This document shows, in pieces, positions 1 to 64,000 of a stretch of 64,000 bases of DNA. The notes beneath the pieces were generated by a model. The model did no database searches and was not told where the DNA came from. It saw nothing but the letters and a program-made list of their open reading frames with translations. The translations under genes and the position numbers were made by a program. This stretch comes from Oscillospiraceae bacterium (GTDB lineage: Bacteria > Bacillota > Clostridia > Oscillospirales > Oscillospiraceae). The DNA lies in the NCBI GenBank assembly GCA_015068325.1, contig SVKQ01000015.1, positions 124,001-188,000 on the forward strand, in the 5' to 3' direction. The first letter of the stretch is position 1, and each line of letters opens with the position of its first letter.

Positions 1-49
1 AAACGAGAATAGTAAAGGCAGAATCCGTAGCTCCTGCCCCTGCTGGTAA

Positions 50-844
50 TTATGCCGTTTGTGAATTAGCCATATTTACAATATCCCCGACACCGTCAAG
101 GATGATGCTTGGACGGTAGGCGAACTGCGTAAGTGTTTCTTTTGAGGAAATGCCGGACAATACTAATACCGTGGACATTCCGCTTTCAAGTCCGGAAATA
201 ATATCCGTGTCCATTCGGTCACCGATCATGACTGCTTCAGCGCTGTGACAACCTAACATTTTGAGCCCGGTTCGCATCATCAACGGATTTGGTTTTCCGC
301 AGAAATACGCCTGTTTTCCCGTCGCCATCTCGATAGGAGAGATCAAAGCGCGGCAAGCCGGAGCGATCCCGTTTTCGATAGGTCCGGAAATATCGGAATT
401 CGCGCCGATCAGTTTTGCTCCCGCAAGAACGAGATTCGTCGCTTTCGTCAACGACTCCAGCGAATAAGTCTTTCCTTCGCCCACGATCACATAATCCGGA
501 TTGACGTCGTTCATTGTGACGCCGGCATCGTATAACGCGTTAATGAGTGCAGACGCGCCGATAACGTAGGCGGAGCAACCCGGCGCTTGATCCTTTATAA
601 ACGCAGCCGTGGCGAGTGCGCTTGTGTAAAAGTGCTCTTCCGACACGTCAAGCCCGATTCTTGCGAGTTTTTGTTTTAATTCTTTCGGTGTATGACCGCT
701 GTTGTTCGTCAGAAACAAAAACTCTTTTTTGTTTGATTTCAGCCATTCGATAAATTCATTCACCCCGGGCAGAACACGGTTGCCGTGATAGATTACGCCG
801 TCCATATCACAAATGAAGCCTTTTTTCTCATTAAAATCAAGCAT
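50..844 (-). CDS. HAD-superfamily (class IIA, NagD-like) phosphatase
   Basis: A 264-residue cytoplasmic HAD phosphatase of the IIA group (NagD/AraL/p-nitrophenylphosphatase type), which hydrolyses small phosphomonoesters; the substrate cannot be told from sequence. Seen: the nucleophile motif CDMDGVIYHG (Asp13, Asp15), motif II LTNNSG, the GKPNP lysine region and motif IV IGDRMDTDI. Length is normal for the family. The ATG at 844 was chosen because the protein then begins just before motif I; longer frames add only sequence shared with the upstream kinase gene. It overlaps the kinase stop by 8 bases, so it is probably the third gene of a regulator-kinase-phosphatase operon. Base composition is AT-richer than most of the window. 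Confidence 0.88.
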   Translation of the reverse strand: MLDFNEKKGFICDMDGVIYHGNRVLPGVNEFIEWLKSNKKEFLFLTNNSGHTPKELKQKLARIGLDVSEEHFYTSALATAAFIKDQAPGCSAYVIGASALINALYDAGVTMNDVNPDYVIVGEGKTYSLESLTKATNLVLAGAKLIGANSDISGPIENGIAPACRALISPIEMATGKQAYFCGKPNPLMMRTGLKMLGCHSAEAVMIGDRMDTDIISGLESGMSTVLVLSGISSKETLTQFAYRPSIILDGVGDIVNMANSQTA

Positions 845-2222
845 AATACTCGGGTTCCTCCTCAGAGAGAATCTGTTTTGGCTTGTTGGGTATCGTAACG
901 ATAAACTCTGACCCTTCCCCAACTGCGCTTTTCACTTCAATTCTTCCGTTATGGATCATAACCGCATGTTTAACGATAGACAGACCAAGACCTGTTCCGC
1001 CGACCTCTTTGCTGCGGCTCTTATCCACACGATAAAAACGCTCAAAAATACGTTTCTGATCCGTTTCTGGAATGCCTATTCCTGTATCTTTTACCGATAG
1101 TACGGTACTATGCTCTTTTTGCGCAACCGTAACGATTACATTGCCTCCGGTATGATTATACTTGATTGCATTATCACAAAGATTATACGCAATGCTGTAC
1201 AGCAACTGTGGGATTGCTTTTACGGGTGCACTTTCTCCACCAATATCAATCGAAATATCCATCGCAGAAGCAGCAGCCTCTAGAGAATCAACAGCATTTT
1301 CTGCGATACGATATAGATCGCAGTCCTCCCATTTCATATCAACACCGCCACTGTCCAGCTTTGTCAGATCAATAATATCTTCGATCAGCTTCGTCATCCG
1401 CAGTGATTCTGTGTGGATCTTTTCGGCAAACGGCTTGATATCCTCCTCTTTTACCAGCCCGTTTTTAAGAAGCTCCGCATAGCCGGATATAGCATGGAGC
1501 GGTGTTTTCAGTTCATGTGACACATTTGCGCTGAACTCCTGCCGAATCAGGGCTGCTTTTTCGATCTCTTCCTGATCCTGTCTTAACTGTGCCTGCTGCG
1601 CTGAAATATGGTGAAGCAGCGGTTCTATTTCTTTATAATCTTCCTGACCATAGTACTGGTTCGGATGTTCCAAATCTATTTCATTGATGGGTTTGACGAT
1701 CTTTTTGGCGATCCGGGACGCCAGAACAAATGAAAGGATCAATGCGACAAGGATGACAAAACATATCGGTTGAGCAAAGCCGAAGAGAAGGCTCCATACA
1801 GAAAGCTGAGCGATTGACATACGGAAAACCGACCCGTCGGGAAGTCTTTTAGCAGCATAGTACTGCTGATCTGCCAGGGTATAGGAATGTCTGGTAGATT
1901 CTCCGAATCCCTCCTTCAAAGCCTGCTGAATCTCCGGCCGTTCCAGATGATTCTGCATTGAAGCTGTATCTGCTTCGTTATCAAAGAGGACATTTCCATC
2001 CGGGCTGACCCAGGTGATGCGATAGTTTTCTATGCTCAATTCGTCAAGATAGTCCATTCCGGACATGGCAACACCCTGTGCCGCCAATTCAGTCTGATTG
2101 CGCAGCTGATTTCTCTGTAAGGACGAAAAATAGTTGTATAGTGTCCCCATGATCAGCAGCAGCGAAGCAAGGAAAACCGTGATGGCAGCGATCCAGATCG
2201 CCTTAAATATCTTACTGCTCAT
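837..2222 (-). CDS. Membrane sensor histidine kinase (PhoR-like)
   Basis: A 461-residue sensor kinase partnered with the response regulator just upstream. Seen: an N-terminal membrane helix at about residues 9-29, an extracytoplasmic sensor region of about 120 residues, a second helix at about 150-170, a HisKA segment with the phospho-acceptor in SHELKTP, then HATPase boxes (DNAIKYN, DTGIGIP, GTGLGLSIVK). The layout is that of PhoR/ResE-type kinases; the signal is unknown. The ATG at 2222 has GGAGGAAGAAA directly upstream and lies 11 bases inside the end of the regulator gene, implying translational coupling. It lies in the AT-rich arm left of rlmD. Confidence 0.93.
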   Translation of the reverse strand: MSSKIFKAIWIAAITVFLASLLLIMGTLYNYFSSLQRNQLRNQTELAAQGVAMSGMDYLDELSIENYRITWVSPDGNVLFDNEADTASMQNHLERPEIQQALKEGFGESTRHSYTLADQQYYAAKRLPDGSVFRMSIAQLSVWSLLFGFAQPICFVILVALILSFVLASRIAKKIVKPINEIDLEHPNQYYGQEDYKEIEPLLHHISAQQAQLRQDQEEIEKAALIRQEFSANVSHELKTPLHAISGYAELLKNGLVKEEDIKPFAEKIHTESLRMTKLIEDIIDLTKLDSGGVDMKWEDCDLYRIAENAVDSLEAAASAMDISIDIGGESAPVKAIPQLLYSIAYNLCDNAIKYNHTGGNVIVTVAQKEHSTVLSVKDTGIGIPETDQKRIFERFYRVDKSRSKEVGGTGLGLSIVKHAVMIHNGRIEVKSAVGEGSEFIVTIPNKPKQILSEEEPEYYA

Positions 2223-2889
2223 TTTCTTCCTCCAACTTGTAGCCAACCCCTCGAACGGTCCGGATATAGTCTCCCGCTTTCTCAAGCTTTGTCCTTAAAG
2301 TCCCGATATGGACATCCACCGTTCTTGTTTCACCGGCAAAATCACCGCCCCATACACTGGAAAGTATATTGTCTCTTGTAAAGACTCTGCCGGGGCTTTC
2401 CATAAACAGCTTCAGAAGTTCATATTCCTTCAATGTGAGCAAAACCGCTTTCCCGTCAATGGTAACAGCATGCCTGTTTTCATCGAGGACGATCATCCCG
2501 TATGAAAGAATCACAGGTTGTCTGTTGCCTACCCTGCGAAGAACTGCTTTGATACGGGAAACCATTTCCATCATTCCAAATGGTTTGGCAAGATAATCGT
2601 CCGCACCGGAATCGAGGCCGATCACTTTGTCATATTCACTGTCCTTTGCCGTAGCCATAATAACGGGGATATCTGTCGTTACAGGAGAGGAGCGCAGTTT
2701 ACGGAGGATCGTCAGCCCGTCTTCTCCGGGCAGCATCACATCCAGAATAATAAGTTCAGGCCTTTGTTCTTTCATTGCAGCCCAAAAGTCCGCATCGTTC
2801 TCAAAGCCCTGCGCATCAAATCCGGACACTTGCAGCGTGTAGACCATAAGATCCCGAATGGCGCTTTCGTCTTCAACACAATAAATCAT
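2212..2889 (-). CDS. OmpR/PhoB-family response regulator
   Basis: A 225-residue DNA-binding response regulator. Seen: a receiver domain with acidic residues near the N-terminus (YCVEDE), the phospho-acceptor Asp in LIILDVMLPGEDG, the conserved Lys in YLAKPF, then a winged-helix domain with the VDVHIGTLRTKLE and VRGVGYKL motifs. It is the first gene of the three-gene operon with the kinase and phosphatase. The start at 2889 has GGAGG upstream. Two identical 10-base elements in its leader (2923-2932 and 2946-2955) are candidate binding sites for autoregulation. Confidence 0.94.
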   Translation of the reverse strand: MIYCVEDESAIRDLMVYTLQVSGFDAQGFENDADFWAAMKEQRPELIILDVMLPGEDGLTILRKLRSSPVTTDIPVIMATAKDSEYDKVIGLDSGADDYLAKPFGMMEMVSRIKAVLRRVGNRQPVILSYGMIVLDENRHAVTIDGKAVLLTLKEYELLKLFMESPGRVFTRDNILSSVWGGDFAGETRTVDVHIGTLRTKLEKAGDYIRTVRGVGYKLEEENEQ

Positions 2890-2922
2890 AGGAAAACCTC
2901 CTCTTCACTCTCAGCATAGTTT

Positions 2923-2955
2923 TGTATTGTAAGTCCTGTAACCTCTGTATTGTAA
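2923..2955 (-). promoter_or_regulatory. Direct repeats upstream of the response regulator
   Basis: Two identical copies of TTACAATACA (minus-strand reading) lie at 2946-2955 and 2923-2932, exactly 23 bases apart, with a related TTACAGGAC between them. Direct repeats at about two helical turns are typical sites for tandem OmpR/PhoB-family dimers. Autoregulation is an inference; I do not see a convincing -35/-10 pair here. Confidence 0.4.
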
Positions 2956-2979
2956 AATCGGCGTAAAGTCATTTAAAAT

Positions 2980-3010
2980 ACCGGACCATTGTCCACTGCA
3001 ACGGTCCGGT
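2980..3010 (-). terminator. Hairpin terminator after rlmD
   Basis: An 8-bp stem ACCGGACC/GGTCCGGT with a 15-base loop lies about 70 bases after the rlmD stop, followed on the minus strand by ATTTTAAAT. The T-run is short, so efficiency is uncertain. Confidence 0.55.
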
Positions 3011-3078
3011 AACATTTAAAAACTTTTGAATTTCATCATTTTCAATCAAATGGTACAACCGCCGTCCTACAACGAATT

Positions 3079-3375
3079 TCAGATCATCTGAAAATGTCTG
3101 AAGGCCTCAATAATCGCCTCTTCTTTCTCCTTCGGCGTTTCCGGCGACCTGCTATTCTCATTCTTTGGCAAATTATAATTCTGCCGCTCAATGATGTCGC
3201 ATTTCCGCTTCGTTTTGGCGATATTCAGGTGTGATACATGGAATCCGTACTTCTCCTGCACCCATGCCTGGATCTCTTCGTATGTTGCCTTGCTCTCCGC
3301 CGCAGTCACATCCAGTTCATCCATATCTACCTGAACGCTGATATGATGCTTCGCTTCCGAGAGTTTGGACAATAC
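3079..3375. other. Composition break in the 3' end of rlmD: possible integration boundary
   Basis: The catalytic core of RlmD ends at about residue 446 (after VETVCVLSKL, near 3360). From there to the stop the gene is clearly AT-richer and encodes a 93-residue tail not needed for the RlmD fold, and the AT-rich character continues to the window's left edge. The 3' end of this methyltransferase gene (rumA/rlmD) is a known insertion site for integrative elements in Firmicutes, where the element restores the 3' end. No integrase and no second attachment repeat lie inside the window, so this is an inference. Confidence 0.45.
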
Positions 3376-4698
3376 ACATACCGTCTCCACATGGGCCGTG
3401 CGAGGGAACAGATCCACCGCCGCGGCCCGTGCGACACGATAGCCGTGCCCGGCAAACCGCTTCACATCCCGGCCCAGCGTGGCCGGGTCGCAGGACACAT
3501 ACACGATCCGTTCCGGCCCCATGGCGGCGGCCGCCTCCACCACCTCCGGGGCAAGGCCCCTGCGGGGCGGGTCCACGCAGATCACATCCGGCCGCAGGCC
3601 CCGGGCGGCAAAGTCTGCTGCCGCCGCCGCGGCGTCGCCGCAGAAGAAGCGGACGTTTTCGATGCCGTTATGGCGGGCGTTCTCCATGGCGTCGTCAATG
3701 GCCTCCGGTACGATCTCCGCGCCGATGACCTCCCCCGCACGCCGCGCCATCACCTGGGTTATGGTGCCGGCGCCGCAGTACAGGTCCAGTACCGTCTCGG
3801 TGCCGGTCAGTCCGGCAAACTCCACCGCTCTTTCATAGAGCCGCTCCGCCTGATCCCGGTTGACCTGATAGAAAGACGGCACCGACAGACGGAAGGTCAG
3901 GCCGCACAGCGTGTCGGTGATGGTATCCACGCCCCAGAGGGTACGGTAGCGGTCGCCCAGGATGACGTTGCCGCGGCGGGTGTTCACGCCCAGCACCACG
4001 CCCACCGCAGCGGGCACATACTGCCGCAGCAGGGCCACCAGCTCCGCCTCGCAGGGCAAAGCGTCCCCGTTTACCAGCAGACAGATCAGGCTCTCGCCCG
4101 CGGCGTTGGTGCGTACATAGAGGTGCCGCAGCAGGCCGCGGCCGGTGACCTCGTCGTAGCAGCTCACGCCACAGCGTCGGATATACTGCCGCAGCGCCTC
4201 TGCCGCCGCGTCGGCCTGCGGTTTCTGGATACGGCAGACGGCTACATCCGTCACCTGGTGGGTACGGGAGCGGTAAAAGCCCACGCTCCCGTCAGGGCCG
4301 ACGGGATACTGGCTCTTGTTGCGGTAGTGCTTCGTATCCGCTGCACCCAGGATCTCCTCCACGACGGCGTCGCTGCCGCCGATACGGGTCAGGGCGTCCT
4401 GCACCCGCTGCCGCTTGGCCCACAGCTCCTCGGTGTAACTCATGTGGCGGAAATCACAGCCGCCGCACCGCCCGTAATACGGGCAATCCGGCGTCTGCCG
4501 GTCGGGCGATGGCGTGTGGATGGCTGCCGCCTTGCCGTAAGCGATGTTTTTCAGCACCTTCAGTATGCGGATGTCGCAATCCTCGCCCCGGACGGCGCCA
4601 TGGACGAACACCACCTGTCCCTCCACCCGGGCAATGCCCAGTCCCTCGGAGGAGTATCCCTCGATGATGGCGCGTACTGTATCGTTCTTCCGCAGCAT
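3079..4698 (-). CDS. rlmD: 23S rRNA (uracil-5-)-methyltransferase with C-terminal extension
   Basis: A 539-residue SAM-dependent RNA uracil-C5 methyltransferase of the TrmA/RlmD/RlmCD family. Seen: an N-terminal TRAM domain (about 1-58), an iron-sulfur cysteine cluster starting at Cys72, Cys78 and Cys81 (CPYYGRCGGCDF), the SAM loop LDLYCGAGT, DPPRRGL, and the nucleophile Cys in YVSCDP. The family normally ends soon after the HVETVC motif; here a 93-residue tail (447-539) ending in HFQMI follows, AT-rich in DNA. The gene lies 3 bases after the metallohydrolase stop, so the two are co-transcribed. Whether U747, U1939 or both are modified cannot be told. Confidence 0.93.
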   Translation of the reverse strand: MLRKNDTVRAIIEGYSSEGLGIARVEGQVVFVHGAVRGEDCDIRILKVLKNIAYGKAAAIHTPSPDRQTPDCPYYGRCGGCDFRHMSYTEELWAKRQRVQDALTRIGGSDAVVEEILGAADTKHYRNKSQYPVGPDGSVGFYRSRTHQVTDVAVCRIQKPQADAAAEALRQYIRRCGVSCYDEVTGRGLLRHLYVRTNAAGESLICLLVNGDALPCEAELVALLRQYVPAAVGVVLGVNTRRGNVILGDRYRTLWGVDTITDTLCGLTFRLSVPSFYQVNRDQAERLYERAVEFAGLTGTETVLDLYCGAGTITQVMARRAGEVIGAEIVPEAIDDAMENARHNGIENVRFFCGDAAAAAADFAARGLRPDVICVDPPRRGLAPEVVEAAAAMGPERIVYVSCDPATLGRDVKRFAGHGYRVARAAAVDLFPRTAHVETVCVLSKLSEAKHHISVQVDMDELDVTAAESKATYEEIQAWVQEKYGFHVSHLNIAKTKRKCDIIERQNYNLPKNENSRSPETPKEKEEAIIEAFRHFQMI

Positions 4699-4701
4699 CG
4701 G

Positions 4702-6306
4702 TCAAAAATCGAACTTCTCCACCAGCTTGCGGATACCCTCGGCAAAGGCCGCCAGGCTCTTGTTGTCCCGACCGCTGCTGCGGCGGATGAGGGCGGACAG
4801 CGTATCGGCCACCTGCAGCAGCCGCTGATAGGCCGCAGAGGTCTTGGGCGCGCCCTCGAACGTCTTGACCTTGCGCTCAGGCAGGTAGCCCAGCGCCGTG
4901 CGCTGGTTGGTCAGCAGATCGTATTCCTCGGTGTACTGGGGAGCATGGGCCTCAAAGCCCAGTTCAGCGACGGTCTTGGCAAAGGCAGGTGCTACCTCCC
5001 GGTCACCGTGGACGACGAACACGTGCTGGGGCTTCGGCTCGCGGAAGCGGCCGATCCAGTCGATCAGGTGGTTCCGGTCCGCGTGGGAGCTGAGGCCGGG
5101 GAAGTTGACGATCCGGGCCCGCACGGCCACGTCCTCGCCGAACAGCTTCACCGACTTGGCGCCGTCCAGCAGATGGCGGCCCAGGGTTCCCACGGTCTGG
5201 AAACCCACGAACACCACCGCGCTGTCGGGCCGCCACAGGTTGTACTTCAGGTGGTGGCGGATACGGCCGGCGTCACACATGCCGCTGGCGGAGATGATGA
5301 CCTTGGGCGTGGTGTCTGTGTTCAGCAGCTTGGACTCCTCGGTGGTCTCCGTCAGCCGCAGGCCGGGAAAGCTGAACATGGCGGTGCCGTCCTGCACCAG
5401 CTCCAGCGCCTCCTCGTCCAGATAGCCCCGCAGATCGCCGCAGAAGATGGTGGTGGCCGCTCTGGCCAGGGGGCTGTCCACATACACAGGAAAATCCTTC
5501 ACCGAGGTAACCAGGCCCTGATCCTTGATCTCCCGGATGAAGTACAGCAGTTCTTGGGTGCGGCCCACCGCAAAAGCGGGGATCACCACGTTGCCGCCCC
5601 GACCCAACGTCTCGTCGATGATCTGGGCCAACTCCTCCGTGTAGCTCCACACCTCGGCGTGGTTGCGGTCGCCGTAGGTACTCTCCATCACCACATAATC
5701 GGCCCCGGTAAAGAGTTCCGGGTCCCGGATGATGGGCTGGTCCACGTTGCCGATGTCACCGGAGAATACGATGGTGCGCGTCTCGCCGTTCTCCGTCAGC
5801 GTCAGCTTGATGCTGGCGCTGCCCAGCAGGTGGCCCGCATCGATGAATACAGCCTTCACCCCCTCACAGATGTCCAGCTCCTGACCGTACTCGCAGGTGC
5901 GGATAAACTCCGGCACCCGCATGGCGTCTGCCACGGTGTAGAGCGGCTCCTCCTGGACACGGCCGGCCCGCTCGTTCTTCCGGTTCTTGTAGGCGGCGTC
6001 GCTCTCCTGGATGTGGGCGCTGTCCTGCAGCATGATATCCAGCAGTTGAGCCGTCACTCGGGTGGTGATGATCTCGCCGGCGAAGCCCTCCTTGATCAGC
6101 AGCGGGATCCGGCCGGAGTGGTCGATGTGGGCGTGGGTGACCAACAGATAGTCGATGCTGCCCGGGTGGAAGGGCAGGCTGGCGTTGTCCACCTCGTCCC
6201 GCCCCTGCTGCAGGCCGCAGTCGACCAGGATCCTCTTCCCGTTTATTTCCAGACCGTGACAGCTGCCGGTGACGCATTGGTCGGCACCGTAAAAGCTCAG
6301 TTTCAT
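4702..6306 (-). CDS. Beta-CASP metallo-beta-lactamase-fold ribonuclease-like protein
   Basis: A 534-residue protein of the beta-CASP family (CPSF73/YsH1-like; also annotated MBL-fold RNA metallohydrolase). Seen: the metal motif THAHIDHSG near residue 60, further ligands in DAGHLLGSAS and FSGDIG, the beta-CASP insert, ISASGMCDAGRIRHH, and the RMMBL end with SSHADRNHL. The family acts on RNA phosphodiester bonds; the target here is unknown. The start at 6306 has AAAGGAG seven bases upstream. A good promoter (TTGCCT, 17 bases, TACAAT) lies at 6344-6372. Confidence 0.9.
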   Translation of the reverse strand: MKLSFYGADQCVTGSCHGLEINGKRILVDCGLQQGRDEVDNASLPFHPGSIDYLLVTHAHIDHSGRIPLLIKEGFAGEIITTRVTAQLLDIMLQDSAHIQESDAAYKNRKNERAGRVQEEPLYTVADAMRVPEFIRTCEYGQELDICEGVKAVFIDAGHLLGSASIKLTLTENGETRTIVFSGDIGNVDQPIIRDPELFTGADYVVMESTYGDRNHAEVWSYTEELAQIIDETLGRGGNVVIPAFAVGRTQELLYFIREIKDQGLVTSVKDFPVYVDSPLARAATTIFCGDLRGYLDEEALELVQDGTAMFSFPGLRLTETTEESKLLNTDTTPKVIISASGMCDAGRIRHHLKYNLWRPDSAVVFVGFQTVGTLGRHLLDGAKSVKLFGEDVAVRARIVNFPGLSSHADRNHLIDWIGRFREPKPQHVFVVHGDREVAPAFAKTVAELGFEAHAPQYTEEYDLLTNQRTALGYLPERKVKTFEGAPKTSAAYQRLLQVADTLSALIRRSSGRDNKSLAAFAEGIRKLVEKFDF

Positions 6307-6343
6307 ATGCAGGCTCCTTTCGCCTCTATTAATCCAGTTTTTT

Positions 6344-6372
6344 ATTGTATCACTTTTTCTTTCCGCAGGCAA
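6344..6372 (-). promoter_or_regulatory. Promoter for the metallohydrolase-rlmD operon
   Basis: On the minus strand -35 TTGCCT (6367-6372) and -10 TACAAT (6344-6349) are separated by 17 bases, about 40 bases upstream of the start codon. It sits back-to-back with the plus-strand promoter at 6375-6403. Confidence 0.7.
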
Positions 6373-6374
6373 CA

Positions 6375-6403
6375 TTGCATTTTCTCCCCGGGGCATATAT
6401 AAT
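6375..6403 (+). promoter_or_regulatory. Promoter for the DapF-fold racemase gene
   Basis: -35 TTGCAT (6375-6380), a 17-base spacer and a perfect -10 TATAAT (6398-6403), 33 bases before the ATG at 6436. CCCCGGGG lies inside the spacer. Confidence 0.75.
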
Positions 6404-6435
6404 GGCAAAAACAGATATGATCCGGAGGCTGCGCT

Positions 6436-7239
6436 ATGAAGCTGCACTATACCGTCATCGATCCCACCAAGAACATCACTCTGCTGGTCACCACGCCGGT
6501 GGAGCGTACGCTCCAGCCCCAGGTGGCCGGCCGGCTGCTGCGCCTGGAGCAGGAGGCCGAGCAGGTGGCTTTTCTGGAGCAGAGCGATGCCGGCACCCAC
6601 TTGCAAATGATGGGTGGGGAGTTCTGCGGCAACGCCGCCATGTCCCTGGCCGCCTGGCTGGCCCGGCAGGCCCGCCTGCCCCTGGGCGAGAGCATGGAAT
6701 ACCTGCTGGACATCTCCGGCGTCGGGGAGCCGGTGGCCTGCGCCGTCACGCCGGTGCGCACCTGTTATCTGGGCTCGGTGGACATGCCCCTGCCGGAGCG
6801 GATCGAGCCAATGGACCTCCCCCTGTCGGACGGCTCGCTGACACTGCCGGTGGTCTTCTTCCCCGGCATCGCCCACATCGTTGCTCCCGCCGGCGGCGTG
6901 AGACGCACCGCAGCCGAGGAACTGCTGCGCCGCTGGAGCGGTCTGCTGCCCGCCGACGCCGTTGGACTGCTGCTCTGGAACGAGGGTACCTCTTTCTTCG
7001 ACCCGTTGGTTTATGTCAAGGCCACCGACACCGCCGTGTGGGAACGGGGCTGTGCCAGCGGTAGCGCCGCCATCGCCGCGTGGCTCACCGCACAGCGCGG
7101 GCAGGATCAGTGCCTGTCCCTCAAGCAGCCCGGCGGCACCATCGCCGCTGTCACCCGCTGGCAAGACAGGCTCACCGCCCTGACCATCAGCGGCACGGTG
7201 AAGCTGGGGGAGGAAAAGACCGCCGACGTGGTCTTTTGA
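6436..7239 (+). CDS. DapF-fold amino-acid racemase/epimerase (CntK-like)
   Basis: A 267-residue protein with the two half-sites of the PLP-independent DapF fold. The catalytic cysteines are in GGEFCGNAA (near residue 62) and RGCASGSAA (near residue 203), the paired acid/base thiols of this superfamily. The DapF substrate-binding signatures are altered (GGEFCGNA instead of a SEAEMCGNG-type motif), which resembles the histidine racemase CntK more than true diaminopimelate epimerase. No CntL/CntM-type metallophore genes are nearby, so the substrate is open. It is a single gene with its own promoter and the short hairpin at 7249-7273 behind it. Start: ATG preceded by GGAGG. Confidence 0.75.
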   Translation: MKLHYTVIDPTKNITLLVTTPVERTLQPQVAGRLLRLEQEAEQVAFLEQSDAGTHLQMMGGEFCGNAAMSLAAWLARQARLPLGESMEYLLDISGVGEPVACAVTPVRTCYLGSVDMPLPERIEPMDLPLSDGSLTLPVVFFPGIAHIVAPAGGVRRTAAEELLRRWSGLLPADAVGLLLWNEGTSFFDPLVYVKATDTAVWERGCASGSAAIAAWLTAQRGQDQCLSLKQPGGTIAAVTRWQDRLTALTISGTVKLGEEKTADVVF

Positions 7240-7248
7240 GATATTTCC

Positions 7249-7273
7249 GGCCGGGCAGATGCCCGGCCTTTCC
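7249..7273 (+). terminator. Weak terminator after the racemase gene
   Basis: A perfect 8-bp GC stem GGCCGGGC/GCCCGGCC with the loop AGAT is followed by only three T. It lies 10 bases after the stop, so a terminator role is plausible but weak. Confidence 0.5.
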
Positions 7274-7289
7274 CTTCGCCACTTTTCCT

Positions 7290-7318
7290 TTGCATCTGAC
7301 GACGCACTGTGCTATACT
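7290..7318 (+). promoter_or_regulatory. secA promoter
   Basis: -35 TTGCAT (7290-7295), 17-base spacer, -10 TATACT (7313-7318); the secA ATG is at 7382 with AGAAAGGA upstream. Confidence 0.75.
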
Positions 7319-7381
7319 ATATTGGTTAAAGTATGCAGATGGCAATACCGCTTTTTCACAGCAGAAAGGACGTAACCATAC

Positions 7382-10129
7382 ATGGGACTGTTTACCAAAA
7401 TCTTCGGGAGCTACAGCGAGCGTGAGCTCAAGTCTATCTATCCCATCGCCGACCGGATTGAGGCGCTGGAAGAGGAGTATCACGCCCTTTCAGACGCCCA
7501 GCTCCAGGCCAAGACACCGGAGTTCAAGGAGCGCCTGCAAAACGGCGAGACGCTGGATGACATCCTGCCGGAGGCCTTCGCCACCGTGCGGGAGGCTGCG
7601 GCCCGCGTGCTGGGTCTGCGCCCCTACCGGGTGCAGCTGATCGGCGGCATCGTGCTGCACCAGGGCCGCATCGCCGAGATGAAGACCGGTGAGGGCAAGA
7701 CGCTGGTAGCCACGCTGCCGGCATATCTGAACGCTCTGGCCGGCAACGGCGTGCACATCGTCACCGTCAACGACTATCTGGCCAAGCGCGACAGCGAGTG
7801 GATGGGCAAGGTGCACCGCTTTCTGGGTCTGACCGTGGGACTCATCATCCACGACATGGACAAAAAGCAGCGCCAGGCCGCCTACGCTGCCGACATCACC
7901 TACGGCACCAACAACGAAATGGGCTTCGACTACCTGCGCGATAACATGGCCATCTACGCCAGCGAGCAGGTGCAGCGGGGCCACAGCTTCGCCATCGTGG
8001 ATGAGGTGGACTCCATCCTCATTGACGAGGCCCGCACCCCACTGATCATCTCCGGCCAGGGCGACAAGTCCACTCAGCTCTACGACATGGCGGAGATGTT
8101 CGCCATGCGTCTGAAAAAATACGTGGTGGCCGAGACCGACGACAAGGCCGAGGAGGACACCGACATCGACGCCGACTATGTGGTGGATGAGAAGGGCCGC
8201 CACGTGACGCTGACGGCCCGGGGCGTCAAGAAGGCGGAGGAGTTCTTCCATCTGGAGAACCTGTCCGACCCGGAGAACTCCACCATCGCCCACCATATCA
8301 ACCAGGCCATCAAGGCCCACGGCATCATGAAAAAGGACGTGGACTACGTGGTCAAGGACGGCGAGATCATCATCGTCGATGAGTTTACCGGCCGTTTGAT
8401 GTTCGGCCGCCGTTACTCTGAGGGTCTGCACCAGGCCATCGAGGCCAAGGAGCACGTATCGGTACAGAGGGAGAGCAAGACCCTGGCCACCATCACTTTC
8501 CAGAACTACTTCCGTCTCTATTCCAAGCTCTCCGGTATGACCGGTACGGCACTGACCGAGGAAGAGGAATTCGCCACCATCTACAAACTGGACATCGTGG
8601 AGATCCCCACCAACCGGCCCATCGCCCGCCTGGACAATGAGGACGCCGTCTACAAGACCGAGCAGGGCAAGTACCGGGCTGTCATCGAGCAGGTGAGGGC
8701 CTGCCACGCCAAGGGCCAGCCAGTGCTGGTGGGCACCGTGTCCATCGAGAAGAACGAGCTGCTGGGCCATCTGCTGACCCGGGCCGGCATCAAGCACAAT
8801 CTTCTGAACGCCAAGAACCACGAGCGTGAGGCAGAGATCGTGGCCCAGGCCGGCAAGCTGGGCGCCGTCACCGTGGCCACCAACATGGCCGGCCGTGGTA
8901 CCGATATCATGCTGGGCGGTAATGCCGAATATCTGGCCACGGCGGATCTGCGCAAGGCGGGTCTCTCCGATGAGATCATCGCCGAGGCCACCGGCTACGC
9001 CGAGACCGACAACCAGGAGATTCTGGACGCCCGGAAGCTGTTCGCCGAGAAGCTGGCCCAGCACAAAGCAGAGATCGCCGGTGAGGCCGACCAGGTCCGC
9101 GCGGCGGGTGGTCTCTTTATCATCGGCACCGAGCGGCACGACTCCCGCCGGATCGATAACCAGCTCCGCGGCCGCGCCGGCCGCCAGGGTGACCCCGGTG
9201 AGACCCGCTTCTACATCTCCCTGGAGGACGACCTGATGCGCCTGTTCGGCGGCGACCGTATCACCGGCATGATGGAGCGCATGAACATTGATGAGGACAC
9301 CCCCATTCAGAACAAGGTGCTCACCCGTGCCATCGAGCAGGCCCAGACCACCGTGGAGTCCCGTAACTTCCAGTCCCGTAAATCCGTGCTGGAATACGAC
9401 GACGTGATGAACAAGCAGCGCGAGATCATCTACGGCCAGCGCAAGCAGGTGCTGGACGGCATGGATGTGAAGGACGTCATCATGAACATGATGCACAGCG
9501 CCATCGCTCACCAGGTGCAGTCCGCCTTCATGGAGCGTGAGCATCTGGACATGGCCTCCTGCAAGGAGCTGCTGCGGGGCGTGGAAGGTCTGTATTTCCC
9601 AAAGTACACCGTGCGCGTGGATGAGCAGCAACTGGCGGAGCTGACCGCCGACGACTTCATCGACCGCTTTTCCGCCGCCGCCACGGATTTCTATGAGAAG
9701 AAAGAGGTGGAGATCACCTCCCCCGTCATGCGCGAGCTGGAGCGGGTGGTGCTGCTGCGGGTGGTGGACGAGTACTGGATGGATCACATCGACGCCATGG
9801 CCGACCTGCGCCAGGGCATCCGCCTGCGGGCCTATGCCCAGACCGATCCCGTCATCGCCTATAAGAAAGAATCGCTGGATATGTTTGAGGAGATGATCTC
9901 CGCCATCCAGGAGGAGACGGTGCGCCGCCTCTACTCCGTGCGTCTGAAGAAGGACGAGGAGGTCAAGCGCCAGCGGGTGGCTACCGGCATCACCGAGAAC
10001 GTGGGCGGCGACGGCACCGTGAAGAAGCAGCCCAAAAAGGTTGTCAAGATCGGGCGCAACGACCCGTGCCCCTGCGGCAGCGGGTTGAAATGGAAGAAGT
10101 GCACCTGCTCCCAATACCACTCAAATTGA
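7382..10129 (+). CDS. secA: Preprotein translocase ATPase SecA
   Basis: The motor ATPase of the general secretion pathway, which pushes unfolded preproteins through SecYEG. At 915 residues it is slightly longer than the usual 840-900. Seen: Walker A in MKTGEGKT, the DEAD-like motif [26 protein letters not shown], the second nucleotide fold with [12 protein letters not shown], the helical scaffold, a charged linker, and the C-terminal zinc motif [12 protein letters not shown] that binds SecB or ribosomes. Its partner genes secY (41383) and secG (34973) are also in this window. It is transcribed alone. A 28-base perfect palindrome begins three bases after the stop codon. Confidence 0.98.
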
Positions 10130-10275
10130 TTTCGTTCAAAATCTGCAGATTTTGAACGAGCAAATCCCCGGCCACGCGCACTTGCCTGCGTGAGTTGCCG
10201 CCACACTTGCGGCCTGAGGGGAATACATTTTGAGTCAATATAAAGCGTGCGAACAATAGCTTCCGCTTAGACCTT
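10130..10275 (+). repeat. Intergenic palindrome, possible dispersed repeat (copy A)
   Basis: 10132-10159 is a 28-base perfect palindrome (arms TCGTTCAAAATC/GATTTTGAACGA around TGCA) directly after secA. It is followed by a GC-rich segment with GCGCAC, CACACTTGCGG and GAGGGGAAT. The region after proS (52837 down to about 52680, minus strand) has the same order of elements: a CAAAATC-type hairpin at the stop codon, then GCGCAC, CACACTGCG and GAGGGGGAAT. This suggests two diverged copies of one intergenic repeat, each read in the direction of the upstream gene. By-eye alignment only. Confidence 0.4.
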
Positions 10276-10310
10276 CCGTCAGGGAAATCTCTCAAAAAAG
10301 GAGTTGCCCC

Positions 10311-11105
10311 ATGTCCTTTCAGGCCCACGAACAAAACGGCCTGGTCTGGCTGACCAGCGACGTACTCTCCGGCATCCGCCACGGCTTCTCCACCCGCCGG
10401 GGCGGCGTCAGCCCGGCCCCTTGGGACAGCCTCAATCTGGGCGTCAGCCGCGGCGACGATATTTCCAACGTACGGGAGAACTACCGCCGTTTCTGCGTCG
10501 CCGTCGGCACCGATCCGGCCCGCTGCGTCCTCAGCCGGCAGGTCCATGAGGACAATGTACGCCTCGTCACAGATGCTGACGTCGGCAAGGGCCTGTGGCG
10601 CGAACGGGACTATGCCAGCGCGGACGCCCTGATCTGCAGCACGCCGGGTCTCCCGCTGGTGGTCTTCTCCGCCGACTGCAACGTCATCCTGCTCCACGAC
10701 CCGGTGCGTCGGGCCATCGGCGCCGCCCACGCCGGCTGGAAGGGCACGGCGCTGGGCATCGTAAAAAAAACGGTGGAGGCCATGGAGTCACAGTTCGGCT
10801 GCGACCCTTCCGACCTCCGTGCCGCCATCGGCCCGGCCATTGGAACGTGCTGCTTCGAAACGGACGACGACGTGCCGACGGCGCTCCGCGCCGCGCTGGG
10901 TGAGGGGGCCAAGCCTTATATGAACTGGAACGGCCACAAGTGGCACATCGACCTGAAGGCCGTCAACACTCTGTGGCTGCGCTGCGCCGGCGTGGAACGA
11001 ATCGACGTGTGCGAGCTCTGCACCGCCTGCCGCCAGGACCTCTTCTGGTCCCATCGCAAGGTGGGAAACGCCCGCGGGACCCAGGCAGCCATGATCTCCC
11101 TGTGA
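10311..11105 (+). CDS. pgeF: Peptidoglycan editing factor / multicopper-oxidase-like (YfiH family)
   Basis: A 264-residue DUF152/YfiH-family protein. Characterised members are purine-nucleoside-active laccase-fold enzymes, and E. coli PgeF removes mis-incorporated L-Ser from peptidoglycan precursors. Seen: the metal-site residues of the fold in SRQVHEDNV (His), FSADCNV (Cys) and AHAGWKGT (His), and a cysteine-rich CELCTAC segment before the C-terminus. Length is normal. Start ATG at 10311 with AAAAAAGGAG upstream. It stands alone and ends at a strong terminator. The exact physiological role in this organism is not shown by sequence. Confidence 0.9.
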   Translation: MSFQAHEQNGLVWLTSDVLSGIRHGFSTRRGGVSPAPWDSLNLGVSRGDDISNVRENYRRFCVAVGTDPARCVLSRQVHEDNVRLVTDADVGKGLWRERDYASADALICSTPGLPLVVFSADCNVILLHDPVRRAIGAAHAGWKGTALGIVKKTVEAMESQFGCDPSDLRAAIGPAIGTCCFETDDDVPTALRAALGEGAKPYMNWNGHKWHIDLKAVNTLWLRCAGVERIDVCELCTACRQDLFWSHRKVGNARGTQAAMISL

Positions 11106-11230
11106 CGGAAACCCCTCCGTGAAAAAGTGTTTCTTTGATCGCTGCCGTGCTGTGTCTGCTGCTCCCTGCCCGCCTTTTTGCGGCAGACACCGGACCGACG
11201 AGTCAGACGCGCCCACGCATATAAGGAAAA

Positions 11231-11263
11231 ACGCATTGCAGCAGTGCTGCAATGCGTTTTTTT
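11231..11263 (+). terminator. Rho-independent terminator after pgeF
   Basis: An 11-bp stem CGCATTGCAGC/GCTGCAATGCG with a 3-base loop, followed by seven T. Five A before the stem give a T-run on the other strand too, so it could also end the minus-strand catabolic operon about 115 bases past its last stop codon. The remaining 11106-11377 intergenic sequence shows no gene. Confidence 0.9.
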
Positions 11264-11377
11264 GACGGGGCGCTGCGCAGAGAACATGCGTATCGCCGCA
11301 TGAAAAAGGAAAGCAAAATATGCGGCGCGGTGGTAGTAGTGGCATGGCACAACACTCCGGTCAAAGCAGATGATGAC

Positions 11378-12775
11378 TCACCGCACCGGCAGATAGCGGC
11401 CGCGGCAATCGGCTGTGACCTGTCCGTCCGTCATGGTGGTCCCGCCCCGCAGGATCGTTTTGACCACGCGGCCCCGGAAGCGCATGCCGTCATAGGGCGT
11501 CCACTTGGCCTTGGAGTACATCTTTTTCTGATCGAAGGTGTATTCCTGCTCCATGTCCACGATGGCAAAGTCCGCGTCGGCCCCTTCACGGATGGTGCCC
11601 TTGCGGGGATAGAGTCCGAAGTTTTTGGCAGCCGCGGCGGAGGTGATCTCCACCGCCCGGTGGATGTCAATCTTCCCGTCGTTGACGGCAGTCAGCACCA
11701 CCGGGGACAGTGCCTCCACGCCGCTGATGCCGGCGGGTGCATCCCAGAAACCCCTCTGCTTTTCCTCCCAGGTGTGGGGCGCGTGATCGGAGCAGACCCA
11801 GTCGATGGTACCGTCCCACACGCCCTGCCAGACCCGGTCCTGGTCCGCCTGCGTGCGGATCAGCGGATAGGTCTTCATCACGGCGCCGCACCGGGGCGCA
11901 TCGCCGTTGGTCAGGGCCAGATAGTGGCTGCAGGTCTCCGCCGTCACGTCCACCCCGTCGGCCTTGGCGCGGCGGATGTGCTCCACCCCGTCGCCCACAC
12001 CCACATGGAGGATATGCAGCGGTACGCCGATCTCCTTGGCCATGTCGATGGCGGTGTCGATGATGGAGGTCTCACAGCTGACGGGCCGCGTGCGCAGCAA
12101 CGCCTCATAGTCCTGGGCACCGCTCCGGCGCTCCAGCTCCGTCAGCGTCTTGATGATGTTGAAGTTCTCGGCGTGGATACCCACACGTTTTCCCAGTTGC
12201 GCAATACGGCGGAACATGGTGTAGATTTGTCCCTCGTCCGGCGGGGGCAGAACGCCTTTCATGTCACTGCGGTAGTTATAGATCAGGCTGTAGTCGTCGG
12301 CCTTGATGGCGTAGCCCCAGAAGAACTTGAAGGCCACCACCCCCGCCTCAGCCAGCTCCGCCAGCTGATCCAGGTTGGCGTCGCCCAACGCAAGGCCCCA
12401 CACGCAGAAGTCCGTGTGGGCCTTGGGCTCCACCACGCGCACCAGATCCCGCAGATTCTCCGCCGAATAGATGGTGGGACTGCAGTTGGGCATCTCGAAC
12501 ACGGTGGTAATGCCTGCGGCAGCGGCCGCCGCCGTGGAAGTGCCGAAATCCTCCTTCTGCCCCGTCCCGTTTCTCCCGTCCCGGGAGTGGACATGGGTTT
12601 CGATAAAACCGGGCAGCACCAGCCGACCCGATGCGTTGGTGGTCTCCCGGGCCTCGCCGGGCAGTGCCTCCTCCGTGATGCGGGCGATCCGGCCGTCCGC
12701 CACATAGATGTCTGCGCGGCGGGTCTTCCCGTCGGACACAATGGTCCCGCCGCGGATCACATGGTCCCAGGTCAT
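11378..12775 (-). CDS. Dihydroorotase-like cyclic amidohydrolase
   Basis: A 465-residue metal-dependent cyclic amidohydrolase of the dihydroorotase/allantoinase/dihydropyrimidinase family, which opens a cyclic ureide to an N-carbamoyl acid. Seen: HVHSR (His61, His63, Arg65), MPN (Asn97), a probable carboxylated Lys150 in VAFKFF, His201 (GIHAEN), His257 (HILHV) and catalytic Asp330 (CSDHAPH). The Arg in HxHxR and the Asn of MPN bind the substrate carboxylate in dihydroorotases, favouring a dihydroorotate-like substrate over allantoin. It is the last gene of the cluster, after pyrK-pyrD. The ATG at 12775 has GAGAGGAG eight bases upstream; a GTG at 12796 is less likely. Exact substrate is inferred. 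Confidence 0.85.
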   Translation of the reverse strand: MTWDHVIRGGTIVSDGKTRRADIYVADGRIARITEEALPGEARETTNASGRLVLPGFIETHVHSRDGRNGTGQKEDFGTSTAAAAAAGITTVFEMPNCSPTIYSAENLRDLVRVVEPKAHTDFCVWGLALGDANLDQLAELAEAGVVAFKFFWGYAIKADDYSLIYNYRSDMKGVLPPPDEGQIYTMFRRIAQLGKRVGIHAENFNIIKTLTELERRSGAQDYEALLRTRPVSCETSIIDTAIDMAKEIGVPLHILHVGVGDGVEHIRRAKADGVDVTAETCSHYLALTNGDAPRCGAVMKTYPLIRTQADQDRVWQGVWDGTIDWVCSDHAPHTWEEKQRGFWDAPAGISGVEALSPVVLTAVNDGKIDIHRAVEITSAAAAKNFGLYPRKGTIREGADADFAIVDMEQEYTFDQKKMYSKAKWTPYDGMRFRGRVVKTILRGGTTMTDGQVTADCRGRYLPVR

Positions 12776-12792
12776 GGGTCTCTCCTCTCTGT

Positions 12793-13710
12793 TCACCGGT
12801 GGGCCAGACCGCGGATCTCACCGACGGACTTGTATCCGTTGTCGGCCAGATAGCGGTCGATGCCCTCGATGACTTCCCTCATGCACAGGGGGTTGACAAA
12901 ATTGATCGACCCCACCTGCACCGCCGTGGCGCCAGCCAGCAGATACTCCACCGCGTCCTGCCAGCAGCTGATACCGCCGCAGGCGATGATTGGGATCTCC
13001 ACCGCTGTACTGGCCTGCCACACCAGATACATGTTCTGGGGCTTCACCGCCGGGCCGGACATACCGCCGGAGATGTTGCCCAGGGTGGGCCGCTGCTTCC
13101 GGATGTCGATGGTCATGGCCTTAAAGGTGTTGGACACCGTGACGGCGTCCATGCCGCAGGCCTCGCTGACCCGCGCGCTGTCCCGGATATCCGTCACGTT
13201 GGGCGACAGCTTGGCGATCAGCGGCAGGCGCGTGGCGCTGCGGGCAGTTTTGGCCGCCTCCTCCAGCAGCTTCACGTCTGAAGAAAAAGCCAGGCCCGTT
13301 CCCACATTGGGGCAGGAGAAATTCAGCTCCACCGCCGCGATCCGCGGATCGTTGTCCACGATCTCCAGCGCCTCACGATAGTGGTCGGTGGTGTTGCCGG
13401 AGATGCTCAGCACCACCGGCGCGCCGATGTTCTCATAACGGGACAGCTCCCGCTCCATAAAGGCCTCGATGCCGATGGAGGGGATACCCACGGCGTTGAT
13501 CATACCGCCGCACACCTCGGTGATGCGGGGAGGCGGATTGCCGGGACGTACACAGCGGTGCACGCTCTTGACCATTACCGCCCCCAGCTCGCTCATGGGA
13601 AACACGTCGGCGTTGTTTTCAAAGTAATCGTAGGTGCCAGAGGCCGGCATCACCGGATTTTGGAACACGGCGCTCCCGATCCGCACCGAGAGGTCTGTCT
13701 GGTAGCTCAT
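12793..13710 (-). CDS. pyrD: Dihydroorotate dehydrogenase, class IB catalytic subunit (canonical)
   Basis: A 305-residue FMN-containing class IB dihydroorotate dehydrogenase, which interconverts dihydroorotate and orotate together with PyrK. Seen: Lys48 in VMVKSV, Asn72 in INAVG, Asn130/Cys133/Asn135 in LNFSCPN with Cys133 as catalytic base, Asn171 in KLSPN, Asn194 in SNTFKAM, and glycine-rich FMN phosphate sites (GGISC). All orotate-binding positions of the family are kept. Its ATG overlaps the pyrK stop (ATGA). No pyrE or pyrF lies nearby, and the setting with carbamate kinase and transporters suggests it may run as an orotate reductase; that direction is inferred. Confidence 0.92.
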   Translation of the reverse strand: MSYQTDLSVRIGSAVFQNPVMPASGTYDYFENNADVFPMSELGAVMVKSVHRCVRPGNPPPRITEVCGGMINAVGIPSIGIEAFMERELSRYENIGAPVVLSISGNTTDHYREALEIVDNDPRIAAVELNFSCPNVGTGLAFSSDVKLLEEAAKTARSATRLPLIAKLSPNVTDIRDSARVSEACGMDAVTVSNTFKAMTIDIRKQRPTLGNISGGMSGPAVKPQNMYLVWQASTAVEIPIIACGGISCWQDAVEYLLAGATAVQVGSINFVNPLCMREVIEGIDRYLADNGYKSVGEIRGLAHR

Positions 13711-14477
13711 GGGATCACCCTTTCCACGTCGAATACCGGCCCGTCCTTGCACACGCGGGCATAGTGCTCCGTGCCGTCCTCCCGGCCATACTCCCTGCAG
13801 ACGCAGCCCTTGCAGGCGCCGATGCCGCAGGCCATATGCTCCTCCAGGGATACGTAGGCCGGAAAGCCATACTGCCGGTGCAGGTCACGCATGGCGCGCG
13901 CCAGCCGGTTGGAGCCGCAGGAGTAGGCCGCGTCGAAGGGCTTCTCCCGCAGATCCTCAGCAAAGGCATCCGTGATATGAACTGCCGGGTCGGTGGTGGT
14001 ACGCACCACCGCACCCAGAGATACCAACAGTTCCCGGTGGAAGAGATAGTCCGGTTCTTTGGCGGAGAGATAGGCGTACACCTCGATTCCCCGGGCCAGG
14101 CAGGTCTCCGCCAGAAAGCGCAGCGGCGCAATGCCGATGCCGCGGCCGATCACCGCCACGCGGCGGCAATCCTTCCCAATGGGAAAGCCTTTGCCCAGCG
14201 GCCCCAGCATCTGCACGCTGTCGCCGGCGACCAGCCGGGACATCAGCTCCGTCCCGGTGCCCACCACCTTATACAGCAGCGTCAGCGTACCCTTTTCCGC
14301 GTCCACTGCGTTGATGCTGATGGGCCTCATCAAAAACGGCACGCTGCCCTCCCAGGCTCTGAGCATGACGAACTGACCCGGTTGACTCTGCGCCGCCAGT
14401 TCCGGGGCGCGGAGCTCCAGGCTCAGCACGTCGGCGCAGACCCTCGTCTGGCCGGCTACAGTAAGTGTCTGATACAT
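13707..14477 (-). CDS. pyrK: Dihydroorotate dehydrogenase electron-transfer subunit
   Basis: A 256-residue FAD/[2Fe-2S] protein passing electrons between NAD(H) and PyrD. Seen: a ferredoxin-reductase-like FAD domain with the MRPISI motif (about residue 50), a nucleotide-binding stretch GRGIGIAPLRF, and a C-terminal cluster motif CGIGACKGC plus a distal Cys in VCKDGPVF. It is coupled to pyrD by a 4-base overlap and follows pyrB by 46 bases. A second, diverged PyrK lies at 26910-27683. Confidence 0.92.
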   Translation of the reverse strand: MYQTLTVAGQTRVCADVLSLELRAPELAAQSQPGQFVMLRAWEGSVPFLMRPISINAVDAEKGTLTLLYKVVGTGTELMSRLVAGDSVQMLGPLGKGFPIGKDCRRVAVIGRGIGIAPLRFLAETCLARGIEVYAYLSAKEPDYLFHRELLVSLGAVVRTTTDPAVHITDAFAEDLREKPFDAAYSCGSNRLARAMRDLHRQYGFPAYVSLEEHMACGIGACKGCVCREYGREDGTEHYARVCKDGPVFDVERVIP

Positions 14478-14523
14478 CCTTTCCTCCTCCGCTGGCAGGC
14501 CTCACGGCCGCCGGCGCTGTTCT

Positions 14524-15450
14524 TTACACCCGGCCGGTCACCAATCCCAGCAGGGCCATACGCAGATACATGCCGTTGTGGGCCTGGCGGAAATAGGCCG
14601 CGCCGGGATAGCTGTCCACCTCGGTGGCGATCTCATCCACACGGGGCAGAGGATGCAGAATGGTAATGTCCTTCTTGGCGCACTTGAGCAACTCATTGTC
14701 CACGATGTAGGAGCCCTTCACCCGCTCGTAGCTCTCCTGGTCGGGGAAGCGCTCCCGCTGTACGCGGGTCACGTACACAAAATCGGACTGGGCCAGTGCC
14801 TCGCGCACGTCGCCGGTCTCCACGATGTCGGCACCCCGGGCGCGCAGATCCGCCGTAATCTCCTCGGGCATCTTCAGCTCATCGGGCGAGGCGAAGATCA
14901 TCCGGTTGCCCAGCTGCTGCATGAAGTAGCCCAGGCTGTGCACGGTGCGGCCATACTTCAGGTCGCCCAAGAAGGTGATGGTCTGACCGCCGATGTGACC
15001 CTTCTCCTTGCGCATGGTGTAGATGTCCAGCAGCGCCTGGGTGGGATGCTGGCCGGCGCCGTCGCCGCCGTTGATGACGGGGTGCACGGCGATGTCAGCG
15101 GCGCGGACCGCAGCCCCTTTCTCCGGGTGGCGCATCACGATGACGTCCACGTAGCCGTCCACGGTGCTGATGGTGTCCTCCAGCGTCTCGCCCTTGGCCT
15201 GAGAGGAGGCCTTGGCGTCAGCCATGGAGATGCAGCGTGCGCCGGTGCGGTTGATGGCCGCCTCAAAGGACAGGCGGGTGCGGGTGGAAGGCTCAAAGAA
15301 CAGGCTGGCCACGACACAGCCATCCAGATCGTGGATGACCTCGCCGCGCTTCACGCGCTTTTCGTACTCCGCCGCCGTGTTCATGATGTGGTTGAGCTGC
15401 TGGTTGGTGAACTGATATCCGTTCAGGATATCCAGGCCTTTGAAGTCCAT
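14524..15450 (-). CDS. pyrB: Aspartate carbamoyltransferase catalytic subunit
   Basis: A 308-residue aspartate/ornithine carbamoyltransferase-family protein. The carbamoyl-phosphate loop is STRTR (Ser55-Arg59), with Lys86 (SSQAKGET), His135 (HPTQALLD), and the aspartate-side residues Arg229 (TRVQRERF) and HPLPR (266-270). These favour aspartate, rather than ornithine, as the amino substrate. No regulatory pyrI gene is adjacent. Between a hydrolase gene and pyrK-pyrD-amidohydrolase, and with carbamate kinase in the same cluster, it could work in biosynthesis or split carbamoyl-aspartate in reverse; sequence cannot decide. Start ATG has AGGAGGA upstream. Confidence 0.92.
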   Translation of the reverse strand: MDFKGLDILNGYQFTNQQLNHIMNTAAEYEKRVKRGEVIHDLDGCVVASLFFEPSTRTRLSFEAAINRTGARCISMADAKASSQAKGETLEDTISTVDGYVDVIVMRHPEKGAAVRAADIAVHPVINGGDGAGQHPTQALLDIYTMRKEKGHIGGQTITFLGDLKYGRTVHSLGYFMQQLGNRMIFASPDELKMPEEITADLRARGADIVETGDVREALAQSDFVYVTRVQRERFPDQESYERVKGSYIVDNELLKCAKKDITILHPLPRVDEIATEVDSYPGAAYFRQAHNGMYLRMALLGLVTGRV

Positions 15451-15486
15451 TTCTCTATTCCTCCTGTTGTCGTTCTCACCCGGGGC

Positions 15487-16386
15487 TCACTCGCCCCAGT
15501 GTTCCAGTTCCCTTTCAAAGATATCGCGCGCCTCTGTGGCGTTGACGGGGACGCCGCCGGTGCTCAGCATGTATTCGCTGAAGCGGCTGTACCGCTCCAC
15601 CATGGCCGGGTCGGACATGGAGAAGGTGTGGAACAGCGTGTGGATCATCTGGGGCTTGCCGCTGGCTTCGTAACGGGCCAGCACGCAGTCCCAGATCCGC
15701 TTGGCGTTCTCCAGTGAGGAGAGGTCGTAGTCCACATAGAGGTAGTTCTCGTTCTCCGTTCCCAGGCCATCGCCGCCCAGAGGGATCTCCACCACGCGGC
15801 TCAGATCGTTGCAGTCGCAGTCCACATGGCGCTTATCCGTGCGGCACAGGCGCCACGCGGTATAAGGCACGCCCTCCCATTCAGCCGCCCGGTCCGGCTT
15901 GTGGACGCCGGGTGCGGCCGTCAGATCCGCTGTCAGATCCAACTCCTCCATCAGCGGCGTCAGAAAGTTGGCGTAGCCATACAGGCCGCCCCGAAAACCC
16001 GCCGGCTGGATACCGGCCGCCTTCATGCGGTCGTACTGCCGCCGGATGACCTCACGCATATGGGGCTCCTCGTTGTTGCGGGTACCCACGCGGGCAATCT
16101 CCTCGTGGGTATGCACCAGGATCTCACCGCCATTATCCACGCAGCGCCGCCAGATGGTGTTGAATGGCTCCGCCGTGAAGTCATCCCGGCAATAGGTGCC
16201 GGTGTACACGGTGAAGTTCAGTTTGCCGCCCAACAGCTTTTTATAGAGATCTACAATCCCGTCTGCCTCGGCGGCACATTTCTCCAGGGGAGGCGGCGGG
16301 CAGCTGTAGTTCTTGCGGGGGTTCAGTGGCCCCAGTTCCTTCCAGCTGATATCCACAACGGGGACAAAATATACCTTTGTTTCCAT
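15487..16386 (-). CDS. Polysaccharide-deacetylase-fold hydrolase, substrate unknown
   Basis: A 299-residue cytoplasmic protein with the NodB/polysaccharide-deacetylase layout: GEILVHTHEE aligns with the family motif of type EIGNHTxxH, FRGGLYGYAN aligns with FRPPYGxYN, and HTLFHTFSM near the C-terminus is a further histidine motif. The second His of HxxxH is replaced by Glu, so metal ligation is altered. The fold includes non-sugar hydrolases such as PuuE-type allantoinase and cyclic imide hydrolase, which suits a ring-opening or amide-hydrolysing role here. There is no signal peptide. The ATG at 16386 was chosen because AAAGGA lies just upstream and the family-like sequence starts there. Confidence 0.7.
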   Translation of the reverse strand: METKVYFVPVVDISWKELGPLNPRKNYSCPPPPLEKCAAEADGIVDLYKKLLGGKLNFTVYTGTYCRDDFTAEPFNTIWRRCVDNGGEILVHTHEEIARVGTRNNEEPHMREVIRRQYDRMKAAGIQPAGFRGGLYGYANFLTPLMEELDLTADLTAAPGVHKPDRAAEWEGVPYTAWRLCRTDKRHVDCDCNDLSRVVEIPLGGDGLGTENENYLYVDYDLSSLENAKRIWDCVLARYEASGKPQMIHTLFHTFSMSDPAMVERYSRFSEYMLSTGGVPVNATEARDIFERELEHWGE

Positions 16387-16405
16387 CTTTCGTATCCTTT
16401 CTGCC

Positions 16406-17134
16406 TCAGCGGGCAAAGGGATGGGTAAACAGCGAGCCGCCCCGGGGTACATCATCATGGACGCCCGCCAGGTTCAGCGTTGCCCAGCACAGGGCCTCGT
16501 TGGTGCTGACCACCGGCATCCCCAGATCACGCTCCAGCTTGGGGAGCATGGTGGCCGTGGACAGATCCGTGGCCAGGATACACAGCAGGGGCGATCCCTT
16601 TTGATCCATCCTCTTTGCCGCCTGGTACACGTCCCGCTCCGGCACGCTGCACACAGCTCGCAGGCCCGTCACATTGATGCTCTCCAGTGTGCGCACGGTG
16701 ATGCCGTGTTTGGCAAAGGCCGCCGCCGCCAACTGCTGCAGTGCCTCGCCGTAAGGGCACAGCACAGCCGCCTCGGTCACGCCGTAGCTCTTGATGGCCA
16801 AGCAGGTGGCCTCCAGCGCGGTGATAGCCGGCGTATCCATCCAGGCTCCGGTCTTCCGCTGGAACTCATCGTCCCAGCCCTCCACCGCAAAGCTGGTGGA
16901 CAGGCAGCCATACAGCACGGCGTCTACGCCGGTGATAGACAGCTCCTCCGAAGCCCGATCTACACAGGAGACCAGGTTGTGCAGGCCGTCGATGCTGGCA
17001 GTGCCGGTGCGGCTGGATACCATGCGCGTGGCGTGGAACGTGACGCCCTCCGGCGCATAGTAGGCCATCTCCGGCTCGATCACCGTGTTGTTGGTGGGGA
17101 TCATCATGCCGATCTTTGCACGCCAACCAAACAT
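16406..17134 (-). CDS. Maleate isomerase/arylmalonate decarboxylase-like protein lacking the second cysteine
   Basis: A 242-residue Asp/Glu racemase-superfamily protein of the maleate cis-trans isomerase/AMDase branch, recognised by IGMMIPTNNTVIEPEM at the start. Family enzymes use one or two cysteines. Here the first is kept (Cys77, YGCLSTS), but the second position, aligned with Cys188 of the paralogue at 21549-22265, is Ala188 (ILATDLST). A Cys185 lies three residues earlier. Reaction and substrate are unknown; isomerisation, racemisation or decarboxylation of a small acid are all possible. The ATG at 17134 has GGAGGAGGG upstream and lies 17 bases after the ornithine-cyclodeaminase-family gene. 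Confidence 0.75.
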   Translation of the reverse strand: MFGWRAKIGMMIPTNNTVIEPEMAYYAPEGVTFHATRMVSSRTGTASIDGLHNLVSCVDRASEELSITGVDAVLYGCLSTSFAVEGWDDEFQRKTGAWMDTPAITALEATCLAIKSYGVTEAAVLCPYGEALQQLAAAAFAKHGITVRTLESINVTGLRAVCSVPERDVYQAAKRMDQKGSPLLCILATDLSTATMLPKLERDLGMPVVSTNEALCWATLNLAGVHDDVPRGGSLFTHPFAR

Positions 17135-17151
17135 ACCGATCCCTCCTCCGC

Positions 17152-18189
17152 TCACCAGACCGGCTTGTCGTCCCACAGGGACAGCTCCGTGCCCAGGCCC
17201 ATCTCCTTGGCGCTCTGGTAGATGCTCCAGGCGGCGGGCAGATCGGTGACAGACATGCCGATATGTTTGAAGATGCATAGGTCGTCGCCGCTCTCGCGGC
17301 CCTTCTTGGCGCCGATCACCACTTCTCCCAGGTTGCCGGACACCACGGATTCACTGATTTCACCGGCCTTCAGGCCTTTGACCAGCGTGCCGGCACCATG
17401 GAACTTGATCTGCTCCCAGTCGTCGGTATACAGCTTGTCGGCGGCGGCGTATACGCCCAGTTCCGCGTCGCTGGAGGCGATGTCACCATAGAAGGTGCCC
17501 GGCTTCAGCCATTCGCGCTTGAGGTAGGGTATTGTGGTGATGGTAGCTGTAACGACCACATCCGCCCCCACTACGGCGGCCTCGGCACTGTCGGTCACAA
17601 CGGCCTTCAGCGCACCGGCATCATTGACCTCGCCGGCCAGCTTCTCTGCCCGCTCCCGGCTGATGTCGTAGATACGGACCTCTTTCAGGTTTGGCACGGC
17701 ATATTTGACGCCGTTGATCTGCATGCGGCCCTGAGGCCCGGCACCCACCAGCGCCATGACCTCCGATTCGGGGCGGGCCAGATACTTGGCGCCCACGCCC
17801 GTCACGGCGCCGGTGCGCACCGCGTTGACGATGGTGCCGTCCATAATGGCCAGCGGCAGTCCGGTGTCGGCACTGTTCAGAATAATCAGGGCAGAGGAGC
17901 GGGGCAAACCGTACTTGACGGGATTTTCCGTCATGGCCAGCACCCACTTGATGCCTACCACGTCAAACTCGCCGCCCACATAGCTGGGCATGGCCATGAT
18001 CAGCCCCTGCTCGGCCTGCTTGGAGCCCGGAGGGCCCTTCCGCAGGTTCAGCTTGCTTGGCTGCACACAGTCCTTGCGGCCGTGAATGGCAAAGCCCTTC
18101 TCCACGGCGGCAAAAACCTTGCCCATCTCCAGGCCGCCGGCCTTGACGATATCACTCTGATTCAGGAAAACAAACTTACTGTCCAGCAT
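17152..18189 (-). CDS. Ornithine cyclodeaminase / mu-crystallin family NAD(P)-dependent enzyme
   Basis: A 345-residue protein of the OCD/mu-crystallin superfamily. Members include ornithine cyclodeaminase, alanine dehydrogenase, ketimine reductases and N-(amino-carboxyethyl)-glutamate dehydrogenases. Seen: Lys81 in GIKWV, Arg125 in NAVRTGAVTG, the Rossmann loop GAGPQGRMQ (149-157), and an acidic SSDAELG segment where the OCD catalytic Asp sits. It may interconvert an amino acid and its imino or keto form, or reduce a cyclic imine, in this catabolic cluster; the substrate is not readable. Start at 18189 with AGGAGGAT upstream. Confidence 0.85.
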   Translation of the reverse strand: MLDSKFVFLNQSDIVKAGGLEMGKVFAAVEKGFAIHGRKDCVQPSKLNLRKGPPGSKQAEQGLIMAMPSYVGGEFDVVGIKWVLAMTENPVKYGLPRSSALIILNSADTGLPLAIMDGTIVNAVRTGAVTGVGAKYLARPESEVMALVGAGPQGRMQINGVKYAVPNLKEVRIYDISRERAEKLAGEVNDAGALKAVVTDSAEAAVVGADVVVTATITTIPYLKREWLKPGTFYGDIASSDAELGVYAAADKLYTDDWEQIKFHGAGTLVKGLKAGEISESVVSGNLGEVVIGAKKGRESGDDLCIFKHIGMSVTDLPAAWSIYQSAKEMGLGTELSLWDDKPVW

Positions 18190-18208
18190 ACCCGTATCCT
18201 CCTATTCC

Positions 18209-20188
18209 TCACTCCGCATCCGTGGGAGATTCCACTTTCAGATTAGAATTTGCCTGCTCCGGCAAAACGCCGATGCGCCTGCGCCTCAGACCCAGTTCGA
18301 TGATCACGCCCACCACGATCAGCGCCACGCCCACCACATCCGTGATGGTCTCCGGCACGATCAGCAGCAGCGAGCCGACGCCATAGATGAACCGCAGCCA
18401 AATGGGGTGATTCACCAGGAAATGGCCCGCGCCGGCCGCTGCGAGGAACACCACGCCGACGATGGCAGTGAGGATGACCAGCACGAATTGGCCGATCACG
18501 ATCCCCTGGCCCACCAGCATGGGCTGATAGGCAAACATGAACGGAATCAGGAAGCCGGGCGCCGCAATGACCATGGATTGCACACCCACCTTCCAGGGCT
18601 TGGCCTCCGCGATGCCGGCCGCGGTATAGGAGGCGATAGCCACCGGAGGCGTGATATTGGACAGGCAGGAGAAGTAGAACACAAAGAAGTGGGCAGCAAA
18701 GGGATGGCAGCCCATCTTCACCAGTGCCGGCGCCACCACCGTGGCCACCACGATGTAACAGGCGGTGGCCGGCAGGCCCATGGACAAGATGATGGAGGCA
18801 ACCGCTGTCAGCAGCAGGGCGAAGAGCAGATGTCCGCCGGACAGAGAAATGATGTTGTACGTGACTGTGGCGCCCAGACCGGTCATGTTGCACACGCCCA
18901 CGATGATGCCGGCCGCGATGCAGGCGATCAGGGCAGAGAGGGCGCCGCGGGAGCCACCCGCCAGGCCCTCCAGCATCTCGCGCAGCGTCATTCGCTTGCG
19001 CTGGATCTGGGACACCAGCACGGTGGCGATCATGCCGAAGAAGGCGGAGAAGATCGCCGTGAAGCCCGTCAGCAGGGCCACCACGATGACCACCAACGGG
19101 GCAAATAGGAATACCCGGCGACCGAAATCGTGGAGGGGATCCTGCTCGCTGCGCTCCACGCCCCGCAGGCCCAGTCGGCTGGCCATGAAGTGGACCCAGC
19201 AGAAGCAGGACAGGTAGTACAGCACCGCCGGCACCACCGCCGCGCCCATGACAGAGCTGTAGGTGGCGGAGAGGTAGTTGGCCATCAGGAAGGCCGCCGA
19301 CCCCATGATGGGCGGCATGATCATGCCGCCGGTAGAGGCCACTGCCTCCACGGCACCGGCGAAGGCGGGCGCGAAGCCGGCCTTCTTCATCATGGGGATG
19401 GTAAAAGCGCCGGTGGTGGCCACGTTGGCTGCCGCGGAGCCGCTGATCGTGCCCATCAGGCCGCTGGATATGACAGCTACCTTAGCCGGGCCGCCGGTGG
19501 CCTTGCCGGCAATCTTGTTGGCCACATCGGTAAAGAACTCGCCGACGCCGGACTTGTTCAGCAGCGAGCCGAAGATGATGAACAGGAAGATGTAGCTGGA
19601 GGCCACGTTGGTGGTCATGCCGTAGATGCCGTCGCTGGTCATGGTCATACGCAGGATGAACCGCTGGAACGACACACCGTAGTGGCCCAACGCGCCGGGG
19701 ATATAGCTGCCGAAAAGAGCGTACAGGGCGAAGATCACCGGCAGCACCGCCATCACGTTGCCTACGCAACGGCGGGTGGCCTCCACCACCAGCACCATGG
19801 CGATGACGCCCATGACATAGTCGAATCGATCCGCCTTCAGGTTGGTCTGACCCAGACGGTCCAGGATAAAAGTAATATAAGAACCAGACACCGCTCCCAA
19901 TACGGCCAGGCCGTAGTCGATGTAGCGAAGCGCCGGCACTTTTTTCGAAAGTTTGTTGGGATAGCACAAAAAGATCAGCAGCAGGACAAAGCCCACGAAG
20001 ATGCCGGCCTTTTTCAATGCATCCGTCAGCAAAAAGCTGTTTGCGTAGATCCCATACAGGGAGAAAATCAGACAAATCACAAAAATAACGCGGGAAAGGA
20101 GAGATTTGCTCTCGGCACTGACCGAGGTATCCTCGATCTCCGATTGCGCCAGGCGTGAATTCAACCTGGGTTCCTTATTCTTTGCCAT
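18209..20188 (-). CDS. TRAP transporter fused permease (TAXI type), system 1
   Basis: A 659-residue inner-membrane protein with many hydrophobic segments, combining the small (DctQ-like) and large (DctM-like) TRAP permease parts in one chain, as is usual for TAXI systems. Seen: glycine-rich membrane motifs such as SGLMGTISGSAAANVATTG and GGMIMPPIMGSAAF, typical of the DctM core. It works with the binding protein encoded upstream (20375-21442) to import a carboxylate or similar anion with Na+. The N-terminal 40 residues are hydrophilic. It is a paralogue of the permease at 22247-24130. The 186-base gap to the upstream gene holds a GC-rich hairpin. Confidence 0.92.
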   Translation of the reverse strand: MAKNKEPRLNSRLAQSEIEDTSVSAESKSLLSRVIFVICLIFSLYGIYANSFLLTDALKKAGIFVGFVLLLIFLCYPNKLSKKVPALRYIDYGLAVLGAVSGSYITFILDRLGQTNLKADRFDYVMGVIAMVLVVEATRRCVGNVMAVLPVIFALYALFGSYIPGALGHYGVSFQRFILRMTMTSDGIYGMTTNVASSYIFLFIIFGSLLNKSGVGEFFTDVANKIAGKATGGPAKVAVISSGLMGTISGSAAANVATTGAFTIPMMKKAGFAPAFAGAVEAVASTGGMIMPPIMGSAAFLMANYLSATYSSVMGAAVVPAVLYYLSCFCWVHFMASRLGLRGVERSEQDPLHDFGRRVFLFAPLVVIVVALLTGFTAIFSAFFGMIATVLVSQIQRKRMTLREMLEGLAGGSRGALSALIACIAAGIIVGVCNMTGLGATVTYNIISLSGGHLLFALLLTAVASIILSMGLPATACYIVVATVVAPALVKMGCHPFAAHFFVFYFSCLSNITPPVAIASYTAAGIAEAKPWKVGVQSMVIAAPGFLIPFMFAYQPMLVGQGIVIGQFVLVILTAIVGVVFLAAAGAGHFLVNHPIWLRFIYGVGSLLLIVPETITDVVGVALIVVGVIIELGLRRRRIGVLPEQANSNLKVESPTDAE

Positions 20189-20208
20189 ATATACCTCCGT
20201 TGTCTGCC

Positions 20209-20292
20209 GACTGCCGAGGCAGTCCGTCTTTTCGCGTGAGATATGAATCGTCGTGTGTCTGCGGGACCGCCGGCGGCGATGCGCCGGCGGTC
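20209..20292 (-). promoter_or_regulatory. Intercistronic stem-loops between binding-protein and permease genes
   Basis: 20265-20275 and 20282-20292 form an 11-bp GC stem (GACCGCCGGCG) around a 6-base loop. A second palindrome (GACTGCC/GGCAGTC) lies at about 20209-20224. No T-run follows. Such hairpins often protect the upstream binding-protein mRNA so that it is made in excess over the permease. Confidence 0.5.
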
Positions 20293-20374
20293 TCCACGTT
20301 GGTTTGTGAATACGTAGGGCCTCGTATCCTCGGTCGGTTGTTTGCTTGTGCGGTGCGCTGCGCCGCGGCGAGGC

Positions 20375-21442
20375 TTAGCCGATCAGACCTAGTTCCTTCA
20401 GGGCGCGCTCAGCGCCGGGATGCAGCTGCACGCCGGAGGCAGCCATGGTCTCGATCACGGGCGCGGGATTATTGAAGGAGGGGCCGTTCATCTGGGGATT
20501 CATGCCGAACAGATCCTCGGTGTTCTGATAGAGCGCCATGACGATGTCATAGACAACCTGCTCATCCAGGTCAGCATTGCAGGCGATGAAGCCGATGTGA
20601 CCCACGCAGGTGATGACCTCATCCTGGTTGGGATAGGTGCCGGCGGCAATGTCCATCTGAGCCAGATACGCCCAGTCAGACAGCAGCTTGTCCTTCTCCT
20701 CCTCGGTCAGGTTGTACAGGTGGCAGTTGCTGTTGCCGGCCAGCGCATCAGCCACGGAGGACACGGGGGTAGCACCCGGGGTCAGCAGCACGTCAGCCAA
20801 GCCGTTGCGGATGGCGTCCAGGCCCTCGCTGACGCCCAAGGACTGGGGATTGATCTGGTCCATGGTCACGCCGAAGGAACCCATGATCTTCTCGGTGGTC
20901 ACGGCCTGACCGGAACCGGTCTCGCCGACGACCACTTTCTTGCCGGCCCAGTCAGCAATGGACTCGATGCCGGAGCCATCGCGCACAACGATGTTGTACT
21001 GCTGGGACAGGATGGGCAGCACCATACGCATGTTGGGGTGGGGATCACCCTCGAACTTGCCGGTGCCGTTGACCGCGTCGATGAAGATATCGCTCTGCTG
21101 CACCACCAGGTTGGCCTCGCCGTCAGCCAGCAGAGAGACGTTCTCCACGGAGCCAGAGGAGGTAGTGGCGGAGGCGCTGTGTACGGTCTTGTCGGAGATG
21201 ACCTGCGCGCAGGCCAGACCGCAGGCATAGAAGGCGCCGCCGGAGGTAGCCGTGGCCAGATTCAGGCGGGCAGGCTCCGTAGAGGTGTTCTCGTTGTTCT
21301 CCGTGTTCTCGGTATTCTCGGTGTTTTCGGTGTTCTCAGTGTTCGTCTGCGCGTCATTGTTGGTGGGCGTGTTGTTGCCGCCGCAGGCTACCAGCGCCAG
21401 AGTCATGGCAAGCGCCAGCAGGATCGCAAGGGTCTTTTTCAT
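20375..21442 (-). CDS. TAXI-family TRAP substrate-binding lipoprotein, system 1
   Basis: A 355-residue extracytoplasmic solute receptor of the TAXI family. Seen: a lipoprotein signal with basic MKK start, hydrophobic core and the lipobox LVAC, a low-complexity Asn/Glu/Thr linker (ENT repeats) tethering it to the membrane, then the TAXI core starting LNLATATSGGAFYACG and including VVGETGSGQA. It binds the solute and hands it to the fused permease encoded downstream. The ATG at 21442 was chosen for the MKKTLAI signal start and AAGGAG upstream. The ligand is unknown, but the TAXI family favours small anionic organic compounds. Confidence 0.92.
   Translation of the reverse strand: MKKTLAILLALAMTLALVACGGNNTPTNNDAQTNTENTENTENTENTENNENTSTEPARLNLATATSGGAFYACGLACAQVISDKTVHSASATTSSGSVENVSLLADGEANLVVQQSDIFIDAVNGTGKFEGDPHPNMRMVLPILSQQYNIVVRDGSGIESIADWAGKKVVVGETGSGQAVTTEKIMGSFGVTMDQINPQSLGVSEGLDAIRNGLADVLLTPGATPVSSVADALAGNSNCHLYNLTEEEKDKLLSDWAYLAQMDIAAGTYPNQDEVITCVGHIGFIACNADLDEQVVYDIVMALYQNTEDLFGMNPQMNGPSFNNPAPVIETMAASGVQLHPGAERALKELGLIG
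21290..21346 (-). repeat. 9-bp tandem repeats encoding an (ENT)n linker
   Basis: About six imperfect 9-base units (GAGAACACT type in the coding sense) encode the flexible ENT-rich linker after the lipobox of the TAXI binding protein. Copy number could vary by slippage without frameshift because the unit is three codons. Confidence 0.8.
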
Positions 21443-21548
21443 GGTGAAACTCCTTCCATTTTCTTTTTTGCTTGGTCTTAGGTATCCATATCTCAACAGA
21501 CAGTCCGGCAGGCCCTAGATGCCGGGCATATTTGTTTGCTGACTCGTA

Positions 21549-22265
21549 TCACAGTTCCAGGAGCCGCCCGTAGCCGCGGATGGGATCCGGTATCCCGCCC
21601 GCCCGCAGCACGGACCACAGGGACGCCTGATTGGAGGTGATCACCGGCACGCCCAGTTCCTCCTCCAACGGCCGAATGATCTCCGCCGTACGGAAATTGG
21701 TGCAGCTGATGACCACCGCGTCGGCGCCGCCGCTCTCCCGGAATGTCTCTTTCGCAAACGCAAAGGCGCACTCCGGTTCCTTTCGTCCGGCACCGCCCCG
21801 CTGGGTGATGCTCAAGCCGGCGGCTTTGACCACGGTGACACCCACCGCCTGCAGGAAGTCCACCTGCAGTTGGTTCACTGACTCCAGGTATGGCGTGGCC
21901 AGCACCACAGACCTCGCCTCCACCGCCTGCAGCGCCTGGACCAACGAGCTGGCCGCGCTGGTGGCGGGCTTGCCGGATTGCTGCCGGATACGGTCCACCA
22001 ACTCCCGGTCAAACTCATATCCCTTGGTGAAGCTGCCGCTGGTGCAGCCGTACACATAGACGTCCGCCACATCTGCCAAAGCCTCCACGTTGTCCGGCAG
22101 GCTGTTGACCATATAAGCCAGCTGCTCCAGTTTGTCGGTGCCCCGCATCAGCATGCGGGTCTCATAGATCTCCACGCCCTCCGGCGCCATCTTCGTCAAT
22201 TCCGGCCGCATGACCGAATTGACGCACGGCACCATCAGGCCGATCCTCAATTTTTTCCCATACAT
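21549..22265 (-). CDS. Maleate isomerase/AMDase-like protein with both cysteines
   Basis: A 238-residue Asp/Glu racemase-superfamily protein of the maleate isomerase/arylmalonate decarboxylase branch. Seen: the N-terminal IGLMVPCVNSVMRPEL motif and the two catalytic cysteines Cys74 (YGCTSGSF) and Cys188 (SCTNFRT), the arrangement needed for isomerase or racemase chemistry. Its start overlaps the end of the permease gene by 19 bases. It may isomerise an unsaturated acid or racemise an intermediate; the substrate is unknown. It is paralogous to 16406-17134, which has lost the second cysteine. Confidence 0.8.
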   Translation of the reverse strand: MYGKKLRIGLMVPCVNSVMRPELTKMAPEGVEIYETRMLMRGTDKLEQLAYMVNSLPDNVEALADVADVYVYGCTSGSFTKGYEFDRELVDRIRQQSGKPATSAASSLVQALQAVEARSVVLATPYLESVNQLQVDFLQAVGVTVVKAAGLSITQRGGAGRKEPECAFAFAKETFRESGGADAVVISCTNFRTAEIIRPLEEELGVPVITSNQASLWSVLRAGGIPDPIRGYGRLLEL

Positions 22266-24130
22266 TGCTTTCCACCGCCTCTCGCTTCTCTGCTGTACAT
22301 CAGCGCCATAGCCAGCGCCATAACGATCCACACCGCGGCCGATGCCAGACGGATCGGCCCTGCCGGCACCAGCATGCCCACGGCCAGCGCCCCGCTGAGG
22401 CACCGCTGCCAGGCCGCCAGTCGGCATCCCAGCCAGCCCTGCACGGCGGCCGCAGCGGCCGTTCCCGCGCACAGGCACATGGCCATCGACAGCACCGCAT
22501 CCCACACGCTTCCCTCCAGCAGCATCCCCTCGTAACAGACGAATACAAAGGGAATCACCGCCAGCGGCAGCGCAAAGCGCATGGCCGCAAAACAGATCTT
22601 CCGGAAGTCCTCCTGGGTCAGCGCCGCCACCGCTGCCGCGCTCAGGGCCACCGGCGGCGTGATGGGCGCCATCACCGCGAAGAAGATGATGAACATGTGG
22701 GCCACCATAAACGGCGCGCCCATCTCCACCAGACTCGGCACGCCCAGAGCGGCCAGGACCAGATACACCGCCGAGCTGGGCAGGAACATCCCCATCAGCA
22801 GCGTCAACAGCATCATCAGGATCAGGCCGACGTAGAGGCGCCCGCCGGACGCCGCCACGATCAGATCGGTCAGCTTGGGGCCCACGTTGGTCAATGTCAT
22901 CACCGTGATGATGATGCCGGCGCAGGCGCAAGTCGGCGTCACGCCCAGAACCATGCGGCCCACTTTTTCAAACACGCCTGCAATCTCAGACAGCCGTAGC
23001 GTGCGGCGATACAGCTTCGCGGCCACGCCGATGGCCATGGTCAGCAGCACGGCATAGATACCTGCCTTGATAGCACTGGCGCCCCGGAGCATCAGCCCTA
23101 CCATACAGAGGATCGGTGCCAGATACAGCAATCCCTGCCACACGGCGTGCCGCCGCCTCTCCTGTGTTGCCGGACGGGACGACGCGATGCTGCGGCTCCG
23201 AGCCTGCAGCCACAGAACGACGCCCAGGACCAAGCAATAGGCCACGGCCGGCAGGATCACTACCCGGGCCATCCGCGCATAACCGGTGCCGACAGAGTCC
23301 ACCGCCAGGAACATGACGCCGCCCATCACCGGCGGCAACAGCTGCGCCACGTTGGTGGTCACCGCCTGGATCGCCGCAGCCTCCAGCCGGGTGTAGCCGC
23401 TCTCCTCCATCAGAGGGATAGCCAGTGATCCGACCGTTACCGCATTGGCCACGCCGCTGCCGGAGATCATCCCCAACAAGCCGCCGGCCACCAGCGACGT
23501 CTGCGCCGCGCCGCTGCGAAAACGTGCCGTCAGGTGGCGGGCCATGGTGACAAAGTAGTCGCCCGCGCCGGAAAACCCGATAAAAGCCCCCAGCATGACG
23601 AACAGGTAAATGTAGTTGGTAGATACACCCAGCGCCGTACCATAGATACCGTCTGTCCCCAGATAGAGGAAGGACAGAATCCGCTCCACGGTAAGGCCAT
23701 ATCCCACGGTCAGTGCTTCCCATACCCCGTACAGCATACAGGCCACCGTCAGAAAAACCAGCGCCTTGTTATTCAGCCAGAAACTGATGCCCAGCACCGA
23801 CAGCAGCAGCGCCGCACCGCACAGCAGGTCCATCGGGGTCAAATTCCCCATGCGCAGGGCAATCTCCTCAAAATGCAGACAGATGTGCAGGGTCGACAGC
23901 GCTGCCGCCGCAGCCAGGATCACATCCGCCGCGGCCAGGCCCCATTGCCGCCTCTGCCAGGCTGTCTCCAAATTCCAGCTGCAGCCCAGCAGGGCCAACA
24001 GCCCCCAGTGGATCGACCGCTGATAGATGCTCGGCAGCATGCCGAACAGGGCCGTGCAGATCTGGAACAACGCCAGTGCCACGGCCAGCGTCGTGCTGGC
24101 CGCGTGCCGTGCCCGGGTCTGTTCGCTCAT
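22247..24130 (-). CDS. TRAP transporter fused permease (TAXI type), system 2
   Basis: A 627-residue multi-spanning membrane protein with fused DctQ-like and DctM-like parts, paralogous to the permease at 18209-20188. Seen: motifs such as GGLLGMISGSGVANAVTVG and LPPVMGGVMFLAV, and a basic C-terminal end. Its start overlaps the stop of the binding-protein gene (ATGA), so the pair is translationally coupled, unlike system 1, where a 186-base gap separates them. Two complete TAXI systems in one cluster suggest two transported compounds. Confidence 0.9.
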   Translation of the reverse strand: MSEQTRARHAASTTLAVALALFQICTALFGMLPSIYQRSIHWGLLALLGCSWNLETAWQRRQWGLAAADVILAAAAALSTLHICLHFEEIALRMGNLTPMDLLCGAALLLSVLGISFWLNNKALVFLTVACMLYGVWEALTVGYGLTVERILSFLYLGTDGIYGTALGVSTNYIYLFVMLGAFIGFSGAGDYFVTMARHLTARFRSGAAQTSLVAGGLLGMISGSGVANAVTVGSLAIPLMEESGYTRLEAAAIQAVTTNVAQLLPPVMGGVMFLAVDSVGTGYARMARVVILPAVAYCLVLGVVLWLQARSRSIASSRPATQERRRHAVWQGLLYLAPILCMVGLMLRGASAIKAGIYAVLLTMAIGVAAKLYRRTLRLSEIAGVFEKVGRMVLGVTPTCACAGIIITVMTLTNVGPKLTDLIVAASGGRLYVGLILMMLLTLLMGMFLPSSAVYLVLAALGVPSLVEMGAPFMVAHMFIIFFAVMAPITPPVALSAAAVAALTQEDFRKICFAAMRFALPLAVIPFVFVCYEGMLLEGSVWDAVLSMAMCLCAGTAAAAAVQGWLGCRLAAWQRCLSGALAVGMLVPAGPIRLASAAVWIVMALAMALMYSREARGGGKQCMGKN

Positions 24131-25080
24131 GGTGTGCCCCCTTCCGCCTCTCGCTGGGCGTAAAAGGCCTCGGCGGCGGGATGCAGGGCGATGGGCGTCT
24201 GCCGCGCCCGCTGTAGGTCGATCTCTTTGGCCACGGCCTGGATCGCCCCCAGCTGCTCCTGGTGGTCAAATATGGACTGCAGCACGGCCTCTACCTGACC
24301 GTCCGGCACCTGGTTGTTGACGATCAGCGTCACGCCCAGCCGCACGGTGGGCAGCAGATCGTTCGACGCGGTGTCCGTCGGGCCGTAGTAGTCGGCTGCA
24401 ATGGTGTCGCAGGTAAAATATGGGTATGTGTCCGCCAACTCCCGGGCCCGGTCAATGGGCAGCAGCCGGACGTCCTTGACCAGTGCCAGCTCCGTGATGG
24501 AGGAGTTCGGCATGGGCATGATGACGATCATCGCGTCGCAATGTCCGTCCCGCATGGCGGTCACACCCTCAGAATAACTCATTTTCACGCCGTGGAGATC
24601 CTGCTCCGAGATCCCATAGGCCGCCAGTATATCCAGCGCTGCCATATAGAGGGATGATCCGGCCGGGCTGAGAACGACTCTCCTCCCCCGCAGATCCTCC
24701 ACGCTGGTGATGTCCGAATCGTCGAACACCACGATCTGCACCGCACAGGTATAGAGCTGTGCCACCGCACTGATGTCGTAGGTCTCTGCGTATGGCCAGG
24801 CGCCGTTTTTGGCCGAATAGGCCGCATTGCTGTTGATCAGGCCGAAGCCCATGTCCAGTTGCCCCACCAGCGTCCCGTTCTCGATGCCGCCGCTGGTGAC
24901 CTGGGCCACCGCATCATATTCCGTGATGTAGTGGCAGATCCCCGCGGAGAGGGGGTACCACTGACTGGTCGACGTACCCGATGCGATCAGGATCGTACGC
25001 TCGCCGCCGGACACCCGGGAGGCGCACGCCGTCAGCACGACAGCCAGCAGCACACAGCACAGCCGTATCGTCCTCTTCAC
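24127..25080 (-). CDS. TAXI-family TRAP substrate-binding lipoprotein, system 2
   Basis: A 317-residue TAXI-type solute-binding lipoprotein. Seen: a basic VKRTIR start, a hydrophobic core and the lipobox LTAC, then the TAXI-like core IASGTSTSQWYPLSAG. It partners the fused permease directly downstream. The start is read as GTG at 25080 because AGAGG lies seven bases upstream and the signal peptide then has normal length; the ATG further upstream adds an unlikely N-terminus. It diverges clearly from the receptor of system 1, which supports a different ligand. Confidence 0.85.
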   Translation of the reverse strand: MKRTIRLCCVLLAVVLTACASRVSGGERTILIASGTSTSQWYPLSAGICHYITEYDAVAQVTSGGIENGTLVGQLDMGFGLINSNAAYSAKNGAWPYAETYDISAVAQLYTCAVQIVVFDDSDITSVEDLRGRRVVLSPAGSSLYMAALDILAAYGISEQDLHGVKMSYSEGVTAMRDGHCDAMIVIMPMPNSSITELALVKDVRLLPIDRARELADTYPYFTCDTIAADYYGPTDTASNDLLPTVRLGVTLIVNNQVPDGQVEAVLQSIFDHQEQLGAIQAVAKEIDLQRARQTPIALHPAAEAFYAQREAEGGTP

Positions 25081-25106
25081 CAGTCCGCCTCTTTTCGATC
25101 GTTTCT

Positions 25107-25496
25107 CTACTGCAACTCTCGCAGCTGCGCCAGCCATTGGGGCGCTTCCTCCAGCGCCTGCCGGTTCATGTCGGCAAATTGGGCCAGTTCCTCCGGTCCC
25201 AGACCGTCGTAGTGGATGCCGCCGAAGCAGATCACCTGCCGGCCGGACAGGGCGCTGAGCTTTTCCGCCAGCTCCCGCAGCATAAACTCGTCCTTGTGGC
25301 CTGCCACGTTCAGCACGCCGGAGGTGGCGCTGTCTGTTCCGTCATCGCGCAGGCTGGGCCGGTGCACTGCCAGCACGGCGCTGCCCAGATGTGCCTCGCC
25401 GCCTGTGACACAGACCATCAGATCCTCACCCAGCATAGCCAGCTCATAGCACACGGCGTATTCACCGCGGCGCAGCTCCCGTCTCCACGTGATCAT
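25107..25496 (-). CDS. LpdD-like UbiD-associated small protein
   Basis: A 129-residue protein that resembles, from memory, LpdD, the small protein encoded with gallate decarboxylase LpdC (UbiD family) and the UbiX homologue LpdB. Shared features: GEDLMVCVTGGEAHLG, a middle AGHKDE segment and a later GIHYDGL motif. LpdD-type proteins are thought to help maturation or prenyl-FMN delivery to UbiD partners. Its start overlaps the ubiX stop (ATGA), and ubiD lies in the same cluster, which fits that role. The family call is by eye. Confidence 0.6.
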   Translation of the reverse strand: MITWRRELRRGEYAVCYELAMLGEDLMVCVTGGEAHLGSAVLAVHRPSLRDDGTDSATSGVLNVAGHKDEFMLRELAEKLSALSGRQVICFGGIHYDGLGPEELAQFADMNRQALEEAPQWLAQLRELQ

Positions 25497-26059
25497 GGCC
25501 GGCCACCTTCCCAGCGGTGCACCAGTTCCGTGTCCTGTATGCCCAGCAGGTCCAGTACGCGCCCTACCGTTTGGTTCACGATCTCATCCACCGTCTGCGG
25601 CCGGCTGTAGAAAGCCGGCACCGGAGGAACGATGATCCCACCCATCAGCGTCACCAGACGCATATTCTCAATGTGGCTCAGATTCAGCGGCGTCTCCCGC
25701 GTCAGCAGGATCAGTCTGCGCCGCTCCTTCAGCATCACGTCCGCCGAACGCACCATCAGGCTCTCGTTGTAGCTGTGGGCGATGCCGGAGAGCGTCTTCA
25801 TGCTGCACGGCGCGATGACCATGGCGTCCACCCGGTGGGAACCGCTGGAGATCCGGGCCGCCAGGTCGGCGTTGTCATACACGTGGTCCGCCAGTGCACA
25901 CACCTGCTCGACGGTGTAATCCGTCTCATAGCCGATGGTCTTCTTTCCCCACTCGCTTAGCAGCAGGTTCGTCTCCACACCGGCCTTTTTCAGCTCCTCC
26001 AGCAATCGGATCCCATAGATGCTGCCGGTGGCGCCGCTGATGGCAATCGTCACAGTCAC
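25493..26059 (-). CDS. ubiX: Flavin prenyltransferase UbiX
   Basis: A 188-residue prenyltransferase that makes prenyl-FMN, the cofactor of UbiD decarboxylases. Seen: the FMN loop ISGATGSIYG near the N-terminus, APCSMKTLSGIA, and RETPLNLSHIENM near residue 140, all signatures of the family. The start is placed at GTG 26059 because GGGAGG lies eight bases upstream; the GTG at 26068 overlaps that site. It lies between a PyrD-like gene and the LpdD-like gene and would supply the cofactor for the UbiD protein at 27708-29105. Confidence 0.93.
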   Translation of the reverse strand: MTVTIAISGATGSIYGIRLLEELKKAGVETNLLLSEWGKKTIGYETDYTVEQVCALADHVYDNADLAARISSGSHRVDAMVIAPCSMKTLSGIAHSYNESLMVRSADVMLKERRRLILLTRETPLNLSHIENMRLVTLMGGIIVPPVPAFYSRPQTVDEIVNQTVGRVLDLLGIQDTELVHRWEGGRP

Positions 26060-26080
26060 GGCTCTCACCTCCCGCGTCTT

Positions 26081-26917
26081 CTAAAGTGATTCGATCAACT
26101 GCCGGATGGTTTCCGGCTCCGTAAAATTGGCTGTCCCCACCGCCACCGCTTTTGCGCCGGCGGCCAGATATTCCCGCACGTCGTCGGCCGTGACAACGCC
26201 GCCACAGCCCACCACATCGATATCCACACGTTGGCTCACCTGCTGCACCAGGAACAGGGATATGGGCTTGATGGCAGGACCCGTCAGGCCGCCGGTCGGA
26301 CTGCCCAGACGGGACTTTCCCGCACTGTCCAGCGCCATGGCCCAGTAGCTGTTGGCACACACCACGCACCGGCCGCCGGCAGCCCGGACAACGGCGGCAG
26401 TCTCCACCACGTCGCCGGCCATAGGCAGCAGCTTGGCCCACACGGGCCTGTCGCCTGCGGCCACGGCGGCGGCCACCTGGCGGCGGCAGCGCTCCAGATA
26501 GGCCTCGCGGCCCATGTCGTAATACTCCTCCGGCTCGCAGTAGAGATTCACCTCAATAGCCTTGACCCGCTCCAGCGCACACAGCGCTCGGGTCATCAGG
26601 CCGATCTCCTCCTCCGTGCCCGTAATACTGGCGATGACAGGCACACGCAGCCCTGCCAAACCCTTGTAAAAAGTGCTCACGAACTTTTCGTAGCCGGGAT
26701 TCTGCAGCCCCACCCGGTTGAGAGCGCCGGCACGGGTCTCCCACAGCCGGGGGCGCGGTGCGCCGCCGCGGGGCCTGCAGGTCATAGTGCGGGTGGTGAG
26801 TCCGCCCAGCAGATTCAGGTCGATATAGTCGGCGTAGGAGGGGCCGAAGCCCATGGTACCCGCCGCGTTGAGCAGCGGATTTTGCAGCTCTACGCCGCCG
26901 ACGACGCATTTATCCAT
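26081..26917 (-). CDS. Dihydroorotate-dehydrogenase-like flavoprotein with altered active site
   Basis: A 278-residue PyrD (class IB)-like TIM-barrel flavoprotein. Kept: Asn67 (LNRVGLQNPG), Asn124 and Cys127 in VNLYCEP (Cys127 aligns with the catalytic base), Asn189 (ANSYWAM), and FMN glycines (GCGGV). Changed relative to the canonical PyrD at 12793-13710: the active-site Lys is Arg43 (TTRTMT), the second Asn of the SCPN motif is Pro129, and Asn of KLSPN is Met166. These positions contact orotate in known enzymes, so a different ring substrate is likely. Start ATG 26917 (GGAGGAGG upstream) overlaps the end of its own PyrK-like partner. Confidence 0.85.
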   Translation of the reverse strand: MDKCVVGGVELQNPLLNAAGTMGFGPSYADYIDLNLLGGLTTRTMTCRPRGGAPRPRLWETRAGALNRVGLQNPGYEKFVSTFYKGLAGLRVPVIASITGTEEEIGLMTRALCALERVKAIEVNLYCEPEEYYDMGREAYLERCRRQVAAAVAAGDRPVWAKLLPMAGDVVETAAVVRAAGGRCVVCANSYWAMALDSAGKSRLGSPTGGLTGPAIKPISLFLVQQVSQRVDIDVVGCGGVVTADDVREYLAAGAKAVAVGTANFTEPETIRQLIESL

Positions 26918-27683
26918 CGAATGCGACCTCCTCCAGAGGAAATACAGGCCCATCCACGCAGACCTTTTTGAACAGCCGTCTGCGGCCGCTGTTCATGGGG
27001 AAGCCGCACCCAGAGCAGGCGCCGATGCCGCAGGCCATCCGCTCCTCCAGGGAGACGTAGCCGCCGCCGCAGCCGCTGCGGCTCGCCCAGTCCTGCACGG
27101 CGGCCAGCAGGGCCAGCGGCCCGCAGGCGTACACCGTCGTTTCCCGCGCAAGGCGCTCCGGCAGGATGTCCAGCACCGTCTGTCCGAGGCTCTCCGCAGC
27201 GGTGTGCAGGGCGGCGCACTCCACCAGCTCATCCCGACAGAAGAGATGTGCCTCATCCCGTGCGCCGTAATACACATCGACGGGGATGCCTGCCTCCCGG
27301 AGCTGCCTGGTCAGCAGCGCCAGCGGCGCGATGCCCAAGCCGCCCGCCACCAGCACCGCCCGCGGCCCCTCCACGGGGAAGGGCGTGCCGATAGGACCCA
27401 TCAGGTCCAGCTGCGCACCCTCCGGCACGTGGGAAAGCCAGTCCGTCCCGCGGCCCACCGCCTGATAGAGCAGCGTGATGGTGCCAGCGACGGCATCCGC
27501 GTCGCAGATGCTGATGGGCCGCCGCAGCAGCGGGTCGAAGCCCTCTCCCACCCGGATGAACACAAACTGCCCGGGCCGGCTGCGCCCGGCGATCACCGGT
27601 GCGCGCAGCCGCAGCTCATAATACGACGGCTGCAGCGTCCGGTGACGCTCCACCACCGCGTATTCTCTGGTCCTGTCTGACAT
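26910..27683 (-). CDS. PyrK-like FAD/[2Fe-2S] electron-transfer subunit, second copy
   Basis: A 257-residue PyrK homologue. Seen: FAD-binding RRPISI near residue 55, a nucleotide site GGLGIAPLAL, and the C-terminal cluster motif CGIGACSGC with a distal Cys in VCVDGPVF. It overlaps the altered PyrD-like gene by 8 bases, so the two are built as a pair. It would pass electrons from NADH, or from another donor such as the ferredoxin-fused molybdenum hydroxylase encoded upstream, to the PyrD-like flavin. Confidence 0.88.
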   Translation of the reverse strand: MSDRTREYAVVERHRTLQPSYYELRLRAPVIAGRSRPGQFVFIRVGEGFDPLLRRPISICDADAVAGTITLLYQAVGRGTDWLSHVPEGAQLDLMGPIGTPFPVEGPRAVLVAGGLGIAPLALLTRQLREAGIPVDVYYGARDEAHLFCRDELVECAALHTAAESLGQTVLDILPERLARETTVYACGPLALLAAVQDWASRSGCGGGYVSLEERMACGIGACSGCGFPMNSGRRRLFKKVCVDGPVFPLEEVAFDG

Positions 27684-27707
27684 AGTCGCTCCTCTTTGCC
27701 GATTGCC

Positions 27708-29105
27708 TTACTTGCTCTCCCGCTCCTTCATGAAGTTGCGGATCATCTCCTCGATATAGGGCTCATCCTGACCCGGCGTGTACACCGGCTTAAACGCCTC
27801 CCGGTCCTCCAGGGGCGCGGTGGCGTCGATGCCCATTTTGGACGAGGCACGGGCATAGGGCGCCGACGGATCCAGGGTGGGGCTGTACATGGTAGGCAGG
27901 ATCAGCACGTCGTGCTCCGGCTGCATCCGGGTGTTGATGGCCCACTCCACCTGCTTCATGTCGTGCACGTCGATATCGTCATCCACCACCACGCACAGCT
28001 TGATACCGATATTGGCGGCCAGCAGCGCCGCCATGATGTTGCGGGGCTCATAGGGGTGGCGCTTTTTGATGGAGATCACCAGGTGGTGGCGGCTGGTGCC
28101 GCCCGGTGTCATGCAGATATCCTTGATATCCGGGCAGATCTTATAGGCCTCACGATAGGCGATGGCCGTGGCCGCCAGATCCATGAGCCAGTGGTTCTCC
28201 GTCATGGGCATACCGGTCAGGGCATTCTGGAAGATGGCATCACGGCGCATGGTGATGGCGGTGATCTCCACCACCGGAGCCTTGCGGATCTCGCTGTAGG
28301 TACCGGGATATTCGCCGAAGGGTCCGTCGTCCTCGCGGACGCCGGGAATGGTGCGGCCCTCGATGACGATCTCCGCCGTGGCGGGGACCTCCACATCAAT
28401 GGTCTTGCACTTGACCAGCTTCACCGCCTCGCCCCGCAGGCCGCCGGCCATGCCCAGCTCGTCGGTGCCCAGCGCCGGACGGCACTGGGAGGCGATGGCG
28501 ATGATGGGATCACCGCCGATGACCGTGGCGATCTCCGTGCCGTTGCCGTTGTCCTCGTTGCGCTGCACGATGGTGCCCAGGTTGCGCCCCTTGGGGGCAA
28601 AACAGGTCATGTGGTTCTTGTCCAGCAGCAGCATCCGGTGCATGGAGGCGTTCCGCTGCCCGGTGACGGGGTCCTTGGCGATCTGCACGCCCGCGGTGAT
28701 ATAGGGGCCCAGATCCTTTTCAAAGTTGGTCAGGATGGGCAGCTTGTACAGGTCCACATCGTCCCCGGTCAGTACGACCTCGTGGACGGGAGCCTCATCC
28801 TCACCCACCAGCTCTGGCTGGATGAACACGTTCTCGTGGGCCACATACTCCTTGATGACGTTTTTCCGGTCCTCACCCAGACCCAGCGCCAAATGGACGC
28901 GCTCCCGGCTGCCATACAGGCCGGCCAGAACGGGCATGTCATACCCCTCCACATTGGTGAACAGCAGCGCCGGGCCGTTCAGGTCAGAGGTCTTGCGGGA
29001 AAACGCCGCGATCTCATGCTTGGTGCTGACCTTGCGGTCGATGACCATCAGGTCATTCCTCTTCTTCAGTTCCTCCAGGAACTCGCGCAGATCATTGTAT
29101 GCCAT
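27708..29105 (-). CDS. UbiD-family (de)carboxylase
   Basis: A 465-residue prenyl-FMN-dependent decarboxylase. UbiD proteins decarboxylate aromatic, heteroaromatic or unsaturated acids, and some work as carboxylases. Seen: the conserved Glu/Arg region REDDGPFGEYPGTY around residues 275-290, the upstream GTEIATVIGGDP segment, and the C-terminal helical region of the family. Maturation genes ubiX and an lpdD-like gene are in the same cluster. The neighbours (molybdenum hydroxylase, PyrD-like reductase, amidohydrolases) point to an N-heterocyclic acid rather than ubiquinone synthesis; that is an inference. The start follows CGAAAGGA. Confidence 0.92.
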   Translation of the reverse strand: MAYNDLREFLEELKKRNDLMVIDRKVSTKHEIAAFSRKTSDLNGPALLFTNVEGYDMPVLAGLYGSRERVHLALGLGEDRKNVIKEYVAHENVFIQPELVGEDEAPVHEVVLTGDDVDLYKLPILTNFEKDLGPYITAGVQIAKDPVTGQRNASMHRMLLLDKNHMTCFAPKGRNLGTIVQRNEDNGNGTEIATVIGGDPIIAIASQCRPALGTDELGMAGGLRGEAVKLVKCKTIDVEVPATAEIVIEGRTIPGVREDDGPFGEYPGTYSEIRKAPVVEITAITMRRDAIFQNALTGMPMTENHWLMDLAATAIAYREAYKICPDIKDICMTPGGTSRHHLVISIKKRHPYEPRNIMAALLAANIGIKLCVVVDDDIDVHDMKQVEWAINTRMQPEHDVLILPTMYSPTLDPSAPYARASSKMGIDATAPLEDREAFKPVYTPGQDEPYIEEMIRNFMKERESK

Positions 29106-29149
29106 TCCTTTCGTCCTCCTGATTATGTAAACTATTTTTGTTGATTCTT

Positions 29150-31573
29150 TTATTCCTCACCATCATCCAGATGCAGGCACTTTTTCGGACACACGCTTTG
29201 GCACAGTCCGCACTCTACGCAGCGGCTGTCGTTGACACGCCAGAACCGCTCCTTTCTATCCACGGTGATGGCATCCTGCGGACACTTTCTGGCACACAGG
29301 CCGCAGAAGATACAGCTCTCGTCCGTCCGCAGCCGCAGGATACGGGCGCTCTCCGGCACAGGGCGATAGGGAAGATCATGCAGATCTCTCCCCAGCGCGT
29401 TGGAGATGGCATTGATGACCGCCGGCGCACTGGGCACTACCGCGCATTCCGAAATGCTCTTGGCGCCATAGGGTCCGGTGGGCTCCCCCTTCTCGATGAA
29501 GTCGGTCTGGAGTCGCGGCATCTCCAACGCCGTGGGTGTATGATAGGTGTGCAGACTGCTACGCTTCAAGCGCCCCTGTTCGTCGTACTCCAGCGCTTCC
29601 TGCAGGGCATAGCCGATGCCCATTTGTATGCCGCCCTCCAGCTGGCCCTCGATGCCCATGCGGTTCATCACGCGGCCCACGTCGTGCACGGCGATATAGT
29701 CTGTGACCTCCGCCCGGCCACTCTCTGTGTCCACCCGCACCCGTGCCATGTGGACGCCGTAGGAGCCGGGCACATGCTCCGAGGCGTGGGTCGCCACGCC
29801 GAAGATCTCGTGGTGCGACACGCTCTGAGCGTGGTTCATCACCTGATCCAAGGGCACGCGCTTTTCCAGTCGGAGGCTCTCGGCAAATCCGCCCCGCAGG
29901 CGGATGTCGGCCTCCTCCGTGCCCAGCAGCTGTGCCGCCTCGCGGCGGAGCTGACGGGCCGCGTCCTCCGCGGCCTCCTTGACCGCGTAGCAACTGACGT
30001 ATACGCCCCGGCTGGAGAAATCGCCCAGATTCCAGCCGCACACGTCTGTGTCGGAGGCGATGCAGTCGATCCGGTCCAGCGGGATACCCAGCTCCTCCGA
30101 GATCACCTGCATCTGGGCGATCAGCGCGCCGTTGCCCATATCGTGGGTGCCGGTGTGCAGCACACAGGAGCCGTCGTCGTTCATTTTGATGACCATGCAG
30201 TTCTGGTCGATCTGGGATCCGAAGGCGCCGCTGCCGTGTACGCCCAACGCCCACCCCACGCCGATGCGGTACTTGCCGTTCTCATCAGACAGGGGCGACC
30301 AGTTCTTCTGCAGTTCCAGCGCCCGCTCCAGACAATCCTTGGGCCGTGGGTTGCCGATGGGATGCCCCACGCACAGGTCGCTGTCCTCCGGGTCCACCAG
30401 ATTCTGCAGCTGCAGCTGTGTATAGTCCAGGCCCATCTCCCGGGCGATCCGCTGGAGCTGACACTCCATGGCGAAATACACCTGGGGCGAGCCGTAGCCC
30501 CGCATGGCGCCGGCTACCGGCGTGTTGGTATAGACCGGCGTGCCCACAAAGCGCATATTGGGCGTCTTATAGGCCTTGAACACCTTGGCGCTCATAGCGC
30601 CGATCACATTGGCCGCGCTGGAGGCATAGGCCCCGGTATTGGTGACCACGTGAATATCCTGGGCCACCAGGGTGCCGTCGTTCTTCACACCTGTCCGGAT
30701 GCGAATCACCGCGGCATGACGGCAGCGGGTGGATACCATGCACTCCCGTCGGTTCAGTGTCAGCTTCACCGGGCGGCGACACAGCATGGTCAACGCCACC
30801 GGGATCAGTTCCATGCTGGACTCCATCTTGCCGCCGAAGGCCCCGCCCATGGTAGGGCTGACCACGCGGATCTTGTTCAGCGGCATGCCCCAGATGCGGG
30901 ACAGCACGATCCGCTCTCCAAAGGTGTTCTGAAACGGTGCGATCAGCGTCAACTTGCCCCGGACATCCATACTGGCGATGGCTGTGTGGGGTTCGATGGC
31001 ACAGTGGTGGACAGCCGGCGTGGTATAGGTATCCTCAAAGATACGGTCCGCCTCCAGAAACCCCTTCTCCACATCGCCGGCATTCTTCTCCAGCCGCAGC
31101 GCCACATTGCTGCTGCCGTGGATGGGACAGGTGCCTTCCTCCAGGGCCTGCAGCGGGTCCACGAGGACGGGCAGTTCCTCATACTCTACTCGGATCAGCT
31201 CCACTGCCCGGCGGGCGATCTCCGGCGTATCTGCCGCTACCGCCGCCACCCGGTCGCCCACAAAGCGCACCGTGTCGTCAAAGACGCGCTCTGTCTCGAT
31301 GGGAGCGGGACTCTGCAGGAAAAATCGCGTGGTACTGTTGAACCGCACCTGCGGCGTATTTTTGTAACAGGCCACCGCCCGCACACCCGGCAGTTGCTCC
31401 GCCGCCGCCGTGTCGATGCTTTTGATCCTGGCGTGGGCCACAGGACTCCACAGCACCTTGGCGTACAGCATCCCCGGCAGGGATATGTCGTCCACGTACT
31501 GCAGCTGGCCTGTCACCTTGGCGGCGGCGTCATGGACCGGGACGCTCCGGCCGATCATCGTCTGATCCGCCAT
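29150..31573 (-). CDS. Xanthine-dehydrogenase-type molybdenum subunit fused to a 2x[4Fe-4S] ferredoxin
   Basis: An 807-residue protein. Residues 1-745 are the molybdopterin-binding subunit of the xanthine dehydrogenase/aldehyde oxidase family, which hydroxylates a carbon next to a ring nitrogen using water. Seen: GGAFGGK (243-249), AGAMRGYGSPQ, and catalytic Glu709 in GAKSISE. Residues 752-807 form a bacterial ferredoxin domain with two CxxCxxCxxxCP motifs (Cys754/757/760/764 and 785/788/791/795). No FAD subunit gene is present in the cluster, so electrons may leave through this ferredoxin. The ATG at 31573 follows GGGAGG and lies two bases after the small-subunit stop. Confidence 0.9.
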   Translation of the reverse strand: MADQTMIGRSVPVHDAAAKVTGQLQYVDDISLPGMLYAKVLWSPVAHARIKSIDTAAAEQLPGVRAVACYKNTPQVRFNSTTRFFLQSPAPIETERVFDDTVRFVGDRVAAVAADTPEIARRAVELIRVEYEELPVLVDPLQALEEGTCPIHGSSNVALRLEKNAGDVEKGFLEADRIFEDTYTTPAVHHCAIEPHTAIASMDVRGKLTLIAPFQNTFGERIVLSRIWGMPLNKIRVVSPTMGGAFGGKMESSMELIPVALTMLCRRPVKLTLNRRECMVSTRCRHAAVIRIRTGVKNDGTLVAQDIHVVTNTGAYASSAANVIGAMSAKVFKAYKTPNMRFVGTPVYTNTPVAGAMRGYGSPQVYFAMECQLQRIAREMGLDYTQLQLQNLVDPEDSDLCVGHPIGNPRPKDCLERALELQKNWSPLSDENGKYRIGVGWALGVHGSGAFGSQIDQNCMVIKMNDDGSCVLHTGTHDMGNGALIAQMQVISEELGIPLDRIDCIASDTDVCGWNLGDFSSRGVYVSCYAVKEAAEDAARQLRREAAQLLGTEEADIRLRGGFAESLRLEKRVPLDQVMNHAQSVSHHEIFGVATHASEHVPGSYGVHMARVRVDTESGRAEVTDYIAVHDVGRVMNRMGIEGQLEGGIQMGIGYALQEALEYDEQGRLKRSSLHTYHTPTALEMPRLQTDFIEKGEPTGPYGAKSISECAVVPSAPAVINAISNALGRDLHDLPYRPVPESARILRLRTDESCIFCGLCARKCPQDAITVDRKERFWRVNDSRCVECGLCQSVCPKKCLHLDDGEE

Positions 31574-31575
31574 GG

Positions 31576-32046
31576 TCACGCCTCCCTTATGCGCCGGGCC
31601 GCCTCGCCGATGGCCTCCACGATCTTGTAGTAGCCGGTACAGCGGCACAGATTGTTGCGGATGGCCTGCCGGATCTCCTCCTCTGTGGGGTCGGGATTCC
31701 GATCCAGCAGTGCCTTGGCACTCATGATCATGCCCGGCGTACAGAAGCCGCACTGCACTGCGCCGCAATCGATAAAGGCCTGCTGGATGGGATGCAGTGC
31801 GCCGCCGTTCCACAAGCCCTCAATGGTCTCGATGGTCTTGCCGGCCATATCCCTCGCCATCAGCCTGCAGGCGTTGCGCGCCTCGCCGTCCACGATGACC
31901 TTGCAGGCACCGCAGTCACCCGAATCGCAGCCCTCTTTCGTCCCCGTCAGGTGCAGGACCTCCCGCAGCACATACAGGAGGGTCCACTTCGGCTCCACCG
32001 CCACGGCGTGGATCACGCCGTTGATGTTCAGTTCGATCGTATCCAT
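31576..32046 (-). CDS. Molybdenum hydroxylase [2Fe-2S] small subunit
   Basis: A 156-residue iron-sulfur subunit of the xanthine dehydrogenase/CoxS/NdhS type. Seen: the plant-ferredoxin-like cluster motif CDSGDCGACKV with a following Cys, and the second cluster motif CGFCTPGM plus LCRCTGYYK. It passes electrons from the molybdenum centre of the downstream-encoded subunit. Length is normal. It follows the carbamate kinase gene by about 40 bases. Confidence 0.95.
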   Translation of the reverse strand: MDTIELNINGVIHAVAVEPKWTLLYVLREVLHLTGTKEGCDSGDCGACKVIVDGEARNACRLMARDMAGKTIETIEGLWNGGALHPIQQAFIDCGAVQCGFCTPGMIMSAKALLDRNPDPTEEEIRQAIRNNLCRCTGYYKIVEAIGEAARRIREA

Positions 32047-32085
32047 CTGTGCACCCTTCTCCGCTGCGCGTATGCTGTCAGCCGT

Positions 32086-33027
32086 TCAGCAGGCGATCAC
32101 TGTACCAGCCGTGCCGTTCAGCGCCTCCAGCGCCTTCTCCAGTGAGGTGATCACGGCCTTGCGGCCGGGCTTGCTCTCGGCAAATTTAACCGCCGCCTCG
32201 ATCTTGGGCAACATGGAACCCGGGGCAAAGTGTCCCTGCGCGATATACTCCCTGGCCTCGGCCACGGTGATGTTGCGCAGATCCACCTGATCCGGCTTGC
32301 GGTAGTTCAGACTCACCGTCTCCACTGCCGTCAGGATCATCAGCAGGTCAGCATCCAGATCTTCCGCCAGCTTCTCCGAGGCCAGATCCTTGTCGATCAC
32401 CGCCGCGACACCCTCCAGATTGCCTTCGGTGTTGCGAACTACCGGGATACCGCCGCCGCCCACCGTCACGGGGATGATGCCCCGTTCCATCAGGGCCTCC
32501 ACGGTGCCCAGCTCAATGATCTCCTCCGGTACGGGGGACGCCACCACACGGCGCCAGCCACGGCCGGCATCCTCTTTCATCACATAACCCTTCTCAACGC
32601 GGAGCTTCTCCGCCTCTTCCTGGGAGTAGAAGGGGCCGATGGGCTTGGTAGGGTTCCGGAAGCCCTTGTCGTTTCCGTCCACCCGCACCTGGGTGATAAC
32701 GGTGGCCACCGGGGTCAGATTGCCGCGGCTCCGCAGCACCTTGCTCAGCCCCTGCTGAATATGGTAGCCGATCATGCCCTGGCTCATGGCGCCGCACACG
32801 TCAAAGGGCATGCCGGGCGTCACGGCGGCGGCATACTCGTTCTGGATGATGATCCGCCCCACTTGAGGTCCGTTGCCGTGGGCCAGAGCCACCGTATAGC
32901 CCTGGTCGACGATATCGGCGATATAGGCGGCGGTCTTCTCCACCACCTCCAGCTGGGCCTCCGCCGTAGCGGGTCTGTTGGCCTCCTGCAGGGCGTTTCC
33001 TCCCAGAGCAATCACTACCTTTTTCAT
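32086..33027 (-). CDS. arcC: Carbamate kinase
   Basis: A 313-residue carbamate kinase, which makes ATP from carbamoyl phosphate and ADP in fermentative degradation of arginine, ureides or purines. Seen: ALGGNAL at the start, HGNGPQVG, and TVGGGGIPV near residue 190. Length is typical. It is the first gene after the operator region, with AAGGAG upstream of the start. No arginine deiminase or ornithine carbamoyltransferase lies nearby; the matching carbamoyltransferase in this cluster is pyrB at 14524-15450. Confidence 0.95.
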   Translation of the reverse strand: MKKVVIALGGNALQEANRPATAEAQLEVVEKTAAYIADIVDQGYTVALAHGNGPQVGRIIIQNEYAAAVTPGMPFDVCGAMSQGMIGYHIQQGLSKVLRSRGNLTPVATVITQVRVDGNDKGFRNPTKPIGPFYSQEEAEKLRVEKGYVMKEDAGRGWRRVVASPVPEEIIELGTVEALMERGIIPVTVGGGGIPVVRNTEGNLEGVAAVIDKDLASEKLAEDLDADLLMILTAVETVSLNYRKPDQVDLRNITVAEAREYIAQGHFAPGSMLPKIEAAVKFAESKPGRKAVITSLEKALEALNGTAGTVIAC

Positions 33028-33056
33028 ACTACATCTCCTTAAAAATATTGTAAATT

Positions 33057-33091
33057 CAGCTTCTCTATAAGTAAATACAGCTTCTTGATAA
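33057..33091 (-). promoter_or_regulatory. Direct repeats in the leader of the catabolic operon
   Basis: On the plus strand CAGCTTCTCTATAA (33057-33070) and CAGCTTCTTGATAA (33078-33091) match at 12 of 14 positions and start 21 bases apart, two turns of the helix. They lie between the palindrome at 33146-33160 and the carbamate kinase start. They could be a second regulator site; the binder is unknown. Confidence 0.35.
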
Positions 33092-33145
33092 AATGTGCGG
33101 CCTCGCGGCGTTTGATTTTAGGAAAAAGTACAATGCGCTGCAGAT

Positions 33146-33160
33146 TGTATACTGTATACA
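33146..33160. promoter_or_regulatory. Perfect inverted repeat, likely operator of the GntR regulator
   Basis: TGTATACTGTATACA is a perfect palindrome with 7-base arms around one T. It lies in the 160-base gap between the GntR gene and carbamate kinase. Short TNGTATACNA-like palindromes are typical of FadR-type GntR proteins. On the minus strand its TATACA/TATACAAT could overlap a -10 element, which would suit repression. No strong -35 is visible. Confidence 0.6.
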
Positions 33161-33187
33161 TTCGGTCGGTATAAAAAGTGCACCCCG

Positions 33188-33919
33188 TTATTTCCTCTGC
33201 TGCGCCAACATTTTGCGGTATTCCTGATATCCCGCCAAGGCCGCGGCCTTCACATTGGTGGTGTGGATCTGCAGTGCGGAGCGGAGCGCCTCCTCGTCCC
33301 GCTGCAGCAGCGCATCGCAGATGGCGATATGCTCCTCTACAGCGGCGTGGCGGCGGCCCTCGCCGTATACGGCGAACTCCCGCAGCCGGGTGTGGCTGGC
33401 GTTGACAAAGGTAGTGCTCGGGTTATAAAGTTCAATCTGTTCGATCAGCTTAATCAGCAGCGGCATACGGCAACTCTTTGTCAGGACATCGTTGAACTGA
33501 TCCAACCTTTGGAAATAGATGGTCTCATCACCGCTCTCCAGCGCCTGTAGACAGGCGTCGTTGCACGATGCCATCTGGCGGATCTCCTCATCGGTGATGT
33601 TCCTGACGGTAGCCTCCACGCTGAGCATCTGGAGCGTGCTGCGGATGGTATACACCTCCTCCATCTCCTCCTCGCTCAGCGGGGCCCGGGCGATGGCTCC
33701 CTTTTTCGGCTCGTATATGACCAGCTCATCCCGCTCCAGCATACGGATCGCCTCACGCACAGGCGTGCGGCTCACATGAAAGATCTTGGCGTATGTGGTC
33801 TCTACGATGCGCTCATTGGGCTTGATGGCTCCGCTGACGATGGCCTCCTTCAGTTGGCGATATACGTTCTCCCGCTGCGGATTTCCAACGGCAATGGGGG
33901 TAAACATTTCGGCAAACAT
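33188..33919 (-). CDS. GntR-family (FCD/FadR subfamily) transcriptional regulator
   Basis: A 243-residue regulator. Seen: an N-terminal winged helix with VSRTPVREAIRMLERDELV (about residues 49-67), then an all-helical FCD ligand domain with conserved acidic and histidine positions (HAAVEEHIAI). Regulators of this type usually sense a pathway metabolite and repress a neighbouring catabolic operon. It is encoded just upstream of the cluster on the same strand, with its own strong promoter at 33945-33973. The start could be 33919 or the ATG at 33907; AAGG directly abuts the first ATG, so the second is a real alternative. Confidence 0.92.
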   Translation of the reverse strand: MFAEMFTPIAVGNPQRENVYRQLKEAIVSGAIKPNERIVETTYAKIFHVSRTPVREAIRMLERDELVIYEPKKGAIARAPLSEEEMEEVYTIRSTLQMLSVEATVRNITDEEIRQMASCNDACLQALESGDETIYFQRLDQFNDVLTKSCRMPLLIKLIEQIELYNPSTTFVNASHTRLREFAVYGEGRRHAAVEEHIAICDALLQRDEEALRSALQIHTTNVKAAALAGYQEYRKMLAQQRK

Positions 33920-33944
33920 CCTTATCTGTCAACTAATGTATTTG

Positions 33945-33973
33945 ATTATACCGTTCGCACTTTTTATCGTCAA
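33945..33973 (-). promoter_or_regulatory. Promoter of the GntR gene
   Basis: -35 TTGACG (33968-33973), a 17-base spacer and -10 TATAAT (33945-33950), 25 bases upstream of the GntR start. Confidence 0.8.
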
Positions 33974-34064
33974 TATATCCCTGTCATTTTCTACAATATG
34001 TCCAAAACTTTCTCCGCATCTGTTGTCAAAAACACTGTGGTCTCTCCGGCACCCTCTGCAACAC

Positions 34065-34098
34065 AAAAAGAGCCCCGGCGCACCCTCTGCGCCGGGGC
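34065..34098 (-). terminator. lexA terminator
   Basis: A perfect 10-bp stem GCGCCGGGGC/GCCCCGGCGC with a 7-base loop lies directly after lexA, followed on the minus strand by TCTTTTT. Confidence 0.88.
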
Positions 34099-34114
34099 CC
34101 CTCGCCATATGTGT

Positions 34115-34762
34115 TCAATAGGTCCGGATCACAGCCGTCACTTTGCCCAGAATGGCGGCGTTTCGTCCGTCAATAGGGCTGTAATCCGGATTCTCCGGCA
34201 TCAGCCACACCTGGCCATCCTTGCGCTGCAGGCGTTTGACCGTGGCCTCATCCTCCAGCAGGGCCACCACGATCTCGCCGCTACGTGCCTCCTGCTGCTG
34301 GTGCACCACCACCAGGTCGTCCGGCAGGATGCCGGCGTGCAGCATGGATTCGCCCCGGACCCGTAGGGCAAAGTACTCCCCGTCCCGCCCGTTGGTGTCA
34401 AAGGTCAGGTAGTCCTCGATGCACTCCTGCGCCAGGATCGGCGTTCCGGCAGCCACACTGCCCACAACAGGTACCTTGCCTGCGGGGATCTCCGGCTCAG
34501 CATACCGCGGCGCGGTGGCCTTTGCCGTCTCCGTTGCCTGCATCTCCGGCCGGCCGGCCAGTGTGATGGCTCGCCCCTTGCCGGCACCCTTGGTCAGTAC
34601 GCCCAGCTCCTCCATGTGCTTCAGGTGAAAATGCACCGTGGAGGGCGACTTCAGGCCCACAGCCTCGCCGATCTCCCGCACGGCGGGAGGGTATCCCTGT
34701 TCCCGCGTGAACCGCGCAATATAGTCATAGATACGCTGCTGCATTTTCGTCATCTGCGCCAT
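34115..34762 (-). CDS. lexA: LexA repressor
   Basis: A 215-residue SOS repressor. Seen: an N-terminal winged helix (residues 1-65) with SPSTVHFHL in the recognition helix, the self-cleavage bond Ala105-Gly106 in GSVAAGTP, and the catalytic dyad Ser139 (GESM) and Lys176 (ATVKRL). After DNA damage RecA stimulates self-cleavage, releasing SOS genes. The ATG at 34762 follows GGAAAGGAG. Its promoter carries a LexA-box-like site, implying autoregulation. Confidence 0.97.
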   Translation of the reverse strand: MAQMTKMQQRIYDYIARFTREQGYPPAVREIGEAVGLKSPSTVHFHLKHMEELGVLTKGAGKGRAITLAGRPEMQATETAKATAPRYAEPEIPAGKVPVVGSVAAGTPILAQECIEDYLTFDTNGRDGEYFALRVRGESMLHAGILPDDLVVVHQQQEARSGEIVVALLEDEATVKRLQRKDGQVWLMPENPDYSPIDGRNAAILGKVTAVIRTY

Positions 34763-34803
34763 AGCGTGTCTCCTTTCCGCCTGTGCGGTGTTCTCCCATG
34801 TGC

Positions 34804-34842
34804 AGTATACCACAGCTTTTCGGAAATTACAACATTTGTTCG
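34804..34842 (-). promoter_or_regulatory. lexA promoter with overlapping SOS box
   Basis: -35 TTGTAA (34827-34832), 17-base spacer, -10 TATACT (34804-34809). The site CGAACAAATGTTGT (34829-34842, minus strand) matches the Gram-positive LexA box CGAACRNRYGTTYC at all but the last two bases and overlaps the -35. LexA bound here would block its own promoter. Confidence 0.7.
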
Positions 34843-34884
34843 ATATATTTTTGAAAAAACCGGATGGAAAACGTGGAATTCCTC

Positions 34885-34918
34885 TTGCAAATTGTTCAAG
34901 ACTGTGATAACATATCAC
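34885..34918 (+). promoter_or_regulatory. secG promoter with a perfect inverted repeat over the -10
   Basis: -35 TTGCAA (34885-34890), 17 bases, then a weak -10 TAACAT (34908-34913). The -10 is embedded in GTGATA-ACA-TATCAC (34904-34918), a perfect palindrome that could be an operator; the regulator is unknown. Confidence 0.5.
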
Positions 34919-34972
34919 GTACTTTGAGAAATATGCCCTATGGCATGGAATAACGTTGAAGGAGTATCCGTT

Positions 34973-35215
34973 ATGGTCATTTTTATTTCGATTCTGCAGC
35001 TTCTGCTGGGCCTGATTTTGACTGCCATGGTGATGTTCCAGTCCGGCAAGAGCCAGGGTCTGTCCGGTGCGATCGGCGGCATTGCCGACTCTTACATGGC
35101 CAAGAGTAAGGCCAAGTCCGTTGATGCCAAGCTGGCCAAGGGCACCAAGTGGGTGGGCGCCGCTTTCATCGTGCTGACGCTGGTCCTCAACTGCATGGCT
35201 GCCGCCGGTCTGTAA
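34973..35215 (+). CDS. secG: Preprotein translocase subunit SecG
   Basis: An 80-residue SecG with two hydrophobic helices (residues 1-21 and about 54-75) joined by a polar loop with FQSGKSQGLSGAIGG, the family signature. It supports SecYE during SecA-driven export. The ATG at 34973 was chosen because GAAGGAG lies eight bases upstream and the protein then begins with the first helix; an ATG at 34940 would add 11 polar residues. It is transcribed alone and ends at a strong terminator. Confidence 0.93.
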   Translation: MVIFISILQLLLGLILTAMVMFQSGKSQGLSGAIGGIADSYMAKSKAKSVDAKLAKGTKWVGAAFIVLTLVLNCMAAAGL

Positions 35216-35230
35216 ACCAACCAAAAATGA

Positions 35231-35262
35231 AGCAGCGCTGCCGATGGCAGCGCTGCTTTTTT
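35231..35262 (+). terminator. secG terminator
   Basis: A 12-bp stem AGCAGCGCTGCC/GGCAGCGCTGCT with a 3-base loop, followed by TTTTTT. A-rich sequence before the stem may let it act in both directions. Confidence 0.93.
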
Positions 35263-35288
35263 CGTATTTGGGCAAATACCCCGTGCGC

Positions 35289-36203
35289 TCATTGCCACAT
35301 GTCCACCCAGATGATGCCGTCATCCTCCTCTGTCAGCAGCAGGACCAGCGGCTCCAGAAATCCATATCCCCCATCCGGTGCCGGCGCCACAGGTCCGTGT
35401 CCGTCCAGCGGAAATACATACCAGCCCTCCACCTGTCCGTCAGACGAGTCGGCGGTGAACTCGTATTTCTCCAGCACATACTCCTCTCCGTCGATCCCAG
35501 GATCTTCCTCCGGATCGATGCAGTAGAGCACGGCCTGGGGCGGTTCCCTGTCACTGTCCAGTTCCACGTGCACCGTCATGGCGCCCGCCTCGCTGTCCCG
35601 GGACCAATCGATCACTCGCATCTCCGTTCCATCGCTCAGTGCAAAGGTTTCGCCCATCCGCGCCTCGGTCCAGACGGGTGAGATTTCTCCGTTCTCCTCC
35701 AAGTTCCCGATATCGTCAAAAGGCAGATCCTCTATATTGCCGATGTCGTTGAACGACTCCCGCACAGACCCGGTGACCGCGTTGAACACGGCGATGACTG
35801 CGCCCAGGAGCACGGCAACGATCAGCAGACTGGGCAGGCAGCCGGACCGCTTCCGGGTCCCTCGCGCCGCTGAGGACACCGGACGGGCGGCGGACTTGTT
35901 CAGTGCCGCAGACCGCCGGGGCTGCGCCGTCTTTTCCTGCGCCGGTGCCTCCTCGTGTGCCCATTGGCGGGCCTGATCCTCGTAGCAGACCTTCTCGCCA
36001 TGGTGCTCCTTCTGCTCAAAGCAGATCTTATCTCCTGCGCTGCTGCGGCGCTCATAGTCCGCGTCGGTCATATGGCGGATACTGCCGTCGGCGTTGACCT
36101 GCTCGCGCCGGGGCGGGCGATTGTAGGCGCCGCACTCGGGGCAGCACCCCTCCTTTTCATAGCGGTACGTTTTGCCGCACGCCTTGCATCGGATCACAGC
36201 CAT
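35289..36203 (-). CDS. Zinc-ribbon membrane protein of unknown function
   Basis: A 304-residue protein I do not recognise as a named family. Seen: an N-terminal zinc ribbon (CKAC and CPEC pairs, residues 5-23), a polar basic region of about 100 residues, one membrane helix near residues 125-145 (PSLLIVAVLLGAVIAVF), and an acidic outer domain of about 155 residues ending DDGIIWVDMWQ. The likely topology is ribbon inside and acidic domain outside. Such proteins may sense or scaffold at the membrane, but nothing shows a partner. The ATG at 36203 follows GGGGAGG; longer frames upstream look non-coding. Confidence 0.75.
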   Translation of the reverse strand: MAVIRCKACGKTYRYEKEGCCPECGAYNRPPRREQVNADGSIRHMTDADYERRSSAGDKICFEQKEHHGEKVCYEDQARQWAHEEAPAQEKTAQPRRSAALNKSAARPVSSAARGTRKRSGCLPSLLIVAVLLGAVIAVFNAVTGSVRESFNDIGNIEDLPFDDIGNLEENGEISPVWTEARMGETFALSDGTEMRVIDWSRDSEAGAMTVHVELDSDREPPQAVLYCIDPEEDPGIDGEEYVLEKYEFTADSSDGQVEGWYVFPLDGHGPVAPAPDGGYGFLEPLVLLLTEEDDGIIWVDMWQ

Positions 36204-36309
36204 TGCGCATCCTCCCCTCTCGTTGCTTCGTTTTGCCATATGGTAACACGCCCCCGGAAATGGGTCCATCAACCTGGAGTTGCGCCGGGGCGTTTTTTGC
36301 AGAAAAACC

Positions 36310-36326
36310 GGCAACCTGAGGTTGCC
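36310..36326 (-). terminator. Second hairpin downstream of rplQ
   Basis: GGCAACC-TGA-GGTTGCC is a 7-bp hairpin followed on the minus strand by GGTTTTTCT. It may back up the rplQ terminator at 36398-36445. Otherwise the 36204-36465 gap shows no gene. Confidence 0.45.
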
Positions 36327-36397
36327 CTCTGTGTTTTCAGTATATCATACGCCTGCAGTCTTTGGCAAGATGCCCTTTTCCGCCAGTCGATACAGAG

Positions 36398-36445
36398 AAA
36401 AACACCCTTTTCTATGGGCTGAAATCCATAGAAAAGGGTGTTTTT
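36398..36445 (-). terminator. Terminator of the ribosomal superoperon
   Basis: A 20-bp perfect stem (36398-36417 with 36426-36445) around an 8-base loop, with A-runs and T-runs at the outer ends, so it is symmetrical and probably works on both strands. It begins 20 bases after the rplQ stop. Confidence 0.92.
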
Positions 36446-36465
36446 ACGCAGCGTATGGTCCGCGC

Positions 36466-36810
36466 TTATTTTACCAGCTCGATGAGAGCCGTCTCCGCGG
36501 CGTCACCGCGGCGGACACCGGTGCGGATGATACGGGTGTAACCGCCGTTGCGCTCGGCATATTCCGGAGCGATCTGCTTGAACAGCTTGTTGGCCACATC
36601 CTCTCTGGTGATAAAGGCCAGAGCCTGACGGTAAGCGGCCAGGTCGCCCTTCTTGCCGAGGGTGATCATCTTCTCGGCCAGGGGCTTGATCTCCTTGGCG
36701 CGGGTGACGGTGGTCTCCATCCGGCCCTTGTCCAGGAAATCGGTGACCTGCTGACGGAGCATCGCCCTACGCTGATCGGTGGTCTTGCCGAGCTTACGAG
36801 TTCCGGGCAT
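36466..36810 (-). CDS. rplQ: 50S ribosomal protein L17
   Basis: A 114-residue L17, the last gene of the alpha operon, directly before the large terminator. It begins with the family-typical basic stretch [14 protein letters not shown] and keeps [17 protein letters not shown] at the C-terminus. The protein lies near the exit-tunnel region of the 50S subunit. Confidence 0.98.
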
Positions 36811-36856
36811 TTCAGTTTCCTCCTTGTCAGGATATTCCGCGCGAAGCGCGGATCCG

Positions 36857-37810
36857 TTAGTTGTTTTCTTCGCTGGCCAGGGACAGGCCCATCATCGCCA
36901 GCTTGTTGATGACTTCCTCCAAGGACTTGCGTCCCAGATTGCGCACCTTCATCATCTCGTCCTCGGTCTTGGAGATCAGGTCCTCGACGGTGTTGATATT
37001 GGCGCGCTTGAGGCAGTTGAAGCTGCGAACAGACAGGTCCAGTTCCTCGATGGTCAGCTCCAGCACCTTGTCGCGCTGGTCGGTGGGCTTCTCCACCACA
37101 GTAGACTTGTCACCCAGGGTGTCGCTCAGATCGGTAAACAGGGCGAAGTGATCGCACAGGATCTTGGCGCCCAGGGACACGGCGTCACGGGCGGAAATGG
37201 TGGAATCCGTCCAGACCTCCAGTGTCAGCTTGTCAAAGTCCGTCATGTTGCCCACGCGGGTGTTCTCCACCGTGTAATTGACCTTGTACACGGGCGTGTA
37301 GATGGAGTCGATGGGGATAACGCCGATCACACCGCCCCGCAGGGCCTTGTTGCGGTCGGCGGACACATAGCCGCGGCCGTGGTTCAGGGTGATCTCCATG
37401 CTCAGCGTGGCGCCTACGTCCAGTGTAGCAATGTGCAGTTCCGGGTTCAGGATCTCCACCTCGCCGTCGCTCTTGATGTCGCGGGCGGTGACCTCACAGG
37501 GGCCAGCGGCCTCGATGAAGACCGTTTTGGTGCCCTCGCAATGCAGCTTGACCAGCAGGTCCTTGACGTTCAGAACGATCTCCGTCACGTCCTCTTTCAC
37601 ACCGGGGATGGTGGAAAACTCATGCTGCACGCCGGCGATCTTGATGCTGGTGGCGGCCGTGCCGGGCAGGGACGAAAGCATGATGCGGCGCAGCGCATTG
37701 CCCAATGTCGTGCCGTAGCCGCGCTCCAGGGGCTCGATCACATATTTTCCATAGGAGGCATCACCGGGCGTTTCCATACACTCGATCTGGGGCTTCTCAA
37801 TTTCGATCAT
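36857..37810 (-). CDS. rpoA: RNA polymerase alpha subunit
   Basis: A 317-residue alpha subunit. The N-terminal domain (about 1-230) dimerises and scaffolds beta/beta' ([14 protein letters not shown]), and the C-terminal domain (about 250-317) binds UP elements and activators, with the helix-hairpin-helix LVDDL-like region seen here as [21 protein letters not shown]. It lies between rpsD and rplQ, the normal alpha-operon position. Confidence 0.99.
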
Positions 37811-37894
37811 GCAATACCCTCCTTCAATCTCGTTGCAGCGCAGAGATACTCCGCGCCCTTTTGGATGCGTGTGCGTGTGAGGGTCGCAGCCCTA

Positions 37895-38497
37895 TTACTT
37901 GGAGTACAACTCGACGATGAGGTGCTCTTCGATGGGCATGTCGATGTCCTCACGGGCGGGCAGCTTGACGACGGTGCCTTTCAGGGCCGTCTTGTCGCGC
38001 TCCAGCCACTGGGGCACGGTGAACAGGGGGGCGTCCTCGCCGGTCAGGCGCTTGAACGCCACGGAGGAACGGCTGCTCTCCTTGACTTCGATCACATCGC
38101 CCACACGAACCAGATAGGAGGGGATGTTCACCTTCTGACCGTTCACGGTGAAGTGAGCGTGGTTCACCAGCTGACGGGCCTCGCGGCGGGTCATGGCGAA
38201 ACCGAGGCGGTATACCACGTTGTCCAGGCGGCGCTCCACCAGGCTCAGCAGGTTCTCGCCAGTCTTGCCGGACATACGGGTAGCCTTCTCATAGTACATA
38301 TGGAACTGCTTCTCCAGAATGCCGTAGACGAACTTGACCTTCTGCTTCTCATTGAGCTGAATGGCATACTCGCTCTTCTTCTTTCTCATCTGACCGCCGG
38401 GGTTGCGCTTGGTCTCCTTCTTGGAGTAACCCATCACGGCAGGAGAGATGCCCAGCGCCTTGCAGCGCTTGGCGATCGGCTGCATATTCTTAGCCAT
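37895..38497 (-). CDS. rpsD: 30S ribosomal protein S4, zinc-free form
   Basis: A 200-residue S4, a primary 16S rRNA binder that nucleates 30S assembly. The S4 RNA-binding domain [24 protein letters not shown] is clear. The N-terminal zinc cysteines of the C+ form are absent: only one Cys is present (KRCKALG). It sits between rpsK and rpoA; in many bacteria S4 also represses the alpha operon, but no site was identified here. Confidence 0.98.
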
Positions 38498-38520
38498 ACT
38501 GTAAAATCCTCCTTCTCAAC

Positions 38521-38925
38521 TTACACGCGGCGGCGCTTGGGGGGGCGGCATCCGTTGTGGGGGATGGGGGTGACATCCTTGATCATCGTCACTTCCAGAC
38601 CCACCGCCTGCAGGGCGCGGATGGCGGCCTCACGTCCCTGGCCGGGCCCCTTGACAAAGACCTCCACGGTCTTCAGGCCGTGCTCCATGGCCGCCTTGGC
38701 AGCGGTCTCGGCAGCACTCTGTGCAGCAAAGGGAGTGGACTTCTTGCTACCACGGAAACCCAGGCCGCCGGAGGAGGCCCAGCTGAGGGCATTGCCCTGG
38801 GCGTCAGTGACGGTCACCATGGTGTTGTTGAAGGAAGAACGGATATGGACCTGTCCCTTTTCAACGTTTTTCTTTTCGCGACGGCGGCGAACGACCTTCT
38901 TACCGCTGCTCTTTGCAGTAGCCAT
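38521..38925 (-). CDS. rpsK: 30S ribosomal protein S11
   Basis: A 134-residue S11 of the 30S platform. The [15 protein letters not shown] segment and the basic C-terminus [10 protein letters not shown] are conserved. The N-terminus is rich in Lys/Arg. It lies 17 bases after rpsM, within the alpha part of the operon. Confidence 0.98.
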
Positions 38926-38942
38926 ACTTGATTCTCCCCTCC

Positions 38943-39311
38943 TTACTTCTTCTTGTTGGCAATGGTCTTCTTGGGACCCTTGCGGGTGCGGGCGTTGGTC
39001 TTGCTGCGCTGACCGCGCACGGGCAGGCCGCGGCGATGACGGGTGCCGCGATAGCAGCCGATCTCGGTCAGGCGCTTGATGTCCAGCGCCACCTGACGGC
39101 GCAGGTCACCCTCCACCACGTAGCCGTGGTCGATCGCCTCACGGAGCTTGTTCTCCTCGGACTCGGTCAAATCCTTTACGCGGGTGTCGGGGTTGATGCC
39201 CGTCTGCGCCAGGATATCCTGGGCGCTCTTTCTGCCAATACCATAGATATAAGTCAAACCGATCTCGATTCGCTTATCCTTGGGCAGGTCAATACCGGCA
39301 ATACGTGCCAT
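38943..39311 (-). CDS. rpsM: 30S ribosomal protein S13
   Basis: A 122-residue S13 of the 30S head, contacting the P-site tRNA through its basic tail. The N-terminal [24 protein letters not shown] and the [19 protein letters not shown] tail are canonical. It follows rpmJ. Confidence 0.99.
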
Positions 39312-39336
39312 ACTTTAAAGCACCTCCACTTTCTAC

Positions 39337-39462
<126 letters not shown>

Positions 39463-39681
39463 CTACTTACTACGCCAGGTAATCCGGCCACGGGTCAGGT
39501 CATAGGGCGACATCTCTACCGTCACCTTGTCACCGGGCAGTATCCTGATGAAATTCATTCTGAGCTTTCCGGAAATATGCGCCAATATCGTGTGTCCATT
39601 TCCAATGTCTACTTGGAATGTGGTGTTGGGCAGCGATTCGACGACCACGCCCTCCACTTCGATCATGTCGGATTTTGCCAA
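39463..39681 (-). CDS. infA: Translation initiation factor IF-1
   Basis: A 72-residue OB-fold factor that binds the 30S A site during initiation. Seen: [18 protein letters not shown] and the terminal GRITWRSK, typical of IF-1. The start is TTG at 39681: the frame has no ATG at the expected N-terminus, and AGGAGGG lies seven bases upstream inside the end of the KOW gene. A TTG start gives the normal MAKSDMIE N-terminus and full family length. Confidence 0.95.
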
Positions 39682-39682
39682 G

Positions 39683-39967
39683 TTACAATCCCTCCTGGTC
39701 TGGATTACCGCTGCTCCACGCAGCGATGGCTCTACGAAGCTCACTGTTGGTGACTTTTTCGTTGCTTCTGATCTTCCCGGCGACAGGGCTTTGGCTCGTA
39801 CCCGCCAGCGCCACGTGTTTGCACCGCTTGCGCTTGGGATTCTCCAGCCGCCGCCTTTTGCCGTCGGCCAGCAGGAGGAAGTCACCCTCTGTCGCAAGCA
39901 CAAAGAAGTAACTCCCCTTGTCCCTGCCGGCGATCGCTTTTACGATGTCTGATTTGGCAATGTCCAT
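39683..39967 (-). CDS. KOW-domain RNA-binding protein (L14e-like)
   Basis: A 94-residue protein with an N-terminal KOW-type motif ([17 protein letters not shown]) and a basic middle segment ([19 protein letters not shown]), resembling the L14e/L6e/L27e-like proteins found between map and infA in many Clostridia. A ribosome or rRNA role is likely but unproved. ATG 39967 is preferred; a GTG at 39973 overlaps the map stop. Its stop is one base from the infA TTG start. Confidence 0.8.
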
Positions 39968-39969
39968 GG

Positions 39970-40731
39970 TCACACCAGCGATTTCTCAGGGTCCGTCAGA
40001 AGCTCCGGCTCCCCGTCGGTGATGAGGATGGTGTTCTCGTAGTGAGCGGCGTTTTTTCCGTCGGCGGTCTTCACCGTCCAGCCGTCGCTCATCTGGATGA
40101 TTGACGCTGTGCCGGCGTTCACCATCGGCTCCACGGCAATGGTCATGCCCCGCAGCAGGCGGGGGCCGTGACCCGGCTCACCGAAGTTGGGCACCTCGGG
40201 GGCCTCATGCAGCTTCCTTCCTACGCCGTGACCGACGTATTCCCGGACGATACCGAAGCCCTGCGCCTCCACATAACTCTGGATCGCATGGGAGATATCC
40301 TTCACGTGATACCCCTCCCGGGCGTACTTCAGCCCCTCAAAGAAGCTCTGCTGGGTCACGCGGATCAGGCGCATGGCCTCGTCGGACACCTTTCCGCAGG
40401 GATAGGTACCGGCGCAGTCGCCGTGGAAGCCCCCGATGTAGGCGCCCACATCTACACTGACGATATCGCCCTCGCGCAGCACCCGCTTGCCGGGGATGCC
40501 GTGGATAATCTCGTCGTTGACACTGATACAGGCGCTGGCGGGAAAACCTCCGTAGTTGAGAAACGAAGGAGTCGCACCCTGCGACGTGATAAACTCGAAC
40601 ACTGCCTTGTCAATTTGGTGGGTTGTTACGCCGGGTTTTACCATATCCCGTGCCAAGGCACGGGCAGCCGCGGTAATTTTTCCCGCCCGGCGCATCAGTT
40701 CGATCTCGCGGTTGGATTTCAAGGTGATCAT
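39970..40731 (-). CDS. map: Methionine aminopeptidase, type I
   Basis: A 253-residue metalloprotease that removes the initiator Met. Metal ligands are visible in DVGAYIGGFHGDCAGTY, HGVGRKLHE and the C-terminal EPMVN and HYENTILIT segments. The ATG at 40731 has GAGGTG six bases upstream; a GTG at 40737 overlaps the adk stop. The adk-map order is standard in Firmicutes. Confidence 0.98.
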   Translation of the reverse strand: MITLKSNREIELMRRAGKITAAARALARDMVKPGVTTHQIDKAVFEFITSQGATPSFLNYGGFPASACISVNDEIIHGIPGKRVLREGDIVSVDVGAYIGGFHGDCAGTYPCGKVSDEAMRLIRVTQQSFFEGLKYAREGYHVKDISHAIQSYVEAQGFGIVREYVGHGVGRKLHEAPEVPNFGEPGHGPRLLRGMTIAVEPMVNAGTASIIQMSDGWTVKTADGKNAAHYENTILITDGEPELLTDPEKSLV

Positions 40732-40733
40732 AC

Positions 40734-41372
40734 TCACACCTCACACCCCAGTACCGCCAGGATCGCCCGGGAAGTCTCGTCCACACTGGGCCGATCCTCC
40801 ACGGTTTTCAGAATCCCACGGGCCTCGTAGAAACCCTTGAGGGGCTCTGTCTCTCTATGATAGACCGACAGACGATCCAAGACCGTCTCCGGCTTATCAT
40901 CCTTGCGCTGCACCAGCCTGCCGCCGCACACGTCACACACGCCTTCGACCTTGGAGGGAACACTGACGATGTGATAGCTTGCGCCGCAGGACTCGCAGAC
41001 ACGGCGGCCGCTCATCCGCCGGACGATACGCTCGTCCGGGATCTCGATGGCCACCACGGCGTCGAACCTGATTCCGGCGTTCTCCAGCGCCTCAGCTTGG
41101 GCGATCGTGCGGGGCACGCCGTCCAGGATGTAGCCGCTCTGGCAGTCGCTCTCCTGCAGGCGCTCGCTGATGACGTCGATGATCACCTCATCTGGCACCA
41201 GTTGGCCGGCGTCCACATAGCTCTTGGCCTTCAGACCTACAGGCGTCTCATTCTTGATCGCTGCGCGCAGGATGTTGCCCGTGGAGATGGTGGGAATCCC
41301 CAGCTTCTCCTGCAGGATGGCAGCCTGCGTGCCCTTACCGGCGCCAGGAGCGCCCAAAAGGATCAGTTTCAT
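40734..41372 (-). CDS. adk: Adenylate kinase (zinc lid)
   Basis: A 212-residue enzyme interconverting ATP + AMP and 2 ADP. Seen: P-loop GAPGAGKGTQA, the DGVPRT motif, and a lid carrying four cysteines (CESCG and CDVCG), the zinc-stabilised lid form common in Gram-positives. It lies between secY and map. Confidence 0.98.
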   Translation of the reverse strand: MKLILLGAPGAGKGTQAAILQEKLGIPTISTGNILRAAIKNETPVGLKAKSYVDAGQLVPDEVIIDVISERLQESDCQSGYILDGVPRTIAQAEALENAGIRFDAVVAIEIPDERIVRRMSGRRVCESCGASYHIVSVPSKVEGVCDVCGGRLVQRKDDKPETVLDRLSVYHRETEPLKGFYEARGILKTVEDRPSVDETSRAILAVLGCEV

Positions 41373-41382
41373 AACGCACCTC

Positions 41383-42666
41383 TTATTCCAGGAACCCCTT
41401 GTACTGACGCATCAGCATCTGGGACTCCAGCGCCTGGACGGTCTCCAGCGCCACACCGACCACGATGATGACGGAGGTACCTCCGATGCCCAGGTTCGCC
41501 ATGTTCACGGCCTTGCCGATGATCAGCGGGCAGATGGCCACGACACCCAGGTAGATGGCGCCGAACAGCGTCACCTTGTTCAACACCTTCCGGATGAAGT
41601 CAGCGGTAGGCTTGCCGGGACGGAAGCCGGGGATAAAGCCGCCGTTCTTCTTCAGGTTGTTGGAGACCTCCACGGGGTTGAACTGGATGGTGGAGTAGAA
41701 GTAGCTGAAGCCAATGATCAACAGCAGATAGATGATCATATACAGCACCGACTTGGTGTCGATGGCCTTCAGCAGCCCATAAGCAAAGGTGCCCTCCTTG
41801 GGTGTTGGGAAGAAAGCCGCCACCGTAGCGGGCAGCATAGCCAACGACTGGGCAAAGATGATGGGCAGCACGCCGGACATGTTCACCTTCATGGGGAGGG
41901 TGGATGCCTGACCGCCGTACATCTTGCGGCCCACCTGGCGCTTGGCATACTGCACAGGGATCCGCCGCTCGGCGCCGTTGACCCAGGTAATCAGCACGAT
42001 CAGGGCCAGCACGCCCACCACGATCAGCAGGACCATCCACCACTTGAAGGTGCCGGCGCGCAGGCCGGAGATCATAGCGTTGATGGTGGTGGGAACACGG
42101 CTCAGAATACCGGCAAACAGGATCATGGAGATGCCGTTGCCGATGCCGAATTCGGTGATCTGCTCACCCATCCACATGACAAAGGCGCTGCCGGCAATGA
42201 AGGACATGATGATGACCAGAGCGGACCAGACGCCGGAGGCAGTCAGGATGCCGTAATTCTTCATCAGCATGTAGTAGCCATAGCCCTGCAGAACAGCGAT
42301 GCCTATCGTGGCATAGCGGGTGATGGACTGGATCTTCTTCTTGCCCTCCTCGCCGCCGTCCCGGGCCAGCCTCTCCAGGGCGGGGATGGCCATGGTCAGC
42401 AGCTGGATGATGATGGAACTGTTGATATAGGGCTGCACGCCCAGGGCAAACACCGTGGCGTTTGCGAAGGCGCCGCCGGACATCACGTTGTACAGTCCCA
42501 GCACAGTGGTGCTCAGCTGATCGATATAGGTGCTCAGCAGCTTGGTGTCCACATAGGGCACAGGGATAGCGTTACCGATGCGGAAGATCAGCAGAACCAG
42601 CGCGGTAAATACGATCTTCTTGCGAAGCTCAGGGATCGCCCACGCCTTGCGAATCGTCGCAATCAC
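41383..42666 (-). CDS. secY: Preprotein translocase channel SecY
   Basis: A 427-residue ten-helix membrane channel for Sec export. Signature segments: VLGLYNVMSGGAFANATVFALGVQP (plug and TM2 region) and FIPGFRPGKPTADF in the cytoplasmic loop that meets SecA. It starts with GTG at 42666 after AGGTGA and follows rplO immediately. Working partners secA and secG are elsewhere in this window. Confidence 0.98.
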   Translation of the reverse strand: MIATIRKAWAIPELRKKIVFTALVLLIFRIGNAIPVPYVDTKLLSTYIDQLSTTVLGLYNVMSGGAFANATVFALGVQPYINSSIIIQLLTMAIPALERLARDGGEEGKKKIQSITRYATIGIAVLQGYGYYMLMKNYGILTASGVWSALVIIMSFIAGSAFVMWMGEQITEFGIGNGISMILFAGILSRVPTTINAMISGLRAGTFKWWMVLLIVVGVLALIVLITWVNGAERRIPVQYAKRQVGRKMYGGQASTLPMKVNMSGVLPIIFAQSLAMLPATVAAFFPTPKEGTFAYGLLKAIDTKSVLYMIIYLLLIIGFSYFYSTIQFNPVEVSNNLKKNGGFIPGFRPGKPTADFIRKVLNKVTLFGAIYLGVVAICPLIIGKAVNMANLGIGGTSVIIVVGVALETVQALESQMLMRQYKGFLE

Positions 42667-42667
42667 G

Positions 42668-43108
42668 TCAGATCACCTCAGCCTTTCCGCCGGCTGCCTC
42701 GATCGCTTCCTTGGCAGCCTGGGAAAAAGCATTGGCCTGTACAGTCACCTTTTTGGTCACGCTGCCGTTGCCCAGGACTTTGTAGCCATACTCACACTTG
42801 CTCAGGATACCCTTGGCAAGCAGAGCCTCCGCGGTGACGATCTCGCCGTCCTCAAACCGGTTGAGGGCACTCAGGTTGATGATCTCCAGGGGTTTTGCAA
42901 AGATGTTGTTGAAGCCGCGCTTGGGTACACGGCGGGCCAGCGGCATCTGGCCGCCCTCGAACCCGATGCGGGTGCCGCCGCCGGAGCGGGCCTTCTGGCC
43001 CTTGTGGCCGCGGCCTGCGGTCTTACCGTTGCCGGAGCCGGCGCCGCGGCCCTTGCGATAGGCCGCCTTGGTAGAGCCGGTGGCGGGAGACAGTTCGTTC
43101 AGTTTCAT
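42668..43108 (-). CDS. rplO: 50S ribosomal protein L15
   Basis: A 146-residue L15, a late 50S assembly protein. The glycine- and Arg-rich start [22 protein letters not shown] and the [15 protein letters not shown] motif are canonical. Its stop lies one base from the secY GTG start. Confidence 0.98.
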
Positions 43109-43122
43109 TCTCTCGCACCTCC

Positions 43123-43305
43123 TTATTCAGCTTCGGTCACCTGCAGCAGGTAACCGATCTTGGCGATTTTGCCCTTGGTCTGGGCGTTGTCGGGCTGGAC
43201 AGTGGTGTCGCCGATTTTGCGCAGGCCCAGAGAGTGGGCGGTGGCGATGTGCTTATCCAGTCTGCCGTTGAGGCTCTTGACGAGCTTGATGTTCAGATTA
43301 GCCAT
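43123..43305 (-). CDS. rpmD: 50S ribosomal protein L30
   Basis: A 60-residue L30 with the family pattern [26 protein letters not shown] and [18 protein letters not shown]. Position between rpsE and rplO is standard. Confidence 0.97.
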
Positions 43306-43317
43306 GGTTGCCCCTCC

Positions 43318-43818
43318 TTAACTGACGATCTCGTCAGGGGTCTTGCCGCGGGTGCGGGCGACCTCTTCCGGCGTGCGCAGGGCCTTGAGGCCCTCGAAGG
43401 TGGCGGCCACCACGTTGACCGCGGTGTTGGAACGCAGGCACTTGGTACGGATATCCTTGATGCCGGCAGCTTCCATGATGATACGCACCGGGCCGCCGGC
43501 AATCACGCCGGTACCGGGGGCGGCGGGCTTCATCAGCACACGGCCTGCGCCGGCCTCGCCGATCACCTCGTGGGGGATGGTGGACCCGGACAGGGATACG
43601 CTGATCATGTTCTTCTTGGCGTCCTCAATGCCCTTGCGGATGGCCTCGGGCACCTCGGCGGCCTTGCCCAGGCCGAAGCCGACCTTGCCCTTGCCGTCGC
43701 CGACCACCATGAGAGCGGAGAACTTCATGACGCGGCCGCCCTTGACCGTCTTGGAGACGCGGTTGGTCGCTACGACCCGCTCGATATACTCGCTGGGTTC
43801 TCTTTCAAATCTAGCCAT
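43318..43818 (-). CDS. rpsE: 30S ribosomal protein S5
   Basis: A 166-residue S5, near the decoding and mRNA entry region. Seen: [36 protein letters not shown] and [12 protein letters not shown]-type motifs. The ATG at 43818 with AGGAGGA upstream is chosen; a longer frame upstream belongs to rplR in another frame. Confidence 0.98.
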
Positions 43819-43837
43819 TGTCAGTACTCCTCCTCTC

Positions 43838-44197
43838 TTAGAATTCCAGGCCGCCCTCACGGGCGCCTTCGGCCAGCTCGGCCACACGGCCGTGATACAG
43901 GTAACCGCCGCGGTCGAATACGACCTTGTCAATGCCCTTGGCCTTGCAGCGCTCGGCCACCAGCTTGCCCACAGCGCGGGCCGCGGTCTTGTTGCCGCCG
44001 TTGCCCTCGATCTCCTTGTCCAGGGAGGAGGCAGAGACCAGCGTGTTGCCGGCCACGTCGTCGATCACCTGGGCGTAGATATTCTTCTCGCTGCGGAACA
44101 CGTTCAGACGGGGACGCTCGGGGGTGCCGGACACCTTGGAGCGGACTCTCTTGTGGCGCTTCAGCCGCTGCGCGTTGGTATTGGGTCTCTTAATCAT
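43838..44197 (-). CDS. rplR: 50S ribosomal protein L18
   Basis: A 119-residue L18, a 5S rRNA binder. It begins with basic [19 protein letters not shown] and ends [25 protein letters not shown], the usual C-terminal motif. Position between rplF and rpsE is standard. Confidence 0.98.
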
Positions 44198-44212
44198 TTA
44201 CTCCGCACCTCC

Positions 44213-44758
44213 TTACTTCTTGGCGCCAGTCTTACCCACCTTGCGGCGGATGACTTCATCGACATACTTGATTCCCTTGCCCTTGTAAGGCTCGGGGGGA
44301 CGCTTCTCGCGGACTTCCGCCGCGAACTGGCCCACCATCTGCTTGTCGCAGCCGGAGATGACCACCTTGTTGGCGGACGGCACGTCGATGGTGATGCCAT
44401 CGATCTCAGGCACGATGACCTGATGGGAGTAACCCAGGTTCATGACCAGGTTGCTGCCCTCTTTGGCGGCACGGTAACCGACGCCGTTGATCTCCAGCTC
44501 CTTCTTGAAGCCTTCGCTGACGCCGACGACCATGTTGTGCAGCAGGGCGCGGGTCATGCCGTGAAGCGCGCAGTGCGCCTTGTCGTCGGAGGGGCGCTTG
44601 ACGTGGATGGTGTTGCCCTCCTGCTCCAAGATCATCTCCGGATGCAGGTTCTGGGTCAGGGTACCCTTGGGGCCCTTGACGGTGACAACGTTGTTCTCTG
44701 CGATGGTGACTTCCACACCGGCGGGAACGGTAATGGGCATTCTTCCAATTCTAGACAT
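44213..44758 (-). CDS. rplF: 50S ribosomal protein L6
   Basis: A 181-residue L6 with two repeated alpha/beta domains; the start [15 protein letters not shown] and the terminal [22 protein letters not shown] are canonical. It binds near the sarcin-ricin loop region and factor site. Confidence 0.98.
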
Positions 44759-44773
44759 GGCTGCAATACCTCC

Positions 44774-45172
44774 TTACCATACGAACGCCAGGACTTCACC
44801 GCCGACGTGCGCCGCGCGAGCAGCCTTATCGGTCATGACGCCCTTGGAGGTGGATACGATGGCAATGCCCAAGCCGCGCAGGACACGGGGCAGTTCATCG
44901 GCGCCCACGTAGACACGCAGGCCGGGCTTGGACACACGGCGCAGACCGGTAATGACCTTCTCCTTGCCGGCGTTGTACTTCAGGGCGATGCGGATGATAC
45001 CCTGGGTACCGTCGTCCACGATCTGATAGGACTTGATGTAGCCCTCGTCCAGCAGGATCTGAGCGATGCTCTTCTTCATGTTGGAGGCGGGGACATCCAC
45101 AGTCTCATGCTTTGCATTGTTGGCGTTGCGGATACGGGTCAGCATATCGGCAACAGGGTCAGTGATGTGCAT
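44774..45172 (-). CDS. rpsH: 30S ribosomal protein S8
   Basis: A 132-residue S8, a primary 16S rRNA binder. Seen: the N-terminal [19 protein letters not shown] and the C-terminal [19 protein letters not shown]. In other bacteria S8 also regulates this operon. Unusually, 173 bases separate it from rpsN; that gap is described separately. Confidence 0.98.
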
Positions 45173-45345
45173 TTTGTGATCCTCCTATTTTAGAGTTACA
45201 GGCTCTCGCCTGTTCAGGCAGCGAGGTATCACTGCTAATTTGGAGCGTCCGCCGTGGGATGGAACGTGTAATTAACAGTGACCTTTCGCCATCCTTGTAT
45301 GCCTTGGGGACTGACTTCCCCTTTCAGCAGCAGTTGTGTGGGATT
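45173..45345 (-). other. Unusual 173-base gap between rpsN and rpsH
   Basis: Neighbouring genes of this operon are mostly 10-20 bases apart, so this gap stands out. On the minus strand it contains CAGGC-GAGA-GCCTG (about 45200-45213), a 5-bp stem with a GNRA-type tetraloop, shortly before the rpsH ribosome site. No convincing open frame, promoter or terminator was seen. It could be a regulatory element, for example a site for S8, or a remnant; this is open. Confidence 0.4.
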
Positions 45346-45531
45346 TTACCAGGAAGCCTTGCGGACACCGGGGATCTCGCCCTTGTAAGCCAGGTTCCGG
45401 AAGCAGATACGGCACACGCCGTAGTCACGCAGATAGGCGTGGGGGCGGCCGCAGATCTTGCAGCGGTTGTACTTACGGGTGGAGAACTTCGCGGGAGCCT
45501 TCTGCTTCAGCTTCATAGACAGCTTTGCCAT
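45346..45531 (-). CDS. rpsN: 30S ribosomal protein S14, zinc type
   Basis: A 61-residue short S14 with four zinc cysteines ([20 protein letters not shown]). This is the C+ form usual in Gram-positives. It lies between rplE and rpsH. Confidence 0.98.
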
Positions 45532-45548
45532 GTTCGTACTCCTCCTAC

Positions 45549-46088
45549 TCAGCGTTCAAAGGGAGCGCCGACCAGGGTCAGCAGCTCACGGGCTTCTTCA
45601 TCGGTCTGGGCCGTGGTGCAGATAACGATATCCATGCCGCGGATCTTGTCGATCTTGTCGTACTCGATCTCAGGGAAGATCAGCTGCTCCTTGACGCCCA
45701 GAGCATAGTTGCCGCGGCCGTCGAAGGCGTTGGCGCTGATGCCGCGAAAGTCGCGCACGCGGGGCAGAGCCACATTGAACAGGCGATCCAGGAACTCCCA
45801 CATCTTGTCGCCGCGCAGCGTCACCTTGGCGCCAACGGGCATGCCCTCACGCAGCTTAAAGTTGGCCACGGACTTCTTGGCGATGGTGACGATGGCCTTC
45901 TGGCCGGTGATGGCGCTCAGGTCCTTCACCACGGCATCCAGCACCTTGGGGTTCTCACGGGCCTCGCCGCAGCCCACGTTCACGACCACCTTGTCGATCC
46001 GGGGGATCTGCATGGTGGACTTGTAACCGAACTTCTTGAAGAGAGCGGGAGCCACTTCCTCGGTGTATTTAACTTTCAGACGTGCCAT
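45549..46088 (-). CDS. rplE: 50S ribosomal protein L5
   Basis: A 179-residue L5 of the central protuberance, a 5S rRNA and P-tRNA contact. Seen: [41 protein letters not shown] and the terminal region DEEARELL. Normal length. Confidence 0.98.
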
Positions 46089-46107
46089 ATTTCACTGCTC
46101 TCCTTTC

Positions 46108-46422
46108 TCAAAGCTCGGCGCCGCAGTGCTTGCACACGCGGACCTTCTTGCCGTCCTTGATCTCCATGGCGACGCGGGTGGGCTTGTCGCACTTGGGGCA
46201 GACGACTTGGACCTTGCTGGCGTACAGGGGGGCCTCACGCTTGACGATGCCGCCCTCCTCGCCCTGCTTGCGGGGCTTGATGTGGCAGGTCACCATGTTG
46301 GCGCCCTCGACGACGACCTTGCGCTCGCTGGGGATGGTGCCCAGCACCTTGCCGGTCTTGCCCTTGTCCTTGCCGGACAGGACGATGACCTTGTCGTTCT
46401 TCTTGATCTTCAAACTATTCAT
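46108..46422 (-). CDS. rplX: 50S ribosomal protein L24
   Basis: A 104-residue KOW-fold L24, an assembly initiator of the 50S. Seen: KKNDKVIVLSGKDKGKTGKV, and a C-terminal CPKC...CKHC ribbon, which suggests zinc binding as in many Firmicutes. It lies between rplN and rplE. Confidence 0.98.
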   Translation of the reverse strand: MNSLKIKKNDKVIVLSGKDKGKTGKVLGTIPSERKVVVEGANMVTCHIKPRKQGEEGGIVKREAPLYASKVQVVCPKCDKPTRVAMEIKDGKKVRVCKHCGAEL

Positions 46423-46435
46423 TCTCCGGACCTCC

Positions 46436-46804
46436 TCAAATTACTTCGGGAGCCAGGGACAGGATCTTCATGTAGTCCTTGTCGCGCAGCTCGCGAGCAA
46501 CCGGCCCAAAGATACGGGTACCTCTGGGGTTCTTGTCGTCCTTGATCAGGACGGCGGCGTTGTCATCAAAGCGGACATAGGTGCCGTCGTTGCGGCGGAC
46601 GCCCTTGGCGCTGCGGACGATAACGGCCTTGACGACCTCGCCCTTTTTCACCTGGCCGCCGGGAGTGCTCTTGCGCACGGAGGCGACGATCACATCGCCG
46701 ATGTTGCCGTACTTGCGCTTGGAGCCGCCCAGGACCCGGATGCACTTGATCTCCTTGGCGCCGGTATTATCGGCAACCTTCAGATAGGATTCCTGCTGGA
46801 TCAT
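46436..46804 (-). CDS. rplN: 50S ribosomal protein L14
   Basis: A 122-residue L14 beginning [18 protein letters not shown], with [17 protein letters not shown] and the terminal [16 protein letters not shown] region, all canonical. It forms part of the L14-L19 intersubunit bridge. Confidence 0.99.
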
Positions 46805-46818
46805 ACGTCGGCACCTCC

Positions 46819-47082
46819 TTACTTAGCCTTCTCGACGATCTCGACCACGCGCCAGCGCTTGTCCTTGGACAGGGGGCGGGTCTCCATCACCTTCACTACA
46901 TCGCCAACACCGCAGGTGTTGTTCTCATCGTGGGCCTTCAGCTTGTATGTCCGGCCGACGATCTTCTTATACAGGGGGTGGGCGACGCGGTCTTCGATGG
47001 CGACCACCACGGTCTTGTCCATCTTGTCGGAGATGACCTTGCCCACGCGGGTCTTGCGGGAGGAAACTCTCTTCTCTTCCAT
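46819..47082 (-). CDS. rpsQ: 30S ribosomal protein S17
   Basis: An 87-residue OB-fold S17 binding 16S rRNA. Seen: [22 protein letters not shown] and [20 protein letters not shown]. The ATG at 47082 has GGAGGAG upstream; an upstream extension of the frame is not plausible. Confidence 0.98.
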
Positions 47083-47083
47083 G

Positions 47084-47275
47084 TTACTTCTCCTCCTTTT
47101 CACGGATAACGGTCTTGACGCGGGCAATATCACGCTTGGTTTGGGCGATCTTGAGAGGATTGTCCAGCTGATTGGTTGCGTGCTGCATACGCAGGAAGAA
47201 CAGGTCCTTCTTCAGGGAGGCGAGCTTTTCGTTGAGCTGCTCGACGCTCATGGCACGTACTTCAGTTGCCTTCAT
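47084..47275 (-). CDS. rpmC: 50S ribosomal protein L29
   Basis: A 63-residue helical-hairpin L29 at the tunnel exit, where it helps dock SRP and trigger factor. Seen: [20 protein letters not shown] and [17 protein letters not shown] 47275 is chosen, one base after the rplP stop, with AGGTGA five bases upstream. Confidence 0.97.
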
Positions 47276-47276
47276 C

Positions 47277-47711
47277 TCATTCACCTACTTCCTCAGCGGC
47301 GAGGTCCTCACGCTTGACGATCTTCGTCTTGATAGGCAGCTTGTGGCTGGCCAGACGGAGCGCCTCGCGGGCGACCTCTTCGGAGACACCGGCGATCTCA
47401 AACATGACACGGCCGGGCTTGACGACTGCGACCCAGTACTCGGGAGAGCCCTTACCGGAACCCATGCGGGTCTCGGCCGGCTTCTCGGTAACGGGCTTAT
47501 CGGGGAAGATCTTGATCCACACCTGACCGCCGCGCTTGGTATAGCGGGTCATGGCGATACGGGCGGCTTCGATCTGATTGCTGGTGATCCACGCGGGTTC
47601 AACAGCGACGAGGCCGAACTCACCGTACGTGACGGTGTTGCCTCTGGTGGCCTTGCCGGTGAGGCGGCCACGGTGTACTCTGCGGTACTTGACTCTCTTG
47701 GGCAGAAGCAT
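47277..47711 (-). CDS. rplP: 50S ribosomal protein L16
   Basis: A 144-residue L16 near the A site and peptidyl-transferase centre. Seen: [20 protein letters not shown], and [21 protein letters not shown]. Its ATG shares a base with the rpsC stop (TAATG). Confidence 0.99.
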
Positions 47712-48604
47712 TACTGCGCGCCTCCTTCCTTTTTCTCTGCAGGTCTGCGATCACCCTCGGGGCGAGGGCCGCGGTTGAAGCCGCCCTCACGGCGCTGACC
47801 GTCGCGGTTGAAGCCGCCCTCGCGGCGCTGGCCGTCGCGGTTGAAGCCGCCCTCGCGGCGCTGACCATCGCGGTTGAAGCCACCTCGGCGATCGCCGTCA
47901 CGGCGGCCGCGGCGCTCACGGCGCTCCTGATAGGGCTTGCTGGTATCCAGCGTGCGGGGGGTGGTGCGCAGGGTCTGGGTCAGGATCTCGCCCTTGTAGA
48001 TCCACACCTTCACGCCGATGCGGCCGAAAGTGGTGGCAGCCTCAGCAAAGCCGTAGTCGATGTCGGCGCGCAGGGTCTGCAGGGGGATGGTACCCTCGTG
48101 ATAGTGCTCGGTGCCGGCGATCTCGCGGCCGCCCAGACGCCCGTTGCAGTTGCACTTGATGCCCTTGGCGCCGGCGCGCATGGCGCGGCCCATGGCGTTC
48201 TTCATGGCACGGCGGTGAGAAATGCGCTTCTCGATCTGAGCGGCGATGTTCTCGGCCACCAGCTGTGCATCCATATCCGGGTTGCGGATCTCGACAATGT
48301 TCAGCTTGACCTTCTTGCCGATCAGCTTCTCCACGCTCTTGCGGTATTCCTCCACCTGCTCGCCGCCCTTGCCGATGACGATGCCGGGACGGGCCACGTG
48401 CAGATAGATGGTCACGGCCTCGCTGCTGCGCTCAATCTCGATCTTGGAGACGCCCGCGGCAAAGAGGAGCTTCTTCAGGTACTGGCGGATCTTGTGGTCC
48501 TCGACCAGCAGGTCGCCCACCTTTTCATTGCTGGCATACCAACGGGAATCCCAGTCTTTGATGACGCCCACGCGCATGCCGTGGGGATTTACTTTCTGTC
48601 CCAT
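47711..48604 (-). CDS. rpsC: 30S ribosomal protein S3 with a repetitive Arg/Gly-rich tail
   Basis: A 297-residue S3; the usual length is about 210-230. Residues 1-215 are the normal KH-domain core ([20 protein letters not shown] in the GXXG loop) at the mRNA entry. The last 70 or so residues form a disordered basic tail with three exact-phase repeats of [11 protein letters not shown], an RGG-like composition that commonly binds RNA. The tail is encoded by 33-base tandem repeats (47771-47888). Order rplV-rpsC-rplP is standard. Confidence 0.97.
47771..47888 (-). repeat. 33-bp tandem repeats in rpsC
   Basis: Three full 33-base units start at 47771, 47804 and 47837, with a partial unit from 47870, differing at only a few bases. 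Each encodes 11 residues ([11 protein letters not shown]) of the S3 tail. The unit length is a multiple of three, so gain or loss of copies stays in frame. Confidence 0.92.
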
Positions 48605-48621
48605 AAAACTGTCTCCTCCCT

Positions 48622-48957
48622 TTAGTCTCTCTCAGCGACGGCCAGCGTCACATGAGAGGTTCTCTTGTTGATGCGATAGGCGCGACCCTGAGCACGGGGC
48701 ATCATGCGCTTCAGGATGGGACCGGGCGTGGCGTACACCTGGGTGACCACCAGCTTGTCGCCGTCCATGTTGAAGTTGTTCTCCGCATTGGCACAGGCGC
48801 TCTTGAGCAGCTTGACCAGGGGCTCGGAGGCGGACTTGGGGGTGCTCATCAGGATGGCCATGGCGGTCTTGGTATCCTTGCCGCGGATCAGATCGCATAC
48901 GATCTGGACCTTGCGGGGAGAGATGCGGACGTATCTCAAATAAGCTTTAGCTTCCAT
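48622..48957 (-). CDS. rplV: 50S ribosomal protein L22
   Basis: A 111-residue L22 whose beta-hairpin lines the exit tunnel. Seen: [20 protein letters not shown] and the hairpin-containing [22 protein letters not shown] 48957 is chosen, nine bases from AAGGAGG; the ATG at 48966 would abut that site. Confidence 0.98.
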
Positions 48958-48971
48958 GTTCTGCATCCTCC

Positions 48972-49235
48972 TTACTTAGACTTGGTGTGGCCGCGGAAGG
49001 TGCGGGTGGGCGCGAACTCACCCAGCTTGTGACCCACCATATCCTCCTGGATATAGACGGGCACGTGACGGCGGCCGTCGTGCACGGCGATGGTATGGCC
49101 GACGAAGGAGGGGAAGATAGTGGAGCTGCGGCTCCAAGTCTTCAGCACGTTCTTCTCGCCGGTCTTGTTCATTTCCTCGACCCGCTTCAGCAGCTCAGGG
49201 GCAACATACGGGCCTTTTTTAATGGATCTGCTCAT
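48972..49235 (-). CDS. rpsS: 30S ribosomal protein S19
   Basis: An 87-residue S19 of the 30S head. Seen: [33 protein letters not shown] and [11 protein letters not shown], all canonical. Confidence 0.99.
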
Positions 49236-49251
49236 ATTTCACTTGCCTCCT

Positions 49252-50088
49252 TTACTTCACGTTGCGGCGCTTGACAATGAACTTGTCAGTGGGATTCTTC
49301 TTGCTGCGGGTCTTGTAGCCCAGAGCAGGCTTGCCCCAAGGAGTGACGGGACCGGGACGGCCCACGGGGGACTTGCCCTCGCCGCCGCCGTGGGGGTGGT
49401 CAACGGGGTTCATAACGGAACCACGGACGGTGGGACGCCAGCCCATGTGGCGCTTACGGCCGGCCTTGCCGATCTGGATGTTCTCGTGCTCCAGATTGCC
49501 GACCTGGCCGATGGTGGCCTTGCAGTTGGTGCGGATGATGCGCACCTCGCCGGAAGGCATGCGGATCTGGGCGTTGTCGCCCTCCTTGGCCATCAGCTGG
49601 GCATAGGCGCCGGCGCTGCGGACCAGCTGTGCGCCCTTGCCGGGGTGCATCTCGACGTTGTGGATCACAGTACCCACGGGAATGTTGGCAATGGGCAGGC
49701 AGTTGCCGGGCTTGATGTCGGCCGCGGTGGAGGAGAGGACCTTGTCGCCCACGGACAGGCCCACGGGGGCGATGATATAGCGCTTCTCGCCGTCCTCATA
49801 CTGCACCAGCGCGATGTTGGCGCTGCGGTTGGGGTCATACTCCAGGCGCAGCACGGTGGCTTCCATATCCACCTTGTCGCGCTTGAAGTCGATGTTGCGG
49901 TACTTCCGCTTCTCGCCGCCGCCGCGGTGGCGGACGGTGATGCGGCCATAGCTGTTGCGACCAGCGTTCTTCTTCAGCACCTCGGTCAGGCTGGCTTCGG
50001 GCTTGGCGTGCTTGTCGATGCCGTCAAAGCCGGAAACGGTCATGTGCCGGCGGGAAGGGGTGGTCGGCTTATAGGATTTGATAGACAT
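49252..50088 (-). CDS. rplB: 50S ribosomal protein L2
   Basis: A 278-residue L2, needed for subunit joining and peptidyl transfer. Seen: [22 protein letters not shown] and the signature [30 protein letters not shown] region at the C-terminus (the catalytically implicated His is in DHPHGGGEG). Normal length. Confidence 0.99.
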
Positions 50089-50106
50089 TTGTTACACTCC
50101 TTCCTC

Positions 50107-50403
50107 TTACACCATACCCTCGAAGAACTCGATGGTCTTGGAATCTTCCGTCAGCTGGACATAGGCCTTTTTCCAATCCTTGCGCTTGCCGGGACGGGAG
50201 GCGCCCAGGCGTTTGGCCTTGCCCTTCATGTTGATGGTATTGACCTTGGCGACCTTGACGCCGAAGATCTCCTCGACGGCCTTCTTGATCTCGATCTTGC
50301 CGGCGTCGGGAGCCACTTCGAAGACGTACTTCTTCTCGCCGGTGGCTTCCATGGAACGCTCGGTGATAATGGGCCGGATGATGATGTCATATACGTTAGC
50401 CAT
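50107..50403 (-). CDS. rplW: 50S ribosomal protein L23
   Basis: A 98-residue L23 at the tunnel exit, docking site for trigger factor and SRP. Seen: [14 protein letters not shown] and [15 protein letters not shown]. Its ATG overlaps the rplD stop (TAATG). Confidence 0.98.
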
Positions 50404-51026
50404 TACGCGAACACCTCCTGGATTACTGCGAGGGCTTCCTGATCCAGCACCAAGTACTTGGCCTTGAGCATGTCATAGACATTGATCAGGTTGGCCATGG
50501 TGACCTCGACGCCGGGGATATTGCGGGCGCTCTTGATGACGACCTCGTCCTTGGCGGGGGTGACCACCAGGGACTTGCCGTCGGCCTTGACGGCGCCCAG
50601 GAACGCGCGGAAGTCCTTGGTCTTGATGCTGTCCAGCTTGATGGCATCCACAACGATGATCTCGTTGGCGGCGGCCTTGGCGGACAGGACGGACTTGAGG
50701 GCCAGTCTCTTGACCTTCTTGTTCAGAACGTAAGAGTAGCTGCGGGGCTTGGGGGCGAACACGATACCGCCGTGGGTCCACTGGGGGGCGCGGGTGCTGC
50801 CCTGCCGGGCGTGACCGGTGCCCTTCTGGCGCCAGGGCTTCTTGCCGCCGCCGGAGACCTCGCCGCGGGTCAGGGCGCTCTGGGTTCCCTGCCGGCAGTT
50901 GGCCAGGTGGTTTTTGACCACTTCATGCACGACAGCCTCGTTGGGCTCGATACCGAAGATGCTGTCCTTCAGTTCGGCAGTACCGACGGTCTCGCCGGCC
51001 ATATTCAACACGTTGATGGTAGACAT
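50403..51026 (-). CDS. rplD: 50S ribosomal protein L4
   Basis: A 207-residue L4 with a tunnel-lining loop ([29 protein letters not shown] region). In some bacteria L4 also controls this operon. ATG 51026 is chosen because the GTG at 51038 abuts the AAAGGAG site. Confidence 0.98.
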
Positions 51027-51046
51027 TTCCGTAAGCACTCCTTTCC

Positions 51047-51766
51047 TTACTTCGTACGGGCGGAAGCCTTCTGGGGATTACGGCCGGAAGCCTTCTGCGG
51101 GTTGTTGCTGATGCCGGCCTCGACATTCTTGACGCGGTGGACCTTGACAGTGCTCTTCAGGGTGACCAAGCCGCCCTTGGGGCCGGGGACCGCGCCGCGG
51201 ACGGCGATCAGGTTCAGCTCTGGATCCACGCGCACAACGCTCAGGTTCTGAACGGTGACGGTGTCAACGCCCATCTGGCCGGCGCCGATCTTGCCCTTGA
51301 AGATACGGGAGGGATCTGTGGTGGAGCCCATGGAGCCGGCGTGACGGTGCACGGGGCCGCCGCCGTGGCTGGTGGGGGTGCGCTGGGCGCCCCAGCGCTT
51401 GATGACGCCCTGGTAGCCGTGGCCCTTGCTGGTGCCGGTCACGTCCACAAAGTCGCCCTCTTTAAAGGTGTCGGCCTTGATAATGTCGCCCACGTTCAGT
51501 TCGTCGGCGTTCTCCAGGTCAAACTCGCGCAGATACTTCTTGGGGGCCACGCCTGCCTTGTTCAGGTGACCCAGCTCGGGCTTGGTCAGCTTCCGCTCGG
51601 GGATGTCCTCGTAGCCCAGCTGCACAGCCTCATAGCCTTCCTTCTCAGAAGTCTTCTTCTGAACGACGACGCAGGGGCCCGCCTCGATTACGGTGACGGG
51701 GAGCACCTTGCCGTTCTCATCGAAGATCTGAGTCATGGCAACTTTCTTGCCGATGATTGCTTTCAT
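51047..51766 (-). CDS. rplC: 50S ribosomal protein L3
   Basis: A 239-residue L3, slightly longer than the usual 205-215 because of a C-terminal tail with two NPQKAS repeats. The core is canonical: MKAIIGKKVAMTQIFDE, GVIKRWGAQRTPTSHGGGPVHRHAGS and the GPVRG-like AVPGPKGGLV segment. A 200-base gap with a strong hairpin precedes it. Confidence 0.98.
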   Translation of the reverse strand: MKAIIGKKVAMTQIFDENGKVLPVTVIEAGPCVVVQKKTSEKEGYEAVQLGYEDIPERKLTKPELGHLNKAGVAPKKYLREFDLENADELNVGDIIKADTFKEGDFVDVTGTSKGHGYQGVIKRWGAQRTPTSHGGGPVHRHAGSMGSTTDPSRIFKGKIGAGQMGVDTVTVQNLSVVRVDPELNLIAVRGAVPGPKGGLVTLKSTVKVHRVKNVEAGISNNPQKASGRNPQKASARTK

Positions 51767-51969
51767 GTATGATCCTCCTTAAAGGTTATTGGTCGACATA
51801 GTTCAATCCGCATTGGGAACGGACCGCTTGCTCTGCCGACGTAACCCGTCCGCCTTACGCAAGTCAGCGGACCGTGGGTTGCAAGCATGTTTATATTGTG
51901 TACCGCGTGCGTCAGGCGGCGGGGACTCGGCTTGAGATGCGCTGTAATGCTATAATTGTATATAATGTG
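51767..51969 (-). promoter_or_regulatory. Structured leader between rpsJ and rplC
   Basis: This 203-base gap is unusually long for the operon. On the minus strand it holds an 11-bp helix, AACCC-(ACG bulge)-GTCCGC pairing with GCGGAC-GGGTT (about 51845-51882). AT-rich sequence just after rpsJ could hold a weak promoter but no clear pair was found. A ribosomal-protein-binding leader controlling rplC onward is possible. Confidence 0.4.
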
Positions 51970-52278
51970 TTACAGCTTGATCTCGATCTCCACGCCAGCG
52001 GGCAGGTCCAGGGCCATCAGGGCCTCCACCGTCTTGGGAGTGGACTTGGTGATGTCGATGAGTCGCTTGTGGGTGCGGCGCTCGAACTGCTCACGGCTGT
52101 CCTTGTACTTGTGGGTCGCACGCAGGATGGTAACGACCTCTTTCTTGGTGGGCAGAGGAATGGGGCCGGACACAGCAGCGCCAGTACGCTTGGCGGTCTC
52201 CACGATCTTCTCTGCGCTCTGGTCGATGACCTGGTGGTCATAGGCCTTCAGACGAATGCGAATCATTTGCTTTGCCAT
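51970..52278 (-). CDS. rpsJ: 30S ribosomal protein S10
   Basis: A 102-residue S10, first gene of the ribosomal superoperon and also NusE, a transcription antitermination factor. Seen: [20 protein letters not shown] and [28 protein letters not shown] 52278 follows GGAGG; the tuf/fus genes often found upstream are not here. Confidence 0.99.
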
Positions 52279-52572
52279 TTGGTTTGTTCCTCCATCTTTT
52301 TCGTACGGTTTTTTCTCTGACCTACTGCCGTACGGCGAGAGCTTTCTCTGCACGCTCATCCGTGCGTATCATTCCGACTCATAAGAAACACCGGCACAAT
52401 CCGGCCGGTGTCTCTTATGGCGCAGCGATCTACGCTGGCGCACAGGATTCTCTCAGCCGCCCGATTATCGGACATACTCCCCGGAAGTTACCTCCTTGCA
52501 GAGCAATCTCCCGGTTCATCGCAGTTGCAAACGCCCCCGGGTGTGTACCACCTCGGACACGCGTGCCCAATA
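52279..52572 (-). promoter_or_regulatory. Long structured 5' leader of the S10 operon
   Basis: About 290 bases separate the predicted promoter from rpsJ. The strongest structure is at 52380-52419: a 15-bp hairpin (CATAAGA, mismatch, ACACCGGC, 8-base loop) with no T-run. A second helix may involve the CCGGGGG and ACCGGGAG segments near 52510-52545. I recognise no known riboswitch. Feedback control by a ribosomal protein, as for other S10 leaders, is the likely purpose. No gene is seen. Confidence 0.5.
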
Positions 52573-52601
52573 ATGATAAAAGAAAATCCCCTCGTTGTCA
52601 A
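52573..52601 (-). promoter_or_regulatory. Predicted S10 operon promoter overlapping the proS terminator
   Basis: A perfect -35 TTGACA (52596-52601), 17 bases, then -10 TATCAT (52573-52578). The -35 lies in the loop of the terminator hairpin at 52581-52612, so the end of one transcription unit and the start of the next share DNA. Confidence 0.65.
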
Positions 52602-52612
52602 GGGGATTTTCT
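52581..52612 (-). terminator. proS terminator
   Basis: A 12-bp stem AGAAAATCCCCT/AGGGGATTTTCT with an 8-base loop, followed by TTTA on the minus strand. Confidence 0.8.
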
Positions 52613-52679
52613 CTTGTTTTTCTAAAAATTTGCAGAAAATTTCGTGGGGATGCACAAACTTGAAGAGTTCTTCCAGAAT

Positions 52680-52837
52680 TCTGCCGCAGCGGCGGAAACT
52701 GCTTCATCGTAATTTCTGACGACATGTGTGTCAGAAATTCCCCCTCGCAGACCACGCAGTGTGCGAGTACAAGTGAGTGCGCAGGGCGGTCTGCAGATCC
52801 ATCTCGCCCAAAAGCTGAGGATTTTGGGCAAGGAGGA
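52680..52837 (-). repeat. Hairpin-rich intergenic segment after proS (possible repeat copy B)
   Basis: Directly after the proS stop come GCCCAAAA/TTTTGGGC (52806-52829, 8-base loop) and, further on, a 10-bp hairpin AATTTCTGAC/GTCAGAAATT (52711-52739). Between them lie GCGCAC, CACACTGCG and GAGGGGGAAT in the order also seen after secA (10130-10275). An open frame of 69 codons crosses it but starts with TTG inside the hairpin and shows no domain, so I do not call a gene. It could be a dispersed repeat or a small structured RNA. Confidence 0.45.
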
Positions 52838-54277
52838 TCAATACGCCACGCCCCAGTAGATATCGGTGGTGCACTCCTTGCCGCACACGGGGCATCTTCC
52901 CACGGTGCCGGACTGGTCAAAGGGCATGCAGCGGCTGGATACACCAGCCTTCTCCTTCATGGCCAACTCGCATTCCAAACTGCCGCACCATTTGGTGCGG
53001 GCAAATCCTCCCCGGCCCTCGGCCATGGCCTTGACCTCCTCCCAGGAGGTCATGTCGAAGCAGTTCTCCTCCAGGTTCCGGGAGGCCATGTCGTACAGGT
53101 TGTCGTGGACCTGCTGCAGCAGATCGGCCACGGCGCTCTCCAAATCGGCCAACGGCACGAAGGTCTTCTCGCCGGTGTCGCGGCGGGCGATGCAGCACTG
53201 CTCTTTCTCGATATCCCGGGGCCCGATCTCCACCCGCAGAGGCACACCCTTCATCTCATACTGGGCGAACTTCCAGCCAGCGGACTGCTCGCTGTCATCG
53301 ATCATGACCCGCAGGCCCGCGGCGGTGAGCCGCTCCTTCAGGGCCGCGGCGGCCTCCAGCACGCCGGGCTTATGCTGGGCGATGGGGAGCACCACCACCT
53401 GCGTGGGAGCGATGGCGGGCGGCAGCACCAGGCCGTTGTTGTCGGAGTGGGTCATGATGACCGCACCGATCAGGCGGCTGCTGGCGCCCCAAGAGGTCTG
53501 GAACGGATACTGCAGGGTGTTGTCCCGGCCGGTAAAGGTCACGTCGTAGGCCCGGGCAAACTTGTCGCCGAAATAGTGGCTGGTGCCGGACTGGAGGGCC
53601 TTGTGGTCTTTCATCATGCACTCGATGGTGTAGGTAGCCTCGGCGCCGGCGAACTTCTCCTTATCGGTCTTGCGGCCCTTGACCACCGGCATGGCCAGCG
53701 CATCGCGGCAGAAGTCGGCATAGCAGTTCAGCTGCTGCTCCGTCTCCGCCTGGGCCTCCTCCGCCGTCTCGTGGATGGTATGGCCCTCCTGCCACCAGAA
53801 CTCACGGCTGCGCAGGAAGGGGCGGGTGGTCTTCTCCCATCGGATTACGCTGCACCACTGGTTGTAGAGCATGGGCAGCTGCCGCCAGGTGTGGAGCACA
53901 TGGGCAAAGTGGTCGCTGAACATAGTCTCGGAGGTGGGGCGGAACGCCAATCGCTCCTCCAGCTTCTCGCTGCCGCCGTGGGTGACCCAGGCCACCTCCG
54001 GAGCAAAGCCCTCCACCAGCTCCCCCTCCTTCTTCAGCAGGCTCTCGGGGATCAGTACCGGCATAGCCACGTTCTCATGTCCCGTCTTTTTGAACTCGGC
54101 GTCCATCAGCCGCTGGATGTTTTCCCAGATGGCATAGCCATAGGGGCGCAGGATCAGGAACCCTTTAACGCTGGAATAGTCTACCAGCTCCGCCTTCAGG
54201 CAGATATCTGTATACCACTTGGCAAAATCCTCCTCCATGGGAGTGATCGCATCCACTTTTCTCTGATCGTTGGCCAT
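52838..54277 (-). CDS. proS: Prolyl-tRNA synthetase, archaeal/eukaryotic type
   Basis: A 479-residue class II synthetase charging tRNA-Pro. It is the short form lacking the INS editing domain between motifs 2 and 3. Seen: motif 2 region RWEKTTRPFLRSREFWWQEGH, motif 3 region SSRLIGAVIMTHSDNNGLVLPP, the anticodon-binding domain, and a C-terminal zinc-like domain (RCPVCGKECTT) ending in a terminal Tyr (WGVAY) as in the archaeal-type family. The leader is too short for a T-box. The promoter at 54336-54364 overlaps the ansA stop. Confidence 0.96.
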   Translation of the reverse strand: MANDQRKVDAITPMEEDFAKWYTDICLKAELVDYSSVKGFLILRPYGYAIWENIQRLMDAEFKKTGHENVAMPVLIPESLLKKEGELVEGFAPEVAWVTHGGSEKLEERLAFRPTSETMFSDHFAHVLHTWRQLPMLYNQWCSVIRWEKTTRPFLRSREFWWQEGHTIHETAEEAQAETEQQLNCYADFCRDALAMPVVKGRKTDKEKFAGAEATYTIECMMKDHKALQSGTSHYFGDKFARAYDVTFTGRDNTLQYPFQTSWGASSRLIGAVIMTHSDNNGLVLPPAIAPTQVVVLPIAQHKPGVLEAAAALKERLTAAGLRVMIDDSEQSAGWKFAQYEMKGVPLRVEIGPRDIEKEQCCIARRDTGEKTFVPLADLESAVADLLQQVHDNLYDMASRNLEENCFDMTSWEEVKAMAEGRGGFARTKWCGSLECELAMKEKAGVSSRCMPFDQSGTVGRCPVCGKECTTDIYWGVAY

Positions 54278-54335
54278 AAAATCTTACCTCTACCATAATA
54301 GATTGACCGCCGCAGCAGCTTGCTGTCGAATGTTA

Positions 54336-54364
54336 ATTGTATCGGCCCGACCCCCGCTTGTCAA
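54336..54364 (-). promoter_or_regulatory. proS promoter
   Basis: Perfect -35 TTGACA (54359-54364), 17-base spacer, -10 TACAAT (54336-54341). It overlaps the last codons of ansA, so proS is transcribed separately with a leader of about 50 bases. Confidence 0.78.
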
Positions 54365-55356
54365 GTCTCTGTGGCATATAAAATATCCTGCGCTACGGGG
54401 CGGTAGAACAGCTGCTCCGCCGCCCGGAAGTCCCGGGTCTGTCCCATCAGCCACATCAGCTTGCATACCGCCGCCTCGGTGGTCATGTCGTAGGCCTCCA
54501 GCAGACGCAGCGTACTCTTGAGTCGCACCCCCACGTGGTAGACCGTCAGGTCGCTGCCCTCGTTGGGCACCTGAGTGGTCATGACGATAAGCCGCCCGCG
54601 CTCTACGCCGCTGCGCAGCGACTCGTAGAGGTCATTGTACTCCGGCAGGCCGCCCACACCGAAGCTCTCGATGACCAAGCCGGCATAGCGGTCCAGCATG
54701 AAATCCAGCAGTGCCCGATCCGTGCCGGGGATCAGCTTCAGCAGCCCCACGTTGGTCTCCAGCGCATCGTAAAACACCGGCGCCGCACCGGCGGAGCAGG
54801 TCAGATACTGCAGCAGATGCTCGTCCTGTATCACCGCCAGATCCGGGTAGTTGACGCTGGAGAAGGCCTGAAAGCTCTTGGAATAGGTTTTGCGGGCGCG
54901 GGTGCCCAGGATCACTTTGCCGTTGAATACGATTTGCACGCCGCCTCCGCCGCGGCAGGCGTACAGAAAGGCGTCGGTCAGGTTGCGCTTGGAGTCAGTG
55001 CTGTCGAACCAGATGGGCTTCTGGGCGCCGGTCAGCACGATGGGCTTGGGGCAATCCTGGATCAGATAGCTGAGCGCCGCGGCGGTGTAGGCCATAGTGT
55101 CGGTGCCGTGGCTGATGACGAAGCCGTCGTAATCGGCGTAGTGCGCCCGGACCGCGCGGGCGATGCCCAGCCAGTGCTCCGGGCGGAGATTGGTGCTGTC
55201 CAGCGCATAGAGCTGGATGCAGTCCACCCGACACATCTCCCCAATCCGGGGCACGGCGGCGAGCAGCTGCTCCGTGTTCAGCTCCGGCACCAATCCCTCC
55301 GGCGTGATGTCCGAAGCGATGGTACCGCCGGTGCCGATCATCAGGATCCTCTTCAT
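54361..55356 (-). CDS. ansA: Type I L-asparaginase
   Basis: A 331-residue cytoplasmic asparaginase hydrolysing Asn to Asp and ammonia. The first catalytic Thr is in GTGGTIAS near the N-terminus and the second triad in SHGTDTMAYTAAAL. No signal peptide, matching the type I enzyme. The start at 55356 follows GAGAGGGGG; a longer frame upstream belongs to the phosphoesterase gene in another frame. It is the last gene of the ymdB-ybaK-sbcD-ansA operon. Confidence 0.92.
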   Translation of the reverse strand: MKRILMIGTGGTIASDITPEGLVPELNTEQLLAAVPRIGEMCRVDCIQLYALDSTNLRPEHWLGIARAVRAHYADYDGFVISHGTDTMAYTAAALSYLIQDCPKPIVLTGAQKPIWFDSTDSKRNLTDAFLYACRGGGGVQIVFNGKVILGTRARKTYSKSFQAFSSVNYPDLAVIQDEHLLQYLTCSAGAAPVFYDALETNVGLLKLIPGTDRALLDFMLDRYAGLVIESFGVGGLPEYNDLYESLRSGVERGRLIVMTTQVPNEGSDLTVYHVGVRLKSTLRLLEAYDMTTEAAVCKLMWLMGQTRDFRAAEQLFYRPVAQDILYATET

Positions 55357-55369
55357 GGCGCGCCCCCTC

Positions 55370-56458
55370 TCACATATCCCGGTTATCCATGGCGGCCAAA
55401 CCGAAGCGCACCGCCTGCTCGATCTGCCGGCGGCCGTCCTCGTCCGCCGTCTCATAGTCCGCCCGCAGCTTCTGCAGAAACAGCCCCCGCAGAGAGTCGT
55501 CGCCGCAGTGGGCCCAGATGTCCTGCTTCATGCGAGTCTGATCCCGCACCTCCAGCGCGTAAAAGCGGTCCGCCAGTTCCTGCCGCAGCCGCTCTGTCCG
55601 GATGGGCTCCGCCGTCTCCCCGGTTAACATAATGCGGTAGATGTCCCGCTCCGTATCCCGTGGCAACCGGTTGGCTACGGCGGCCAGCGGATCGCTGTCC
55701 GTCACGTCCACGGTGAGGATCTCATAGCGCCGCCGGCCAAAGGGCACGAATTGCAGCGCCGCGCGGCCTGGCTCCACCGTGCCGCACAACACACCCTTCT
55801 CCCCCAACTCGTCAAAGCCGCGTCCCTCCGGGCAGCCGGGGTAGGCATAATATGTACGTCCGGCCCGCAGCACGCCGGAAAAGGCGTGCTGATGGCCCAG
55901 CGCCGCATAATCCACACCGGCCCGCTGCAGCTGCTCCGCATTCAGCGGTCGGTAGACGCTCTCGCGCCCCCCCAGATCGCCGTGGAGCACCAGCAGATGT
56001 GTCCGCCCATCGTCCGGAGCGGTAAAGCCGTCCAGCACCGCGCCGTCCGCCCCGGTGGGGGCGGTGAAGGCCGCGCCCCAAACGCAGCAGTCATACTGGG
56101 GAAAATCCAATGCAGTCAGCTTGTCCTCTGTAAACACATGGACGTTTTCCGGCCACAGGATGCGGCCGTAGGCGCCGGCGGGATCATACCAGTCGTGGTT
56201 GCCCGGGGCGATGACCACATGGCCGTCAAAGCGTCCCAACGCCAGCGCCAGATCCTCACCGGTCTGGCTGAAGATATCGTCAGAGTCAAACAGATCGCCG
56301 GCGAGCAGCATTAGCTGCACGCCCTGCTCATTGCCGTAGTCCGCCAGGCGGCTCACCAGTTGGCGGCTCTCCTGCCGCCGCTGCCGGGCCTGCTCCTCGC
56401 CCAAAGCGCCGAAGGCGCTGTCCAGATGGAAATCCGCCGCGTGCAGGATCCTGACCAT
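55370..56458 (-). CDS. SbcD/YhaO-like metallophosphoesterase (DNA repair exonuclease family)
   Basis: A 362-residue calcineurin-like phosphoesterase. Metal-ligand motifs in order: HAADFHLD, AGDLFD, APGNHDWY, LHGDLG and GHQHAF. This is the SbcD/Mre11-like arrangement of YhaO proteins, nucleases usually paired with an SbcC/YhaN ATPase; none is adjacent here. The start may be ATG 56458 (GGAGG seven bases upstream) or the ATG at 56461; both overlap or abut the ybaK stop. Confidence 0.82.
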   Translation of the reverse strand: MVRILHAADFHLDSAFGALGEEQARQRRQESRQLVSRLADYGNEQGVQLMLLAGDLFDSDDIFSQTGEDLALALGRFDGHVVIAPGNHDWYDPAGAYGRILWPENVHVFTEDKLTALDFPQYDCCVWGAAFTAPTGADGAVLDGFTAPDDGRTHLLVLHGDLGGRESVYRPLNAEQLQRAGVDYAALGHQHAFSGVLRAGRTYYAYPGCPEGRGFDELGEKGVLCGTVEPGRAALQFVPFGRRRYEILTVDVTDSDPLAAVANRLPRDTERDIYRIMLTGETAEPIRTERLRQELADRFYALEVRDQTRMKQDIWAHCGDDSLRGLFLQKLRADYETADEDGRRQIEQAVRFGLAAMDNRDM

Positions 56459-56949
56459 CATGCTTCCTCCCCGCTCTGCCACGCCTTGCACACGTCGATC
56501 CACTCTTTGAAATTCGCCCCACAGCACCGCTCCAGTTCCTCGCAGGTCAGTTCGATGGCGGAGGAGGCGCTTCCCACCGCCGGGAACACCGTGTCGAACC
56601 GACGCAGGGATACGTCCAGATACGTCTCCACCTCCGGCGGCAGTGCAAAGGGGCACACGCCGCCCACGGCATGGCCGGTCCGCTCCAGAGCCTCGTCCGC
56701 CGTCAACATTTTAGCCTTGATGCGGAACTGCTGTTTGTACTTGCCGTTGTCCACCTTGGCGTCTCCGGCGGCCACCACTAGGATGGTTCTGTCCTCTGCA
56801 CGGAAGCTCAGCGTCTTGGCGATCCGGGCGCCCTCCACGCCCAGCGCCAGCGCCGCCAGCTCCACCGTGGCGCTGGACATGTCAAACTCCTGTATCCGGC
56901 CGGCCACACCGAAGCTCTTCAGGTATTCTCTCGCTTTTTCAATAGACAT
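56458..56949 (-). CDS. YbaK/ProXp-family aminoacyl-tRNA deacylase
   Basis: A 163-residue YbaK/EbsC-family protein, which hydrolyses mischarged tRNAs, typically Cys-tRNA-Pro. Seen: KTLSFRAEDRTILVVAAGDAKVD (with the Lys and Gly-Asp-Ala region of the active site) and AVGGVCPFALPPEV, the GGVxP signature. The nearby ProRS lacks an editing domain, so a free-standing editor is expected. Start ATG 56949 is six bases from GAGGGG; the ATG at 56955 would abut it. Confidence 0.9.
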   Translation of the reverse strand: MSIEKAREYLKSFGVAGRIQEFDMSSATVELAALALGVEGARIAKTLSFRAEDRTILVVAAGDAKVDNGKYKQQFRIKAKMLTADEALERTGHAVGGVCPFALPPEVETYLDVSLRRFDTVFPAVGSASSAIELTCEELERCCGANFKEWIDVCKAWQSGEEA

Positions 56950-56964
56950 ATCCATCCCCTCTTT

Positions 56965-57741
56965 TTATCGAATGTCTACCCGCTCCGCTGCCGTGCACAA
57001 ACCGGTGGCGTCGTCCAAGGTGAAGATACAGCCCTGAGCCTTGCAGGGGCCCTCCGCCGCGCGGTAGCGTCCCGGCAGGCCGCCCAGAAAGCTTTCGATG
57101 GATTGCTCGGGCCGGATGCCCAGCACCGACTCGATGGGTCCGGTCATGCCCAGGTCGGTGATGTAGCCCGTCCCGCTGGGGAACACACGCTCATCGGCGG
57201 TGGGCACGTGGGTGTGGGTGCCCCACAGCGCGCTGACACGGCCATCCAGATAGTAGGCCATCGCCAGCTTCTCGCTGGTGGCCTCGGCGTGGAAATCCAC
57301 CAGTGTAAAAGTGGGCCTGTCGTCCCTCGCCAGCAGTCTGTCCGCCGTGGTGAAGGGATCGGCGGCCTTCCAGTCCAGGTCGCAGCGGCCGATCAGGTTC
57401 ATAACGCCGATCCGAATGTGGCCGCAGTCGTACACGCCCCAGCCACGGCCCGGCACCCGGGCGGAAAAGTTGGCCGGCCGCAGGATGTAACGGTTTTCAT
57501 CCGCGTAGTCGGCAATCTGCACCCGTCCCCAGGCGTGGTTGCCCAGAGTGATCACGTCCGCGCCGGCGGCGAACAGTCCGTCCGCCTGCTCCGGCGTCAA
57601 GCCCACGCCGGACACATTCTCCCCGTTGATGACGGTGAAGGCAATATTCTTCAGTTTCTTGAAGGCCGGCAGGTGCTTTTGCAGGTGGCGCACGCCGCTC
57701 TCGCTGGTGACGTCCCCCAGCGCCAGAATATGATAGAGCAT
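56965..57741 (-). CDS. ymdB: YmdB-family metallophosphoesterase (2',3'-cyclic-nucleotide phosphodiesterase)
   Basis: A 258-residue TIGR00282/YmdB phosphodiesterase. In Bacillus YmdB acts on cyclic nucleotides and affects biofilm and nanotube formation. Seen: ALGDVTSESG, NGENVSGVG, LGNHAWG, DFHAEATSEK and GTHTHVPTAD, all family motifs; the second Asp of the usual GDIxG motif is replaced by Val-Thr here. It lies downstream of rny, as in Bacillus, but has its own promoter. Start ATG 57741 after AAAGGAA. Confidence 0.92.
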   Translation of the reverse strand: MLYHILALGDVTSESGVRHLQKHLPAFKKLKNIAFTVINGENVSGVGLTPEQADGLFAAGADVITLGNHAWGRVQIADYADENRYILRPANFSARVPGRGWGVYDCGHIRIGVMNLIGRCDLDWKAADPFTTADRLLARDDRPTFTLVDFHAEATSEKLAMAYYLDGRVSALWGTHTHVPTADERVFPSGTGYITDLGMTGPIESVLGIRPEQSIESFLGGLPGRYRAAEGPCKAQGCIFTLDDATGLCTAAERVDIR

Positions 57742-57792
57742 GTTGTAGTTCCTTTCCGGCAGTATTGTTTTACACATTGTGTCTTTAAGGAG

Positions 57793-57820
57793 ATTATACC
57801 ATAAAATGGCCGCCTTGCAA
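57793..57820 (-). promoter_or_regulatory. ymdB operon promoter
   Basis: -35 TTGCAA (57815-57820), 16-base spacer, perfect -10 TATAAT (57793-57798), about 50 bases from the ymdB start. Confidence 0.78.
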
Positions 57821-57856
57821 CCGCGCCTCGGGTACTTTTCGAGCAGGGCCAAACAG

Positions 57857-57880
57857 AAAAGAGCGCCCATTGGGCGCCCT
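57857..57880 (-). terminator. rny terminator
   Basis: A GC-rich stem GCGCCC/GGGCGC with a 3-base loop lies about 20 bases after the rny stop, followed by TCTTTTCTG on the minus strand. Confidence 0.65.
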
Positions 57881-57897
57881 TTCCGGATCGACATTGT

Positions 57898-59451
57898 TTA
57901 CTTGGCGTACTCCACGACCTTGGTCTCGCGCAGCACGTGGACCTTGATCTGGCCGGGATACTCCAGTTCGTTCTCGATGCGCTTGGCCAACTCCCGGGCC
58001 AGGATGACCATGTCGTCCTCGCTGACCTGCTCGGGCTTGACCATCACGCGCACCTCGCGGCCGGCCTGGATGGCATAGCTCTTCTCAACGCCGGGATAGG
58101 TTCCGGTGATCTCCTCCAGCTTCTCCAGACGCTTGATATAGTTCTCCAGGTTCTCGCGGCGGGCACCGGGGCGGGCGGCGGAGATGGCGTCGGCCGCCTG
58201 CACCAAGCAGGCTACCAGCGTCTTGCACTCAACGTCGCCATGATGGGCCTGCACCGCGTGGATGATGTCCTCTTTCTCCTTGTACTTGCGCAGATACTCC
58301 ACGCCCAGGGCCACATGTGTGCCCTCGAACTCGTGGTCCAGCGCCTTGCCGATGTCGTGCAGCAGTCCGGCCCGCTTGGCGGCGTGGACGTCGGCGCCCA
58401 GCTCGGCGGCCATCATGCCGGCGATGTGGGACACCTCAATGGAGTGCTGCAGCACATTCTGGCCGTAGCTGGTGCGGTAGTGGAGCTTGCCCAGCAGCTT
58501 CTGCAGCTCGGGATGCAGGCTTCGCACGCCGGTCTCCAGTACGGCGCGCTCCCCCTCGGAGCGGATAACGCCGTCCACCTCGCGGCGGGCCTTCTCCACC
58601 ATCTCCTCGATGTGGGTGGGATGGATGCGTCCGTCGGCGATCAGCTTGGTCAGAGCCAGACGGGCCACCTCGCGGCGGACCGGCTCAAAGCAGGACACAG
58701 TGATGGCCTCGGGCGTATCGTCGATGATCAGATCCGCACCGGTCAGGGTCTCCAGCGTGCGGATGTTGCGGCCTTCGCGGCCGATGATGCGGCCCTTCAT
58801 CTCGTCATTGGGCAGGGGTACCACACTGACGGTGATTTCAGCCACATGATCGGCGGCACAGCGCTGGATGGCGGTGGCGACGATCTCGCGTGCGCGCTGA
58901 TCGGCCTCCTCACGGGCACGGGCCTCGATCTCCTTGATCTTAAGGGCGGTCTCATGGGTCACGTCGGCTTCCACCTGCTCAATGAGATAGGCCTTGGCCT
59001 GCTCAGCGGTGAAGCCAGAGATGCGCTCCAGCATCTCGGTCTGGCTGCGCTTGATGAGCCGGATCTCCTCCTGCTCTTTCTCGGCGGCGGCGTGCTTGGC
59101 AGCCAGCGCCTCCTCCTTGCGTTCGATGGACTCGGTCTTGCGGTCGATGTTCTCTTCTTTCTGCTGCAGTCTGCGCTCCTGCTTCTGCAGGTCGGCGCGG
59201 CGCTCCTTGACTTCCTTCTCGTATTCATTTCGAGAGCGCAGGATCTCCTCCTTGGCTTCCACCAGGGCCTCGCGTTTCTTGCTCTCAGCGTTCTTGATGG
59301 CTTCGTTGACGATACGAAGCGCTTCCTCCTCCGCGTCAGCGATCTTGCGCTCGTCGCGCTTCGCCTTCTGCTGATGGATCAGAATACAAGCCAGGATGCC
59401 AAGCCCGAACGCCGCGACCGCCATGACGATGGCGATCCAAAGTTCGATCAT
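57898..59451 (-). CDS. rny: Ribonuclease Y
   Basis: A 517-residue endoribonuclease that starts mRNA decay in Firmicutes at the membrane. Seen: an N-terminal membrane helix (residues 2-24), a long charged coiled coil (about 30-200), a KH domain with [15 protein letters not shown], and an HD domain with catalytic HDIGKA. Length matches the family. The promoter at 59592-59620 has perfect -35 and good -10. It is followed by a terminator and then the ymdB operon. Confidence 0.97.
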
Positions 59452-59591
59452 TGGTTTCCTCCTGACAGTTTTTTGGGGTGTATCAAAACGGCTGTCCGTT
59501 CAACATGTAGAAAATAATCGAAAGACTCCCCTGAAACCGGCGCGGGCCAAGCTGTGCGCCGGTTTATATCTTCCGATAATAATCCTTGCTA

Positions 59592-59620
59592 ATTTTAACC
59601 GCTTTGTATAAAACTGTCAA
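59592..59620 (-). promoter_or_regulatory. rny promoter
   Basis: Perfect -35 TTGACA (59615-59620), 17-base spacer, -10 TAAAAT (59592-59597); the leader to the ATG is about 140 bases and includes an ACCGGCGC/GCGCCGGT hairpin. Confidence 0.8.
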
Positions 59621-59648
59621 GATGCAACTGCAAAAATTGTGACTTTTC

Positions 59649-60392
59649 CTATATCCGGATATATTCAGCGGAGGCATAGCCCTGTATGCCGTTGTAGGTC
59701 ACGGTGTACCACCCGTTCCACCGGCCGCACACGGTGACGGCGGCCCCGTTGGGCATGCGCTCCAGAACGGGACTGTCGGTGGACGGGCCGCCCCGCAGGT
59801 TCAGCGCGCCGCCCCGGGTGACCACTGTGGCCGGCTGGTCCAGGCACACCTCCACAAACGGGATACCGAAATACGCGGCCAGGGCCTGTACCAGCGCACG
59901 GGCAATGGTCACCACGCTGCTCTCGATCCACAGGGCGTCGGCCACATTGTCGTGATAGCCGATCTCCACCAGCACCGCCGGCATGCGGGGCTGACGCACC
60001 TCGCCCAGCGCGGTGGTGGCGCGGATGTTGACCCGCTCCGGCAGCGGATAGATCTGCCGCAGCTCATCGACGATCAGCTGTGCGCCCCGCCGGCCGTTGG
60101 AGGAGGTGGGGTAATAGAAGGCAATGATCCCGCGGACACTCCCTTCGCTGGCGCCGTCGCCGGAGGCGTTGGAGTGCAGCGCCAGATAGAAGTCGTAGTT
60201 CCCCTGATTTCCCAACCGGATGGAACTGACAGCGGTCATCTCCGGCGTGTTGCGGCCATAGGTGATGCCACTGGCACGCAGGTACGGCTCCATGGCGTCG
60301 GCGATCTGGTTCATCCAGTACTCCTCACTGCCGCTGCCGGTGATATAGGGATTGTATTCCTGTGTGGACGGGCTCAAAAAGACGCTGGGCAT
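59649..60392 (-). CDS. N-acetylmuramoyl-L-alanine amidase (Amidase_3) with C-terminal SH3 domain
   Basis: A 247-residue cell-wall amidase-like protein. Residues 1-170 form the zinc-amidase fold: LSPSTQEYN at the position of the usual DPGHG-type motif, then EEYWMNQIADAM, ALHSNAS and VEIGYHDN. Residues about 185-247 are a bacterial SH3 repeat (LNLRGGPSTDSPVLERM). Odd points: there is no signal peptide, and the first metal His is not visible, as in a clostridial subgroup that starts LSPSTQ. A lysis or spore role is possible. Start ATG 60392 after AAAGGGGAAG. Confidence 0.82.
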   Translation of the reverse strand: MPSVFLSPSTQEYNPYITGSGSEEYWMNQIADAMEPYLRASGITYGRNTPEMTAVSSIRLGNQGNYDFYLALHSNASGDGASEGSVRGIIAFYYPTSSNGRRGAQLIVDELRQIYPLPERVNIRATTALGEVRQPRMPAVLVEIGYHDNVADALWIESSVVTIARALVQALAAYFGIPFVEVCLDQPATVVTRGGALNLRGGPSTDSPVLERMPNGAAVTVCGRWNGWYTVTYNGIQGYASAEYIRI

Positions 60393-60430
60393 GGCACTTC
60401 CCCTTTCATTTTATTTTCTGCCTCAGTATA

Positions 60431-60459
60431 TGGTCTTTTCCCCGCCGGTGTGATACAAT
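60431..60459 (+). promoter_or_regulatory. Weak promoter before the RlmI-like gene
   Basis: -10 TACAAT (60454-60459) is clear; TGGTCT (60431-60436) at 17 bases is a poor -35. Confidence 0.4.
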
Positions 60460-60500
60460 GATAACTCCACGATATGTTTTTCGGAAAGGCGGATGCATCG

Positions 60501-61730
60501 ATGAAGGCACAGCGGCCCTATGAACAGGTCTCCATCACAGCCAAGGGCGAAGCGGCTCTGACCGGCGGACACCCCTGGGTCTATGAGGGGGAGATCACCG
60601 CCGTGAACGGCCCGGTGGAGGACGGCTCGCTGGTGGATGTGACCGGCCCCAAAGGGGCGTATCTGGGCACCGGCTTTTACAATTCCCATTCCTTCATCCG
60701 GGTACGGCTCCTCTCCCGCAACGCCAACGACCGGTTCGACGAATCCTTCTGGCGGCGGCGCATCCAGTACGCCTGGAACTACCGCAAGACTGTCATGGGC
60801 GGCGCGGACAGCCGCTGCTGCCGCATCATCTTCGGCGAGGCCGACCAGTTCCCCGGCCTGACGGTGGACCGTTTCGAGAGCGTGCTGGTGGCACAGGTCC
60901 TCTCCCTGGGCATGGAGCGGATCAAGCCCCTGCTGTTTCCTCTGCTGGTGGACGTGCTCCGCGCCGACGGTCAGGAGATCGTCGGTATTTACGAGCGCAA
61001 CGACGTATCCCTGCGGGAGCGGGAGGGCATGACCCAGGGCAAGGACTGGTATCCCTTGCCCGGTGAGCCTGTGCCGGCGTCCACATCGGTTGATATAACG
61101 GAAAACGGTCTGGTTTACGCGGTGGACTTTATCAACGGGCAAAAGACCGGCTTCTTCCTGGACCAGAAATACAACCGCCTGGCGGTGTCAAAGCTGGCAG
61201 CGGGACGTACGGTGCTGGACTGCTTCACCCACACCGGCTCCTTCGCGCTGAACGCCGCCCGGGGCGGTGCGGCGCACGTCACAGCCGTGGATGTGAGCGA
61301 ATACGCCGTGGCCTGCGCCCGGGAGAACGCCCGCCGCAACGGGCTGGACGGCGTGATGGACTGCGTGTGCGCCAACGTGTTTGATCTGCTGCCGCAGCTG
61401 GCGGACCAGCCGCCCCGTTACGACTTCATCATTCTGGACCCGCCGGCCTTCACCAAAAGCCGCCGAGCCACAGATGGCGCACTGCGGGGCTACAAGGAGA
61501 TCAACTACCGGGCCATGAAACTGCTGCCCCGGGGCGGTTATCTGGCCACCTGCTCCTGCAGCCATTTTGCCACAGAGGAATTGTTCCGCCGGATGCTGCG
61601 TGCCGCCGCCCGGGACGCAGGCGTCCAGCTGCGGCAGATCGAGGCCCGGCAGCAGTGCGCCGATCACCCCATTCTCTGGGGTGTGGAGGAGACCGACTAC
61701 CTGAAGTTCTTTCTCTTCCAGGTCATCTGA
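60501..61730 (+). CDS. rlmI: RlmI-family class I rRNA large-subunit methyltransferase
   Basis: A 409-residue SAM-dependent methyltransferase of the RlmI/RlmK-like family (in E. coli RlmI makes m5C1962 in 23S rRNA). Seen: an N-terminal PUA domain (KGEAALTGGHPWVYEGEI), the EEDUF-like middle FGEADQFPGLTVDRF, the SAM loop VLDCFTHTGSFALNAARGG, the catalytic DPPAF segment in LDPPAFTKS and a late CSCSHF motif. The ATG at 60501 follows AAGGCGG by eight bases. The gene symbol is by family resemblance. Confidence 0.88.
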   Translation: MKAQRPYEQVSITAKGEAALTGGHPWVYEGEITAVNGPVEDGSLVDVTGPKGAYLGTGFYNSHSFIRVRLLSRNANDRFDESFWRRRIQYAWNYRKTVMGGADSRCCRIIFGEADQFPGLTVDRFESVLVAQVLSLGMERIKPLLFPLLVDVLRADGQEIVGIYERNDVSLREREGMTQGKDWYPLPGEPVPASTSVDITENGLVYAVDFINGQKTGFFLDQKYNRLAVSKLAAGRTVLDCFTHTGSFALNAARGGAAHVTAVDVSEYAVACARENARRNGLDGVMDCVCANVFDLLPQLADQPPRYDFIILDPPAFTKSRRATDGALRGYKEINYRAMKLLPRGGYLATCSCSHFATEELFRRMLRAAARDAGVQLRQIEARQQCADHPILWGVEETDYLKFFLFQVI

Positions 61731-61759
61731 CATTGTTATCATTTGTCACGAAATCGTCA

Positions 61760-61792
61760 CCCTCCCTTTACGATTTATCGGCAAAGGGAGGG
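61760..61792 (+). terminator. Hairpin after the RlmI-like gene
   Basis: CCCTCCCTTT/AAAGGGAGGG is a perfect 10-bp stem with a 13-base loop, 30 bases after the stop codon. No T-run follows, so it may be a terminator, an attenuator for the next gene, or a protecting hairpin. Confidence 0.45.
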
Positions 61793-61852
61793 TATACTCC
61801 TATTTGGCTGACCGGCCGATCTTACCCATACAGAAAGGAACCTGACTATCAT

Positions 61853-62983
61853 ATGAGCAAAGGATTCAAAATCACCGCTATCGTGCTGGCCCTGCTCCTG
61901 CTGGCCGGCTGCACGGCCTTTTCCGCCGTAACGCTGTTCACCGTGCGGGCCATGGCCCAGGAGCGCGAAGAATATGAGGAGGGCGAGTTTGAGGAAAAAG
62001 CCACCTCCGAGGACGGCGTGGTCATCGCCGGGGAGTACACCATCCGCTCCACCAAGGCCATCTCCGACGCCTACCTCTCCGGCGACAGCAGCAGTCTGAA
62101 TAAAAAGGATCGCGAGACGCTGCAGATGGCCTCCGATATCCTGGATGACCTTATCACCGACGGCATGAGCCCTTATGAGAAGGAGCTGGCCGTGTACCAC
62201 TGGATGGTACAGCATCTGTCCTATGACGAGGGCGCGCTGCCGGTCATCCCCACTGCTGAGGATGACAGCGACAACCCCTACGGCGTGCTGAAGTACCACA
62301 ACGCCGTTTGTGTGGGGTACGCCACTACCTTCCGGCTGTTCATGCAGATGCTGGAGATCCCCTGCATGGTGGTGCACAACAGCGAGCTGTTCCACTCTTG
62401 GGATCTGGTGCAGCTGGACGGTCACTGGTACCATGTGGACATCTACTCCGACGTGGGGCAGACCGGCTATGCCAACTTCAACCTGCCAGACAGCATCCAG
62501 CTGGGGCACCAGAACTGGGACACGGACTTCTACCCCGCCGCTGATGCGCTGACCTACAACATGGCCTGGCAGAACCGGGCCGACATCGCCGGCATCTATG
62601 ACGCACCTGCCGCGCTGCGGCAGGCCATCGACACGGCAGCGCCCGCCTTTGCGCTCCACTTCACCGGCGAGATGAACGGCAGTGAGACGGAGTTGGCGGC
62701 GAACATGCTCACCGCGCTGGACAATTGTCTGATGAGCACCGGCTATGAGGGCGCCCCGCAGACGATCCGCAGCTGGGATTGGGCCGAGGCCGAGGACGGC
62801 TCCCCCTGTCTGTTGGTCTTCTTCGACTACGGCCGCAGCGGCGGCTATGAGGAGCCGGATGTGGACCCCGAAATGTGGGACAAGGCCGATGCTGCGCTGC
62901 AGGACGCCTTCGGCGACATATTTGACATCTCCATCTACGGCGGCAATGACTATTACGACGATTGGGGAGGGCCCATGGGATGA
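61853..62983 (+). CDS. Transglutaminase-like membrane-anchored protein
   Basis: A 376-residue secreted or anchored protein. Seen: an N-terminal signal with lipobox-like LLLAGC (a Cys near residue 20), an acidic linker, and a transglutaminase/protease-like core with the triad Cys (NAVCVGYA), His (FHSWDLVQL) and Asp (HVDIYSD). Such clostridial extracellular proteins probably act on peptides or wall proteins; the substrate is unknown. Its stop overlaps the start of the next gene (ATGA), so the two work together or are co-made. Start ATG 61853 with AAGGAA upstream. Confidence 0.8.
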   Translation: MSKGFKITAIVLALLLLAGCTAFSAVTLFTVRAMAQEREEYEEGEFEEKATSEDGVVIAGEYTIRSTKAISDAYLSGDSSSLNKKDRETLQMASDILDDLITDGMSPYEKELAVYHWMVQHLSYDEGALPVIPTAEDDSDNPYGVLKYHNAVCVGYATTFRLFMQMLEIPCMVVHNSELFHSWDLVQLDGHWYHVDIYSDVGQTGYANFNLPDSIQLGHQNWDTDFYPAADALTYNMAWQNRADIAGIYDAPAALRQAIDTAAPAFALHFTGEMNGSETELAANMLTALDNCLMSTGYEGAPQTIRSWDWAEAEDGSPCLLVFFDYGRSGGYEEPDVDPEMWDKADAALQDAFGDIFDISIYGGNDYYDDWGGPMG

Positions 62984-63477
62984 GACGCTCTGCAACGAAG
63001 CGGCTCCTGCCGCTGGCGCTGGCTGCAGCGCTGCTGCTCACCGGCTGCGGCGGCCACCGGAACAACACCGTCAGTATGGCCGGTTTGCAGGAGAACATGC
63101 TGGCAGCGGCCCCCTCCCTGCCGGAGATGGTATCCGTCAGCGATGAGACAGAAAACGCCCCGGAGCTGTTCGGCTACCTCAGCGACCTGGACTACGGCAA
63201 GGTGGAGCACTTCTTCCTCAGCTATTCTGCCAAAGGTCTGGCCGACGAGATCGCCGTGATCACCGTCAAGAACGGCAGCGATGTGTCGGCAGCGGAGCAA
63301 TCCCTGCAGCGCCACCTGGCGGACCGCACCCGCCTGTACGAGCAGTACCAGCCTGATCAGCTCCAGCGCGTGGAGGGGGCGCAGATCTTCACCCGGGACC
63401 AGTATGCGGTGCTGATCGTCTGCGATGAGGCGGACGCGGTGAGGGATGCGTTCACGCAGGCCACTGCCGAGGGATGA
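62980..63477 (+). CDS. DUF4358-like lipoprotein
   Basis: A 165-residue lipoprotein with a basic MRRSATKR start, a hydrophobic core and lipobox LLTGC (Cys near residue 23). The mature part resembles DUF4358 proteins of Clostridia by length and by the pattern KVEHFFLSYSAKGLADEIAVITVKN; the function of that family is unknown. It is coupled to the transglutaminase-like gene by a 4-base overlap and ends at a strong terminator. Confidence 0.75.
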   Translation: MRRSATKRLLPLALAAALLLTGCGGHRNNTVSMAGLQENMLAAAPSLPEMVSVSDETENAPELFGYLSDLDYGKVEHFFLSYSAKGLADEIAVITVKNGSDVSAAEQSLQRHLADRTRLYEQYQPDQLQRVEGAQIFTRDQYAVLIVCDEADAVRDAFTQATAEG

Positions 63478-63489
63478 ACACAGAAAAAT

Positions 63490-63521
63490 CGCGGGATGCC
63501 GGACGGCATCCCGCGGTTTTT
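63490..63521. terminator. Bidirectional terminator
   Basis: An 11-bp stem CGCGGGATGCC/GGCATCCCGCG with a 4-base loop, AAAAA before and GTTTTTC after. It ends the plus-strand lipoprotein operon and probably the minus-strand gene that follows. Confidence 0.92.
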
Positions 63522-63527
63522 CTCTTT

Positions 63528-64000
63528 TTATTCGCTGACCACGGTGGGATCCTTGGGAACGGGGATCGCCACCTCCAGACTGTAGATATCCTGGGCGATC
63601 CCGCCGGCGCCGGCGTAATAGCGGATCCGCACCTGGTCGCCCACGTTCAGCAGCACCAGCTCCGGAACCTCTGCCGCCGCGGCGCTGAACCAGCCGTCTC
63701 CGCTGTCCAGCAGCACATAGTAGCGGGTGTTGCCATCCATGACGGCGGAGCGGATCTCCGTCACCACGCCCGTCACCTCGGACAGCGCCAAGTCGTCGGG
63801 CTCCACGGCGGTGTCCTCCTGGTCGATGAGTCCGTTGTTGAAGAGCATCTGCCGGTAGTTGCTCTGACAGTCGGCCACGGTGGCGCCGGTAGCCACGATC
63901 TGATACTGGCTCACGTTCACCATAGCGTACATCTTCACCAGCCCCGCCGCGTCCTTCAGCGCCATGAAATAGGTGGGCTGGTCGGAGATGTTCAGCAGCA
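63528..64000 (-). CDS. C-terminal part of an unknown protein (cut by window edge)
   Basis: The frame stays open from the right edge to the stop at 63528, giving at least 157 residues (starting LLNISDQPTYFMALKD). I do not recognise the family. The visible part has YAMVNVSQYQIVATG, and a beta-rich end (VTGVVTEIRSAVMDGNTRYYVLLDSGDGWF) suggesting an OB-like or extracytoplasmic domain. The ATG at 63965 is internal to the open frame and need not be the start. The gene ends close to the bidirectional terminator. Confidence 0.65.
   Translation of the reverse strand, partial: LLNISDQPTYFMALKDAAGLVKMYAMVNVSQYQIVATGATVADCQSNYRQMLFNNGLIDQEDTAVEPDDLALSEVTGVVTEIRSAVMDGNTRYYVLLDSGDGWFSAAAAEVPELVLLNVGDQVRIRYYAGAGGIAQDIYSLEVAIPVPKDPTVVSE

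What the first reader, a model, noticed from the sequence alone, without database searches (positions are those of the whole stretch)
11378..33919. A ~22-kb catabolic cluster combining carbamoyl-phosphate energy capture with a molybdenum hydroxylase and UbiD decarboxylase
About 20 genes on one strand with tight or overlapping spacing encode two TRAP importers, a Mo hydroxylase, UbiD/UbiX/LpdD-like, two PyrD/PyrK pairs, an OCD-family enzyme, two maleate-isomerase-like proteins, two hydrolases of ring-opening families, aspartate carbamoyltransferase, carbamate kinase and a GntR regulator. Known: anaerobes such as Clostridium oroticum ferment orotate through dihydroorotate and carbamoyl-aspartate. 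Inference: this cluster feeds a carboxylated N-heterocycle into such a route, harvesting ATP through carbamate kinase. The Mo-hydroxylase and UbiD steps, and the second PyrD, are not part of any pathway I know. Purine-degradation clusters with ygfK, ssnA and ygeX do not match.
Basis: partly seen in the sequence, partly recalled or inferred. Interest (0 to 1): 0.85.

Follow-up and report, generated by a model that had tools for sequence, protein, structure and literature searches.

The report
Anaerobic orotate-type catabolism gene cluster
A 21-gene bacterial cluster appears to break down orotate-like ring acids and to recover ATP by running an aspartate-using enzyme of pyrimidine synthesis backwards, although its exact food molecule is still unknown.

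Summary
In detail: 21 minus-strand genes (11378-33919), gaps -19 to 186 bases, between lexA and pgeF/secA. The lower arm is coherent: PyrD/PyrK, a dihydroorotase-type amidohydrolase, aspartate carbamoyltransferase (ATCase), carbamate kinase, i.e. orotate -> dihydroorotate -> carbamoyl-aspartate -> aspartate + carbamoyl phosphate -> ATP. For the catabolic direction: no carbamoyl-phosphate synthetase was found in this 95%-complete genome; the ATCase is 77% identical to one in a distant genome sharing the core genes, versus 40-47% to 18 family relatives over the same stretch; two Bacillus-type relatives join the same UbiD type to a carbamoylase (one also to the amidohydrolase and aspartase). Against: ATCase, PyrD and the dihydroorotase-type enzyme are the only copies found, and arginine-derived carbamoyl phosphate could drive them biosynthetically.

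The upper arm (Mo hydroxylase, UbiD/UbiX/LpdD, a second divergent PyrD) recurs with the lower arm in part of the relatives; its substrate is unknown. The second PyrD has the DHOD-B fold but lost residues kept in 19 of 19 (one in 18 of 19) aligned PyrDs. Two cluster proteins tested found no counterpart in sampled relatives, which suggests horizontal acquisition. Verdict: a new variant of carbamate-kinase fermentation with an unsolved N-heteroarene entry route.

The parts
33188..33919 (-). GntR/FCD regulator
   Evidence: PF00392 + PF07729
32086..33027 (-). carbamate kinase
   Evidence: TIGR00746 414 bits, cut-off 358
31576..32046 (-). 2Fe-2S subunit of the Mo hydroxylase
   Evidence: PF01799, PF00111; NCBIfam models below cut-off
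29150..31579 (-). Mo hydroxylase large subunit with a C-terminal 2[4Fe-4S] domain; no FAD subunit among the 21 genes
   Evidence: PF02738, PF20256, PF01315, Fer4; nearest solved structure 4-hydroxybenzoyl-CoA reductase 1rm6
27708..29105 (-). UbiD-family decarboxylase
   Evidence: TIGR00148 394 bits, cut-off 245; nearest solved structure 6h6v
26910..27683 (-). PyrK_B, electron-transfer subunit
   Evidence: PRK00054 models, below cut-off
26081..26917 (-). PyrD_B, divergent DHOD-B-like subunit
25493..26068 (-). UbiX flavin prenyltransferase
   Evidence: TIGR00421 246 bits, cut-off 109
25107..25496 (-). LpdD-like protein (name recalled)
   Evidence: PF21758 92 bits, Pfam name PAC_bac
24127..25080 (-). 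TAXI-type TRAP binding protein B
   Evidence: TIGR02122 183 bits
22247..24130 (-). TRAP fused permease B
   Evidence: TIGR02123 398 bits
21549..22265 (-). AMDase/maleate-isomerase-like protein 1 (both cysteines present, by eye)
   Evidence: PF17645 119 bits; NCBIfam models below cut-off
20375..21442 (-). TAXI-type TRAP binding protein A
   Evidence: TIGR02122 219 bits
18209..20188 (-). TRAP fused permease A
   Evidence: TIGR02123 642 bits
17152..18189 (-). ornithine-cyclodeaminase/mu-crystallin family reductase
   Evidence: PF02423 217 bits
16406..17134 (-). AMDase-like protein 2 (second cysteine absent, by eye)
   Evidence: PF17645 69 bits
15487..16386 (-). protein without family; NodB-like by motif only
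   Evidence: no Pfam match, no NCBIfam match
14524..15450 (-). aspartate carbamoyltransferase
   Evidence: TIGR00670 350 bits, cut-off 237
13707..14477 (-). PyrK_A, electron-transfer subunit
   Evidence: PRK00054 models, below cut-off
12793..13710 (-). PyrD_A, class 1B dihydroorotate dehydrogenase
   Evidence: TIGR01037 295 bits, cut-off 270; active-site columns kept
11378..12775 (-). cyclic amidohydrolase, dihydroorotase-type motifs
   Evidence: TIGR03178 allantoinase 363 (cut-off 358) and TIGR00857 pyrC_multi 292 (cut-off 279); HVHSRD, MPN, SDHAPH
33945..33973 (-). promoter-like site before GntR
   Evidence: TTGACG-17-TATAAT, 11 of 12; consensus match only

Best explanation
The cluster is a probably horizontally acquired catabolic operon of an anaerobe for pyrimidine-type ring acids, with orotate as the central intermediate. 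TAXI-TRAP importers bring in the acid. PyrD_A/PyrK_A reduces orotate to dihydroorotate with NADH. The amidohydrolase opens it to N-carbamoyl-aspartate. The ATCase runs backwards (phosphorolysis) to aspartate and carbamoyl phosphate, pulled by carbamate kinase, which makes ATP. Mo hydroxylase, UbiD/UbiX/LpdD and PyrD_B/PyrK_B form an upper arm that converts a further N-heteroaromatic carboxylate to this intermediate by hydroxylation (or dehydroxylation), decarboxylation and ring reduction. Shown by sequence: the gene set, family assignments, dihydroorotase motifs, absence of a CarB match, the separate history of the ATCase, and recurrence of parts of the set with carbamoylase and aspartase. Inferred: the direction of all reactions, the identity of the substrate, and every step of the upper arm.
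For: CarB (PF02787) was not found in the own genome (controls 14 of 14). It is present in 17 of 20 listed family relatives and absent in G071, G184, G252 and in G1051. The window ATCase groups with that of G1051 (76.9% over 156 positions, support 0.998), apart from all 18 family ATCases (39.7-46.8% over the same stretch; 45-51% in the search rows). Carbamate kinase is in the same cluster, and in G1051 it sits next to ATCase; such vicinity is given as a mark of catabolic transcarbamylases in PMC6022934 (passages seen). The amidohydrolase has H-[VI]-H-x-R, MPN and DHAPH as in dihydroorotases, shared with the Mesobacillus and Ammoniphilus proteins, passes the pyrC_multi cut-off, and in a tree of 10 branches next to the dihydroorotases (0.900), not with the allantoinase- or dihydropyrimidinase-like ones. 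Mesobacillus: UbiD - DctPQM - OCD - AMDase-like - SDR - PucR - carbamoylase - amidohydrolase (47%) - aspartase. Ammoniphilus: FAD, 2Fe-2S and Mo subunits - PucR - carbamoylase - PyrK - PyrD - EamA - UbiX - TAXI - TRAP - UbiD. Both have CarB and ATCase-family matches elsewhere, so there the cluster is not needed for synthesis. PyrD_A keeps the checked active-site columns except L71I, which Ammoniphilus shares.
Against: The genome is 95% complete, so CarB may lie in the missing part. The only ATCase, PyrD copies and dihydroorotase-type enzyme found are in this cluster (the last by similarity to the window enzyme, so a remote dihydroorotase could be missed), and pyrE and pyrF exist elsewhere, so a biosynthetic use is possible. 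Arginine deiminase and ornithine carbamoyltransferase are present and could supply carbamoyl phosphate. NCBIfam's best model for the amidohydrolase is allantoinase, 5 bits over its cut-off, likewise for the two relatives, and its nearest solved structure is an L-hydantoinase. G1051 has a canonical dihydroorotase instead (33%), its genes lie on separate short contigs, and it is a MAG of unknown completeness, so its lack of CarB is weak evidence. Of the five UbiD relatives at 58-72%, L045 shows no other cluster gene and L047 no PyrDK. No activity data exist.
Confidence: 0.55

Rival explanations
1. Biosynthetic rival: ATCase, the dihydroorotase-like enzyme and PyrDK_A make pyrimidines in the forward direction, with carbamoyl phosphate from arginine (deiminase plus OTC) or from carbamate kinase; the other genes are an unrelated catabolic operon joined to them.
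For: They are the only copies found in the genome; pyrE and pyrF are present; arginine deiminase and OTC are present. Carbamoyl phosphate from arginine feeds pyrimidines in CPS-less Thermococcus kodakarensis (PMC13260591, abstract and passages), and label from arginine enters orotic acid and pyrimidines in Eggerthella lenta (PMC10234575, passages).
Against: Carbamate kinase sits in the same cluster and next to ATCase in G1051. In two Bacillus-type relatives the same UbiD type is clustered with a hydrolytic carbamoylase, which fits only breakdown, although both have CarB. The ATCase does not group with the 18 family ATCases examined.
Confidence: 0.25
2. Two independent pathways under one regulator: a pyridine- or pyrazine-type acid is degraded by Mo hydroxylase, UbiD, PyrD_B, the NodB-like, AMDase-like and OCD proteins, while orotate is fermented separately by the lower arm. 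(This overlaps with the best explanation in its lower arm, so the odds do not exclude each other.)
For: Two TAXI-TRAP systems and two PyrDK pairs. In Chloroflexi L047 and L048 the UbiD relative sits with Mo hydroxylase without PyrDK or ATCase on the stretches held. A UbiD-like 6-hydroxyquinolinate decarboxylase is described in PMC6644310 (passage; that a Mo hydroxylase precedes it is recalled).
Against: In Ammoniphilus the carbamoylase and PyrKD lie between Mo hydroxylase and UbiD. In Mesobacillus UbiD is with carbamoylase, amidohydrolase and aspartase. In L044 UbiD is near a PyrD_B-like gene, UbiX and a pyrF start.
Confidence: 0.3
3. A purine-degradation variant (xanthinase or uric-acid reductive type) in which UbiD would act on an imidazole carboxylate.
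For: Mo hydroxylase, DHOD-family reductase, amidohydrolase, carbamoyltransferase and carbamate kinase also occur in the uric-acid pathway (PMC12507026, parts 1 and 2 of 7 read). The host is a likely purine degrader.
Against: The carbamoyltransferase scores as an ATCase (TIGR00670 350 bits, cut-off 237) and only 35 bits with the ygeW model (cut-off 500); no YgeX, YgfK or SsnA model is among the families listed for the 21 genes (for two of them only the best 25 are shown). A separate ygeW/ygeY cluster exists in the genome.
Confidence: 0.06

Closest known systems
Orotate fermentation of Clostridium (Zymobacterium) oroticum (recalled)
   Same: orotate -> dihydroorotate -> carbamoyl-aspartate by PyrDK and a dihydroorotase-type enzyme
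   Different: C. oroticum is recalled to hydrolyse carbamoyl-aspartate (ureidosuccinase); here ATCase plus carbamate kinase take that place; I recall no counterpart there of Mo hydroxylase, UbiD and PyrD_B
Catabolic transcarbamylase plus carbamate kinase pathways (arginine deiminase, agmatine deiminase, oxamate/allantoin, YgeW/urate)
   Same: a ureido compound is phosphorolysed and carbamoyl phosphate gives ATP; kinase and transferase genes lie near each other (PMC6022934, passages)
   Different: the transferase here is an aspartate carbamoyltransferase; the passages of PMC6022934 that I saw name citrulline, carbamylputrescine, agmatine and allantoate as substrates, not carbamoyl-aspartate
Reductive uric-acid pathway (XdhD, YgfK/UacX, SsnA, HyuA, YgeW, YgeY, YgeX; PMC12507026, parts 1-2 of 7 read)
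   Same: Mo enzyme, a DHOD-family dearomatising reductase (UacX), amidohydrolase, carbamoyltransferase, carbamate kinase
   Different: no SsnA, YgeX or YgfK among the families listed; has UbiD/UbiX/LpdD, ATCase and two PyrDK pairs
UbiD/UbiX/LpdD (hydroxy)aryl acid decarboxylases; 6h6v (HmfF, furandicarboxylate decarboxylase; name and substrate recalled)
   Same: full UbiD with UbiX and LpdD-like partner; nearest solved structure
   Different: clustered with pyrimidine-ring enzymes; substrate unknown
Class 1B dihydroorotate dehydrogenase (PyrDK), for PyrD_B
   Same: fold and PyrK partner
   Different: K43R, S126Y, P128E, N129P, T190S, P202S, N206S at positions kept in 19 of 19 (K43: 18 of 19) other PyrDs of the alignment

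Membership tests
catabolic transcarbamylase + carbamate kinase fermentation | transcarbamylase and carbamate kinase encoded together | tested here: met
   same 21-gene cluster; adjacent in G1051 L065
catabolic transcarbamylase + carbamate kinase fermentation | carbamoyl phosphate not supplied by a CPS in the organism | tested here: inconclusive
   no PF02787 match in a 95%-complete genome; arginine route possible
catabolic transcarbamylase + carbamate kinase fermentation | net phosphorolysis and ATP formation | not testable with these tools
   needs assay
C. oroticum-type orotate catabolism | PyrDK of orotate-binding type | tested here: met
   PyrD_A above the TIGR01037 cut-off, checked active-site columns kept, L71I apart; activity not tested
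C. oroticum-type orotate catabolism | dihydroorotase | tested here: inconclusive
   dihydroorotase motifs (residue roles recalled) and pyrC_multi over cut-off, but best NCBIfam model is allantoinase, also over cut-off
C. oroticum-type orotate catabolism | ureidosuccinase/carbamoylase | tested here: not met
   none in the family lists of the 21 genes; present in the two Bacillus-type relatives
de novo pyrimidine biosynthesis | carbamoyl-phosphate synthetase in the genome | tested here: not met
   with 14 of 14 controls positive; genome 95% complete
reductive uric-acid (ygeX) cluster | YgeX, SsnA and YgfK or UacX | tested here: not met
   no YgeX, SsnA or YgfK model among the listed families (best 25 only for the amidohydrolase and the Mo subunit); UacX was not modelled, though PyrD_A and PyrD_B share its Pfam family
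UbiD decarboxylases | UbiD domains with UbiX partner | tested here: met
   PF20695, PF01977, PF20696; TIGR00421
UbiD decarboxylases | decarboxylation of a defined acid | not testable with these tools
   substrate unknown
class 1B dihydroorotate dehydrogenase (PyrD_B) | fold and PyrK partner | tested here: met
class 1B dihydroorotate dehydrogenase (PyrD_B) | NxSCPN loop and active-site lysine | tested here: not met
   NLYCEP and R; a related broken copy in L044 reads NLYISW
allantoinase (amidohydrolase) | TIGR03178 above cut-off | tested here: met
   363 versus 357.85 bits
allantoinase (amidohydrolase) | active-site motifs and tree position with allantoinases | tested here: not met
   dihydroorotase-type motifs; tree of 10 proteins places it next to dihydroorotases, 0.900

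The most novel reading that the evidence does not exclude
A hitherto undescribed anaerobic pathway in which prFMN-dependent UbiD decarboxylation, a ferredoxin-linked Mo hydroxylase and a new DHOD-like reductase (PyrD_B) convert an N-heteroaromatic carboxylate to the orotate level, and a true catabolic aspartate carbamoyltransferase with carbamate kinase recovers ATP from carbamoyl-aspartate.
Probability: 0.35. Interest if true: 0.78.

Novelty: new variant of a known kind. Interest (0 to 1): 0.62.

Why it matters
If true, the textbook first step of pyrimidine synthesis (ATCase) works in nature as an energy-yielding catabolic enzyme. Orotate, which occurs in milk and urine (recalled), would become a fermentable substrate. 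UbiD and Mo-hydroxylase chemistry would be tied to pyrimidine-ring breakdown, and a DHOD-like subfamily without the SCPN loop would await a substrate. The relatives in Mesobacillus and Ammoniphilus make the idea testable.

Tried and rejected
Purine/urate cluster: rejected for this locus on the marker genes, though one exists elsewhere in the genome. Allantoinase as the function of 11378-12775: set aside on motifs and tree in spite of the NCBIfam score. Conservation in close relatives: the protein at 15487-16386 has no match at E 0.001 in the other 294 genomes of the order sample or the other 397 of the phylum sample (the samples overlap), and none in 72,556 plasmid records. The other cluster proteins were not searched in relatives, except ATCase and, in four genomes each, the amidohydrolase and Mo subunit. 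Plasmids hold only UbiDs under 60%, at most 37.6% in the 20 records listed of 420. The model of the 15487-16386 protein was too poor to use. HmfF paper not held. Paper searches: UbiD + dihydroorotate dehydrogenase + carbamate kinase + gene cluster gave 0 papers; UbiD + orotate gave 15, none on this by title and abstract start; carbamoyl aspartate + carbamate kinase + catabolic + carbamoyltransferase gave 2. The capped lists (20 of 996; 20 of 109; 12 of 149; 10 of 178) and the 5 papers showed no catabolic ATCase and no such cluster in titles and abstract starts. (6 of 290 listed) and the C. acidurici passages did not give a gene for the imidazole-carboxylate decarboxylase, so UbiD in the xanthinase route is not excluded by literature.

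The scan that found relatives needs one of six exact 8-residue peptides, so it is a lower bound; of its 11 loci, 5 are 58-72% identical to the window UbiD (L044-L047, L049), L048 is 43% and five are 32-35% (these five were not examined further). L045 shows UbiD with an NMT1-like binding protein and an ABC gene but no other cluster gene on 12.4 kb; L047 shows Mo hydroxylase, a second UbiD and an NMT1-like protein; L048 shows two Mo large subunits and a 30% amidohydrolase; none of the three shows PyrDK. These do not support the link to pyrimidine genes.

Full report
Anatomy. The minus strand from 33919 to 11378 carries 21 genes with gaps of -19 to 186 bases; 17 of the 20 gaps are 46 bases or less and the others are 106, 160 and 186. 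The order of transcription is GntR, carbamate kinase, Mo-hydroxylase small and large subunits, UbiD, PyrK_B, PyrD_B, UbiX, LpdD-like, TAXI_B, TRAP_B, AMDase-like 1, TAXI_A, TRAP_A, OCD, AMDase-like 2, a protein without family, ATCase, PyrK_A, PyrD_A, amidohydrolase. Upstream lie lexA and a ribosomal protein/rpoA block (by eye); downstream, on the other strand, pgeF and secA. A promoter-like site of 11 of 12 precedes GntR. The large Mo subunit ends in a 2[4Fe-4S] domain, and no FAD subunit is among the 21 genes. A ferredoxin-linked electron path is my inference, as suggested for C. difficile XdhD in PMC12507026 (parts 1 and 2 of 7 read).

Genome context. The window lies in contig C14 of a 1.96-Mb genome, 95.13% complete. 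Only two DHO_dh genes were found in it, both in the cluster. The three OTCace-family genes are this ATCase, an ornithine carbamoyltransferase next to arginine deiminase, and a YgeW. pyrE and pyrF lie on C21. The only other relative of the amidohydrolase at E 0.001 is a D-hydantoinase-type gene near ygeW (31%). CarB was not found (14 of 14 controls positive). In 20 listed relatives of the same family CarB is present in 17 and missing in G071, G184 and G252; it is also missing in G1051 and present in G1052 and G1053. G071 and G252 also lack an ATCase-level match, so loss of de novo pyrimidine synthesis seems to occur in this family.

Origin of the ATCase. The window ATCase is 75-77% identical to two overlapping pieces of an ATCase in G1051, the genome behind L044. 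Over the same 156 positions it is 39.7-46.8% identical to the ATCases of 18 family relatives. The tree joins window and G1051 with 0.998, apart from the 18. So it does not descend with the ATCases of those relatives; that it moved with the cluster is the simplest reading.

Relatives of the cluster. A scan of 84,980 species genomes with the UbiD found 11 loci, 5 of them at 58-72% identity. G1051 (a Bacillota MAG): TRAP - UbiD (72%) - Lrp-type regulator - a broken PyrD_B-like gene - UbiX (59%) - LpdD (43%) - ThiS-like - start of pyrF on one contig; PyrD - dihydroorotase - carbamate kinase - ATCase on another; Mo small (68%) and large (61%) subunits on a third. The G1051 Mo large subunit shows no ferredoxin domain. 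Ammoniphilus sp. YIM 78166: FAD, 2Fe-2S and Mo subunits - PucR - carbamoylase - PyrK - PyrD - EamA - UbiX (reverse) - TAXI - TRAP - UbiD (58%) - DctPQM, with an amidohydrolase at 48% elsewhere. Mesobacillus harenae: UbiX (reverse) - TAXI - TRAP - UbiD (58%) - DctPQM - OCD - AMDase-like - SDR - PucR - carbamoylase - amidohydrolase (47%) - aspartase (TIGR00839 737 bits, cut-off 681); no Mo hydroxylase or PyrDK was seen in its stretches. The Chloroflexi loci show UbiD with an NMT1-like/ABC transporter (L045) or with Mo hydroxylase (L047, L048), without PyrDK on the stretches held. The carbamoylase-amidohydrolase-aspartase row in Mesobacillus is the clearest sign that the product is aspartate, made by breakdown of carbamoyl-aspartate. 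This row is in the relative, not in the window.

Mechanism. Lower arm, my best reading: orotate -> dihydroorotate -> carbamoyl-aspartate -> aspartate + carbamoyl phosphate -> ATP + carbamate. The ATCase equilibrium opposes this direction (recalled), but coupling to carbamate kinase is how the known catabolic transcarbamylases work (PMC6022934, passages). Upper arm: UbiD and the Mo hydroxylase probably act on an imported N-heteroaromatic carboxylate whose product joins the orotate level, perhaps with PyrD_B. I could not name the acid; UbiD as an orotate decarboxylase or a uracil carboxylase also remains open. The roles of OCD, the two AMDase-like proteins and the family-less protein are unassigned.

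Main doubt. The lower-arm enzymes are also the only pyrimidine-synthesis-type copies found here, and arginine-derived carbamoyl phosphate could drive them forward, as reported for Thermococcus kodakarensis (PMC13260591, abstract and passages) and as labelling suggests in Eggerthella lenta (PMC10234575, passages). Both uses could coexist.

Novelty. I place it as a new variant of the carbamate-kinase fermentations. My paper searches showed no catabolic ATCase and no such cluster in their listings, several of which were capped; most subscription papers are not in that library.

Noticed in passing
L012 (G000:C6:12000-31000): Same genome: YgeW carbamoyltransferase, YgeY-type hydrolase, a PLP lyase (YgeX-like by eye), a D-hydantoinase-type gene and, by eye, a BMP-type ABC transporter: a urate/purine-type cluster separate from the window.
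   Followed up: partly
L094 (G000:C14:284000-299000): Selenium-dependent xanthine dehydrogenase and a further Mo hydroxylase with FAD and 2Fe-2S subunits, next to a glycine/sarcosine/betaine reductase component C gene.
   Followed up: partly
L013 (G000:C14:64000-76000): Arginine deiminase beside ornithine carbamoyltransferase, a possible second source of carbamoyl phosphate.
   Followed up: partly
window 29150-31579: The Mo subunit has a fused C-terminal 2[4Fe-4S] ferredoxin domain; its 61% relative in G1051 (L093) shows none.
   Followed up: partly
G071, G252 and G184 (same family): G071 and G252 lack both CarB and an ATCase-level match, G184 lacks CarB only: loss of pyrimidine synthesis seems recurrent in this family.
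   Followed up: no
L044 3424-4074 and L065 3250-4112: The PyrD_B-like gene of this MAG holds in-frame stops and its ATCase is split over two frames; real decay or assembly error cannot be told.
   Followed up: no
L082 1931-13931: Upstream of the Ammoniphilus Mo hydroxylase: fumarate-reductase-like flavoprotein and M20 peptidase, an amidohydrolase (SsnA-like by eye), and by eye two DctPQM transporters and XdhC-like proteins; perhaps another N-heterocycle route.
   Followed up: no
L047 4350-12256: Two different UbiD genes flank a Mo hydroxylase and an NMT1-like binding protein in a Chloroflexi MAG.
   Followed up: no
window 34067-34103: Strong terminator-like stem (16 pairs) between lexA and the cluster.
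   Followed up: no
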